NCBI GenBank assembly: GCA_030248065.1
Contig: JASAMV010009212.1
Span: forward strand, 78,649-142,648
DNA from: Rhynchonema sp. JSB1_4
Lineage: Eukaryota; Nematoda; Chromadorea; Monhysterida; Xyalidae
DNA: 64,000 nt
Direction: 5' to 3'
Shown: piece after piece, positions 1 through 64,000 of the stretch
Layout of the letters: the number at the start of each line of letters is the position of its first letter
How positions within the stretch are numbered: position 1 is the first letter of the stretch
Translations under genes and position numbers: made by a program
The notes under the pieces: generated by a model
The model's database searches: none
What the model was told of the DNA's origin: nothing
The model's input: the letters and a program-made list of their open reading frames with translations, nothing else

Positions 1-734
1 AATTTTCATTCCCGACATGACTAAACGCACCCTAGATAGTACTACCTATTACTCATCAAACTTATGGATCGATAGGTCCTGTCTTATTTGATATCAAAGC
101 CTAGAATTTTTATCTGTGTAACAGTTGGTCTCAGACATGATAATAAACAAGTTTACAATAGGCCAAAATTAATGCCACCTGAAATTCACGAAGTCGCCAA
201 CGTCAGTAAATTGCAAGAAAACTTCTCGTGCGTGACCAACACAGGACTGATCCGACAGTGCGTCACAGATAAAACAGCGGGGAAAAACTGTGGGTGACAA
301 AACGGTCTCGAAGACCGACCCTATACAATTAGGGGCCACTGCTAAGTTTAACCTACTAAAATAGGGTAATTTAAGCTTGCGCTGAACCGGAAAACAATAA
401 CCCGAAATTTAGGAGACCGCTGTTTTGTCCCCCGCTGTTATGTCCGCCCCCATCCGACCACCAGTTCGATATTACGTACATTACATCCATACGTACATAC
501 GTATGTGAGTCCACTGCTACCAACCATTTTATACTCCACCTCATGCAATTCGTGTGACTCGCCCGAGCTGACATCAGCCTCACAGACACAGAGGCGAACA
601 CGTGGGCATTCGTTCTCCCACCAGGTGTCACGCAGACGCTAATAATTGTGCAAAAAATTATTGATTCAAATCTTTAGTTTATCAAAACTCAGATGGTTGA
701 TGAATTACAAAAGCGACAACCTGTTCTTCTCCTT
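1..734. other. No supported coding sequence left of the receptor exons
   Basis: This stretch should hold the M4 exon and 3' end of the minus-strand receptor gene if it were intact. The open frames here are short and show no membrane helix or known domain. The only visible structure is an alternating TACGTA-rich run near 485-505. Confidence 0.4.
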
Positions 735-2576
735 GAAACTTGATACGAACGATGGCCTTACTCAATTCCCCTGCCAGATCAGGCGAATGCGCACGACTGA
801 CGCCGAAGGCATACTCGCGTGGCTGCACTGCTTTGCCTGAATGAATGGGGAAGGGAGTGTAAAAATGTACTTTTGGTAATGATATTCCGGATTCACATCC
901 GGATTTCGAGCAGTCATGATCAACAAAACGGAATCAGACCCGATCACCAAGTTTGACACCCGCCGTCACCGACCAACAACAAAGAGATCGCACGGTTCCT
1001 TGCCGATCCAATATTCTGCGAACATCTGTTCCGCCAGAAACACATCGGCGTCGCCATTGCGCAGTTTGGCCACGCCATCGGACATTGAGTTCGACAACAA
1101 CTGTTGACCGGCAGGCGACGATATGCGACGACCGATCTCGCTGAGAATGTTTGGGAAGAGAAAATTGATGTCAGCGTGATCGATCGATTGATCTTGCGCT
1201 TGTTGTTCCATCAAATTTTCTGCGCCTCAGTCGCTGTGCACCACACTGCGACCACCCTCCCCATGATGCAGACACACCAGAAAACGTATACCTATCGCGG
1301 AGGATGCTGCATTACAACGACATTACAAGACAGTGGTTCCGCAAATCGTACTCAGCGGTGGCCCAGGTTTCGGCTCAGGCTGAAGCTTACCATTAACATG
1401 TAACATCAAACATACAGGGTGACTCAACAGCCTTGAAGCAGATCAAATTTATCAGCAGGATCAAGTTTATCGGCCCAACCAACCACACGGCCTTGAGATC
1501 TAGTGTCGCAAAAAGGGTTCCGTACTAAGTTGGGTCACCCTTGTATACCTTAGTTAAGTCGGGCTAATCCCAAGCCAAGTCTCAACAGACGCTCACCCAC
1601 CGATAGAGTGGATAGTCACTGTTGGTGAACAAAGCGTGCGTCGATCCATGTCCGATCAAGGTGAACTTGACGTTACCTGATGTAGCAAGGTCAAGCAGAT
1701 CCGCGAATTTGATCGGCTGGCCCTCGGATGGTTTCAGCATCAGCGGCACAATGCCTGACAAAATGTTGGTGCATGTAATGACCTGACACGATTTCGCAAC
1801 ATACTGTATTGTACATAGTTCGTGGCTTGATGATAAAATTGTTCAACACGGCCCGGGAGCACTCCAAGCCTACACTTGATCAGACCTTGGTCGGAAAGCC
1901 GCAAACGTCATGACCTGACTTGCAAGATATTCAATGAAAGAGAAGGTCATCGTCTGAGCCCGGCGAGTACCAACCGGCAGGCAGAATCGGCGACGTGAAA
2001 TCAATGGCATCCATTCGTTCGGTTGTGACCGTCAACGGTGCCAATGCCACCTGGGCACGGCCGGACACCAACTCACCGACCATGCCTGACCAGCTGCCTG
2101 AATTGGAAAGGACACAACATGTGCACTCGCTGGTGTGTGATATTCATTCTTCCTAAAGCAAGCCATATGTCTCATGGATTTTGCTCCGATGAAGAATGTG
2201 CTTTCATATAATCTGTTAGCTGACATACCAGCCGTAGCATTGTACGTGCCGTACTTTCTGTCACCGGGCAGATACAGGGTGGTGCTGAAGTCCAGCAACT
2301 CTTCCACTCGACGCCACAGATCGATTAGATAGCTGAAACATCAGATTGTTAAAATTTGACCCTGCATTAAATTTAGCAAAGTATGTGAAACTTTGTAGCC
2401 AACCCGGCAAAGCGATCATTCTCATCCTTGTAGACAAACGGGGGTTCCTCAATTGTGACCACTTTGAGATTCAGCCCTTTGAGCTTGCTGGTGATTGGCT
2501 CAACAGACGACGGGAATATGAGGATTAGCGAAAGAATGGATAGAAAGTAGATGACTGAATTGGGATTTGAGGCCAT
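735..2576 (-). CDS. Ionotropic glutamate receptor-like gene (partial, possibly broken)
   Basis: The minus strand reads a signal peptide ([19 protein letters not shown]) and then the S1 half of an iGluR ligand-binding domain. Exon 2404-2576 carries [15 protein letters not shown]. Exon 2229-2332 carries [15 protein letters not shown] and joins in phase. Exon about 1965-2097 carries [20 protein letters not shown] and [11 protein letters not shown], the classic S1 motifs. Exon 1597 to about 1782 resumes at the end of M3 ([14 protein letters not shown]) and continues into S2 ([15 protein letters not shown]). Exon 974 to about 1225 has [19 protein letters not shown]. Exon about 735-836 has [19 protein letters not shown] see no exon for M1, the pore loop or M2, and no M4 before the window edge. 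After LPAG the frame runs into a stop, and an M1-proximal-like stretch ([10 protein letters not shown]) follows in another frame. Families it could join are ionotropic receptors (IR) or glutamate receptors. Membrane location is expected if it is functional. Confidence 0.8.
926..955. repeat. Member of a short dispersed repeat (GATCACCAAGTTTGAC family)
   Basis: GACCCGATCACCAAGTTTGACAC-like sequence also occurs at about 12979-13005, 12860-12885 (inverted), 52495-52520, 51178-51205, 55250-55278 and 62222-62240. All are intronic or intergenic, and on both strands. The consensus is near GGCCCGATCCGATCACCAAG. Confidence 0.6.
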
Positions 2577-5500
2577 GCTGCGTAGCGGCCTGATTGTCTG
2601 TGAACGTATACTGGCAAAATTCCTTTACATAAACTAACAACGTTACTACAAGAGATCTGTTAATTATTGCTTCCGGGTGACGCTAACGCTATGTTCGACA
2701 ATGTTTATTCCCAGCAAACAATCAAAGCTGATAGCGACTCTATCGAAACGCAAGTTCATACTTTACAGAAATCACGGGTTTGTGCCAAAAAGTTGGGCAA
2801 GCAAACTACATGTCGCCTGATTGTTTGGTGACATTTCTTCCATGTCGACGTCAACCGATTTTAGGCAAAATTCCGCCAACAAAACGGTAGTCTGTGGCTG
2901 TAGCAGTCAGGCAATCCTTTGCGTTTCTTTTTGTTTCAGACATCAAGAGGCGACAAAATACATGGCACCATAGAACCTCACATCGCCAGATCGCTGCGAT
3001 ACCGAGTATACCACGTGAGTGTCACCAAAAACAAGTGTTGCTTCTTGTCACAGACGCCGACACGGTTTGAACATTTGAACAGTTGTTTCGCGTCGCGATG
3101 TACGGTTTTCGCCCACAACTTTTTGTATCAATGCGCAAAAACATGTTTTGGCGCCTAATCAATCTTGTCGAAGCTTTTGGCTGCGGGGTTTCACCATTGT
3201 CAACTTCACGTAACGTTTGTGTACGGATTGACACAGGTTGTCCGACGTTAACGAAAAGACGCCGTCGGTGATGTTTCGGTGTGTGTATGTTGTGGACACA
3301 ATGATAAAACAACCGTTTGCTGTAATGTATGTACATACAGTACAGTATGTGCTCTTCTATGTACCTTAGCACCAGTATAAAAAATTATATGTTAGCGCGT
3401 ATGTCGCACTCAATAGATGAGAATGAACACTGAGAGCACTGAGGAATTTGAAACATCAGCATGCTGCATGGTCACATTGTTATCAGACAACATTAATTCC
3501 GAAAAAAATTAACAGCAACCAGAAACCAGCATGCCGCCCCGCCGAATAGCGCTCGTGTCGCGTATTGCGCGCGACTGCATGCAAAACCAGAGAGCAACAC
3601 AAAACACACATGTCTGTCAGCAACCTGCATGTAAAGATACGGTTTATACGCGTCATGGACCATGAACAGCCATGTACATACCTAGAAGGGTGATATGTAC
3701 CAGTGTAGGGTACACACAGGGTCACGCAAGCAAGCAACAATGCGCATTAAATTGCATTTGCGGCCTGCCAACCCCAGTCCAGTTTCTTCTTCGTGGCGGC
3801 TTTTGGGCCAAGCTCTAAACAGATTTCCAAGTCCCATGGTGCCGTATAAATTAGGCACATTTTGTGGGCGCATAAACTGACGATATGGGCGGTGCACGCC
3901 GCATGTGTGCATACGGTAGCATTGCCCTATGACGAAGCGCTGAAAGTTCGCAGATGGTATGTATATGGTGCCAACAGTTGCTCATCGTGTTTTCTTTTGG
4001 CAGAGGTTTTTGGGTTCAGGAATCGTGAATGTAGATTTCACACAGATTTATGCTGGTCGGTTACTGTATGCCATATGTTTGCTTGCACATGCTGTCCTGA
4101 CATACGTGCTGTACATACACTACACTCAGATTATACAGTATCGCATTTTCCCATTCTGTTGTGATTTTTCCAGATTATTTTCATGATATGCCCCATTTGG
4201 CCTCCCAACCTTCCTCCAGATAAACCCGCCCAAAAATCACATCCTTGAGTGACCGCGCGCCCATTGGCATTTTTGAACTTTCCTGGTTCTCCTCACTGCG
4301 TACAGTCATCCCACTCTGTAATGAACGTTGTTGGTGAATCTCTGTCGGTGTACCACTGCAGACTTGCCACTCCATACAGGAGGTAATGTGCCGCTCAGCA
4401 AAGAAAAATTCGTATCCAAGTCGATTCAGGCCGGTACGCGCTTTGCGAAAGCATCCGGGTCGTGTGTGGTCGGGAACGGTGTTGACCTTGACTTCGCGAA
4501 AATATACTGTATGTTTTTATAAATACACCCATCCGAAGCTTCAGCCGGCTGGCCACGTGCGTGATTGCATGCATATTATACAGCCAGTGCGCAACTGACT
4601 GGCTGCTGCTTCAACATTTTTGCCAAGTTAAAGTCAAACCCGACCCTGACTACCCCCGACCAAGGATGCCCCACATATAGAGGGGTGACTGTACCCTGGG
4701 CCCATCGCTAATGTCCGTGTTAGCGACGCGCGCATGAGTGTGACGCGAAAAAATTGTGCTGGCAGCCCCTCCCCAACGACGATGCCGGTATCGTGTTTTG
4801 ATTTGTGGCCTGACGGTCGCTAAATGCGTTTGGCTTCCAAATAATTTGGCAGCCGGCGACAATGGCTCAACAGACGGATCCAGAAAAGTTGGCGTTTTTG
4901 TGTTTGCCTGTCTGATCTTGCTTGCGGCTACTTGCAGATTGTTCAAGTGGTCCGTTTGGTATGTTGGCCGCGGTTGCGTACATGCTGGTTTGAGGTCAAC
5001 ATATGTATAAATTGTGCTTTCCGGGAAAGTTCTGTAAATGTACATTTCAAAGCACCTTCCATAGCCCGCACGTCATTGTATAACTTTCGCAAGTGCAAAG
5101 CAACACCATTTTATATCTGCTGAACCTCAAACTGGAGATGTAGCTTTACCAGGCCTGTAGTCACAGCTGTTGTTGCACGGCGTTTTTGCGTTTCCGGTGG
5201 CTAATTTTAGCATTTTTGGTCCTGCTGGAGCGAACACGATGAAAGTTCGTCAGTTTGGGGGTCACAACAACGGTTACAATTACTGTAGCATGCAGCAGTA
5301 TTTCCAATGGGTAGTTCCAATATTCTTCTATCTTGACATTACGACAGCAGGAACTTTCATGCGCAAGTCGGTGTACGTAATTCCACTATTCCATATAAAA
5401 GCAGAAATGTCTGTTTTGTTCCGTAGTCTTGCTCTGCGGCGTTAACAGCTGTGCCCCCAGCGACCCATAACCGACGGTCAAGATGTGATATAATGGGACC

Positions 5501-6406
5501 ATGGAATAACTTGCGAAATATGGAATAGGCGTCAAAATGATATGGAAACACTCGAATTTGACATTCAATTGCCGTTTTTATTACAGTTCCGCCCATATCT
5601 TTGTGCTGGATCGTGCCAAGCGCTTCGTTTCAGGTTTCGTAAATACAATAAATAGCAACTTGTTCAAGGTGGAATCGCAGAGAAGCATTGATTCCATAAG
5701 TTTATACACATGTGAGCATCTCAAGGATGACGCATGGATGTTTACATGAGCCAATGCTTGCTGTGGCACGCTGTAATCAAATCATCAACACTTCCAGTCG
5801 CATAAACCGCCCACCCACAAGTCACCCTCTGGTACTCATGCTTCCGAAACTGGTCTTGCGATTCATAAATCTGGCGCATAAAATCAAATTGCCCCCAACT
5901 TTGCTGTCATATTTCTAGAGTTGTAGTGATTGGGGTCATTTTGGACTTTGTCACTGTCCAACAAAACTGCTCTTTTGCTCTTGTAAGGTTGTTGCCTTGT
6001 TATTTTTATCCCGCATCATAAACTTTCACGACCCACACTGTTTCCTATTCACTCACCTCTAATTGCGCACTTCAGTTGCCAGACAGATTTTGTTCATAAA
6101 ACGAACGAATTTTGGGCAGATAAACTGAATTACAATCGATTTTGTTCGTCAAGCGCAACGTCAAAGCCACAAAAAGTGTTATGTCCTGATTTGGTTTGTC
6201 AATCGGTCGGCTCCCAGTCCCAGACTTGGACCCGACAACGTAATCAGATTTGAATTGGTTTCTTTGCAGAAAACAATGGACCAAACTTGTTGCTATTGTC
6301 CTGTCATTCTATGTTTGCAATGACGACGACAGAGGATAGTGAAAATCAAATCAAATTCCGATTTACTGAAACTCAATGTTGAAGAATTCGGCAATTAAAC
6401 AACATA
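2577..6406. other. Divergent intergenic region between receptor and collagen genes
   Basis: About 3.8 kb separates the start codon of the minus-strand receptor from the start codon of the plus-strand collagen gene, so both promoters should lie here. I find no conserved coding frame. It contains ordinary low-complexity patches and a small palindromic ATGTACATACAGTACAGTAT-type patch near 3330-3350. I could not assign a specific promoter element. Confidence 0.5.
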
Positions 6407-6479
6407 ATGGATCCTCGAATGTTCACAACTGTCGCGCTCTTGCTGGCCGGAACAGAGGCGTACATGTACCTGCCACTGG
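6407..6479 (+). CDS. cle-1: Multiplexin long form: first exon, signal peptide
   Basis: Begins ATG GAT CCT CGA and encodes [20 protein letters not shown], a short hydrophobic secretion signal. It ends in phase 1 at a GTTAGT donor. The next exon (7941) begins with two bases that complete an Asp codon and open the first FN3 domain. The intron is about 1.46 kb. I chose this start because it is the only upstream ATG that gives a signal peptide in the required phase; the join is inferred. Confidence 0.65.
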
Positions 6480-9400
6480 GTTAGTGTGTAAAGTTTCCTA
6501 CTTCGGTTTGAAACATCAGGGTGCGATTTAATCTACACACATGCCGACACGCACGACTCAATAATCCGAACAGTGGATTCAGCTCGTAGCACTGTCGTCT
6601 GCAAGCATCTTCCCATGCATAATTTCTCGCGCTGGGGCTGCTTGAGTTGACGAAGAGAGTGGACCATTTGAGTTGACGAGTGTACCATAGGCCATGGATT
6701 TACCAATAATAGTTATTGTCACTGTTTATCGCCTCAAGTTTTACCTATGCCCGATCACCCACCACTCATTCACAATTTACTACACGCGGTCCATTATTTG
6801 TCACGCTTCACTGATTATCATGCATTTCATGCACCAAACTGTTCACCTTGCGGTCCAGTTTTATTGTTTCTGTCCTAAACGTGCTGTTCTACGTATAACT
6901 CGTGCTTCGCGATCTCTTTGTGGATTCTGTGTGACGCACTTTGTTGCTCCATGCATGTGCGTGCGTGACAAGACCTCCCAACCTAAACAACCACACAACA
7001 CCGTTATGCGATAATGACGCGCACGAAAATCACCCCTAATCAAGCAATAAGCCAGAAAAATAGATGTTTCTCAAGAATTCTTCATCTTTGTCAACGTGCA
7101 AATTCAACGGAATTGTTTTTCACGTTACGGGATTTTTTGTGTTTCTCTCACAGGAACAAGAAAAACGCGCTTTTTTACTTGATTGTGATCTAAAGATTTT
7201 GTTCTCAAAACGCTCACATCGTGGTAGCAGAGTATATGCAGTAATCCAATTACAGAAAACTTAGAAAAAAACCTGAAATGTCGATTTTAGCGATTAGCCT
7301 CTTCCGCATCTCTGATCATTCTGAATGGAGCTTGGCAGTTACATAGATTGTTCACCCCTGCGTGCGCATTTACGATGGAGAAAAAAACTGATTACAATTA
7401 CGATCATATCTAAAAAACGGACGGAATTGATAGAAAACTGCACAATTTCTGTAAAATCAGTAATTGGTCAACGATAAAACTGTTGGTGGGCTGGCAAAAA
7501 TGTAGTTGTATTTTTAGTACTTTGATTTTGAAGTTCCAAACAATGTTGCTTTGCGTGATTAGTTAGGGATTGTTTGCTGAAAAAATATGTGCAGATATTG
7601 ATAAAACAAACAGGCTACAGTAAATAATAATCAATATATTTATTTGCACACAAACACATCCAGTACATCTGACTTTACAGCTGAACCATATCGCGCTAAT
7701 CCCGGGGTGCATTTCATGCAACAGATGCCTCTGTGCAAATAGCGGCAGAAACGCTTTTGAGCGGCGAAGCTGCTTATGATGTGTGAACCGCATGACCCGA
7801 CATAAAGAGCACAGCACAGCTTGATTAGATGCACAAAACCGACTGTTGTTAAAAAACACGAGTGGAACATCGCATGAATTGCAAAACGCAAAAAGATAAC
7901 ATTAAACAAATTTCAAGGTGGCATTTGCAAATCATTTTAGATACCGAAGTGCCGGGCCGTCCGCGTCATGTCCAGGCCCGGGCAACATCAAGTGACAAAA
8001 TTGAGCTCACATGGGAACCACCGGCAAATATCCAGAGGATCCGAATTCAGGTATTACTTTACAGTTCTCGAGAAAAACACACTTTTTCTAGATTTTTCAA
8101 GATTCGTCATAGGTATACACTTCCAGTTTTTCTACAGTCAAGATTCGTTATAGTGTAGGTATATTTTTCGGACGCCCTGAAAAGTATACTTATAACGAAT
8201 TTATGCCTGTAGCGAATCCAATACCTAAGGAAAATTCAGTACTTTTGGATGGCATAACGTTTGTACCTTGCTTTGTTCATTTTGAATTCATTTCAGTCAA
8301 GTTTGAAGCATTATGTGCACAAAAGCGCATGGTAGTGCTGTTTAGTTTATTTTCATTTTTGGACGTATACGTGCTTACACCGATATCAGTGGCCGACATC
8401 ATTCAGGGTTACGCCGTGCGGTATGGCACTGGCTCACAGGGTGCGTTGTGGAGCCTGGCCATTGATGGTGCAAGGGAGAATCATGTGGAACTCGATCAGC
8501 TGGGTCAGTTCAGAACCGGACTTTTGCTGGTTGTTCAACAAAATTTGCAAGTTGGATTTGCGCTTGACTCTGTTTCAGAGCCCAACACGGAGTACATAAT
8601 CGAACTAACGGCCTACAACGATGTGGGTGACAGTCTGGCTGCAATTGTGAAGGCACAAACCAAATCAGCCAACGGAATTGGTTGGACGGTTTTTTCGTAT
8701 TCGTTTTCGTTCTGTTTCATGTACATTAGTTGCAGTCGTTGTGCGTTGTCTCCGTTAACTGAAATCGAGGTGCTCTGTGTGATTGCCGTTGTCAAGTCTT
8801 GGAACAGGGAATGAGAGAAAATCATTCACTAACTACTTAGAACAAAAGTATCCGGAAAATTTGCAGAACCCAACAAATTCGAACTGTTCCCACCGAATCG
8901 TTTGCAAACCAAGGTGATCTCATCGAGTGAAATCGAACTGAGTTGGGAGGACCAATCAGCGCAGATTGGCACGCCCGATAGAAAATACACTATAAAGTGC
9001 GGATTTTGGTAACTTTTATAATTTTTTCACAAATAACCAGAATTAAATAATAACCAGATACGCACCACATCACACCGATGTGCATCAACTGCCGGTTCAG
9101 TACGAGCAACGCAGTTCGACCGAGCGAAAATTGAGAATTCACGGTATGAGACCGGACACAAAGTACGAATTCGCAGTCAAGGTCACTGCCGACGGACGCG
9201 ACTCGCCGTGGAGCATGATGCAACTCGCAAAGACAATGTCTGCGCGTGAGTGACTCTCTCGCAAAGATTATGGGGTTTCTGGATACACTCTAACAGTGTA
9301 ATATTATGTGTAAGCCTTAGTGTTCTTTTGTTTCAGCACCAACGTCGGCTCCGTACGCGTTCCGTGTGCTAACAAACACTGACGGTTCAGTGACGCTGTC

Positions 9401-12400
9401 TTGGAAACCACCCAGACATCCAAACGGAGAACTGACTGGTTTGTATTGTAATTTTTCACTTTGCTTTGTAACGCTTTCTTTGTTAATTTTGCAAAAACGG
9501 TATGTTGTACCATAATCTCATTAATAATTGCAGCTTATTGGCTTTATTACACGGTCGGAGACGAAAAACTGGAGCTAAACAAATGGAAACGCATTGAACT
9601 GGCACCCGTGACAACATCTTATGTGATAAAGGTGCGGTAACAGATAGACTCAACACTCAAGTATGAATGGGCATACAAAGAGACACGCGCTCGCAAAACA
9701 AAATGCACTCACGTGGAATCGATCCATCAACAGCTGCTGTCATAGAAATCGTTATGTGCATTGCGTGACTGAGTAATTCTTCCGGTGGTCTCATTTTAAT
9801 CGGAACAGTTGGTTTCCGCTGGTCTGTCAGACATGTCAAAACAAATCTAATGGCTCTTTGACAACATGCGTAACCATGACTGAATGGTTGTATAATTACA
9901 CTTGCAGTGTGAATTTTAATACTACGCACGCGCAGGTTGGCAACCTACATAACTAAAGTAAACTCGGTTTGAGCAGGGGGCAAGGGACACATACTGTAAC
10001 ACGAAAACTATTTTAAATTCGTGCTAATTTTGGCACCGCTAAATAAAACAACTGTACTTTCCAGGATCTCAAAAACGGCATTCTCTACATTCGTATGCGC
10101 GCAGTGAACCGAGTGGGCAAAGGGCCCCTGTCATCGCTCGTGGTGCACTCGGTGGAGCCACCATGGCCTGCGGGAACCAAGGCACGCGTACACACACACA
10201 CGAGTCTGAAACCGAAGAATGAATGTTGGTGTATAATTGGTCAATAAAGTATTACTATTTCAAAAGCACTCTTTTTGAGCATAAATTTCAGTGGCAGTCA
10301 CTCTCGCTGTGGTCAGTCCAGAAGCACACAAATGGTCGAGCTTTGAGCGAAAGGTGACTCCTTAGTCCTTACATTGAACATGTCAGGGAAAATTAACCTG
10401 ACAAAGATAAACACGTGTACCTGATGTTTCAAGGAGGTACGACTTCAACCGGGCCAATCGCTGACTGTGAGCTGCACAGCGGACGCAGACCAGCACTCAA
10501 TCGTGGCCATGCACTGGTATCGAGCTGACAGCGGTCAACAAATACCGCGCACGTCCTCCTATCAACGGTGCGTTGCATTGATCAATCAGGATACAATATT
10601 CACATAAAAAGTGAACAACGAATGTCTCAAATATCCGGAAGAGTGCTCGCTCACATCCTGATTTATGAAGGCGGTTTGCTTGCAGGATCTACACGAAGGG
10701 CAGCGATAGTCACGGTCTGCTGCGAATCGTGTTCAATGACTTGATAACGGATGACTCAAATTGGTACTGGTGCAATGTGACTACTATTAACGGACAGTCA
10801 AGCGGAGACGCGTTCCTGTTGAGGGTAACAGACAGCCGTGAGTGAACGTTTCTATTGTTGGCGGCCTTTCCTGAAAAAATGCATAGTTTTCGGATAAAAA
10901 TAAGAAAGAAGTCAATTGAAAATCTGAATTGTACAGCATTTCCAGCCTCGAATCATCCGGGTGCCAGCGATCTCAATTGTAATTTTGAAAGACCAGATTT
11001 GTGCGAATGGAAAACCGATAGACGCGTGAAAGGTGCGTGAGCAGTGAATAGACTCCGAACTTGGATGACTAGGATTTGGCTTACAATGGCGGTCCCTTTG
11101 CCGATCAACCAATCAATCATGATCGTAGGTGAATGGCAGTGGATGGAGGCGGGGCGATTCAATAATGCTCTCTGGCTGCCGAATGATCGAACTTCGGAAG
11201 TCGGCGGACGAGGTGGGTACAATTTGGGTGTGCTACATGTTTGTCACAGCTTGTGCTAACGAACAGAGAATATCGTCAGCACACGTACAGTATATAGCAA
11301 GCGGGAACCGAATGAGAGACACCACAGCCGGTATGCACTTTGGTGACATGCCAATCCCGGGTGTTCAGGGGCGCAAAATGAGGAAGCCCACAACTTGCGA
11401 TTATTCATTCTTTCTGCAATTTTGACAGCGTGAAAGTTCCTAACAGCTCACAGTCGAACAACTATTGTCAAAATCTAAAATCACAGAAACAACGAAATCG
11501 CAAGATATGGAAAGCCCACTTTGTACCGCCGACGACCACGTTCGACCCAGCAAGCAAAGTGGGCAAGGGTTGTCTTTTTCCACTTTCGCACAAATGTTTG
11601 CATTTCCAGCACCCGGCCACTACATGTACGTGGTGGACGAGTCAGCAGACTCGAGCAGTCAGACAGCACGCCTTTTGTCACCGGTCATGCCGCACACAAA
11701 TGGATACTACAGTTGTTTGACGTTCTGGTACAACTCGCACTCCACTGACGGTCAGGGCGCTGGTGTCTTTCTAGTTCGCAAGTCATCGCGCAACGCGCGT
11801 GTATTCATTGTTTACTATTTGAGGCTGCCCGCGCCCGACGCCTTGCGTCGGCCAAATTTCAGTACAAGCCTTTTTTAGGTTTTTATATTATTTCAGTGCA
11901 CAGATGATCGTGAACAGCAAATGTGGAAATACGTAGCTCATCAGTCTTATGCAGCGAGCAAAGCATTTCTGGCCCTGCAATGTACTGACAATGTTTGTCT
12001 GTTTCGCTCTGCTTTCGCAGACTGACCGAGACGCCAGGGCTCGTCAGTGCGAATGCCTCTGGCAAACTTGCCTCCAAAAGCCCCACCCGGAGAACTTATT
12101 GCTGGCCTGTAACATCACTGCGTGCAAACTCATAAACAGAGCCCCATCACACTCATTCGGTCGCAGTATACTTGCCACAGAGAAGAATGTTTTGAATTGG
12201 CTATGAAAGTGCGCATGATTTTGCTCGCAATGGTCTCATGATTCGTTTACCATGATACGAGAAGCGTTGCCGAATTTCTATCAAATTTGTGTTGTTTTTT
12301 TTAATCGCTTGTGATGGGGGCAGCTGGGGTTCGACCTGATGGGATCTGGTTTGGTCACTTGACTTTTTGGCCTATGTCTTGGCTGGCGATCAATCGATGC

Positions 12401-15400
12401 CACTTTGTCTCCACTCAGTGCAGAATTTGTTTATTTTGAAGCCTGCTTCGCCGGTTCGGTACCAAGGCAGGTCAGGTCATCCAATATAATCAATAAAGTT
12501 TGACACCGGCCTTAGTTTGGTAGTCCAGTCCTGAACGATAACAGAACGCGTGCATTTCAGCTAGTCTGCTAGTCAGTCTGCTACCGCGTCAACCCACAGC
12601 TTCGTACACACGCGAAACACCAATCAACGTGCTGCGTTTGAATGACACGAATCGTGATTGGCTGCAAGTTGGCGCACTCGTCAAACCGGTCGATGTGGAA
12701 TTCCAGGTTCGATCGAAAAAAAATATTTTAGTTCGTGCAATTCCGGCCTAATGTCGGATTATGTAGAAAAATGGTAAATCAGAAAGACTGATCAGTAAAA
12801 GTCCATGATAACACGGGTCATGGCAGCCTCCACCACAGAATCTCAACTATTATAAGGCAGTTATGACACTTGGTGATCGGATGGCATATAGATCTTCCGT
12901 TGGTCGCAGGTCCCGTTTATATTTTTTGAATATCTCGAGCTGTCCAAAAATCCTCAATGCAAAAAAGTCCCTTTCGCAACGATGCGATCACCAAGCTTGA
13001 CACACCGGCCGAAGTCTTGTTGAAGTTTGTGGAAGAATAAATGACTGCTTTTCAGATTGTGCTGGAAGCGACTAAACGTCCATCGGGGATTCTTGTACTC
13101 GGAATTGACGACATCGAAATCAGACCCGGATTCTGCTCCGATCGACTTTGGGATGCGACATTGGCTGCTGGTTGGTTGATGTGTAATTTGAACGTCTGAG
13201 AATTCTTCGACACACGAAGAATAATCGATGGTCGCACCGGTGATTATAAACTGCCCACCCTTGTTTGCGTGACCTTATGCAACAGGATAAGCAGTGTGCG
13301 TTCTGGTTGCATGGCTTCGCAGACGCAGACGTGTACCAGGTCATCGTCAAAGCCAATGCACCAAATGGCCACGTGACCCAGACACACGAGCTGGTTTTTG
13401 TGCACGCGTAAAACATCACCGCACACCAGCACACAAAAAATGAATAAAATGGCACACCCAAAATTTGTGTTGTCACTTTTCCACCTCCGGTTGTGTGTGA
13501 GAGACACAGCCTTTTTGCCTGATACTCGCTTGTACCGGCATGAATCTCGAAATATCAAAATCGAAATATCTCGAAATATAAAGATCTGTGTGCTGTAAGA
13601 TTCGTGCGTTCTTCCCCTGCATGTCTCAACAAGCTTGCGTGTCCATGTTTTGTGCGCACAATGATAACCGAAAGAATACGCACCGTTTGAAATGAGGTCA
13701 AATTTCATTTGCGTGCGCTCAAGGTGTTTATACCTGTCTCTCCAAGGACAAAAGAACACTGTTATTTTATTATTTTGGCCATCAAATCACGCGCATGACA
13801 AGCGATCGTTGTAATTATGGGCTTGGGACCAGTCGACTGTGCCTAAAATGTGCTCATAATGTTTATGATGGGATAAAGCTGCTGTTTTTGGCTGTTTATG
13901 GTTGGTTCTAACATTTGGTTGTTGATGTCATGCTCTGTGATTTTGGCTTTGCTGGAATCATATGAAATTTATCAACGTTTTGATTTGGAACAATCCACAT
14001 CAACGAAATTATACGGTTACGTGAAAACCCAATCACTTTTACAGCGCCGCGCCGTTGCCCATAAGTTTTTTTACACCGTCTTTTAATAATTTCAGAAACT
14101 GCGTATTTTCTGCTAAATGGAAATTTGTTGTTTACTTGTGTTTTGGCCGAACAAAGCGCTAAAAATTGTGCAAATTTGCGCGCGCAGCTCACAAATAAAA
14201 CAGGGCGGAGTCGATGTCACCTCCGAGGCCTTCGGGAGTAGTGTGTAGGCTCACAAACCGAAACCCCACTTTTTTCCACTTGGCTAATTTCGGCTTTTTG
14301 CTTAACATGACCGGCTACGTATGCTTGTAAGTGAGGTCTTTATGTGCACGTTCATGGTAATAAACACCGCCATGAGCTAGCCGCATACCCGAGCCGTATG
14401 GTCATGTGGCTATTTTTACAAAAATGTGTTTTTAAAAGCCACCAAGCATTTAGAGACGACACTTTAACCCATCTATACCTACTCGTGTGTCCTCTACCCG
14501 CTGGTGTATAGTAAGCTCAATTCTTTGTGTGCTATTGTACATGCTTTATATACGGCGGAGGGTGGAGTCCATACCCGGAAAATGCTCTTGTATATATTTT
14601 AGTGGAGAACAAAATACATTACCATTTCGTGTGTGGCACTGTGTATATTTTCAGAGAACGGACCAATTTTTGTCCATGTCAGTGGTTTGCCGCCAGTTTG
14701 AAATCAATGCCCTCACATTTTTGGTATTCAGTGGACTGGAGCACTACTCACTTGGTCATATAGGCATGCCCCACTGGCGGTGCTTTTGTAAGCCGGGGCA
14801 CACAAAAAGTGCACAACTTGGCCCACCCATAGGCAGCGGGTGGCAAAGTTTTTTTCTTTAAATTCCGAAATAAGCTCGCATCCAACGCTTTCTGATCGGA
14901 ATGTTTGTATTTCGCCGCCCGACTCCGCCCCAACCCCCCTCCACTCTGAAGTGCTACCCCACACAGATCCGTAAGGACATCAGCGGTAGTTTGAGGTTCC
15001 CGAGGAGGCTGTCAGAGTTGCTGTCAATTCTTGCGCAGAGGAAATGTTTTGAAACCCGCTAGGCACGCAAGTATCCTAAATCCACCAGGCATAGTCAAAG
15101 TTCGGTTGCAATTCCATTTTTTTATCTTTCCACCAATAAAGCTGATGCGGGGTGCGTGTCGGTACGATGGCTGTAACTTATTCTATTTACTTTTAGCTGT
15201 CAAAATATATCCATCTCTCGCGATCTAAAGTCCATAGTCCTTTGGGAGCACTCTTTTTGTCTTCGCGCCCGCTATCGCGCGGCCACCAACAGTAGCGATT
15301 CGCGAGCAACAGTTAACAATCTTTCAAAAAGAAAATTTGATTTTCCACCGCTCTTCGTGCTCCGCATACTGTACATGGTCACCGACCGTTTGAGTATGGG

Positions 15401-18400
15401 TTGTGCTGCTGTGTACTAAATAGGAACGCGCACGCAATATTGCATTCGGAAAAAGTATTGCGGCCGTTTTTTGGCTTTGTGACCCGATGGTCCGTCCTGT
15501 CTTCATGGCGTGGCGACTTTGCAGCAGAAACGTTCGTTTCCGGCGGCCCGATAGTTTTTCACTCGATGATTTTTCTCTGCTTTCGATCTTTGTCAAGCTC
15601 TCTCAAGCTGTAATATGGGTATCGAGAGAATTCTGATGTATTTTCGTCTTGTTTGAACTCACATCGCTTCGTCAGGGGGAACGATCAAAATTGTCACGCA
15701 TACACTATGAATAGAGCGGTGCGCGGTGTCCGAGAAAAGTTCTGAGGCCTGTATAAACCTCACAGGAAATGTATGGGCCCGAAATCAAACTCAATTTTCA
15801 ATTGTCTGTTATTGGCAGTGAATCTTGACGTCTGGTGTTCTATTTCTCTTGAATTCTTTATTTAACTCTGAATTATTGCACAATCAAAACCTAAACTGTC
15901 GCAACTGTTTACAGGCACAGATCAATATTGAAACCCGAATAAATAAATGGCGGCAAAACGTTTTGTGTCTCTGATAAACATGTTGCTGCTGTTTTGATTT
16001 TGAATAATTTATGAAATCTTGACAGTATGTCTGGCCAGCGTGTTTCATTAAACGTGAGGCCCTTTTTGTAAAATTTACTATGCGCCAAAGCTACGCAATG
16101 CAATTAGAGATATGAATTTGAGCCGATCAAACAATTTTTTATGGTGCCCAAAACTTCTGTCCAACACAACTTTCCACTAAGTCACAGACCACAAATAAGT
16201 TGTCACCTAATATCTATTTAATAGCGTGAGATATCGGTCATCTGCAGCTGTCAGGTTTCGGAAGAATGTTATAATTGTTTTATTTATTTCCGCTCGAAAT
16301 TACAATCGGATTTGGCGGACAGTAAATTGTCTGTTAACAATCACAACGGTTTATGTATGTGCACGTCAACGTGCAACCAGGGACTATCATAAACTATCAC
16401 CTTGTCAAACTACGCAAACGCGCTTGTAGATAAATAGCGGTTTCGCCCGTATTCTAGAAACCGTTGTGTATTTTTAGTATTGTTTTGAGTTTGTACGCTA
16501 CAAATAGCCGAGGAATTTTAAGTTCGGTTTATCTTAGCCGAGGAATTTTAAGTTCGGTTTATCTCACACTACACATAACAAACTGCAACTTCGATGGTTC
16601 AGAAAATACGGCCCTCTCGAAATGTGTACATATATCCCACGTGCAGTTTGCAGTTAATTGGGCATATAATGTGCTCGAAGCGATGTCTTTCGCATTTTTC
16701 TTGAATTTCGCCTGCGAGATCAGGTATAATACTTCATGATAGTTTGGCCTGAACTGTCAAGGACAGTCATTCAGTCAAGGCATAACTTTGTCGACTGTGA
16801 ACTACACTTCCGTCTTTTTGTGTCCGAATCTGCCCGCTGGCTTGTGTTGGTGTTTTTTATTCGCTTCGTTTTCAACAATCACAAACACGAATGTAACAGA
16901 GAGCTCTGCGTTATTCGCAATTTTCCGCCTCATAATTTTTCGCCTTCTCTCTCTGACATTACAAACCAGCTGGTGTCTGCCATGGTTCGCAATTGGTCAT
17001 GCCCTCCCCAACAAGCCAATAGCACGGCTTGCCCTTACGATTTTCTGCTCTGCCGCAAATTTGCGTGAAAATGGATAGCAACAATCACTCACGCATGTTT
17101 TACAGTGGAATACCGCTGATCTGATGGTGATGATTTGGTGCTTGCATGGGTTTGCGGTTTTAGCCTTGTGTCCGTCCAGACGAGGCCTTGAGACTATGGG
17201 CAGCCCACTCAATCAACCCAACCCCAAAATATCCGCCGCAAACTTTTATGTGACACATTGTTTTACGCACCAGTCCAAGTTTATGGTCAATAACTTATTA
17301 TGATTATCATGAATAAGATGTCACAGTTGTCTGCAGTATAAGAGCTCGGTTTTGTACACAATCACAATAAAGTGTGTAAGTATGTCTTGTTCTGGCACTA
17401 TGTCCCATACCTGCTGCAGTTGCGCGTAAAAGTTTTGTCATTGACACTACACACATCGCCCTGTTTCTGTCTGAGATTTACATTTTTGAACCCCGTAATG
17501 GTGGGCCAAGGTTTGTCCAGCCAGCCACAGATCACGTTTTCAAATCCTACAGTTCCTTTTCGGAGGGTGGGGTACTAAATGAAAAACCACGGAAGGAAGA
17601 CTGCATGTGTGGGGAGCGATTTCGTGCCACGCAAAAATGTGTACCTGCAACTTTCTGTAATCAAACCATCTGCATACTAGCGGTGAACACCTCGTTGTAA
17701 TTTATGGACGCACCCGCGTTCACGCAATTACTCATCTATACATATATAGTTGAAGATTCATAACCTTTTGCATTCTTATTGTGCAACCCAAAACCGTTTA
17801 TCTTTTTGACAAATTTATTATCATTGCCAACCTGAGCCCATGCGTGTGGTCAGATGTCATGTCAAACGCTTGTCCCGAAATTTTATGTTTTTGTAGAAAT
17901 TTTCTTGTCATGTTTCCTAACATGCGGCGACTCATCATAACATCCATCATTTTGCGCATTTTCCATAACTTTATCAGAACTTCACGTCTATCATTCAGAT
18001 ATGTATGTATCCATTCAGAATTCCACGTCAATAATGACATAACAAAACGTCACCTTGCCGGATCAGGGCAAAGATCAAGCACTTGGGCTGCTGTGTCGTC
18101 AGCCAAGGATGGAGCTGTCAAACGCATTCCGAACTTTACTTTTGATTTTCATGCCTCAATTTCTCTTGCCAACCGACACGCAACCGCATGACAACGAACC
18201 AAAGGCCAATAATGCTGTACCCACAAATTTATTCACACTGCCCGGAGGTTAGATTGCGATTGTGAACCATTTCTGTGGTTTTTTACAGAAAATCTTTCGT
18301 GCTTCTGCAAACAGTGGCTCTCTTGAACAAATGCCTACGGATATCGATTATACCATTGCGATTTATCTGAACACATTTCTATTGATTTTGTTTGCATAAC

Positions 18401-21400
18401 TTGATCGAAAAATGCACAAGAATTCGACCTTGAGTCACAGCTTGCGGTATATGATACATAGGTCTATGCCGCGCGGGGAAAAAAATCTGAAATAATCAGC
18501 TATTTGAGCGAAATCAGTGGATTTTCTCGCGCGAGAAAATATGCAAAATTGATCAATTATTGGTGTCATAAATAATGATGTAACTAAATTCTGTGTTGCA
18601 GCGAGTTTGTTGGGAAGTCAAGGTTGAGGCCCGCAAGCGCACACACTCCGTAGCACGCTTGTGAAAAAATTTTGAACAAGTTTTTTTTTTCAAAAAGACA
18701 ATTTTTTAAAACAAGTCTCGGATTCGATGAAGTTCGACAACATTTGCCTAGAAAACGCGCAAAACGCGAGAAAATGCAATTATTTAGTTGACAGGTCACC
18801 GTTGTAACTTGGCCTGCATCACTGATCAAGGGTGTTTACGTGATATCGGTGCGATCCAACAGTCTATGCTTGATATGGACCGTCTAACATTTTTTTAAAT
18901 TTTTCTCAAAAACCTTTTCTTGTCCAACCCTGCTCTGTGGGCATTTTGCAGACCTTTTTTGTTCCTTTTACTGTCGAATATAAACAAAAACCATCACGCA
19001 TAGCGAAATTGCAACTCGTGACTGAAGTTTACGTTTTCCATAAGTCACTGGGGGTGTCGAGCATAATACGGAAAGCGCAATTATGAATCATTTTCTCTCG
19101 TGGGTGTGTATTTTATTTTCATCGGTGAAATTTAGCGTGTGAAATAACGCGAAGAAAGTGCACCAAGCTGAAACTCTTCACAAATATAATGCGCTTTTAC
19201 TCAAATTTTCTCAATGTGCGAAGTGTAATCCATATTTCACACGTTGTTATGTCGTGTGATGTCAGCAGTCAGTTTCAGCAAATAAACGCCGAGCTGCTCA
19301 AAGCCAGTACAAATGCTCCATTAGTAAGTGGCCATAAATAACAGCTCAAGTGGCTTGGCTCTGGAATTGCGTTATGATGGGAGCCGCTGCATGGCTCTCG
19401 CGGATAATTTTGCCTGACAACTACTCCCCTTTAGCTGCCTGGCGGTGTTATTATCCTCGGGTAATATGTATGGTATCTTCGCCTTATTACGTTGAGTGAG
19501 TGAACCAAAATTTGATACCAGTGTGGACTTTGTCGTACGTTTGTGTGTTTTTAGGTGTCGGCCTGTTATTGGTACTGATGTGGTCGTAAACCAAAAGTAC
19601 TCCGAAGATGGACGGTTATTTTCTTCCGCTTCAAAAATATAAACCCGATCCGAAACTATCGCTCCGGATCTGGAACGAGCATAGACGGGTCAGTTGTCAT
19701 AAATACGCCAAATAGTGACCAAAGTGTGCCACATCTGGCGTCCAGAGTGTCCACCGAAATTGACCAAAGCGTCCGCCTGCAGCAACAAATGGCTTCTTTG
19801 CTTCATGAAGCATCGATAAGTTGTGGTCATTTTGAGTTGCGCGCGACCAACAGACGTAGTGAAGTCACAAATCACGCCAGTCAAAGTGAACTCATGTGGA
19901 ATTTCCGTCATGTGCACATTTTACTGCATTACGCAGTCGTGGCAAAAATTTCGTAGTAAATAGCTCACAGCGTTCCTCTTCGATTCTTTGGGCCCGTTAG
20001 TACATATGTATGCAAATGTCATAAACTGGGGTCCAAATTCGGTTGATGCCCTCAGTAAGTATTGTATTCGATAATCCCGAACATGGCACATTACGGTGTG
20101 GGGTACATGCGCAACAGAATGGGCCCATTTTTCAACTTTTATTGTCATGCGCTGGTTCGTATATGCCAGTGGTCACTCTGGGCCAAAACAAGAAGATGCT
20201 TTTGGTCCAACTCTGTATCAATATACTGTAATGTCTGCGCCTGGTGTTTTGTTCCGGAACCACTGATTTCGGCGACTCCATGGGTTCACTGCACCGGAAC
20301 CAAGAACTTGAAGTACATAGGTACTACCTTAGCTGTCTTGACATTTGCGGGTCTCCGTCAATTTAGTATACAGACAGTTTTAGTTAAAATTTCGGGATGG
20401 CCCGCTCCCGCATGCAGTACGCCTACCAACACGAGCAGAGAGAGAAGACAAGAAAGATTAAGCGATGTATAACTGGCAAACTACAAGCTGCGGGACACAC
20501 ACAGACAGACAAAGTATGCATATACAGTAAGCTATTTGGGTTTACTTGCCAGAAGGAACAGAAGCACGAAATGCACGCATCTCAAAAATAAAATCAAACT
20601 CGGGATAAATGTGGGGCTGTCATGTACAATGGAACCGTGAGTTATGGCTGGGATTTATACAGTGTTGGGTCGGGAGTTGCTGGGTGATACGAGGGACCAA
20701 AGACATTTTGTATAATGCGTCGGGGATGGATTGATTTGTGAAACAATCGGAACGAACAGTGTTATTTGTGATGTGAGAAAGGCGAAGTGTCACCACGTGT
20801 TCGTTCAACCCGGACAGAAAAAACGCAAAAATGATAAGAAACGTCGCTGACTATTCAAAACCATAGTGGTTCAGAAGCTCACGAAAATAAAACTAAACAC
20901 TGTAATTAAACCCCATAATGTATTGCAGCAGGTCGGAAAAACATTTCAGCAAAATTTCTCGCTTCACAGCCCATCCCATTTCAGATGCCAAACTCGAGGT
21001 CGACCTCCTACATGCTGTCCGTTTCCCGGGTCGTGACCCGTTCGTCAGTCGGGTCACCGGTCTAGAGGGCATGCCAGCGGTGGACTTCCGTCGCGGTTCC
21101 AACGTCGTCGCGCCCTTCAATCTGTACATGCCGAAAAAGTTCTTCCCGGACTTTGCCGTGCTGGTCACACTTCGACCCAAGGACCACAAAGCCGGCTATC
21201 TGTTCGCTGTCGTCAACCCGTTCGACACGGTGGTCGACCTGGGCGTTCTTCTGGAGCACACGCCCGACCAGCGTACGGCCAACATCAGCCTCGTCTACAC
21301 CGACTCGCGGCAGTACAGCAGCTCGAGGGCACTGGTGTCGTTCATGGTGCCGGCGTTTGTGCAGGAATGGACTCAATTCGCGATTGCTGTCAGGGATGAC

Positions 21401-24400
21401 ATGATCAGCATGTACTACAAGTGCAAGAGGACGGACACGAAGAAGGTTAGGAAGCAAACGGGTCGATAAGATTGTCAGATTCATCCAGCGGATGCGGTTA
21501 AATCTTGGTTGGCTACACCTTTCGCGTGACAAAGGGCTGAAACAAGATTCCAAAACCATGTATCCCATATCCGAGAGCTTCAGGGCTTCTGTTATCATGC
21601 CCATTGAGAGTCAGCTCTAGCAACAAGTTTACATGGAGAATATTACATTACAATACTAACGTTCTATCAAAAAAACCGAAAGTGAGAGCATTGTCCGGTC
21701 TAAGTTTTAGTTCACTGAGGCACACTGCAGGACATACATACAGTAGGTGCACCGGCCCATCCTCAGTCTCTAGTGCAATGGTGACGTTGCAGGTACACCG
21801 CGACCCCCGACAACTGACGTTTGACGAGGCAGACAAGCTGTACCTGGCCAAGGCAGGCCCGATCATCAACAAACCATTTGAGGTTGGTTAACTTTATCGC
21901 CTACAAACAACGCTTTTAACGACTTTATTTTAATGTCCACAGTTTTATCAGAGAATTTATTATCCAATGGCTCCCTGGGTGGCGTTCGATTCGAACAAGG
22001 CGGTATCACTCTCTCAAATCGGATTAACGGTTTCATGTCTTTCCACCTGTGCAAGTCAAACGAGTTTACTATGCAGAATTGACCGTTTCAAAAATAATTA
22101 ACTTTAACATAACGTGACAGCCCCAAAGCCTTTAAACAAACAGTACAGCATATGCCGGAGTTTTCCATAAAAAGCCCCTGGTGCACTATTCCAAAAAGGG
22201 TGGACAGCCGGCCTTTTTGTTACAAACATTTTGCCCAAATTAGAGACCCCGTGGGTTCTATTCATAGACGTTTCCGCGGACGGCTCTCTTCGGGAGGGGG
22301 CTGTTCTTGGAAAACTCCGGTACATAGTGCACTTTTATGGAACAACTTTTCTCAAGATCATACAGTAATAGCTCAATTATACTCAGTTGTGTGCAAACAA
22401 GCAACAACTCTCGTTTTTTGCTGTCTGGAGTGTTTGTTTCAAAACGCGGTAGCTTTACGATCGCGTCTGATAATCAAGAAGTCACTCTTTATTTTATGCG
22501 CGAACAGCTGTTGTCTCGGTGATAAGCGGTGTGTTGTCTAGGAAACTGTGATTGACATTGATAGAGCAAAAAAGTTCGTCTCCCAAGAAGTGTATGTAAC
22601 GGCCACACACTGTTAATGGTTCCTGGTCCGGTGTCGTTTTTTCAAACAAAAACACTCAACCTTTATAACTTTTGATGGCGCGACGTGATTTATGGCCACA
22701 GACGGTCTGTGTGTTTCAATTTATCGAAAAGTTATTCCATTTGGTGCTTTTTTAGACAAGAAACGGAGAGGGCGAAGCGTTTATGTCGTCAACGTTCTTT
22801 TGTTTGTCTGGCATAAACTATTACCTATGTACCTTGTACGTATACGTCATGACATTTGGCTAATGGTATGCGGTGTTTCAACATATTGTTTATTTGAATG
22901 CATTTCTTAACAAGCACCCAGCTGTGTGTCGCGATGTTACTATCAATATTGGCAATTTTCAAATTCTGCACATGCGCCCTCAAAGCATTGTCTTCTGAAC
23001 AGACCCTCCCTTGCGGGCATGAGACACGTACTGTATATGTACGTAGTATACATGCAAGTTCATGCTATGCCTCCAGGGCCGTAATATAAAATAATACAAA
23101 ACGACTACAATGTTTGTCGATTTTCACTCGTTCTCAAGTGCACACAAGTTTATTCATCATCAGTCTTACTCATTTCAAAAGTTCAGCGTATACGAGTGAA
23201 GCCCTGCTATTTTCCAAACTTTATCACCACGAATATCACGTTTTCCACGCAGCACAAGTTGACCAGCCAAGATTAAAGCCTTTGGAGACATGGTCAGCTT
23301 GATGTCCTACATATGTAAGTGCACTGAAGATCATGTTTTTGGGCTTGAACCTCACAAATTTATGATCCACCCCAAATCAGCAGCCAAACCCGAAAGCAGC
23401 CACACGAGTACCCATTGAAGCGGAATAAGTGTGTCCCTGTGTACCCACTATACAGTATCCCCTCCATGTAGTGAATCAACTCGGACCCAAGTTTCGTATA
23501 TACAGTACAGAATGTTCACTATACAGCGCAGTGGAAGGCCATGGCAGATTGAGGAACTTACACAGCTCTCGTTGAGCATGAGAGCATATGAGAGATACTG
23601 TTACGTATTCACAATAAAAAGTTCATTATAGATAGACAGACTGTAGTTTGATGCCTCTCCACGTGCTTGTTTCCTGCTGATGCCCGAAATGTTTGTTTTT
23701 TGACGCGCTTTTTTCCTCCACGCGTCGAGTTTTTTGCGCAATTTGGCAATCTATCGCAAATAGGCCCGCACAAACCGTAATGTAATGCTGCCGGTGTTTT
23801 TCCTGCGTTTTCATGCTTGCTTGATATCAGAAGCTTCGGTTGAGTTGGGTTATGTAGTAACGTTGGTTTTCGGCTAATTTGTTACTATTTTGCTGTGTTT
23901 GTGAAAACAAGCATATTTGAATTTCAACATCAGAGCTCAGATTTCCTGTTTTTTCTGGATTTGCTCATGTCATTTATCGTTTTCACTTCAAAAGTTTCAG
24001 TCCACTCAAGTAGCCAGAATTTGACTTCGGTCATTACTTTTCTCAGGCGCATAAGGCTGAGACAAATAGATGGCGGGGCTTATGGTCACGGTGAGCCATA
24101 CATTAGCACTCGTATTTTCCAAAGTGTAGTTGTGTGCGTGCAAGCCAAAGTGCCATACTCAGCTCGATGTGGCTATGGTTTTAATCCGCGTAGCCACTCA
24201 CACGGACAATTTGCTTTGTTCTCAACAGATTTGAGAATGCGATTCTGTGCTTGACTTGCAACCATCTTATCTGAAAGTTTTGCCGAATAAAAAAACATAG
24301 AGGCGGCGCCGTTCCATGAAATATTTATTACCGCGGCCCAAAACACTGTCTGCAGTCAGCAAGAGCGCGGGCATGGGGCTGGTCAAATTTAACGCCATCA

Positions 24401-27400
24401 TGTGATCTTTTTCGGTCTATCGTACTTGTATCGCTTTCTGTTGCTAATCTTTACCTTTTTCTGAAAATTGGCACCAATTTTTTTGTTCGAAATGAAATCG
24501 CTCCGCCCAGAAATGATTCATCAATCATGTTCTCTGATGAAGCTTCTGTTCTCCCATGTGATGCGTTATTGTTGTTTGACAACATTCAACTGGACTAACG
24601 CTTCCCTTCTTCCATTGAAAATCCCTTCATACTGGGTTGCTCCATTGTTGTTTCGTTGCCATCAATAGCGGCAATAAAGCTTGATGAATGTCTGATTCAA
24701 ATGTGCCAAATCGCACATAATGTTTGGAAATTTTGATGGTGCTTACGTTTTCCTTCCGTGTACTAAGCAGACAAACCGTCATGATCTTTGATTCTGAAAC
24801 CATCTCGCCGGCTTTCTTTTTGAAAGCATTCAGCATCTCGTTGTTAAACATATTGTATGTATACATTTTAGCATCATGCTCAGCCCAAACTTACCGACGC
24901 ATTATGCCACATTTTATCACGCAACCCCCATCGCAACACCTCTCCTCTTGTTCCTGATTCTGCCAAATCTGGCTGATGCGACGCATAAAAAGTCCTCCGC
25001 TCAAGCTCAAGCAGAGGAACGCGAGCAGGAAGGCTCGTTGGACGACTGGCTGGCGGATGATCAACTGTTGCCTTTTGACAATGACGAAAACTCAGTGAAA
25101 GTGCGCGCCAAGCGTGAAACTATTCGAATTCAGTCGCCGCGCGCCACAGTGCATGAGCTAGAAAGGAAGCACAATCACCATCACGAAGATAAACATAATC
25201 ATCATACTAACGTCACATCGTTCATTAATCCCCTGAGTATTGTCCAGCTGAATGATGTTTCACGCAGTGAACATAACAAGCGGCCAAAGAAACACAACCA
25301 GCTCGGTTTCGTATCCGCCTCATTTCAACCCCACCCAAGGAGCCAGACGAAGAAACACGTGTCCGATTATGTGAGTTTTGACGGGAATTTGAGTATTTAG
25401 CCTGATTTTTCAAGGGAGCCATACAAGAACTGACCATCCTGGCGTACCCCGAAGAAGCGGAGCGGCAATGCGACGGTGCTTATGTGAGTTTTTAGCTGAA
25501 ATTAAATGATTCGTTCAGAATAAGAAGGTTGTGCGCTAACTTGAATCTTTTTGATCATTTTTATTTTTGAATTGCAATTTCATTCCCACTTTAGTGGCGA
25601 AATCGACAGAAAAACAAATTGAAGGTAAAACTAGATGTTGTCAAGTGACAAGTGCGGTGTGCTTGTGTTAAAAAAACACACATAATAACGACAAGCATAT
25701 TTTTAAAAAAATGTTCATTTTTTATCGCAGATCGAAGGAAGCGGTCATTTTCCAGACGATTTAATTGATGATTCGGAATACAGTGAGTGTTTTGAAACAT
25801 TTTTATGTTGAAGACACAAGTCCCACTCACTCTGTCGTGCGATTCTGTTAACCTGGGTTGTATATTATTTTAATGAACATAATTTCTCTTCGAAAACACA
25901 TATGATTTTCAGGCACATTCCCACCGTTCACTCCCCCACCACCATTCACCACTCCTCCACCCGTGTTCCCAGGTTATTCGCTTTATTTCTGAGAGATTCT
26001 TTGTTTTATTTTCAGCAATATCTCATGACCCCTCCAACATTTAATGATTTTTGCTCAACATTAGAGTCTCCTAGTTTGCTAATATCCCCCACCAGCTTGG
26101 CTTTGTCAGTTGCACCCGCAGCATAATGCTTCCAGCCAGTGTTCATTCATATTCACTCGAACAAGACCTGGGCTTTCACAACAACGCTTTGCTTACAAAG
26201 CCCGTAGCGATTATTTTGACAATACGAGCCATCTATGTACATGTCGTCCAGCACAATTTTCTGTTCAATAACCAAACATTATTTGCCACGCAATACTAAC
26301 CGGATGTCCAATATTCCACGCACAGCACCGTTCGGAGCAGCGTCCATGGTGAGCCCGGGACCTCGTCGGTATTTCGTGCACCCAAAATCCAACGCACCCA
26401 ATAACCGCATCGACGACTCATTTGGTGACCCACTGATTCTGCCATTTGTCAAACCACCGACCCCCACCGGGCAGGACCCAGGCCTAAACACCCTCGGACG
26501 ATATCGACCCTCGGAGACCCTTGTGGCAGGTGACTCGGTGCCGGGACTGTTTGATGCGGCCCTGACACGTCACATACAACAACATGCACAGTCGAATGAT
26601 GATGGCACTGCGCATGATCACGACACACAACGGCAGACTCACGTACACACGCCGTTCTATTATCAGGGTACACACCATGTATACACCCCCAACGCTGGCT
26701 CTGTCCTTTTGCATGCGCGATGTTGGCTGGCTGCCGTTTTTTGATTTCGCGGTTCAAAGTTTGAATTTGTTTTTGGTTTTGTGCGGTGTTTTCTTCTTTT
26801 CCAGGGCGTATTTCGTTGCTTTAATGGTTGAATTTCTGCTACGTGGTACACACATGCATGAACCACACGTTTGCACCCCATTTTATCAATGTTCCCTCAA
26901 AAGCACACAAGACTTTGACCATTATCACAATTTCATGGGATCACTTCAACCTCTCAAACCACTGTTGATCACCACCATTATGTAACTCCCACTGTATTTC
27001 ACCAAATCTACCAGGCTCTTCTGGAACCCAGCACATTTCAACAGTATAAGTTTCGTACACTTCTATGCCTGCCATTTCCCGGCGTGAGGGGAGTAGAAGG
27101 GTGTAGGACTGAGTAAAGTGAAAGTAGTGGGTCAATTTATACCGGGGGATTGCAGTGCATAGTCAACTCATGCAGCTCAAAGTGGCGTTCCTTTTGATAT
27201 ATTCCATCCCGGCCTTGGCAAAATTATCTGACAAACTGTCCAGAAAACGCCATTTTGAGCATATCGATCATGATTCAACGTCTCAACAGCTGCACAATGT
27301 ATATTTCAGGAGCCGGCGTGGGTGGCCAACCGGGCCCGAAAGGCGACCGCGGTGCACCGGGATTGCCCGGAACGGTTTGTGCGCACGCGATTACGCAATT

Positions 27401-30400
27401 TTTATTATCATTTCATTTAGCCGAGTGTCAATTCATTCAAATTGATGTTTCAGTGCCCAAGGGAATGCGAACGTGGTGATCCCGGCCCGATGGGACCTCG
27501 AGGACCACCTGGACCACCGGGTGTACGTTTTTATTCCCAGAAAAACGTTGCAAAACGTTATTTCTGCTGTCAATAGATTAATGAAACATCATGTTCAAAT
27601 ATTATTTTTCTCTCAGGTTGTGACCAGCGTAGACAACAACAACCTCCCAACGGGCATGGGACTGCCCGGTCCTGAGGGTCCGCGGGGATTGCCGGGCCCG
27701 CCGGGGCCACGAGGACTGCAGGGTGACCCGGGTCCGCGTTACTATCTTACGGACGCCGACATTCAAAGGATCGTCAACACTCCGGGCATAAAGGTTTAGT
27801 CATCTACTTTTTGGTGCTTTTCGTTTGACCAAATGAAAAATACGGTATTGGGTGATATTTTCGAAACGGTGAAGGTCAGTTGGGCGTAAAGGTCGGTGTA
27901 AAGCTCTGTCGAAAGCTCGGTCGGCGTAGCTCGGTGTAAACGTGAAACATTGCCTGTTATTAACGCGGAATGTTTCAAGTTTACACCGAGGTCTATCACA
28001 CTGAGCTGTCGACCGAGCTTTCCACCGACCTTTACACCCAACTGACCTTTACTCCGTTTCGAAAATATCACCCATTATCTGAGCCGGGTCGCTGCATTTT
28101 TAGTGTTGGTGTGTTGCGTACAATGGTTAACTGTTCACTTCGATCTGGGCTAAAATCCTATTGGTATACTTGAATCACACGCCATGTTGCGGAAATGCAC
28201 GCAATGTGTTTTTGGAAGTAAGAATCATGCGGCATATGTACGTGTACTCATCATCATCTTCTCTGATTTCGCAGGGAGAACCTGGTGACAGTTACGGCGG
28301 AGGATCAAGCAGTGGTGGTAGTGGTCGAGGTCCAAAGGGTGACATGGGACCCCCGGGACCACCAGGCGCAATGGGACTCAGGGGACCACCCGGAAAGGAT
28401 GGATACCCGGTTCGTTGATGTTTCATTTGCGCTGCATTAAGTTTCACTTGATTACTGCTAATGTATATGTACATACCTTAGTATGAGGTTCTTCCACTAA
28501 AGCAGAAACCAACGTACAGTACTGTATCTATAGTAGGTAGGCATGTAGTCTGAATATTGCATAATTTTAGCCTTCTCAATCACGTTTTAGGGCATGCCGG
28601 GTCCGCCTGGACGTCCCGGTCACAGCACACATCGCGTATGTGTTGCGGTTGAGACTTGCTGTATTTTACGACTAGTAAATGTTGTCGCGCATATTGTGGT
28701 GGCAAAAAACGCAAAAAAAACTTTTGATTATGTCGCTGCGGTTTTGCCCTCAATCTACATAAATTTTTTCCCCACAACACAAGTATGCCTGCATAAAATG
28801 CATGCTCAGGGTTGCGGCAGCCGATCTTCCCTGTTTGTGATGGCTTTACCCGGTCGCTTAGGACTCTAGCCACTTGTCCGTCTGGGAACGTGTATCAAAT
28901 TTTGCCCATTTTGTCATTCCAGAAAGTCTGTTATTGCAACTTTTCTTCTGCATTACACTCCTTTGTTAACCTTCCGTCCATCTTGCAGGGCGCGCAAGGT
29001 CTACCCGGCCCGCCGGGACCCCAGGGACCAATCGGCCCGGGCGGTGGTGGGGCATACGGCATCAAAGGCGATAAAGGCGATCGAGGGTACCCGGGGCCAC
29101 CTGGTAGACCTGGAGGGGGTACCGGGGCAGGCCCAAGTGCAAACTCACTGGACAGCAGTGCACAGGCGGGATCGGTGAGTGGGAAAGATTGGGAAGATAG
29201 AGATCAGGACAAGCTGATGTTCAACAATCACAACCGCAGGTGCTAATCTACGACTCGAACATCGACCTATTCTATTCGTCCAAGTCGGTCTCACAAGGCA
29301 CACTCGCCTTCAGCCTCTCGTCTCAAACGTTGTTCCTGAGAGTCAAAGACGGATGGAGAGTTGTCAGGGTGAGTGCCACGATTTTGGAAGTCATTGGTGT
29401 CAAATTTCGCGCAAAACTATTTTCAAACTGTTTTTGACTGAAAAATACAAACTTTAATTATAGCTCGACGCTTTCCACCCCATTCCGGACACGCCACAAT
29501 TGGTGAGTCTCATGATGGTCTTCAAAAACATTTTTTTCTCAAAGTTTTTTTAAATTCCCAGCATTGCCAATATGGCTTGCATTTTTCAACCATTAGCCCC
29601 TGCCAGCCACAAACTGTCCCATAAAGTGTCCCATAATTGTCCAAGAATTTCAAAAAAAACAACGCCCCTGAACCCCCTCTTAGACGGATAACCACCCTGC
29701 CGAGGGTCATACGCATCGCACCGGGCTGGATGCGTTCGGCACCAAATCGGCGCCGCCCTTTTGGGTACGTATTGGTTATTGGTCGCTGTATCGATGTTGT
29801 CGCAGTAACAATGCGCACAGTATATATTCGTTACAGCTTGCGTTTGGTAATGAATGGTTTTCGCGCTCTTTAGTTCGAGATGGTTATCAACAGGCGGTGT
29901 GCGGAAAAAAAGTCTTTTAGTTTAACGGTGTCCGCAGCCATCTGTAATTTTGGCAATCATTAGGTTTTACTTTGCGGAGTGGCGCGCAACTTTAGTTTGA
30001 ACAACTGACTGTCAGTATATACGTTTCTTATGTTGAATTCATCGCATATGCATGTGCAAAAACATAACCACAATCATTATTATTGTCAAGCCATTGTCGA
30101 AAGAACCTAAAACGCATAATTTCTCATCGGACGTCAATTTACTTTCCAGCTCTCAGACGAAACAGCAGTAAGTGAAGTGCTTGATGAAAAAGTGCTGTGT
30201 AATGGTAGCGCGGTGTGAGGTGTAGTGCCATAAAATTCGTGACCGGTGTATTATGTTGCAGTGTGAATAAATGACACTTCGTTCCATAAGTTGTTACCCG
30301 TTGCCGTGTTAAACGCCCTAACCCCCCTAATCCTATTCAATTGAAGCTCAAATGGGCCCAAACAGCTTGCTGTCACCTTCCGCCTAAAATTTATGTGGCC

Positions 30401-32300
30401 TTTCTGTATCCCCTGGTGTGCGTGTGCGGTTCTGTTGAGTTGCAGTGTGATGTTTCAGATTCACCTTGGCAAATCAGGCACACATTTTGTGACCACCTCG
30501 TCCGACCACGGCGCAGTGACCAGCCTAGCTTATGCATCGGTCTTTGCCGATCAGGCAACATCTGGTGACAATCGCCACACAAAACAACAAATGTTTCACC
30601 GTCCGATTATCACGCCAACAGCGTTTGTGCGTCAAGCGACTGAGGTTTGAAACATCGACTAACATGTTGTGTTCGTGGCTCTTTGTTTTTTGCAGTGCAT
30701 GTACTGTATGTATATTTTGCTAACCGATCGGCCATATCAACCCATGACGCAATGTCTAAGAGATGCTTTTGTGTATCCCGTAATTGTATTCAGTTGCCGT
30801 AACTTTGTGCAATTGCTGTAGTAATACATGGCTGTGATCAATGTAGACTCTGCGGGTATCGGTAGTATACAGTACTTTCGATCAGAGTAGCAAAGCAAGG
30901 ACTACTTCGACGTAGTAAGTTCTTCAGACTTGACCTACATCAATAATTTTCAAATTTCAGCCGCCCGATTCTCACAAACAGGCTCATTATCGTCATTATA
31001 CTAACGATGAGATGGTAAGTGTTCTAATACTGAGAAAGAATAAAAATTATGAGCTTCCGTTGTAATGTTTCAAAATCACAACCCCACATAATGTTTCAGT
31101 TGCATCTGATCGCACTGAATGAGCCTTACACCGGTGACATGCGTGGAGTGAGGGGTGCTGACTTTGCCTGCTACCATCAGGCCAGGGCCGCTGGCTATAC
31201 AACGACTTTTAGGTTTAGTGATTTATTATTATCAAATTAAAAATGAAAAAGTTTGAAAAAATTCGTTCCTAGCGATTATATACATAACCTGGCCACTGCC
31301 GAGCAGTGTTATCATATGACTGACTAATAACGCAGACAACTTGATGAAAAACAAGCTCGCTGATGTTTCAGAGCGTTCCTCTCGTCGCAAGTGCAGGACG
31401 CTGAAAAGATCGTGCATTTCGCTGACCGGGACACCCCGGTGGCTAACGGCAAGGGGCAATTGTTGTTTGATTCGTGGAAACGACTGTTCTCTGACTCACG
31501 AATCAGGGACAACACTCCCATCTATTCGTTCAATAATAGGGATGTGATGAACGACCCTGTGTGGTTAGTTTGTGATGTTTCAGAATGATTGGTACATTTC
31601 ACGCATTATTCATCACATCGAGCTCGGGCCATGATTGGTTTAGCTCACTGTCCACATTTGGGTGGAGGTGCACTGTATTGTTCGAAAATTTGAGCAAGGA
31701 ATCGTCAAGCCGCTCAGTTGCGTGCGTGCAACACTGGATAGTAGAGCAGATAATGAGCCGACAACGCACGCGCTCAAGGATGATATCTTAGACATTGTAC
31801 AATTCAATGATGATGTTTCACTGCATGATGTTTCACTTTTACCGGAAACTGAAGATCAGTTGTTTTACCCTTCCCCAATCAGGCCGGACAAGTTCGTTTG
31901 GCACGGTACAGAGAAGAGCGGCACGAGAGCCGAAGGACGTTATTGTGATGCGTGGAGGTATGCGCCTGCTGGCGGATGTTTCACAAATCTGTAATTTTAT
32001 AACTTTGAAAAATTTTTATTTTACGCGAATGTTTCCAGAACAAGCAAGCCGACAGCAAGGGGCAAAGCATCAGCACTCGACAAAGGCCTGCTGCTAGATC
32101 AGTCTGACTTCGACTGCAGTCGCAAATTCGTCGTGTTGTGCGTAGAGGTTAGCTGATGTTTCACGAGATGTATGCAAGAAAGATATTTTTAAATTAATCT
32201 GAATGTTTCATATGATTGGTTTCTCTTAATTCTTCTAAAGGATCGCTCTGCAAAATTCTACGGTAGTGTGTGCTTTCATGGCATGAACTTTGGAACGTGA
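6407..32300 (+). CDS. cle-1: Multiplexin: collagen XV/XVIII homologue with endostatin, long isoform
   Basis: A secreted basement-membrane collagen of the type XV/XVIII family. Long-form exons: 6407-6479, 7941-8050, 8407-8503, 8579-8680, 8867-8996, 9058-9245, 9337-9438, 9534-9631, 10065 to 10187 or 10230, 10292-10353, 10434-10567, 10686-10837, 10946-11025, 11073-11124, 11610-11798, 12600-12706, 13056-13170, 20985-21445, 21793-21882, 25415-25483, 25595-25624, 25731-25782, 25913-25972, 26326-26667, 27310-27374, 27454-27522, 27617-27793, 28275-28409, 28591-28635, 28989-29174, 29240-29368, 29464-29502, 30150-30167, 30961-31014, 31100-31212, 31372-31563, 31883-31957, 32039-32147, 32241-32300. With the 10230 donor the reading frame is continuous for 1,508 residues. 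The TSPN, Gly-X-Y, trimerisation and endostatin order is diagnostic. The weakest joins are 10230 to 10292 and 13170 to 20985; the FN3-Ig-MAM part could in principle be a separate gene. The symbol is that of the C. elegans orthologue. Confidence 0.88.
7941..10230 (+). CDS. cle-1: Multiplexin long form: three fibronectin type III domains
   Basis: Eight exons encode three FN3 domains. FN3-1 (7941-8680) has [22 protein letters not shown] and [21 protein letters not shown]3-2 (8867-9245) has [12 protein letters not shown] and [18 protein letters not shown]3-3 (9337 to about 10187/10230) has [20 protein letters not shown] and [18 protein letters not shown]. Tryptophan in strand B and the NTEY/DTKY tyrosine-corner region are in the expected places. 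FN3 modules usually mediate protein or matrix binding. The final donor is ambiguous: GTACAC after 10187 looks good but is in phase 0, while GTATAA after 10230 gives the phase 1 needed by the next exon. Confidence 0.85.
10292..10837 (+). CDS. cle-1: Multiplexin long form: immunoglobulin domain
   Basis: Exons 10292-10353, 10434-10567 and 10686-10837 encode an Ig fold. [10 protein letters not shown] supplies the first cysteine, VAMHWYRAD the core tryptophan, and [12 protein letters not shown] the second cysteine after an Asp-rich turn (the usual D.A.YYC position). The phases agree (0, 2, 1). Acceptor 10433 is TTTCAAG rather than TTTCAG. The domain follows FN3-3 directly and precedes the MAM domain. 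Confidence 0.8.
10946..13170 (+). CDS. cle-1: Multiplexin long form: MAM domain
   Basis: Exons 10946-11025, 11073-11124, 11610-11798, 12600-12706 and 13056-13170 make one MAM domain. It opens [13 protein letters not shown], continues [38 protein letters not shown] and [10 protein letters not shown], and closes [13 protein letters not shown]. These are the standard MAM landmarks with paired cysteines. Joining 11025 to 11073 uses a short 47-bp intron. The last exon ends at a phase-1 GTTGGT donor that matches the phase-1 acceptor of the TSPN exon at 20985. Without that splice it would run to a TGA at 13197-13199. Confidence 0.8.
13305..13385. repeat. Short dispersed repeat (GTGCACCAGGACATCGTCAA family)
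   Basis: A segment reading GTGTACCAGGTCATCGTCAA then ...CCA.ATG.CCA.GTGACC has relatives at about 44655-44708 and 54779-54812. It gives a short frame ([16 protein letters not shown]) that looks FN3-like but lacks splice support. Confidence 0.55.
16505..16564. repeat. Perfect 30-bp tandem duplication
   Basis: The 30-bp unit beginning TAGCCGAGGAATTTTAAGTT occurs twice head to tail without a mismatch, in the large collagen intron. Probably a recent slippage or repair duplication. Confidence 0.95.
18109..18247 (+). CDS. cle-1: Multiplexin middle isoform: alternative first exon with signal peptide
   Basis: Encodes [20 protein letters not shown] followed by a polar stretch ending FTLPG. The hydrophobic core is a clear secretion signal. 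The frame is open to a GTTAGA donor in phase 1, the phase needed by the TSPN exon at 20985, giving G-D-A-K-L-E at the join. Predicted product about 902 residues: signal peptide, TSPN, linker, collagenous, endostatin. An in-frame ATG at 18055 exists, but it would bury the signal peptide. Support is signal peptide plus phase only; no transcript evidence is available here. Confidence 0.6.
18248..20984. other. Intron segment with decayed hAT-like repeat
   Basis: About 2.7 kb with no supported exon. It includes a decayed copy of the element described at 45942-46626 (about 18655-18950) and otherwise AT-rich unique sequence. Confidence 0.5.
18655..18950. mobile_element. Decayed copy of the hAT-like element at 45.9-46.6 kb
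   Basis: Shares the core around AACGCGCAAAA(C/T)CGCGA, CATCAC(T)...TCAAGGGTGTTTACGT and GGTGCGATCCAACAGTCT with 46020-46195, and ends in ...TCCAACCCTG like that element. The left end is degraded, and I cannot confirm a target duplication. Confidence 0.7.
20985..21882 (+). CDS. cle-1: Multiplexin: thrombospondin N-terminal-like (TSPN/LamG) domain
   Basis: Exon 20985-21445 encodes [54 protein letters not shown] and [20 protein letters not shown]. Exon 21793-21882 encodes [20 protein letters not shown], and exon 25415-25483 supplies the last strand ([19 protein letters not shown]). This is the TSPN beta-sandwich shared by collagens XV/XVIII and fibrillar collagens. The upstream ATG at 20918 is not a start: an acceptor (CCATTTCAG) sits immediately before 20985. 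Both the long and middle forms enter here in phase 1. Confidence 0.88.
21883..24875. other. Intron segment, no supported exon; contains predicted short-isoform promoter region
   Basis: About 3 kb between the second TSPN exon and the third signal-peptide exon. I see no domain-bearing frame. If the short isoform is real, its promoter should lie in the last several hundred bases. Confidence 0.45.
24876..25370 (+). CDS. cle-1: Multiplexin short isoform: alternative first exon, signal peptide plus His-rich region
   Basis: Open for 165 codons from ATG to a strong phase-0 donor (TAT|GTGAGT). The next exon (25415) accepts phase 0. The N-terminus is hydrophobic ([16 protein letters not shown]) and looks like a signal peptide. 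An acidic segment ([20 protein letters not shown]), a dibasic-type RAKRE, and a His-rich segment ([12 protein letters not shown]) follow. Predicted short form about 837 residues, lacking most of TSPN. Codon use looks coding, and the frame closes soon after the donor, as expected for a real first exon. Confidence 0.7.
25415..26667 (+). CDS. cle-1: Multiplexin: end of TSPN, microexon, GAG-site exon and Pro-rich linker
   Basis: Exon 25415-25483 ends TSPN. A 30-bp microexon, 25595-25624 ([10 protein letters not shown]), is phase 0 on both sides. Exon 25731-25782 reads [17 protein letters not shown], a Ser-Gly in acidic context typical of glycosaminoglycan attachment, as known for collagen XV/XVIII proteoglycans. 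Exon 25913-25972 is proline-rich ([18 protein letters not shown]). Exon 26326-26667 is a low-complexity linker with His-rich stretches ending HTPFYYQ. All joins keep frame. Confidence 0.78.
27310..29174 (+). CDS. cle-1: Multiplexin: short interrupted collagenous region
   Basis: Exons 27310-27374, 27454-27522, 27617-27793, 28275-28409, 28591-28635 and 28989-29174 encode Gly-X-Y blocks such as [45 protein letters not shown] and [16 protein letters not shown]. They are broken by non-collagenous stretches: [20 protein letters not shown], a [16 protein letters not shown] segment, and a Gly/Ser-rich stretch. The triple-helical part is far shorter than in vertebrate collagen XV/XVIII. Most exons are phase 0 and many begin with Gly, as usual in collagen genes. 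Confidence 0.92.
27847..28075. mobile_element. Foldback (MITE-like) element in collagen intron
   Basis: Two arms of about 105 bp (27847-27950 and 27967-28075) are reverse complements of each other with few mismatches. Both contain GGTGATATTTTCGAAACGG and GGTCAGTTGGG.GTAAAGGTC, separated by only about 16 bp. The near-perfect long hairpin suggests a young non-autonomous DNA element. Confidence 0.85.
29240..29502 (+). CDS. cle-1: Multiplexin: NC1 trimerisation domain
   Basis: Exons 29240-29368 and 29464-29502 encode [40 protein letters not shown] and [12 protein letters not shown]. The pattern LxFxLxxxxLFLRVxDGWRxV followed by L..F.PIP is the collagen XV/XVIII trimerisation fold, which aligns three chains before the hinge and endostatin. 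Confidence 0.88.
29503..30960 (+). CDS. cle-1: Multiplexin hinge intron with an 18-bp microexon (30150-30167)
   Basis: Between the trimerisation exon and the hinge exon (30961-31014, [18 protein letters not shown]) lies CTTTCCAG followed by 18 bases encoding LSDETA and then GTAAGT. It is phase 0 on both sides, so it can be included or skipped without frame change. The rest of this 1.46-kb intron shows no coding signal. The microexon is inferred from splice sites only. Confidence 0.5.
30961..32300 (+). CDS. cle-1: Multiplexin: hinge and endostatin domain, C-terminus
   Basis: Exons 30961-31014, 31100-31212, 31372-31563, 31883-31957, 32039-32147 and 32241-32300. Endostatin hallmarks are [80 protein letters not shown] and KFVVLCVE. 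The four conserved cysteines are in DFACYHQ, RYCDAW, DFDCSR and VLCVE. A fifth lies in the unusual tail ([13 protein letters not shown]) before TGA at 32298-32300. The hinge is His-rich ([10 protein letters not shown]), reminiscent of the zinc-binding N-terminus of mammalian endostatin. Most acceptors read TGTTTCAG. Confidence 0.95.
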
Positions 32301-34697
32301 TACATACACGTAGAGAAAGAACCCATCCTTTGATTGAAAAATTGTGACGTCAAATCCCCCTCTTCACCGCAAAATCACCGACACCCAGCATGGTTTCCCA
32401 TTATTATTATTAGATCGGTTCAAATAATGAGAGAAAGGTAAAATATGAATTTAGTCCTGTGCAGTCAAATTTTTATGCACGATATCCAAAACCAGCTTAT
32501 GTATATTCGGGCTTTATTAGAACATATATTTTTTCACATTTCATTGTTCTAAGAACCGCATGCTTCCTTTTGATTTTACCGTCTTTATTCACTTTTGGGC
32601 GCACTTGCTTTACCGCGAATCGCACGCTTAGAAATGTGCAAAAGTTATCTTTTTTCAGAATATGAGCCGTAAAAACGTGCAGATGCGTCTCGGCAAGAAA
32701 CGCTCGTGGGACAGGAAAAAAGGACAGAATTCACCATTTGATGGCTGAATGAGATTACAAAATTGTCTTGTGGCCGTATTTTCAGTAAGAGTAACATCCA
32801 TTGTTGTTTCAGATATAAAAATGCCGAAAATACGGTGTTGCCAGATGATTAAACTTGTTGTTGACCACTAAATTATTGCCAAAAATGCCATTTTTCGAGT
32901 CATTATTATTATTATTGTTTTTTGACACTCTCAAGTTTCTTTCGTTTTTCTTTCCAATTTCGTAGAATGTTACTGAAAATTGTTTCTCTTGCGGGTTCGT
33001 GCTCCCGTGTTCACCGTCGTTTTCTCCGTTCATTTTGTTCACTGTGTCCGATGGATGACACAAATTGTGCACTTTTCAGCGCATCAATGTGCACATTTTT
33101 GCACACAGAAAAGTGCACGGCTTGCTGCTGTTGGTCTCACAGATATTATGCATTCCATTTTTATTTATGCATTTACATTTGTTATCCTTATCTGACATGA
33201 AGTTTCTGTTTAAGCAGCCTTGCTCTGTTTTATAGAAGTCTCTATGTTTTGTAAAAAAAATCAATATTTTCCGGCAAGAGAACAGAGAAAATTTTTCCTT
33301 CATTCAGTTCAAGTTTTGTGATTATTTGTACAAATAGCCATTGATCGCATAAGATTCTTCAAAAAAATGGATACAGAATACCTGTGATTTTCATTAAATC
33401 TTGATGTCATTATTAAGATGATTTTAACATCTGTTTCAAGTTCTCATCTCTGCTGTATGCTATTTTTGTGGCATTATTTGTATAATTATTTGTGTAAAAT
33501 CCGTGCTGCGTTTGTTCGGTCTCTACTCATTTATTCAGCTCTAAGTCTTCTCATGTGCAAATTTTGAAAAACATCATTTGCCTGCCAACATACACAGAAT
33601 GTTTAGTTCGGGATGCCATTCGCTGTAAGAATGTTAATTTTCATGCTGTTGAACAAATAGTTTAGTCGTTGTTTTTGTGTATTCTCGCTTGTGTCATGTT
33701 GCGTTGCACACTGCTTCACTACCAATTACTTTTCGTCTAATTTGAGTGAGAACTTTTGTTCATTTACATGATGCGTACTTTTTTAAATGATACCTTGTCG
33801 AAACAGATTCACTTTAACGTCATCTTCGTGTGAAAAAAATGAAACGTACATATAAAAGCAAATAATTCGCGGAAACGTTTTGAAATGAAGGAGGAGTCTT
33901 TGAAACTGTTGTTCACACATTGCGACCCATGATAACCGACCCATGACGTGATGACCCAAAATCTGGGAACACTGCAAGCACTGTTTCCGTTCCTGAAAGC
34001 CCCAACAGAAACCGGTGCGCAACAAATGTCTTTGAATGCGTGTAGAGAGGGACACTGACATGCATAAAAAAAGTCCGGCTCAAAATCAATATGCACCGAA
34101 AGATCAGCTTGTTTGCGCAGGCATCAAGAAGCACGCATGTAAAGCTACCAAAAAAACGCACAGATGAATGTCAGGTAGTACCTATATGCCCATGAGGACA
34201 ATAGTTTCTGTCAATATCAAACGACCAATGCACATTGCGCTCAAAGCTGCACATTACGGTTCCAGTATGCCGTCTGGGTTCTGTGGTGCAAACCACACTT
34301 GACAAAAGTATTGCGCCCAGGACAGGGATAAAAAAGGAGAGCAATAATTATCCGGGCACTTCGAAACCCAATAGCAGGCGCACGACATGTCCTGACGCCA
34401 CTACCGGTTGCTAGCTGCACTCGTATGTTATGGTCAGTCACTTGGTTACCGACATGCGGATTGCGGGCAGCACACGCTTTGAATCGGCCTGTGCCTTTGT
34501 GTTTTGGCTTATGGCAAGCTTTTGCATATGGATACCATTTCGAGGACATGAACATGATCTTCCAAAGACTTCAAGCTTTCAATAACAAATAATTTCAGCC
34601 TTCTACCGCCAAACGACTGGGCTCAAATCGCACATTGCTCAGCTCTTTTAATCGTAGTTCTGTTAATTTGTTCTGAGCGACTGAGCGGAACAGCGAA
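32301..34697. other. Intergenic region between collagen and adhesion receptor genes
   Basis: About 2.4 kb of AT-rich sequence holding the collagen 3' end and the receptor promoter. I see no convincing AATAAA close behind the collagen stop and no coding frame with domain character. Confidence 0.5.
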
Positions 34698-35548
34698 ATG
34701 TCAGTTTGTTGGCTGACCGGGCTTGTTGCCGTGCTGGTCGTGGTGGTGGACGGTCAACCGAATTGCACGCTGCCGCAAGGCACCGACTTTTTCGACTCCA
34801 GTGCTACCGTAATCATCAGCGGCACATCGAACGCCGGCAAGATCGAACAAGGCGGCGTGTTGAATGCGACCTGTATGACCAACTATGCCTTTGCGCACGA
34901 TCCCCCAGCTGAATGGGTCACGTTGACGTGCACCAGCCATGAGACCTACGACATCACCGCTACTTGCAATTCAAGTAAACTTGCAATTCATAATTTTGAG
35001 AAATCTCTTACTATATCCACTATATCCGTATTTCATGTGTTTGCAGCCTGTGCCTTCACTCTGTCCGACCCAGTCGGAACCAATGTGACGGCAACGTCAC
35101 CCTCTGACCCCACGACCAGATACACTGGACGGTACATTCAGGGAACGGTAGTAACGTTTTCGTGTCTGAATGGACGCATACCAAATGGCACCGAACCAAT
35201 GATAAGGACTTGCACGGGAATGGACACTTGGGATACAGACGATCAACCAACTTGTTATGAAGGTGATGCCGAAGGTTGTTGGCATCAAGGGATGTCATTG
35301 ATAGGGTTATATGCATGATGATGTTTCAGTGTGCCTTGCGAGCAACATCTTGTTCGGAGCCAACACGAATAGCACAACAGCAACATACACGTTCGAGTCA
35401 TGGGAGACGGGCAAGATCCATGATGGCGGCGATGTGACATACAGCTGCAGCGATACTTATTTTTTGACATCTAATTTGACTAGCGTAGTACAAGGGCAAA
35501 ACTGTCTGGTAAACATGTCTTGGGATGGCGGAGAAGATTGTGTGCAAG
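34698..35548 (+). CDS. Adhesion GPCR: signal peptide and first CCP triplet (a1-b1-c1)
   Basis: Exon 34698-34974 starts MSVCWLTGLVAVLVVVVDGQ, a signal peptide, followed by CCP domain a1 (NCTLPQGTDFF ... NYAFAHDPPAEW ... ATCN). Exon 35047-35262 is b1 (CAFTLSDPV ... RYIQGTVVTFSC ... TCTGMDTWDTDDQPTC). Exon 35330-35548 is c1 (CLASNILFGAN ... GGDVTYSC ... NCLVNMSWDGGEDC). Each has four cysteines and a tryptophan before the last one. Domain a1 is more diverged from its copies than b1 and c1 are. Confidence 0.85.
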
Positions 35549-38500
35549 GTACGTGATATCTTTGGGTGCAGAATCTAAGACATATGTATCTTTTTATGTC
35601 AAACACTGCCGCATCGTTAACAAGCGGTCATAATTAATTGTACATGTATGCTACAGCGTGCACACATCCACTTCCAACGGCCTTTTTCGACACGTCTGCG
35701 ACTGCAGTCGTCAGTGGAGTGTCCAACAACAACAAGATCGAACAGACTGGTATTCTGAATACAACATGTACGACCAACTACGCCTTTGCGCACGATCCAC
35801 CGGCCGATTGGGCAGCGTTGACCTGCACCGGACATGAAACTTACAACATCGCTGCTACATGCAATCCGAGTGAGCTGGCATTTCACAGATTTATATTTAC
35901 AGTGTTTCACAAAATTACGGGCTTACAACCCATCGTTTTTTGCAGCCTGCGCCTTCACTTTGTCCGACCCAGTCAGAACCAATGTAACGGCAACGTCACC
36001 CGCTGACCCCACGACCAGATACACCGCACGGTACATTCAGGGAACGGTAGTAACGTTTTCGTGTCTGAATGGACGCATACCAAATGGCACCGAACCAATG
36101 ATAAGGACTTGCACGGGAATGGACACTTGGGATACAGACGATCAACCAACTTGTTATGAAGGTGATGCCGAAGGTTGTTGGCATCAAGGGATGTCATTGA
36201 TAGGGTTATATGCATGATGATGTTTCAGTGTGCCTTGCGAGCAACATCTTGTTCGGAGCCAACACGAATAGCACAACAGCAACATACACGTTCGAGTCAT
36301 GGGAGACGGGCAAGATCCATGATGGCGGCGATGTGACATACAGCTGCAGCGATACTTATTTTTTGAAATCTAATTTGACTAGCGTAGCACAAGGGCAAAA
36401 CTGTCTGGTAAACATGTCTTGGGATGGCGGAGAAGATTGTGTGCAAGGTACGTGATATCTTTGGGTGCAGAATCTAAGACATATGTATCTTTTTATGTCA
36501 AACACTGCCACATCGTTAACAAGCGGTCATAATTAATTGTACATGTATGTTACAGCGTGCACACATCCACTTCCAACGGCCTTTTTCGACACGTCTGCGA
36601 CTGCAGTCGTCAGTGGAGTGTCCAACAACAACAAGATCGAACAGACTGGTATTCTGAATACAACATGTACGACCAACTACGCCTTTGCGCACGATCCACC
36701 GGCCGATTGGGCAGCGTTGACCTGCACCGGACATGAAACTTACAACATCGCTGCTACATGCAATCCGAGTGAGCTGGCATTTCACAGATTTATATTTACA
36801 GTGTTTCACAAAATTAAGGGCTTACAACCCATCGTTTTTTGCAGCCTGCGCCTTCACTTTGTCCGACCCAGTCAGAACCAATGTAACGGCAACGTCACCC
36901 GCTGACCCCACGACCAGATACACCGCACGGTACATTCAGGGAACGGTAGTAACGTTTTCGTGTCTGAATGGACGCATACCAAATGGCACCGAACCAATGA
37001 TAAGGACTTGCACGGGAATGGACACTTGGGATACAGACGATCAACCAACTTGTTATGAAGGTGATGCCGAAGGTTGTTGGCATCAAGGCATGTCATTGAT
37101 CGGGCTATATGCATGATGATGTTTCAGTGTGCCTTGCAAGCAACATCTTGTTTGGAGCCAACACGAATAGCACAACAGCAACATACACGTTCGAGTCATG
37201 GGAGACGGGCAAGATCCATGATGGCGGCGATGTGACATACAGCTGCAGCGATACTTATTTTCTGAAATCTAATTTGACTAACGCAGTACAAGGGCAAAAC
37301 TGTCTGGTAAACATGACTTGGGATGGCGGAGAAGATTGTGTGCAAGGTACGTGGTATCTTTGGGTGCAGAATCTAAAGGTCGGTTTATACTCTGACTGCA
37401 TGGCAGTAGCAGTCAAAAATTTGTGACTGCCCGTTCGGTCTGCTCATTAAGAGCAGGAACCGTAGACGGCAGGCAGTGGTCAATGGACGGAGTGGAACAG
37501 GCAATCACTACAAGCAATCACTGCCTTGCCGGCCACTTCTGCGTTGCAGTGACTGCTCCGGATTTTGACTTCTACTTCACGGAAGTCAGAAGTATAAATC
37601 GACCTTAAGACATACATATGTATCTTTTTATGTCAAACACTGCCACATCGTTAAAGCGTGCACACATCCACTTCCAACGGCCTTTTTCGACACGTCTGCG
37701 ACTGCAGTCGTCAGTGGAGTGTCCAACAACAACAAGATCGAACAGACTGGTATTCTGAATACAACATGTACGACCAACTACGCCTTTGCGCACGATCCAC
37801 CGGCCGATTGGGCAGCGTTGACCTGCACCGGACATGAAACTTACAACATCGCTGCTACATGCAATCCGAGTGAGCTGGCATATTTCACAGATTTTCATTT
37901 ACAGTGTTTCACAAAATTACGGGCTTACAACCCATCGTTTTTTGCAGCCTGCGCCTTCACTCTGTCCGACCCAGTCAGAACCAATGTGACGGCAACGTCA
38001 CCCGCTGACCCCACGACCAGATACACTGGACGGTACATTCAGGGAACGGTAGTAACGTTTTCGTGTCTGAATGGACGCATACCAAATGGCACCGAACCAA
38101 TGACACGGACTTGCACGGGAATGGACACTTGGGATACAGACGATCAACCAACTTGTTATGAAGGTTATGCCGAAGGTTGTTGGCATCAAGGGATGTCATT
38201 GATCAGGCTATATGCATGATGATGTTTCAGTGTGCCTTGCGAGCAACATCTTGTTTGGAGCCAACACGAATAGCACAACAGCAACATACACGTTCGAGTC
38301 ATGGGAGACGGGCAAGATCCATGATGGCGGCCATGTGACATACAGCTGCAACGACACGTATTTCCTCAAGAGCAACCTGTCTGTCACCACCCAGACACAG
38401 ACGTGTCATGCCAACATGACGTGGTCAGGCGGCCAGCAGTGTGTGAAAGGTGCGATGAAAAGAACGGGGAAAGCTATCAAAAGCTTGTGTAACATCAAGG

Positions 38501-41500
38501 TATTGCAGCGTGCACTCTGCCATCCGGCAACAACATTGATACGAGTTCACTAGTGGTCTTCAATGGACTGGCGAACCATGGCAAGATCGAACATGGTGTC
38601 AGTGTCAACGTCACATGTCAGGCCAATTATGCGTTCGCAGCTGACCCGATGCAGGATTGGAGTACGATGACGTGCATTGACCACGAGTCATACGATGTCA
38701 ATCCGATGTGCCTGCCCAGTGAGTGCTTGTTCATTTATTTTTGAAATTCGGTTTTCTTTAGATCAATTTTTTGTGGAAAACTGCAGCATGCGCGTTCACA
38801 CTGACCGATGCGTCACGCACCAGTGTCACGTGGCCAGCCAATAGTTCAACGTCGGATGGTCGATACATGCAGGGCGCGGCAGCGACGTTCAGTTGTCTGG
38901 GTGAACATCGAGTGCCAGCTGACAATGAGAATATGACACGTCAATGCAATGGCATGGACACATGGGACAATGCCACACAGCCGGTCTGTCATGATGGTGA
39001 GTTGGGGTCAGTGATAATACTGACAGTTTATGATCGGTCGGTTCAAGCAGATGTGATGCCTATCATGGAACTATATGTATAAGTTCTGATGGTTTTCTTC
39101 AGTCTGCGACACTCGAAACCTGACTTACGGCGCGAACACTGACCCAGCGACCGTGGCGTTCACTGCCAGTTTGACAACCAACAAGGTGTTGGTGAACGGT
39201 CTGGCGTCGTACGCGTGTCTGAGTGGCCATGCTGTCAATGACACCTGGCTGTCAGCGCAGAACAGGACATGCGAACGGGACAATGTCACTGGTCTGACTC
39301 AGTGGAGTGGCGGAATGGACTGTGTCAGAGGTGAGTGTAAGGTTTCAAGCACTGTTATTGTATTTGCGTCTCGTCACATCAATATTTTGCGACTGCAGTC
39401 TGTGACGTGCTGCTACTGAACACGTGGCTGTTGTCCGCCACCACCGATGTCGCCACGTGGCGTACCGATGCACCGACCGATCCAAATGGCGCTGACGTCT
39501 ATCACGTCGGCACTACCGTAACCATGAATTGCACGAATGGATACGTGCTACCCAGTGACGGGGTGTCCAACTCGCAGACAACCGTGTGTCAGGCAAATCA
39601 GACGTGGACAGACACTGTCATGTGCACCAAGGGTATGCAGGATTTTCTCTTTCTGTTCGTTTTGTAAGCACACCATCTCCGAAATCGGGCTCGTGTTGGC
39701 GTATAGTTTGGTTTTACGTGTGCAGCGTATACCACACATGCCACGAAGACAAATGAAATCAAAAACGGAAAACAACTTCAGTCTGTCCGACGAATGGCCT
39801 GGACGCTGGCGCCGAGACCAATATGTCGACGGTGACTTTCGTCAATCAAACATCGGGTGGACCGATTCTGCCCGGCGGATACGCCGAGTACGCGTGCAAC
39901 GCCGACACGTTCGTGTTGAACGATCACGAAAACGCGACCATCAAACGACACTGTTTGACCAATGGAACTTGGCAACCGGGATATGACTGCACCATGGGTT
40001 GGTCAAAGTCTTCGTATTCGAAGTGATCTCGTTTTGAAAACCGTCAGATTTAGTCTTAAGGTGGAGTTATACTTGTCCATTTTCGGCTTGGAACAACTTC
40101 TACGCTGGTCGAAATTAGTGCTCCAACTCTATCACAAAAAATGATTGAAACAAAAATTTGTCCTCATTGTCTACAAGCCCAAAATGAACAAGTATAACTC
40201 CAGCTTTACTGGTCTTCGGCTGACGAGGCCCATCTGCCATAACAGGTGGATACCGGAGATGAAGTCAAAGCTGTCGCATATTTGCAACAAATCGCTCATA
40301 TTCGAATGTGGACTTCTTTCAGTCTGCACGCTGCCGGCCGATCCGTACACAATTGTGACCAATTTGAGCCAACCGGCGAGCAATTATTCAATCCCGGTCG
40401 GCGCCAACATGACCGTCGCCTGCGTTTCGAACTACACGTTTGACAGTGCACCTGGACAAATGAGCCAGACACTGCGATGTGTGGACACGGAGACATGGGA
40501 TCCGATGGCCACATGTGTACCAAGTAAGGGTGATGGTGTTGGTCTATTTGTTGACCCCAGCAGTTTTTTATGTTTGGTACTGTTCTGGTTAGGCTTGCAA
40601 GTAACCTTCGGCTTATTTAGCCAGGATAGCATCGCGATAATCCTCTTGTGTTAAAACACTCGGAAAGAGCAGTCTGTGATTGTGAGAATCTTACGTTGCT
40701 TTTTTCAAATTGCGTCAAATTTGATTTAACTCAAAATCCATTAACTGCAGCATGTCTGCTCGTCCTCTCTGACCCGATGCGTACGACAGCCACGTTCCCC
40801 GCTGGTCAAGCGAGTCACGAAGCCGCTAGACTGGTCAACAATACAATGGTCACATTCGCATGCATAGCGCCACGAGTGCCCCTGATTTATGACATGACAC
40901 GAACTTGTGTCGGACATGACACATGGGATAATAAGACACAGCCAGCTTGTGTCGATGGTTGGTGATGTTGGACGTGATTGGTGTGATGACTGCGATAGCG
41001 TTGCAGACAGCCCTAATTTTGAATAGCGTAAAAGTTGTTCAGCTACATACATACACGTAATGAACAAGTGCAAAAGGGTTGTGAAATAAGATCATCGGGC
41101 GGGGATTGCATGCGATTTTCTGTATCAAAGGTTCTCTTATTACACTAGTTGCGACCAGTGTAACTGAATAAGTCATCTGTGAAGCAATACGCTGGTCAAT
41201 ATCAGTGTCATCAGAATATCCCCGAAATATCCGACCGAGGTACAAACAATCACCAAGACCGAGACCGATCAGCAGATTTGAAGATGTGCATGACCACCCT
41301 GGATAAGCCGATGTTTCACTATCCTTTCAGTCTGTGCTACTCCACCGGCCTGGGGCGTGAACGTGAATGCATCGAGTGCCGTCACATACGGTGAACACGG
41401 CAACAGCAGCCAGGTGGTGGTTGGGGGCAACATCACATATGGATGTGACGATGGCTATGTCCTGGAATTGGCCCCGGATTCACCTACTTGGTCCAGTGAA

Positions 41501-44500
41501 TGTCAGGCGAACCTGACATGGATGACGTTGTCGCGATGTGTTAAGTGTAAGCGCGGAATTTTTCTGAAAAACAGTGAATAAGCAGCACCTTGCCATCCAA
41601 ATGTTTCAGTGTGCCAAATGCCCAACACATTCACCAACATCGACAACACGAGTTTCATAGCGAATGCGCCTGTGATCAACGGTCGGATCGCAGTGGGCAG
41701 CAATGTCACACTGAAATGTCTCACTGATCATGCCTTTACGGATGCACCGGACATTCAGACACAAACCGTCCAGTGCACCGCCACCGACACTTGGGATCGG
41801 ATACTCGCGTGCGCGAAAAGTTGGTCATGCTTTTTGATCTCAAAAGTTTGCATGTGCAAGTTTGAATGTTGATGTTGCATTGCGTGGTGTGCACAACAAC
41901 AGATGGGCATGATAACAAGGCTGTGACAGGAAATTTACCGGTTTTCGTATCCAAGTGCCAGCATGATTTTTTGTCGCCCTTTCGAATCAATTGGCAAAAC
42001 AGAGATATCAACTTTGTTGCCTGCGAAGAAAACAGCCCTCTGTGTTGCGTGTGGAACTCGGAGCGCTGGTATTTCGAGAAGCAGTCTTTCCGATACTTTG
42101 AATTGTCTGGTTTCTCGCGTATTCGTTTTTTTTGTTTAGACCAACGCCAAGGTATACGTAGGTAGATAGAACTTTTCTTATGAAATCCATAGAAACGAGC
42201 AATAGACGAAAAACAATAACAAAATCCAATTGCAGCGTGTCCATCGGTGACCGGTGTTGACCTGACCTCAGTGAGTATATCAGTGAGCACAACAGTGTCG
42301 TACGATGCCCGTTACATCGAGGGTACGGTAGTGACAATGTCATGCATTGCGCCACGCACGACAACAAATGGCACCAATGGCACATTGACACGCACTTGTA
42401 CCGCGAATGGCACTTGGGATAATGTGGAGGTGCCCGAATGCCACAAATGTAAGTTTCTTTGTATATTGAGTGATTTTTATACTAGCTGATGCACGGAGTC
42501 CCACATAGCGGAGGAGCAGCACCTTGGGTTATAATCTGTGTGGTCACGTCAAGAGTTCTGGTATTTTGATGAAAACAAATAAAAGTCAGATTTGATTCTC
42601 TGAAAGCGCACAAACGACAAATGACTGAAAGGACTTTCAACGTGACGATCCACTTTGTGGTGCTTGCTTATGTTTCAATCGTAAACTACCAGTACCAATC
42701 CGCATCCTTAGTTTAAAAACAATAAAAAACGCACGGAAAACTTTGCAGCATGTCCCCCGGTGACTAACCCAACCCCATTATCTCGTGTGCTCAGCTACAA
42801 CACAACGGTGCGCGCTGATGGACGTTACACTGTGACCACAGGTCATTGTTCGATGTTTCACTAAAATGTTGAGTTTTGAAAAGTTGTTGGACTGATCAGA
42901 TACATGTACTTATTGGTTTGAGCAGTTAGCAGCGAACAAGATTGCAATGTTCCCCATCTTATATTAAGGTCTCGAGCTGAGCTGTGCTACCGACATGGTT
43001 TTTATTGATGCAACTCCAGTGACGCAATTCGTGTGCTACGACCAGGACATGTGGACAAATGACGTCAGCACGTTGGCTGAGTGCTCGCAAAGTATGTATG
43101 ATGTCTTAGAAATTATTATTGCGAAAAAATCTTAGTTTTCATCAATTGGGCTCAACTTTGGCGATCGGTCTGGACCGACCTTTCATTTGTCATCAAGTGA
43201 CTATTCTGTATTTGACACGATCCTTGACCAGCGTAAAAGGTTGTTTGTCCGAAAAAAACACTGTGTCGCATCATTCGCATCAGCGAATCATAACCGAACC
43301 TAAGCCGCGACAGAATCGCCAAATTCGGTGTCATGTCAATCATTATGTTTCCAAATTTGCAGCGTGTGCCGTGCCGACTTTCACCAACATCAATACGTCA
43401 CTTACCGTAACCAGTGATTTAGCCGTGGGCAACTCAGAAGTGTACGCAGGTGGCTGGGCACATGTGACCTGCATGGATGGGCATGTGTTCACAACGCATC
43501 CCGAAGTCACCACTTGGAATGTCACCTGCAATGAGACCAACGCCGGCACTTGGAGTGAAACATTAGTTTGTGAACAAAGTGAGTTCAGGCTTGTGAATTA
43601 TTCAGCTGGCCTGTGGTATAGTCTTGCCTTATTATATTGGTCCAAACACCCATTCAATGTGCGATCCAGTTGCTCCAGGTCGAAATTGTGCGATTCACCT
43701 TGAAAATGCAAAGAAAGGGAAACCCGACGACGTAAGAAGCCAGCGCACGAAACAATGTTTCAGGCTTCTGGTGACGTTGGCGGCGTGCGTGTCACGTTGT
43801 GATTTCTCTTTCTTTGCATTTTCAAAGGGAGTCGTGGATTTTCGACCTCAGCTAGGAGTTGGCTTACATACAATGTTTAAACGGCTTCCTTTGACTCGCA
43901 CAAGAAAGAAATACTATACTTATTACACTGTCTTGCGGATGACGCGCAGCGCAGTGCCTCTGCCAAGGCCCCCAAGTTTGGTGAGAAGTTTTTCTGGTGC
44001 AGAAAAAGAGACCAAACTACTGACACCAAGTTTTTCAGGGCGTAAAGTCATTTATACGAGTGAAACACAAGATCCATCTGCGTTTGTTTTATGCAAATGG
44101 GAAATACCTGTATTCCTGTCGTGTGCAGCATTTCAAAACATAAAATACAACCAATAAACCCGTAATTTTACAGCCTGCTCTCCGCACAACGTCACAACGC
44201 TGACGCTCAACTACAATACCGTGCCGGCAGTGGTTGGTGGTTACGTGGTGACCACGGTAGCGACGTACGAATGTCCAGCCAACACCTCGTTCGACAACAA
44301 TGTCGACATTGATAGGGCGTGTTTGGGCACACAGTTGTGGGACAGCTATGATCAACCACCACCATGTCGTGAAAGTCGGTGCTTTGCCTAATTGTTGCTG
44401 TGCTTGTCATGTTTTGACTTTGACTTGGGAATTATCTGCGTCAAGCGTTCAAGTAACACGTGAATGGTAATGGGCATGATAGAATGAACAATGACTTACT

Positions 44501-47500
44501 CTTGTGGGCATGCCGATGTCCATCGATGAGTGTCACGCGCATTTGATCTGACTTGCCCACATTCGAGGACCACTTTACTGATCCACGTAGATGGGCAGAT
44601 ACATTGAATTGTCCAACGCGTCTTTGCTTGTTCGCTTCGATCCGTTTTCGCACACGGGCGGTGCACCAGGACATCGTCAATGCGAATGAACCAGATGACC
44701 ATGTGACCTCAAAAACATCTACTAGCCTTTCTGTCCCATATCCACTTATGCGATTCTAATATTTCAGCGTGTCGTTCGCTGGACGGCGAGGGCAATGACG
44801 TCATCTACAACGACACCGGCCGAAACGACGGTCGTCGGTTCGTGGGCTCATCGGCCAACATCACGTGTCGCGACACCTACATCCCGCTGGTGAATGACTC
44901 CGAGTCCTTGGTCACCTGTTTGGGCAACGACCAATGGAGTGACAATGCACCATTGGACTGCTATCATAGTTAGTGCCCGCCTGTGGACACTGCAGGCTTT
45001 CGCAGACTACGGTGAACGTTGGTCGGTCTCGTAATTTTGGTTTGACCAGATTTTTGATTGGGTGTGTATAGTCGGGGGTTTTGAGTAGCAAACATTCGAT
45101 CTATACGTTAAAAGTTGTTCCTCGACTACAAATTAGCTGCCGTTCCACAGATATTCGAAACACTTAAACAACGTTAAAAACCTGGCCAAATCCACCAGAC
45201 CGACGTTCAGCGCAGGTCAATGACATTTATCTGTTTTCTAATTTGTTCAACCAAACTCCCTGTCTAAACCCGACTAACTGCCCGCAGCGTGCGAGCCGCA
45301 GTCCGACAACAACATCGACGTGAACAAGACCGTGACCGAACTCCTGGCCTCGAACGGGCTGGTGCCTGTCGGATCAAGGGCAGTGCACGAATGTTTGGAC
45401 AAATACGTGCACGACAGCATGCCGTTGATGGTGAATCACACTGTGAATTGCACTGCGAATGCAACCTGGTCGGAGACGGTCAATTGTATACCGAGTGAGT
45501 TCATGCAGTCTGTACTTTCTTTGTTGTCATGCATGATCGGGCCAGGCTATATCATTTCGGTCACTGTAAAGAACATGATCGATGGGACACTAGTGTCAGA
45601 TATTGGTGACCAAAGAAAGTGCGTGTTCTATAAATCAGCCACTCATTACAATTCTTGCATCCATCTGGTGAAACATCATTCAGCTTGCCCGAAATTCACC
45701 GATCCAAGCAATCAAACAACAATCAATATCACTCACCATTCCGACCCGGCGCACAATGGTCGATACATTCGAAGCACTGTTGTGACCATTGAGTGTCTGC
45801 CTGGCTACATCATGGACCCAACGGCGGTTGCCGTCAAAGAGTGCATTGATACGGACACCTGGAACGATACCACTGTGCCGGAATGCTATAAATGTTAGTT
45901 GACAATGTGTCCTGTAACGTTTCACAGTCCTGTATCACACGCAGGGTTGGAAAAAAAAATTTTTTTTAAACAAGTTTTTTTTTAAAAAAAAATTTTTTTT
46001 TACAAAAAAAAATTTTTTTTTAAAAAGTCTGAGATTCGGGGAAATTTTACCAAATTTGCCTAAAAAACGCGCAAAATCGCGAAAAAATGCAACTTTAATT
46101 GGCAAGTCACTTTTGTGACTTGGTTTGCATCACTTATCAAGGGTGTTTACGTCATTTCGGTGCGATCCAACAGTCTGTGCTTGATATGGACCGCTGATTG
46201 CTGCTCTGTGGTATCGGACACAACACTTTGTGGCCGAATAAGCAAGATTCACTCATAAACCACACAGAATTGAGAATATAAGCTGCAGAAATACTTGTCG
46301 GGTAGCTGAATCAGTCGTATATGACCGACCTGATGGGGTATGACATCGAAAAACCATGTAGGCACATGCATACTGTGTCCCATGTATTACGGGAAGGTAT
46401 AATAACATCATTTGGGGTATCTTAGGTACCAAATACATGCTCCAAAGGTGATTTTGTGAAGAAAATTTTTCGACCCTTGAGAAAAAATGACAAAAAATAA
46501 CCCCCAAAAAGGCCATTTTTGGACGTTTTAGAACATTTTGTTCCCCCGAAAATTTTTTAAAAAACCTTTTTTTAAAAAAAAAAATTTTTTTTTCAAAAAA
46601 AAAAAATTTTTTTTTGCCCAACCCTGATCACACGGCCCCCTCCAATTTCCAGCGTGCACCCCCTACCCGCTATCGATCGGCCAAGAGATTGTGTATGACC
46701 AGGCACCACGGGTTGAGACCGGTTCCTACTTGATCAACACAGTGGGTAACATTAGTTGCATGGATGGCTACGTTTCAACCACTCCCGGCTCGAATGACAC
46801 AGTGCAATGTGTGGAGATTGACACTTGGACGGGCAGCGAACTGGGATGCATTGCTGGTTAGTTTCCTTCCTTCTGACGGTCTTTTATGAACGAACCTTTC
46901 AATCAGAATATGCGCTTTCAGTTTGTCCCACCGATGACCCGTGGCCGGCCAGCATTGACGGCACCACAGCATACCAGGACTGTAGTCTTGGTCAACTGAG
47001 TCGACACTGTGATAATGGTAAGAGAAGTTGTTATTTTTTTATAAATTTGACCAGTTGTGTTTCGACTCCCTGATTTTTCAAGGCACTTGGCTGCCGGTGG
47101 ACGCATCGAAATGTTATGCGTTCGTCACCAAGCCATGTCCGTTGGGTGAGACGTGTTTGGATGGATCCACATGCACGTTGAGTGGTGGAGTGAAGGTACA
47201 TGCAGTGTTATACATTGCTATAATATCTATGCCATGTGTTGTGGCATATAATTGTAACCAAAATGTGCACACTCCAGGTGTGCCTGTGTGCGCCCGGCTA
47301 CCACGCAGTGAGGGACAACACAATTGGTCGTGACGTATGTCGTGTGATTGAACGTCGCGCGCATCAGTCATGTGCAAATGGTAAAACTGCAACTTTGTTG
47401 TTTTGCGCATCTTTTGTGAAAATAACAATTTAAAAAACAGCGGCGACCCTTTACTTTTGTGCATCCAGGCGAGTTGTGCATTGGCGGTTCCACATGCAAG

Positions 47501-50500
47501 TACACCAATCACACGGGTGTCTGGGCGCACTTGTGCGTTTGTGCCGATGGACTGATTGAATATCAAGATCTCATCACTGAGCAGCCACTTTGTGGAATTG
47601 GTATAAATTTCATCTTTATTCTTCTTTTTCCAACTTTCCCTTCCGTCCATTTTTTGGCCTCAACTCAAGCAAACTGTCAGGGCTGCAAACAAACGTTTCG
47701 CAAATGTGATCTTCATATTCCTAAGCCCAATTGCTTGCCTGAACCCAAGCCTAAACAGAACGCGATAAAACTCCATCAAGTCCCATGAGTAAATGCACAA
47801 ACAATTTACCTCCAATTGCGCAGAGGCCGATTGTGGTCCGAAGGAGGAGCTGGCAGTGCTGGATGATGGCACCAAACGTTGTCTACACGTCACACAGCAG
47901 GGCGGGGACTTCTTGACCGCGCTCAGAGCGTGCAACAACACCGGCAACCCCGTGGTCACGGTCAAATCGCAACAGGAATGGGACTACTTTCACACACTGA
48001 GGTGCGATTCATACGCTCCAACTCTTGATTTCTCAAAATGTTATTTTTGTCTTATAACGAGAATTTCGCAGAATGAAAGCACGACAAAATGATCCCACAT
48101 TGGATGCTATCTGGATCGGTCTGCGCTACGTACCACAAACATTGAACTACCTGTACGCTGATGGGACACCATACACCAACAAATCGTGGCTGCCGACCAA
48201 TTTCGAACCGGTATACACGAACATTACGGATATAATTTTTTAAATATGTGTTTATTGTGATCGAAGTAGGCTTTATTTACCATGTCGCACGAGTATTCAC
48301 ACCACAACCGATAGTAACGTACATAGTATAGTCCGTCCACCAGCTCATGGCACTTTGTGTTGCTGCTGGCTGGTTTGTTCCCTTCCTCCACGTTCTAATG
48401 AAAGAGAAATTGCGTGTGAGCGATTTTGCAAAAAAAACTGAAAAAATAATAATACGTGTCGAAAACGATTGAATTCGATCAAATTTAAAATTAAATTAAA
48501 TTAAAATCTATAAAACACGTCGATTTCATAAAAATAGCAATTTAGGAGCAAAAATAATTTTTTTCGGAAACTCAATTTCTCTTTCATTAGAATGTGGCGG
48601 AAGGGAACAAACCAGCCAGCAGCAACACAAAGTGCCATGAGCTGGTGGACGGACTATACTGTATGTTTAACCTTGTATAAGGAGGACACAATCCACACAC
48701 CAACCCATCCCTTCCCACCGTAACCTATCCGTCATGTGCTCAGTAACCCACCCCTTACGTGCCGTAATCCATTCAGACGTTCCACGAGAACTATCCGATG
48801 CCGATGAATCCACTTGACCAACGGTATTGCATTGCGAGTACATTCGGCAATCAGTACAACTGGAAGTTTGAAGGTTGTGCTGAGAACGCGCGTATGGCTG
48901 TCTGCTATGGACCACCACGTGAGGGTTCTTGTGTAATTTCTGTTTTTTTGTGAATCAGTATTTCGAAGTTACAATAATGCCCCAAAAACCATATTGAAAC
49001 GTCACAGGTTTCTGCATGGCCACCGGCGAATGGCCAAAAACACGAGAGAACGAGTACCATCAGATCATCTGTGGCGCGGGACTAGGATACTCAAAGTTCC
49101 GACTTTGTCAGCAGGGTGGACTCTGGGCGGATCCGATGCACTACTGTTTCGCGTGGGTTAGTCAGTTTTCAACGCCCAAGGTACTAACACAGCATGTATC
49201 AACATAAGGAATGTCAGAAAAAACAAAAGAAAGAGAAAAGCTTTTAAAAAATCGTTCTCGCCGTCAGGTTGGCGATTCGTGTTTGTATGGCGAATTGTGT
49301 CAACTGGATTCGGTCTGCGTCGGCAACGCAGCTGGCAAAACATGTGAATGTCCACTGGGCAAGACTGAGTACTTGGCCGATCCCACAACCAATAGGACGG
49401 GATGCAAGGTTTGATCAGGGCTTACTTCGCAGAAAATCAGCCATTTGGTTAAATGAAAAGTTGCTGAAAACACACAAATGAAGGTTGTATTACGTGGGTT
49501 TTGATGAACGTTTAGGTGACCGAATCGTACGTGGGCGAGACGTGTGTGAACGGTGAAACGTGCATGGGACGGTCAACTTGTGATTCGTCGTTGGTTGGTA
49601 CTTTTTTTGTTAGTCTTTACATTTTTGACGCTCGAAAGGCGGCAGTTGGAGAATCAAAATTTTACCGCGTGCGCTCCCCGCATATACACCGAATGTGGAA
49701 CATTTTCCCGTTTTTGAGAAAGTAGAGCAACTGTATAAGTTGAACATCGTGGGTGAAATGTTTCGTCTTAGAAATGAGGTCCTGGCAAACTTGAACTGCT
49801 TTACTACCAACATTCGAACAACCAGAATTCGAAAGAAAAACAAAACTATAACTAATGAACAAAAAAACATCAGCACAACAGCAAAGCATTACAGTCTAGG
49901 TACCTTAAAGTGACTTGTTTTGGCATTTTCAATCACTAAAAGGGCTGTCCCCTCATAGAGTGTTGGACAATACATATCGGGGATCTACGGCCAGTCACTA
50001 CTGTATGTATATGCGGAGGGCATCACAAAAAAAGCGTAAAGTAAAAATCGCATGAAGAAGACACACTGTATTTAGACTGTGTTGTATTGTATCGGTACTG
50101 TATTCACCGATGTGCAGGTATGCACGTGTCCATGCACACTGACACCCGCCAACGACACGGCGAATCCAGGCAAACAGATCTGTCTGCCGGACATGTCGTA
50201 TGTCGGGGATTACTGTATCGATGGACAAGAGTGTCAGGGTGGCTCGGAATGTCTGGATGGTGTCAGATGTCAATGTCCCGACAATACGCTGCCACAAGTG
50301 GACACCAATGGCAATATGGGTTGTGTCGCGCGACCGCCGTGTGAGAAAGATGGTACGCTTGGAATCCGATTCTAAAAGTTACATACCGTACTTTGATCCA
50401 TCAAAAATTAATTAGAAAGAGGGCGATAAGAAAGATACACACATACATACATTGAGCCGTACCAACCTTGCGGGCAAACCCTGGGACCACTGCGAGAACG

Positions 50501-53500
50501 ACTGGGCACAGGCACATTTGAAACAACTTTTTACGCCGGTTGAAATTATGCTCAAACTCTATCGCAAAATACGGGTCAATGATGGTTTTAGTCGTATGTA
50601 GTCCAATCGTAGTAGTGGTAGTTTCTGCCCTCGAAGTTGATAGTGCGGGCCAATATCATTCATACGAAATGTGTGATTGCCAGACAATATCATGGCAACT
50701 TTTGTGAATGATCAAGTACAGTTGCAACAAGCGTCGCGCTGCTTGCTTGACACAATCAATCCGATCACCAGTTGCTTGTTGATTATCATATTTGATACCA
50801 GTGACACGATCCCTCGATCCCCCCACAGGTATCTGGCTCAAAACGCACGCCAACCGCACGCGTGTGCTCAACTGTGAGGCCACACTAGTTACCGGACGTC
50901 GATTCCGGTTCTGCAATGCGGACGGCACCTGGGGTCCGATTGACGCGAGCACATGTCAAGCGTATGTGAATCACTCGTGTGCAAATGGCCAAATCTGTGT
51001 TGGCAACAGTGAATGCGATGCAACTAGCAAACTGTGTGCGTGTCCCAGTGATAGGAGTGTGTTGACGGATCCCAATGTTGGAGCTCAGGTATGTATACCG
51101 TACCATTGTGTTTCCGATGGTTAATTTACGTCACATGTGCCCGTGGTATCAAATTTGATTTGCTCAGTCATTTGGTCAAGGCTGGTCCGACCCAATCACC
51201 AACTTTGATGCGCTGCATTGTGATCTTAGAATTGTCGTTGATTGAAGAAGTATTCTATCCACTTAAAAATGGGTACTGATAAAGCATGCATGGGGTACCG
51301 ATGGGCAGGATAACAAGTATGACATTGCTTGCCGATCGCATTCTAATGGGTGTTCCACACGACCGATTTCAAAAATGCAAATGAATCCCCCACTCAGGTG
51401 TGTGTGCCCAACCACATGCAAGTTGGTGACTCGTGCGCCTTGGATGCGACCTCGTGTGGTTGGGGCTCCTACTGTGACGCAACGGACAATCTGTGCAAGT
51501 GCAATCTCAACACGCATATTGTCGCGCATGACTTGGGCATCGATTTCTGCTCGGAAAGTCTGTGTTGTACATTTATTTTTAATATTTCAGGCCCTAATAT
51601 AGCCCGTGCATAAACATGCGGTAATACCTGAACCGGGCATTACCAAGCTTTGTGTGTCGCATAGTGGCTGACGTTTCTGTACGAAGCTTCTCGGCCCAGA
51701 TAATGAGCTACACATATGAACTCTTTGCTTATCGCGCGTCTATGCTATAACACACAGCAATTTACCACACCTTTCTCATCAATATCATAAACCATTCTTA
51801 ATTCCTTTATCCAGAACCGGCCTGTCCTGGCACCGAGCTTCTGGTCGGTAACGTACAGTACCGGGTGCAATTCTAGGCTGAAAGTTGAAGTCGCGTGCAC
51901 GCGCGTGCACGCGCGTGCGAAACAGTGCAAAGTATAGGCAAAAGTCGAAGTAACTTCGCGTGCCCGCGCGTGCACGCACGTGCACGCGCGCGCGCGCGAG
52001 GTTTCGCGCGCGCGCCGGCGCGCCCCCCCTCTTTCCTCTACAGGGAGCGCGCGCGCGCGCGCGCCCCGCGCCCCCCCCACCCCCCGCGACTTCAACTTCC
52101 CTAGAACACGTAACTGTATGTCACACACTACGCGCAGCAGCCAACTGGGCGGACACGTATGCCGCTGGATGTTTGGCACATGTTAGCACCAGTGACCATT
52201 GGGAAGAATTCGTCATGTCACGGTGAGTGAGTTGGGAAGTGTTCGGGGTCTGATCATACCCTTATGATCGGTATCCAGGTATCGGATCTACTGTACGTAA
52301 CTTAATCACGTCACGTGACGTTTTTGAATTGACAGTAACAAGTGTCATGTAGATGCCAGTACAATTTTGATCAGTGTGAAAAAATGTTCCCAGACATCTA
52401 TGATAATCCGCTTACACTGGTGGAATCAGTAAATCTCAAAAATGTCCTTTTCCTAAAAAAACAGTCACGTATCCAAGGTGCCAGCTGGATTAGTTAGGAT
52501 CCGACATCAAGTTTGATACCGGGTTTTTAAAGCATTGAATACCAGCATATGTTAAGTTTGTACCAATATGTCCCATCACAGACTGGAACTCTCGCCCGAG
52601 ACTACGAACGCGGACTCCATGTGGATGAGCGCTGGTCACAATTCGGGAACTTTCTACTTCCACAATGCATCCACTACGTTTGACCCGAACCACGCATCAA
52701 ATGATTGGATCCCATGGCTTGGCGGCAGCCCGGACACCACAGCTGGGGATTGTGTGGTGACAAAGAAGGCCGATGGGTACAAATGGAGATTTGTTGATTG
52801 TGCCGAAACACATGCTGGTCGGTTGGGAAAGGAAAGGGAATGTAAAATGTTTCAAACGTCAGGTCAACGCGCCGAGCTTTTTGTGCCTGTCAATGGTTCT
52901 GTTGAGGATACTCACGGCCAAGTCGGCTTTTGCACTAACTATGATTTGTGCACCGCTCAGATTGGATGCACAAATGTACCAAAGTCATTCACACCAAGCA
53001 AGCTCCCTGTAAAAAAATAGAATTCACCACCTGCCTAACCCCAATTTCAGGCGCGTGCACCCCGGGCAGTGGCGCACGCACCCAGTGTCCCAACAGCGGT
53101 GTCTGGCCGCGTACGAGTGAGAATGCCACCCATGGCACCCTTGTCGTGTCCGGCTGTATGCAACGCGACTGCAAACAGGACACACAGGGCTGCTGGGGAC
53201 TGGTGATCGACTCCGGTTGTGCTCTGTACGTCAATGAAACTTGTGAAAAAGCGGGTGCCTGTAAGGGCAATAGCTTCTGTCAACCACCGGAGGAGGATCA
53301 TTCTACAAGGCAGTGTCGATGCTCGGCTGGCTGGAAACAAAATCTCAGGTTCGTTGCATTATTGCAGATTTCTACAGTTTCTAAATCCACCGATGTTAAA
53401 AATATAGAAAAACTGAGCGGAACAGATTTTATCGCCAAAGTTCTGATAGCAGAATTGACGAAAATGCCGATTGCCGACCACGTCAATATAAAGTGGACAG

Positions 53501-56500
53501 ACTGTACTCCATTTTGCCTTGCCAATTCAGGACGGTAGACAGCAAGTACGATTGTCGCGACCCCGAGCCGCACATCAACCAATCCTGTCAGTTGGGCCAG
53601 TCCTGTCGCGGCGGGTCAGTGTGCAACGGTACCCACTGTGTGTGTCCCGTTGGCAAATCGCCAATTTTCGAACCCGACACCTCCAAATGGGTGTGTCTGG
53701 CCAACCAGGCCTACGTGACCGACAACTGTGAGAATGGGGAGGCCTGTCAGGGCGGCTCCATCTGTATCGGCAACTATCAATGTCGATGTCCGAAAGGCAA
53801 GCGGCCCATCCGGGACTCGTCAGTGTCTGAAGAGCGCTACATCTGCACCCCAGATGACTCATACGAAGGGGAGAGTTGTGCGTCAGAGCAGATCTGTCGC
53901 GGTGGCTCGGTGTGTGTGGCAGCAAGTGGCGACTGTGAATGTCCGGCTGGACAGGAACCACAAATGGATGCCTGTTTGAACAAGGCGCTTTGTGTCACCG
54001 CCAGCTCGGTGCCGGGAGAGACCTGTGCAAATGGGGAGATATGTTTGGGCGGTAGCTCGTGTGTCGCAGGTTGGTGGCTGCCTTGATGATTCACGAATGC
54101 ATGTAAAATGTGTTCTCGTGAGCTCGTTTTGCAGTATTTTCTTCTGTTGATTTCAAAACCGAAGATTGTGGTTTTGATTAGCGTAAAACGCATTTTAGCT
54201 TTCCTGACTGGTTTGAAACATTCAAGCTAAACCCAAAACCAATTTTTAAACCCGAACTGTCAGTGAATTTCCAAAGATACCTGTACCAAAGAACACTGCG
54301 ACCTGTACCCAAGCTCGCCGTCGATGACCGACATCCTAATGGCGTTGATGGTTGTGAAGTGCACATGACATGTGAACAGCTGATGTTAACAACATCATGT
54401 TATCACACAGGCACATGTGAGTGCGAAGCGGATGAGACGAATCTGAACGATGTTTGCGTTGGTGAGCTGGCGATGGTATGGGACGCGTGCACCGCGTACA
54501 ATCCGTGCAGTCCATTGACTGATTCGACGTGTGTTGACGGCCGGTGCATCTGTGAACGACCGCGGTACTACAGCAACGACAGTGGATTCTGCAATATGAA
54601 TGTGTCATTGCAGCAGGTACTTATACTATACCGAGCGACACGCTCTGGATGAACACTTTTGGAGTACAAGCCCTGATGACGGCCTGGTGCACCGCTCGTA
54701 TGGAAAACCGCATTTTTTGTGCAAGCTGAATCATGCTGCTCATTTTCTTGGCGGCCTCTTTCCACTTGTGCTCACAGACTGGCGGTGCTCCTGGTCATCG
54801 TCAGTACTGGTCTTGTGTCAACCCACCAACTGCCTAACCATCTGATGTTTCACATCAGGACATGTCCTTTGCACTATACAACGAGCCGTGTAGCACGCGC
54901 AAGATGTGCGAACCAATGGAAATGACATTGTGCATTGAGGACAAATGTCAATGTCATCCAACAAGGGAATTCAGGGAAAGTATGTGCATGCTGCCTGGTG
55001 AGTGCACCAATCCCGATCACCAGTACGACTGGGACCAAAGACGATGCCGGTGGGTCTAGGACAGCTTTGCTAGATATCGCACTTGGGAATCCGCCTTGGG
55101 CAAGTGAATTCTTTGGATTTTGCCACGTGCCATAACATATCACCAGTGATCAGCGTAAAAGTATACCTATGGTTCCCGAGACACAGAATGAACGTCTTTT
55201 AGGATGGTCGTCAGTATTCATATTCGTTCATGCAACATGTCGCTTAAGCAAGGCTGGCCCGATCCGATCACCGAGTTTAATGTGCCAGCCGGTCAGTATT
55301 CACACACTGATTTGTACACACAGATATCCGGTGGCCGGCGAAGCGTGTGAGGACATGTGCGAACCGCAGTACATAATGTGCAAAGACAAACCAGACGGGA
55401 AAACGTGTGGCATACCGTTCTATATGGAAACGTGTCGCGACAAATGTGTGAATGACACCAGCATGCAGTGTGATCGGGACACTGTAAGTTGGAGGCTGTG
55501 TTATCGTAACCCAGAAACCACAGTAACCTACATCTTTATCCATTTCAGAAAATTTGTTTGTGCCAACCCGGCTACGTTTTCGACGCTGCCGCCAATAATT
55601 GCATCGAAAAGGTCGGCGTGCCGGGTGACCGGTGCTCAATAGTGACCAAAACGTGCGTAAATGGCGCAACTTGTGATCGCGCCACCGGCTTCCCGTACTA
55701 CTGTAGATGCGCTGCTGGATATGCACCCAGAGTGAGTTTGAAAGTACAGAAGCTGCCCTTTCTTCGGTGACGGCGGGAAACGGCATTTTCTGTCGCCACT
55801 ATATCAAGAACATTCAGTGAGTGTCGAAAAAGACGAATGACAGTTCGCCTACCGAAGAATAGATCGCCCACGCTTAGCATCAAACTGATATCCATGCACA
55901 ACCGCGGCCGAGATCTGGCGTCACAAAAAGGTTTCCATGTTTATTGGATCAGCCACTGCGTATTTATATGCAGGTCATGCCTGCGTACACAAGAAAAAAT
56001 ACTGGTGAAGCATTATGATGCACGCTGCATCATGAGGCGTCAAAAAGGTTCGGTTGGTTTTTTTTTGCTTCAAAAAGCTTGCATCATAAAAAGAATAAAA
56101 AGAGAATATCGAATAAAAAGAGATCGGAACCAGGCATGGGAACAATACCGATATTTTTTACCCAAGCCAATACCCAATACCTAGTGTCCAGTGGGTCAGT
56201 AATTTATATTTTTGGAAAAAAACCGTTTTTTTCAAGCAAATGGCCAACCTGTACTCAAGGAATTCAGGAAACACCTACCTACTTTCAGGCAGTTGTTTGC
56301 TGGTTTTACAGCCTAACAAGTGCCGCGTGTGTATCGTAGGCTTGAAAACGCCTTCTTTTCACCTGCTTTAGCTTTGAAATCTATCTGGCTCCGAAAAAAA
56401 CCGTTTTTACCATATAAACACCTTTTTTGGGACTTCTCCAGAAGTTTCCGAAATAAGGTGTTAAGAAGAACAACACACGTCCTGTGGAGCCCATCGAGCG

Positions 56501-59500
56501 GCTTTATAAACACCTTTTATGGGAAATTTCTCAAGTATCCGAAACAAGGTAATAAGAAGAACAACACACGCCCTGTGGAGCACAGCAGCCCAGCGGGCGA
56601 CATATGTATAAACATCTTTTATGGGAAATTTCGCAGCAATATATGAACAGAAGTTTTTTGAATCACGCGTTTTGAAGAACTACACATGTACTTTGGAGCA
56701 CAACAGCCCAGCGGGCGGCTTATAAGCACCTCTTATGGGAAATTTCTCAAGTTTCCGAAATAAGGTGTTAAGAAGAACAACACACGTCCTGTGGAGCCCA
56801 TCGAGCGGCTTTATAAACACCTTTTATGGGAAATTTCTCAAGTATCCGAAACAAGGTAATAAGAAGAACAACCACCTGTGGACACAGCAGCCCAGCGGGC
56901 GACATATGTTAACTCTTTTATGGGAAATTTCTCGTTTCCGAAATAAGGTGTTTTGAAGAACTACACATGCACTTTGGAGCGCAACAGCTCAGTGGGCGTC
57001 TTATAAACACCTTTTAGGGAAATTTCTCAAGTTTCCGAAATAAGGTGTTAAGAAGAACAACACACGTCCGATGGAGCACAACAGCCCAACGGGCGGCTTA
57101 TAAACACCTTTTATGGGAAATTTCTCAAGTTTCCGAAATAAGGTGTTAAGAAGAACAACACACGTCCTGTGGAGCCCATCGAGCGGCTTTATAAACATCT
57201 TTTATGGGAAATTTCTCAACCTTCCGAAATAAGGTGTTAAGAAGAACAAAACACGTCCTGTGGAGCCCATCGAGCGGCTTTATAAACACCTTTCATGGGA
57301 AATTTCTCAAGATTCCGAAATACGGTGTTTTGAAGAACTACACATGTACTTTGGAGCACAACAGCTCAGTGGACGGCTTATAAACACCTTTTATGGGAAA
57401 TTTCTCAAGTTTCCGAAATAAGGTGTTAAGAAGAACAACACAGTCCTATGGAGCACAACAGCCCAACGGGCGGCTTATAAACACCTTTTATGGGAAATTT
57501 CTCAAGCTTCCGAAATAAGGTGTTAAGAAGAACAACACACGTCCTGTGGAGCCCATCGAGCGGCTTTATAAACACCTTTTATGGGAAATTTCTCAAGTTT
57601 CCGAAATAAGGTGTTTTGAAGAACTACACATGTACTTTGGAACACAACAGCTCAGTGGGCGACTTATAAACACATTTTATGGGAAATTTCTCAAGTTTCC
57701 GAAATAAGGTGTTAAGAAGAACAACACACGTCCTATGGAGCACAACAGCCCAACGGGCGGCTTATAAACACCTTTTATGGGAAATTTCTCAAGTTTCCGA
57801 AATAAGGTGTTAAGAAGAACAACACACGTCCTGTGGAGCCCATCGAGCGGCTTTATAAACACCTTTTATGGGAAATTTCTCAAGTATCCGAAACAAGGTA
57901 ATAAGAAGAACAACACACGCCCTGTGGAGCACAGCAGCCCAGCGGGCGACATATGTATAAACATCTTTTATGGGAAATTTCGCAGCAATATATGAACAGA
58001 AGTTTTTTGAATCACGCGTTTTGAAGAACTACACATGTACTTTGGAGCACAACAGCCCAGCGGGCGGCTTATAAACACCTTTTATGGGAAATTTCTCAAG
58101 TTTCCGAAATAAGGTGTTAAGAAGAACAACACACGTCCTGTGGAGCCCATCGAGCGGCTTTATAAACACCTTTTATGGGAAATTTCTCGTTTCCGAAATA
58201 AGGTGTTTTGAAGAACTACACATGCACTTTGGAGCGCAACAGCTCAGTGGGCGTCTTATAAACACCTTTTAGGGAAATTTCTCAAGTTTCCGAAATAAGG
58301 TGTTAAGAAGAACAACACACGTCCGATGGAGCACAACAGCCCAACGGGCGGCTTATAAACACCTTTTATGGGAAATTTCTCAAGTTTCCGAAATAAGGTG
58401 TTAAGAAGAACAACACACGTCCTGTGGAGCCCATCGAAGGCGTTATAAACATCTTTTATGGGAAATTTCTCAAGCTTCCGAAATAAGGTGTTAAGAAGAA
58501 CAAAACACGTCCTGTGGAGCCCATCGAGCGGCTTTATTAACACCTTTCATGGGAAATTTCTCAAGATTCCGAAATACGGTGTTTTGAAGAACTACACATG
58601 TACTTTGGAGCACAACAGCTCAGTGGACGGCTTATAAACACCTTTTATGGGAAATTTCTCAAGTTTCCGAAATAAGGTGTTAAGAAGAACAACACAGTCC
58701 TATGGAGCACAACAGCCCAACGGGCGGCTTATAAACACCTTTTATGGGAAATTTCTCAAGCTTCCGAAATAAGGTGTTAAGAAGAACAACACACGTCCTG
58801 TGGAGCCCATCGAGCGGCTTTATAAACACCTTTTATGGGAAATTTCTCAAGTTTCCGAAATAAGGTGTTTTGAAGAACTACACATGTACTTTGGAACACA
58901 ACAGCTCAGTGGGCGACTTATAAACACATTTTATGGGAAATTTCTCAAGTTTCCGAAATAAGGTGTTAAGAAGAACAACACACGTCCTGTGGAGCCCATC
59001 GAGCGGCTTTATAAACATCTTTTATGGGAAATTTCTCAAGTTTCCGAAATAAGGTGTTTTGAAGAACTACACATGTACTTTGGAGCACAACAGCTCAGCG
59101 GGCGGCTTATAAACACCTTTTATGGGAAATTTCTCAAGTTTCCGAAATAAGGTGTTAAGAAGAACAACACACGTCCTGTGGAGCCCATCGAGCGGCTTTA
59201 TAAACATCTTTTATGGGAAATTTCTCAAGTTTCCGAAATAAGGTGTTTTGAAGAACTACACATGTACTTTGGAGCACCACAGCTCAGCGGGCGGCTTATA
59301 AACACCTTTTATGGGAAATTTCTCAAGTTTCCGAAATAAGGTGTTAAGAAGAACAACACACGTCCTATGGAGCACAACAGCCCAACGGGCGGCTTCATAA
59401 ACACCTTTTATGGAAAATTTCTCAAGTTTCCGAAATAAGGTGTTAAGAAGAACAACACACGTCCTGTTGAGCCCATCGAGCGGCTTTATAAACACCTTTT

Positions 59501-62500
59501 ATGGGAAATTTCTCAAGTATCCGAAATAAGGTATTAAGAAGAACAACACACGTCCTGTGGAGCACAGCAGTCCAGCGGGCGACATATAAACATCTTTTAT
59601 GGGAAATTTCGCAGCAATATATGAACAGAAGTTTTTTGAATCACGCGTTTTGAAGAACTACACATGTACTTTGGAGCACAACAGCCCAGCGGGCGGCTTA
59701 TAAACACCTTTTATGGGAAATTTCTCAAGTTTCCGAAATAAGGTGTTTTGAAGAACTACACATGTACTTTGGAAGACAACAGCTCAGTGGGCGACTTATA
59801 AACACATTTTGTGGGAAATTTCTCAAGTTTCCGAAATAAGGTGTTAAGAAGAACAACACACGTCCTATGGAGCACAACAGCCCAACGGGCGGCTTATAAA
59901 CACCTTTTATGGGAAATTTCTCAAGTTTCCGAAATAAGGTGTTAAGAAGAACAACACACGTCCTGTGGAGCCCATCGAGCGGCTTTATAAACATCTTTTA
60001 TGGGAAATTTCTCAAGTTTCCGAAATAAGGTGTGAAGAACTACACATGTACGTTGGAGCACCACAGCTCAGCGGGCGGCTTATAAACACCTTTTATGGGA
60101 AGTTTCTCAAGTTTCCGAAATAAGGTGTTAAGAAGAAGAACACACGTCCTATGGAGCACAACAGCCCAGCGGGCGGCTTATAAACACCTTTTATGTGAAA
60201 TTTCTCAAGTTTCCGAAATAAGGTGTTAAGAAGAACAACACACGTCCTGTGGAGCCCATCGAAGGCGTTATAAACATCTTTTATGGGAAATTTCTCAAGT
60301 TTCCGAAATAAGGTGTTTTGAAGAACTACACATGTACTTTGGAGCACCACAGCTCAGCGGGCGGCTTATAAACACCTTTTATGGGAAATTTCTCAAGTTT
60401 CCGAAATAAGGTGTTAAGAAGAACAACACAGTCCTATGGAGCACAACAGCCCAACGGGCGGCTTATAAACACCTTTTATGGGAAATTTCTGAAGCTTCCG
60501 AAATAAGGTGTTAAGAAGAACAACACACGTCCTGTGGAGCCCATCGAGCGGCTTTATAAACACCTTTTATGGGAAATTTCTCAAGTTTCCGAAATAAGGT
60601 GTTTTGAAGACCTACACATGTACTTTGGAGCACAACAGCTCAGTGGGCGGCTTATAAACACCTTTTATGGGAAATTTCTCAAGTTTCCGAATTAAGGTGT
60701 TAAGAAGAACAACACACGTCCGATGGAGCACAACAGCCCAACGGGCGGCTTATAAACACCTTTTATGGAAAATTTCTCAGGTTTCCGAAATAAGGTGTTA
60801 AGAAGAACAACACACGTCCTGTTGAGCCCATCGAGCGGCTTTATAAACACCTTTTATGGGAAAAACTACTGTACCAGGATGGAGCGTCAACACAATCGAC
60901 ATTCCACGAAACATTACGCTGTAAACTGAAAAGCGGTGACACCACAAACACAGAAACTAAGCGGTCAACAGGCTGATGCAAGCCATTTTCACCGCCTGAA
61001 TTTCCGGATTGACTTCATTGTGCATCAAGATCTGTCTGACGGACCTTTTTAACCTTTTTGACGCACGTTGACGCGTCTTGATGCATCATGATGTTTTTCT
61101 CTTACACTCCTGCATCATGATACATCATTATGCGTCAAAATGCTTCACCAGTATTTTTTTCTTGTGAGGAGCGGCATCCCTTAGAATTGCGAGGCGCATA
61201 CAGTGTTGCGTGTACGGAGGTCACCAACTTTAACATACATACCGTCTAATCATATTAGTGCTGAGTCATTCCTAAATTCAGATCAACGACACGGATTACG
61301 GTATTCCGTATTGTCTGCCAAGATTGGTTCCCCTTGATGGATCATGCGCGACGGGGATTGAGATCTGCATGTACGATTCTTCGTGTGACCCGGTGACCAA
61401 AACATGTCAATGTATGGAGGGCACAGAAAGGGAGCCAAACAACACTTGCACGCGTATGACCTGTCCCGCACTCGGTGAGTGACGATTTTGGCGCTTTATT
61501 TTCTCATCCAAACAGTATCGCTACATGTATAGGCAACTATCCTGAAACATTTGTCAACGACGACGCGACGCTGCCGTGTGATGTTTCAACCGATATCGGC
61601 ATCAAGAAACGTCACTGTGAAGGAAAAGACAGTTGGGGCGAGGAGCACAACATGTGTGTGGGCACAAGCACACAACAATTGGAGGCCTACCTGAAAGGTA
61701 TACCCTAGGATTATAATGTTTCACGACTCCAAGTCATCGAGCAATATATACGTAGCGAGTGCCCTTGATAATTCAGGTCGATTCCTGTCCTACCCAACGG
61801 TGGAGGCGTGCGATTATGTGCTCAAAGCGATCAACTATCGAACGGCCGAAATCCGTGAAACATCAGACGCAAAGGAAGTGATTGAGCTAATGGACTATGC
61901 GATGGACAAATGCCCCGTGCCACAGATATTCACTGAGGAGCAGGAGAAAAAGAAGGAACAAGTCATCCAGGTTAAACGGGCATTGCCATATGCTGATGAT
62001 GACCTGGCACCCGCTGCTGTTGATTATTGCGTGTGCTTTTGTTGTCACGCACAAGTCACCAAATGCTGCAAGAATGTGAAAAGGGGGAAGAGAATGATTG
62101 AAGGAACAAACGGATCCTAGTGGCCGTTGCCTTTGAAAAATTATGATGGCTAGCAATTTTCCACACCGCTGCTCTGAACCGCATATTAGATACATATACA
62201 TACGTATTGCTAAAACATCAAGGTCCCGATCCAATCATTAAGTGAGTCCCTGATGTTTCATTTCAAGGAAGCCCTGCGCGTGATGGACTACATTCTGAAC
62301 GATCGCAACGCCGAACTGGTCGCCAACAGTGCACAAGTGTCCACTCTGTACGCGTTCATGGTGGAAAAATTCAGGTGCGCAAAATGTGAAAAAATTTACA
62401 AAAGAATTAATAAAATGAAAATTCGCAAAGTTTTTCCAGCATTTCAATGAGTCGCGACTATCTGCGACGTTACAATGCGTTGCTGGCTAGTGGTGTGCCT

Positions 62501-64000
62501 GAAAGTCAGGCCGAGGTGAAACGCATCCTCACATACGACACTGTGGATGGGAGGCAGAAAATTCGTACGTGCGCATGCATGGTCTAGATTCAATATCCGA
62601 ACGGTGCGATGTTTCATTTTTTGCAGAAACCGGCAACTTTGTAATTCGACCGGGACAAAAGAAAGCGGCTGGCATGACCACGGACCGCGGGGCTTGCCTC
62701 ATGACCAAACTTGACACGCCAGGTATGTATAATTGTATTTATGCCAAAAATAATTTCTGCAACGTGCAGTAATCGACTGATTTTCCTTTTTTCCATCAAA
62801 CCGTTTGTCAGATCTGCTAAGTCGCAAGGACAATTTCGGCATGGCCTGTACGATCATTGACTTGCCGATCAAACGCTTCGTCCCGCCAAAACCGCCCAAA
62901 GAGGGTTCGAGATACGAACTCGCTCCAACTATTATTAGTGTGACGGTAGGCGCTTTTTTGATTGATTGTAATCGAGACGCGGCCACTTTTATGGCACCAG
63001 GCTGCATACCATTTGTATTGTAGAGCACACAACTTGACCGTTTTGGACAGTGCTTCGACGCACAACGCATGTCTGCATCATGAAAACTTAAAATCACATG
63101 AAAGATTCTCAGAATTTTACTCTATTTCTCCCTGTTTTCCAAACATGGAGCCACTTGCAGGTACAAGGGGGCGATTTGACAGCCGAAGCCAAAAAGGACT
63201 TAATGGTTACGCTGAAATTCATGCTGCCACAAGATAAGAAGATCCCGGCAGAGAATCTGCAGTGCGGATGGCTTCAACGCAATCCCGCCACCGAGCGCGC
63301 GTTAGTTCAATTACAGTTCTGGGTGCAATTCTAGGCGGAAAGTTGAAGTCGCGTGCACGCGCGCGCGCCCCCCTCGAAAAAAAGGAAACCAGCAAAACCG
63401 ACACCCGCCCCCCCCCCCAACCCTCCCCCTCCTCCCCCTTTCCCCCCCCGCCCCCCCCCTGTATACATACAGTATCTTGGCTGGAAAATTATGCAGATTC
63501 CAGAAAAGAAAACAATTGATTTCAGTCGCTTCACAAAAGACGGATGCACGCTGAGTGTGGCTGACGAAAAATCAGCGCTGTGCACGTGCACGCACACGAC
63601 CAACTACGCGTTGTTGATGCAGATTGACCCACCCGTGGTTGGTGATTGATTGATTAGGTCATTCATTCGATCCATCGATTGATCAATTGATTGTTGATCA
63701 AAGATTCAATAATATTCGAGCGATATATTCAATGATTGATGAGCTGCAGATCGAGGACGAACACCGCGAGATTCTGCGTTGGCTCACCCATTTCTGTTTG
63801 GTCATCTCCATCTGTTGTCTGCTGGTCGCACTGTGCGTGCTGTTGTACATCAGGAAAATGCAGACCAAACGAATTGTGATCCTGCGAAATCTGTGCATAT
63901 GTCTGTTGCTCGGACAGCTGTTCTTCCTCATCGGACTGCATCTCAGCGGATCTTATGTGCGTCGCTTTTTTGTAGTAACTTTTTGTCCGCTGTGATAATA
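34698..64000 (+). CDS. Giant adhesion G-protein-coupled receptor with CCP, HormR-like, EB, C-type lectin, GAIN/GPS and 7TM (3' end outside window)
   Basis: One same-strand gene with signal peptide, 29 CCP domains, HormR-like segments, EB modules, two C-type lectin domains, GAIN, GPS and the first two membrane helices. I traced about 61 coding exons; every junction keeps frame and the total within the window is 3,871 codons. All CCP exons are class 1-1. I find no second signal peptide or terminal stop between the CCP array and the GPCR part, which supports one gene, although a hidden boundary near 46.9 kb cannot be excluded. The GPS plus TM1-TM2 places it in the adhesion family (class B2). Expected location is the plasma membrane with a very long ectodomain, likely heavily N-glycosylated. 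I know no named orthologue with this architecture. The coding region continues past the right edge. Confidence 0.85.
35657..38449 (+). CDS. Adhesion GPCR: nine CCP domains in three near-identical triplets
   Basis: Exons a2 35657-35869, b2 35946-36161, c2 36229-36447; a3 36556-36768, b3 36845-37060, c3 37128-37346; a4 37657-37869, b4 37948-38163, c4 38231-38449. Copies are almost identical in exons and introns. Start-to-start spacing of c1, c2 and c3 is exactly 899 bp; c3 to c4 is 1,103 bp because of an inserted MITE and small indels. c4 matches the others up to its middle (GKIHDGG), then switches to a different 3' half (SVTTQTQTCHANMTWSGGQQ). That marks a duplication or conversion boundary. 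Confidence 0.9.
37376..37605. mobile_element. MITE with TA target duplication inside a duplicated CCP intron
   Basis: Starts AAGGTCGGTTTATACTCTGAC and ends with the inverted form GTCAGAAGTATAAATCGACCT, flanked by TA on both sides. The sister introns at about 35575 and 36474 read TCTAAGACAT uninterrupted, so the empty site is known. The element is 230 bp, with no coding frame of interest. Confidence 0.9.
38509..46856 (+). CDS. Adhesion GPCR: seventeen further diverged CCP domains
   Basis: Exons 38509-38718, 38787-38996, 39103-39330, 39399-39632, 39782-39997, 40323-40523, 40751-40957, 41331-41546, 41610-41819, 42236-42448, a domain split over 42749-42841 and 42969-43091, then 43363-43578, 44174-44374, 44768-44968, 45288-45494, 45684-45893, 46653-46856. 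All are phase 1 to 1 and 201-234 bp except the split one. Sequence types follow the a-b-c order of the first triplets: a-type ends in ETW/ESYD before the last cysteine, b-type has GRYI.GTVVT.SC, and c-type has a GGYAEYAC-like core. Two additional domains (39399-39632, 39782-39997) interrupt the order. N-glycosylation sequons are frequent. Confidence 0.85.
40058..40204. mobile_element. MITE-like element with about 33-bp inverted repeats
   Basis: The left arm contains TGGAGTTATACTTGTCCATT and the right arm is its reverse complement with a few changes (GAACAAGTATAACTCCAG). The terminus AAGGTGGAGTTATACT resembles that of the 37376 element. The interior (AACAACTTCTACGCTGGTCG) has a relative at about 50523-50575. 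Confidence 0.8.
43699..43826. repeat. Inverted repeat / small foldback in CCP intron
   Basis: TTGAAAATGCAAAGAAAGGG on the left pairs with TTTCTCTTTCTTTGCATTTT on the right, with a spacer of about 70 bp. Likely a small MITE or remnant. No target duplication was resolved. Confidence 0.65.
45934..46634. mobile_element. hAT-like non-autonomous transposon with 8-bp target duplication
   Basis: The element spans 45942-46626 (685 bp). It begins CAGGGTTGG and ends CCAACCCTG, both followed inward by long A/T runs. The flanks are the identical octamer ATCACACG (45934-45941 and 46627-46634). An 8-bp duplication with short CAGGG-type termini is the hAT signature. There is no transposase frame, so it must move in trans. 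It lies in the intron before the last CCP exon. Confidence 0.9.
46922..47600 (+). CDS. Adhesion GPCR: first HormR-like segment and EB modules
   Basis: Exons 46922-47017, 47083-47195, 47278-47380, 47469-47600. The first two encode TDDPWPASIDGTTAYQDC, QLSRHCDNGTWLPVDASKC: the C...R.C..GTW...C pattern of hormone-receptor (HRM/HormR) domains that sit in adhesion GPCR ectodomains. The rest are EB-type modules (CPLGETCLDGSTC, VCLCAPGYHAVRDN, CANGELCIGGSTC, LCVCADGLIEYQD). EB modules are Cys-rich units common in nematode extracellular proteins. Confidence 0.75.
47824..48918 (+). CDS. Adhesion GPCR: C-type lectin domain 1
   Basis: Exons 47824-48001, 48072-48210, 48777-48918. Landmarks are DCGPKEELAVLDDGTKRC, NPVVTVKSQQEWDYFHTL, LDAIWIGLRYVPQTLNYLYA, WLPTNFEP, RYCIASTFGNQYNWKFEGC and MAVCYGPP. 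The WIGL motif and four core cysteines fit the C-type lectin fold. A canonical EPN or QPD sugar/calcium triad is not obvious (FEP is at the place), so calcium-dependent sugar binding is uncertain. The second intron contains a 336-bp foldback element. Confidence 0.83.
48325..48660. mobile_element. Foldback element with about 87-bp inverted repeats in lectin-1 intron
   Basis: Left arm 48325-48412 and right arm 48575-48660 are near-perfect reverse complements: TATAGTCCGTCCACCAGCTC inward to CTAATGAAAGAGAAATT. The centre is AT-rich. The outer ends, TA-CATAGTATAG and CTATACTG-TA, hint at a TA target. Confidence 0.88.
49008..51557 (+). CDS. Adhesion GPCR: HormR-like segments and EB modules between the lectins
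   Basis: Exons 49008-49156, 49268-49408, 49516-49593, 50118-50352, 50829-51088, 51398-51557. Two HormR-like patterns appear: YSKFRLCQQGGLWADPMHYC and GRRFRFCNADGTWGPIDAST. EB units include GDSCLYGELCQLDSVC, CECPLGKTEYLADP, GDYCIDGQECQGGSEC, CQCPDNTLPQVDTNG, CANGQICVGNSEC and CALDATSCGWGSYC. All phases agree. Introns of 0.3-0.5 kb contain short dispersed repeats. Confidence 0.8.
51815..52817 (+). CDS. Adhesion GPCR: C-type lectin domain 2, exon interrupted by a transposon
   Basis: Exon halves 51815-51855 and 52119-52222 flank a 261-bp element (51856-52116); exon 52582-52817 follows. Read across the element minus one TA, the frame is continuous: ACPGTELLVGNV then CHTLRAAANWADTYAAGC, the expected lectin spacing. 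The next exon has DSMWMSAGHNSGTFYF, SNDWIPWLGGSPDTTAGDC and YKWRFVDCAETHAG. Read through as it stands, the element brings an in-frame stop (CAATTCTAG). A GT/AG pair in the exon (GT at 51848, AG at 52137) would remove the element plus nine codons, including one cysteine, in frame. Confidence 0.78.
51856..52116. mobile_element. Tc1/mariner-type MITE inserted in a lectin exon
   Basis: Flanked by TA on both sides, beginning CAGTACCGGGTGCAATTCTA and ending with its diverged inverse (GACTTCAACTTCCCTAGAAC ... AACTG). CAGT...ACTG ends with TA duplication fit Tc1/mariner. The inside is an extreme alternating CGCGCG/GTGCAC tract and poly-C. A second, shorter copy is at 63314. Confidence 0.85.
53051..55731 (+). 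CDS. Adhesion GPCR: EB-module stalk
   Basis: Exons 53051-53348, 53531-54069, 54411-54616, 54859-55049, 55324-55483, 55549-55731. The first begins ACTPGSGARTQCPNSGVWPR, resembling the post-lectin segment after lectin 1. Then EB modules follow in series: CQLGQSCRGGSVCNGTHCVC, CENGEACQGGSICIGNYQC, CASEQICRGGSVC, CANGEICLGGSSC, then GTCECEADETNLNDVC, CICERPRYY, KCQCHPTREF, ICLCQPGYVFD and CRCAAGYAPR. The recurring unit is C..G..C.GGS.C..G.C.CP.G. Exon 54859-55049 uses a GTGGGT donor, chosen for phase over the stronger GTGAGT at 55002. Confidence 0.82.
55989..61165. mobile_element. Possible large transposon: inverted repeats bracketing a satellite array
   Basis: ACAAGAAAAAATACTGGTGA at 55989 recurs inverted at 61131-61165, followed inward on both sides by GCATT.TGA.GCA and copies of GCATCATGA / GCGTCAAAAAGGTT. 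The enclosed 5.2 kb is mostly a tandem array. No transposase frame and no clear target duplication were found, so a transposon is only one explanation. Confidence 0.55.
56412..60862. repeat. Satellite array of about 91-97-bp monomers with higher-order structure
   Basis: Roughly 45-50 head-to-tail monomers, each starting AACACCTTTTATGGGAAATT and running through CCGAAATAAGGTGTT. At least three second-half types occur: ...GTCCTGTGGAGCCCATCGAG; ...GTCCTATGGAGCACAACAGC; ...TTTGAAGAACTACACATGTA. A marker variant (TATGAACAGAAGTTTTTTGA) appears about every 1.3-1.65 kb, showing higher-order units. The array sits in one intron of the receptor gene. Long frames in it are artefacts of the repeat. Confidence 0.95.
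61282..61697 (+). CDS. Adhesion GPCR: last EB module and juxta-GAIN HormR domain
   Basis: Exon 61282-61474 (YCLPRLVPLDGSCATG, CDPVTKTCQCMEG) resumes the EB series after a 5.5-kb satellite-filled intron, in phase 0. Exon 61533-61697 encodes YPETFVNDDATLPCDVS and KKRHCEGKDSWGEEHNMC. That is a C..R.C...W...C HormR-type pattern lying directly before GAIN, as in latrophilin-type receptors. Its acceptor is TGTATAG, slightly unusual. Confidence 0.75.
61777..63300 (+). CDS. Adhesion GPCR: GAIN domain
   Basis: Exons 61777-61970, 62268-62374, 62440-62564, 62627-62722, 62812-62945, 63161-63300. Helical GAIN-A-like segments (CDYVLKAINYRTAEIRETSD, EALRVMDYILNDRNAEL, AQVSTLYAFMVEKF) are followed by beta-rich GAIN-B (NFVIRPGQKKAAG, NFGMACTIIDLPIKRF, APTIISV, KKDLMVTLKFMLPQDKK) leading to CGWLQRNPATERA of the GPS. 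All phases match (1-0, 0-2, 2-1, 1-1, 1-0, 0-2). GAIN domains hold the tethered agonist and mediate autoproteolysis in active family members. Confidence 0.85.
63314..63461. mobile_element. Second, truncated copy of the CAGT/GC-rich element in the GPS intron
   Basis: Begins TA-CAGTTCTGGGTGCAATTC and shares the following GAAAGTTGAAGTCGCGTGCA with 51856, then runs into alternating GC and poly-C. The right inverted end is missing; it stops near CCCTG-TA. It is entirely within the intron between the two GPS exons. Confidence 0.75.
63526..63637 (+). CDS. Adhesion GPCR: GPS motif and tethered-agonist segment
   Basis: Encodes RFTKDGCTLSVADEKSALCT, then CTHTTNYALLMQIDPPV. Joined to CGWLQ from the preceding exon it forms C.W...GC...C.C.H.T.YALLM. 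The two residues usually required, His at -2 and Thr at +1, are present. The residue at the cleavage position, normally Leu in HL|T, is Thr (HT|T). The second conserved tryptophan is replaced by Phe (RFTKDGC). Cleavage competence is therefore uncertain. Confidence 0.88.
63750..63956 (+). CDS. Adhesion GPCR: transmembrane helices 1 and 2 (7TM continues off window)
   Basis: Encodes EILRWLTHFCLVISICCLLV, ALCVLLYIRKMQTKR and ILRNLCICLLLGQLFFLIGL: TM1, first intracellular loop and TM2 of the class B2 bundle. The RNLC...LL..Q..FLIG pattern is typical of adhesion receptors (NLC...L...LVFLIG). It ends at a TAT|GTGCGT donor; later helices lie beyond 64000. Confidence 0.85.

What the first reader, a model, noticed from the sequence alone, without database searches (positions are those of the whole stretch)
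34698..64000. Adhesion GPCR with 29 CCP domains, two C-type lectins and a long EB stalk
The exon model is frame-consistent through 3,871 codons from signal peptide to TM2. No adhesion GPCR that I can name combines a large CCP array, EB modules, paired C-type lectins and GAIN/GPS-7TM. It may be a lineage-specific pattern- or matrix-sensing receptor, with a tethered-agonist GPCR as output.
Basis: partly seen in the sequence, partly recalled or inferred. Interest (0 to 1): 0.92.

Follow-up and report, generated by a model that had tools for sequence, protein, structure and literature searches.

The report
Giant CCP-lectin-EB adhesion GPCR family
An unidentified animal carries a giant cell-surface receptor that joins 29 complement-type repeats, two lectin-like domains and many EB modules to an adhesion GPCR of the self-cleaving kind, and two sister genes in the same genome share much of the order of parts; limited searches did not find this combination elsewhere.

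Summary
A splice-aware model runs open from a signal peptide at 34,698 to TM2: 62 exons, 3,869 aa after two hand corrections. It encodes 29 CCP modules (four cysteines invariant in 29 of 29), HRM-like and EB modules, C-type lectin-like domain 1 (over the Pfam cut-off), domain 2 (by profile comparison only), a GPS with H-T-T triad, and TM1-TM2. The contig ends at the window's end, so TM3-TM7 are missing. Sister genes are colinear with it at 35-44% identity: C3830 across both doubtful introns, C3900 across the second. In C3830 the last CCP and first HRM-like module share one exon, which speaks against two genes; its hand-spliced 7TM is complete. Three-CCP units were duplicated recently (U2/U3 exons 98.9% identical). 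Three protein searches, limited to word-sharing candidates, returned only three EB proteins, all named as nematode. I read it as a tethered-agonist adhesion GPCR with a very long protein-binding ectodomain. Sugar or microbe sensing is not shown; by eye the lectin-like domains lack the usual sugar motifs. Species unknown.

The parts
34698..34760 (+). signal peptide, exon 1
   Evidence: hydrophobic MSVCWLTGLVAVLVVVVDGQP, first ATG of the open frame that starts at 34,677; no signal-peptide program run
34761..46856 (+). 29 CCP (Sushi) modules, one exon each except CCP23 (two exons, 42749-42841 and 42969-43091)
   Evidence: 4 Cys invariant in 29 of 29; Pfam Sushi 20 of 29 singly; first 30 introns of the automatic model all phase 1; CCP23 join
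34761..38449 (+). four tandem three-CCP units (U1 34761-35548, U2 35657-36447, U3 36556-37346, U4 37657-38449)
   Evidence: U2/U3 exons 98.9% and introns 96.9% identical; the other five pairs 83-94% in exons, 79-96% in introns
46922..47124 (+). HRM-like module 1 (exon 31 and start of exon 32)
   Evidence: pattern C..W..C..RxC..G.W..C, alignment of 14; fused to the last CCP in one exon of sister gene C3830
47125..47600 (+). EB modules before lectin 1
   Evidence: Pfam EB in the piece; 44% identity to C3830
47824..48924 (+). C-type lectin-like domain 1 (exons 35-37)
   Evidence: Lectin_C 27.7 bits, cut-off 22.6; profile of three sister copies matches PLA2R and LY75, E 6.6e-20 and 1.1e-19
49008..49156 (+). 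HRM-like module 2 (exon 38)
   Evidence: Pfam HRM 14.4 bits, below cut-off 26.2
49268..50352 (+). EB modules between the lectin-like domains, first group (start of exon 41 uncertain)
   Evidence: Pfam EB in the piece
50802..51557 (+). HRM-like module 3 followed by EB modules (exons 42-43)
   Evidence: colinear with the C3830 open frame 8234-7197, 38% identity
51815..52817 (+). C-type lectin-like domain 2 (exons 44-46; exons 44-45 poorly determined)
   Evidence: hhalign to lectin 1 family, probability 96.5, E 1e-9; no Pfam match
53051..53229 (+). HRM-like module 4 (first part of exon 47)
   Evidence: alignment
53230..55731 (+). long EB stalk (exons 47-52)
   Evidence: Pfam EB, 7 stretches, 72.1 bits; 39-40% identity to C3830 and C3900
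55732..61281 (+). 5,550-base intron largely filled by a satellite between 56,413 and 60,863 (units of 91-98, 189 and 286 bases)
   Evidence: both sister genes align across it
61282..61474 (+). last EB-like module
   Evidence: aligned to C3830 and C3900 across the satellite intron; no Pfam EB match in that piece
61500..61697 (+). HRM-like module 5, just before GAIN (exon 54; its acceptor is uncertain)
   Evidence: no Pfam match for this copy; alignment
61777..63526 (+). GAIN-like region (several exon borders uncertain)
   Evidence: position and alignment with C3830 and C3900; Pfam names no GAIN
63527..63616 (+). GPS motif with H-T-T triad and TNYALLMQ tethered-agonist-like stretch
63750..64000 (+). 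TM1-TM2; the rest is lost at the contig end
   Evidence: 7tm_2 29.6 bits, profile 4-57; contig ends

Best explanation
A single gene for a giant adhesion GPCR. Order: signal peptide, 29 CCPs, HRM-like, EBs, C-type lectin-like domain 1, HRM-like, EBs, HRM-like, EBs, lectin-like domain 2, HRM-like, long EB array, HRM-like, GAIN/GPS, 7TM. Shown by sequence: the parts, their order, and its conservation in two sister genes as far as these were read. Inferred: GAIN self-cleaves at H-T/T; the N-terminal fragment stays bound and reaches far from the membrane; CCPs and lectin-like domains bind a protein or glycoprotein partner on another cell, in matrix or on a microbe; binding or pull frees the TNYALLMQ agonist and switches on G-protein signalling. 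The CCP array grows by duplication of multi-exon units, changing reach and binding sites. The confidence given is for the gene's identity; for the inferred mechanism alone I would say about 0.5.
For: Open model against shuffles; 29 of 29 CCP cysteine pattern; Sushi, EB, GPS and 7tm_2 over cut-offs; lectin 1 over cut-off; 11 of 11 sister-gene segments tested (hand-picked, some hand-spliced: 7 of C3830, 4 of C3900) align to the window protein at 35-44% identity and in the same order within each gene, two of them across the satellite intron; CCP and HRM-like module in one exon of C3830, and EB, HRM-like and lectin-like parts in long open frames; hand-spliced C3830 7TM complete, 7tm_2 profile 4-246 of 250, 44.8 bits; best PDB match of that part is adhesion GPCR L3, E 2.7e-14; H-x-T in 3 of 3 genes, the motif named for GAIN self-cleavage in PMC13062082 (passages including the abstract seen); force-resisting contact between CCPs and an adhesion GPCR known for CD55-CD97 (PMC8191316, abstract and start of introduction seen).
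Against: No transcript evidence. 7TM cut by the contig end. GAIN not named by Pfam. Lectin 2 weak on its own. HRM-like modules below the HRM cut-off of 26.2: one window copy 14.4, one C3830 copy 17.4, the window copy next to GAIN no match; their profile matches complement CCPs better than hormone receptors. The gene-finder was trained on the region. The same gene-finder, run on C3830, missed several GAIN/7TM exons, which I then set by eye. Several window exon borders (10, 24, 41, 44-45, 54, 56-60) are uncertain. H-x-S/T alone does not ensure cleavage (PMC13062082: BAI2 has it and is not cleaved). Ligand and signalling are untested.
Confidence: 0.85

Rival explanations
1. Two neighbouring genes: a secreted CCP protein (34.7-46.9 kb) and a separate EB/lectin adhesion GPCR (46.9-64 kb).
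Against: In C3830 the last CCP and the first HRM-like module are in one open exon; exon 30 joins exon 31 in phase across a 65-base intron, with no AATAAA/ATTAAA in 46,857-47,082 and no stop in the joined frame. C3900 was not read at this junction.
Confidence: 0.06
2. Microbial pattern receptor whose lectin-like domains bind sugars and whose CCPs bind microbes or complement-like opsonins.
For: CCP and lectin domains recur in immune recognition (established knowledge); recent CCP-unit duplications in the window and on C3830 fit a changing recognition surface.
Against: By eye neither window lectin-like domain nor its copies at the same two positions in C3830 and C3900 show the EPN/QPD plus WND motifs (motifs recalled; the separate N-terminal lectin of C3900 has a QPN). 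Changed codons between CCP units are not dominated by amino-acid change: over six unit pairs 3-17 silent and 4-20 changing codons (unequal-length exon pairs left out; no formal test). No expression data.
Confidence: 0.3
3. Cell-cell or matrix adhesion and force sensor, selectin- or latrophilin-like, without an immune role.
For: Very long modular ectodomain, self-cleavage triad and tethered-agonist-like stretch; a lectin followed by CCP in C3900 is a selectin-like order (order of selectins recalled).
Against: No partner known; CCP number seems to change by recent duplication, unusual for a fixed adhesion ruler (inference).
Confidence: 0.5
4. Assembly artefact that joins unrelated pieces through the satellite and inflates the CCP array.
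For: 5.5-kb satellite intron, near-identical CCP units, contig end inside the gene.
Against: Two other contigs show the same order across the satellite position; the joined frame is open throughout. The exact number of near-identical CCP units is not protected by this.
Confidence: 0.05

Closest known systems
Latrophilins and other adhesion GPCRs (ADGRL, ADGRD, ADGRE, ADGRF)
   Same: GPS triad, 7tm_2, HRM-like module before GAIN; best PDB matches include ADGRL3, ADGRE5, ADGRD1 and ADGRF1
   Different: None known to me has a 29-CCP array, EB stalk or paired lectin-like domains (recalled); subfamily not assigned, no tree made
CD97/ADGRE5 with its ligand CD55
   Same: An adhesion GPCR tied to CCP domains, force-resisting contact proposed (PMC8191316, abstract)
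   Different: There the CCPs are in the ligand; here they are in the receptor itself
Complement receptors 1 and 2
   Same: Long CCP arrays; CR1 and CR2 are the best PDB matches of the CCP profile; CR1 also has large repeated CCP blocks (recalled)
   Different: No EB, GPS or 7TM (recalled)
Selectins and Drosophila Furrowed
   Same: C-type lectin-like plus CCP ectodomain on a membrane protein (recalled); C3900 has lectin then CCP
   Different: Single-pass, no GPS or 7TM (recalled)
Nematode EB-module proteins
   Same: EB arrays; the three database matches, named Trichuris suis, Bursaphelenchus xylophilus and Onchocerca flexuosa
   Different: Precomputed Pfam domains list no GPS, 7tm_2, Sushi or Lectin_C in them

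Membership tests
Adhesion GPCR | GPS motif over the curated cut-off, with H-x-S/T triad | tested here: met
   23.8-25.5 bits against 22.5; HTT in the window and C3900, HMT in C3830
Adhesion GPCR | Class B type seven-transmembrane domain | tested here: inconclusive
   Window: TM1-TM2 only, 29.6 bits, then contig end. Sister gene C3830, hand-spliced: profile 4-246 of 250, 44.8 bits
Adhesion GPCR | GAIN domain before the GPS | tested here: inconclusive
   No Pfam GAIN at E<=10; significant PDB profile matches start at profile positions 243-283, i.e. at the GPS end, with one weaker from 212 (E 0.0017); length and position fit
Adhesion GPCR | Actual self-cleavage and tethered-agonist signalling | not testable with these tools
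   needs expression
CCP/Sushi module | Four conserved cysteines | tested here: met
   29 of 29
CCP/Sushi module | Pfam Sushi match of each module | tested here: inconclusive
   20 of 29 at E<=0.1 singly; multi-module pieces 74.2 and 64.7 bits over the cut-off of 20.7, CCP1-3 19.0 below it
EB module | Pfam EB over cut-off | tested here: met
   69.7 and 72.1 bits against 24.3
C-type lectin-like domain | Lectin_C profile match, domain 1 | tested here: met
   27.7 bits against 22.6 when scanned alone
C-type lectin-like domain | Lectin_C profile match, domain 2 | tested here: not met
   No match; sister copies 13.4 and 15.5 bits, below 22.6; homology to domain 1 by hhalign only
Calcium-dependent sugar-binding C-type lectin | EPN/QPD and WND motifs (recalled) | tested here: not met
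   Read by eye in the alignments, for the two window domains; no binding test
HRM (hormone receptor domain) | Pfam HRM over cut-off | tested here: not met
   Three of 14 copies scanned alone: window 14.4, C3830 17.4, window copy next to GAIN none (cut-off 26.2); the profile of all 14 matches complement proteins first
Selectin family | Lectin-EGF-CCP ectodomain on one transmembrane helix (recalled) | tested here: not met
   CCPs come first and the protein runs into GPS-TM1-TM2

The most novel reading that the evidence does not exclude
A family of variable recognition GPCRs: the CCP arrays are copy-number-variable, multi-exon cassettes that are being duplicated independently in sister genes (three-CCP units in the window, two-CCP units on C3830), so that one animal lineage evolved a fast-changing CCP/lectin recognition surface wired straight to a tethered-agonist GPCR.
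Probability: 0.22. Interest if true: 0.82.

Novelty: new variant of a known kind. Interest (0 to 1): 0.63.

Why it matters
Adhesion GPCRs are known for varied ectodomains, but I found no print or database record of one that joins a CR1-sized CCP array, lectin-like domains and an EB stalk to GPS-7TM (paper searches; protein searches; all limited). If transcripts confirm it, it is a test case for how very long ectodomains transmit force or binding to a tethered agonist, and for how CCP arrays, so far best known from complement, can gate a GPCR directly.

Tried and rejected
Two-gene reading: rejected mainly on the fused CCP/HRM exon of C3830. Structure prediction of one HRM-like/EB exon: mean pLDDT 57, too poor to compare, so no fold search was made. 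Species: a COX1 search of the own genome did not complete, so the species is unknown; a paper search by assembly size found nothing. NCBIfam (a library for bacterial and archaeal proteins): no match for the C3900 GAIN-TM2 piece. Rfam: nothing over threshold in the window. A profile of the HRM-like modules matches complement proteins (best E 3.3e-5) better than hormone receptors (CRFR1 E 0.18), and 2 of 29 CCPs match Pfam HRM, so I call these modules HRM-like only; a CCP-derived origin is possible. C3713 was read by eye as a Flamingo/CELSR-like gene; C5234 has Sushi and 7tm_2 hits but no GPS hit, and only 15,747-19,049 of it was read; both dropped as sister genes. C1448, C5345 and C4238 carry other GPS/7tm_2 genes; by eye no CCP array in the 20 kb read of each, and no Sushi match listed on them, which scored 150 of 304 candidates. 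C3830 23,996-32,923 holds a second CCP/HRM-like/EB copy; whether it belongs to the same gene is open, because 10,000-23,995 was not read.

Full report
What is there. The window is the end of contig C5650 (bases 78,649-142,648 of 142,648) of an unnamed 203.9-Mb assembly in 5,747 contigs, so the contig stops at window base 64,000. An own splice-aware dynamic programme, seeded with peptides that I picked, started at the ATG at 34,698 and retrained on its own output, gives 62 exons and 3,835 codons without a stop up to TM2. The same parameters score 803.6 on the real strand, 47 on the opposite strand, 133 and 24 on the two strands of 29 kb upstream, and 22-42 on 8 dinucleotide shuffles. Because parameters and seeds came from this region, I treat this as consistency and not as proof.

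Modules. The CCP part has 29 modules; the alignment of all 29 keeps four cysteines in 29 of 29. Singly, 20 of 29 match Pfam Sushi at E<=0.1 and 2 of 29 match HRM; CCP1-3 together stay just below the Sushi cut-off, while two longer pieces are far above it. The first 30 introns of the automatic model are all phase 1, the usual exon-shuffling class. The middle part has EB modules (14 stretches at E<=1 in two pieces), lectin-like domain 1 (27.7 bits, cut-off 22.6) and domain 2, which Pfam does not see and whose own profile finds nothing significant in the PDB, but which matches the domain-1 family by hhalign (probability 96.5, E 1e-9; three sequences on each side). A profile of domain 1 from three genes matches the lectin-like domains of PLA2R, LY75 and mannose receptors. 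The three scanned alone fall below the Pfam HRM cut-off or show no match, and the profile of 14 matches complement proteins better than hormone receptors, so their origin is open. GPS and 7tm_2 are over cut-off; only TM1-TM2 are present. GAIN is not named by Pfam.

Sister genes. Genome searches pointed to C3830 by GPS, Sushi and EB matches and to C3900 by Sushi, 7tm_2, EB and Lectin_C matches; C3830 was not listed for 7tm_2 or Lectin_C, nor C3900 for GPS, and those parts were found on reading the DNA. C3830 (minus strand, bases 9,999-1) has CCP, HRM-like, EB, lectin 1, HRM-like, EB, HRM-like, EB, lectin 2, HRM-like, EB array, HRM-like, GAIN/GPS and, after splicing by eye, a complete 7TM (7tm_2 profile 4-246 of 250). 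C3900 (9,501-16,500 and 25,401-26,300 read) has the same order from EB/lectin 1 down through GPS into the 7TM, and further upstream a lectin over cut-off (40.2 bits) followed by a CCP-like frame. I tested 11 hand-picked segments, 7 of C3830 and 4 of C3900: 11 of 11 align to the window protein, in the same order within each gene, at 35-44% identity; one segment of each gene aligns across the satellite intron, and one of C3830 across the CCP-to-HRM junction. In C3830 that junction lies within one exon, which disfavours a gene border near 46.9 kb; no AATAAA or ATTAAA lies in 46,857-47,082. C3900 was not read at that junction.

Recent change. Units U2 and U3 of three CCP exons are 98.9% identical in exons and 96.9% in introns; the six unit pairs range from 83 to 99% in exons and from 79 to 97% in introns. 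On C3830 (24.9-32.9 kb) a two-CCP unit of about 771 bases recurs, 82-96% identical between shifted copies in the main matches. Over six unit pairs 3-17 codons changed silently and 4-20 with amino-acid change, unequal-length exon pairs left out and without a formal test. Unit number may vary between individuals or be misassembled.

How it most likely works. Shown: order and conservation of parts, H-x-T triad in 3 of 3 genes, followed by TNYALLMQ, TNYALLVQ and TNYALMMQ. From the literature: H-x-S/T is the self-cleavage motif of GAIN and a following stretch is the tethered agonist, though the motif alone does not ensure cleavage (PMC13062082, passages including the abstract); CD97 binds the CCP protein CD55 in a geometry suggested to resist force (PMC8191316, abstract). 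Inferred: the long N-terminal fragment binds a partner far from the membrane, and binding or pull exposes the agonist. I put adhesion or matrix force sensing (0.5) ahead of microbial pattern sensing (0.3), because by eye the two lectin-like domains lack the usual calcium and sugar motifs (recalled).

Novelty. Protein searches used the EB-to-TM2 part (1,749 aa), the C3830 HRM-like/GAIN/7TM part and a shortened CCP-to-lectin part. They gave three EB proteins, named as Trichuris suis, Bursaphelenchus xylophilus and Onchocerca flexuosa (007 candidates scored), none (000 scored) and none (992 scored). These searches only see relatives of similar length that share exact 5-residue words. Paper searches listed nothing that I recognised as this architecture; I saw listings, and passages of PMC12716839, PMC6208332 and PMC13197933. 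A 2025 survey of choanoflagellate GPCRs does not mention sushi, CCP or lectin in its main text, and the held part of a 2026 review of adhesion GPCRs mentions neither sushi, CCP nor C-type lectin. So: a new architecture within a known receptor class.

Noticed in passing
window 56,413-60,863: Satellite of about 91-98-base units with 189- and 286-base periods inside the intron before the last EB-like module.
   Followed up: partly
window 45,951-46,026 and 46,553-46,615: A/T-rich short repeats of 18-22 bases in the intron before the last CCP.
   Followed up: no
window 7.9-29.2 kb, + strand: Collagen Gly-X-Y exons and an fn3-like exon, all below Pfam cut-offs (21.2, 16.1 and 17.5 bits; 3 of 10 upstream frames scanned gave a match at E<=0.01); possibly one multiplexin-like collagen gene.
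   Followed up: partly
window 51.9-52.1 kb and 63.3-63.5 kb: Two GC-rich stretches that read alike by eye (RARARA and PPPP), perhaps a dispersed repeat; the first makes the start of lectin-like domain 2 uncertain.
   Followed up: no
L029, L030, L031, L035, L040, L042 and L071 (G000:C3830:23,996-32,923): Second CCP array of recent two-CCP units followed by HRM-like and EB modules; separate gene or same gene not settled.
   Followed up: partly
L013-L014 (G000:C4238): Another GPS/7tm_2 gene whose upstream stretch reads C-type-lectin-like by eye; not tested by profile.
   Followed up: no
L016-L017 (G000:C3713): Flamingo/CELSR-like GPS gene by eye, followed downstream by lectin- and EGF-like frames.
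   Followed up: no
G000:C442:7,752-22,791: EB array that includes a 1,223-aa open frame.
   Followed up: no
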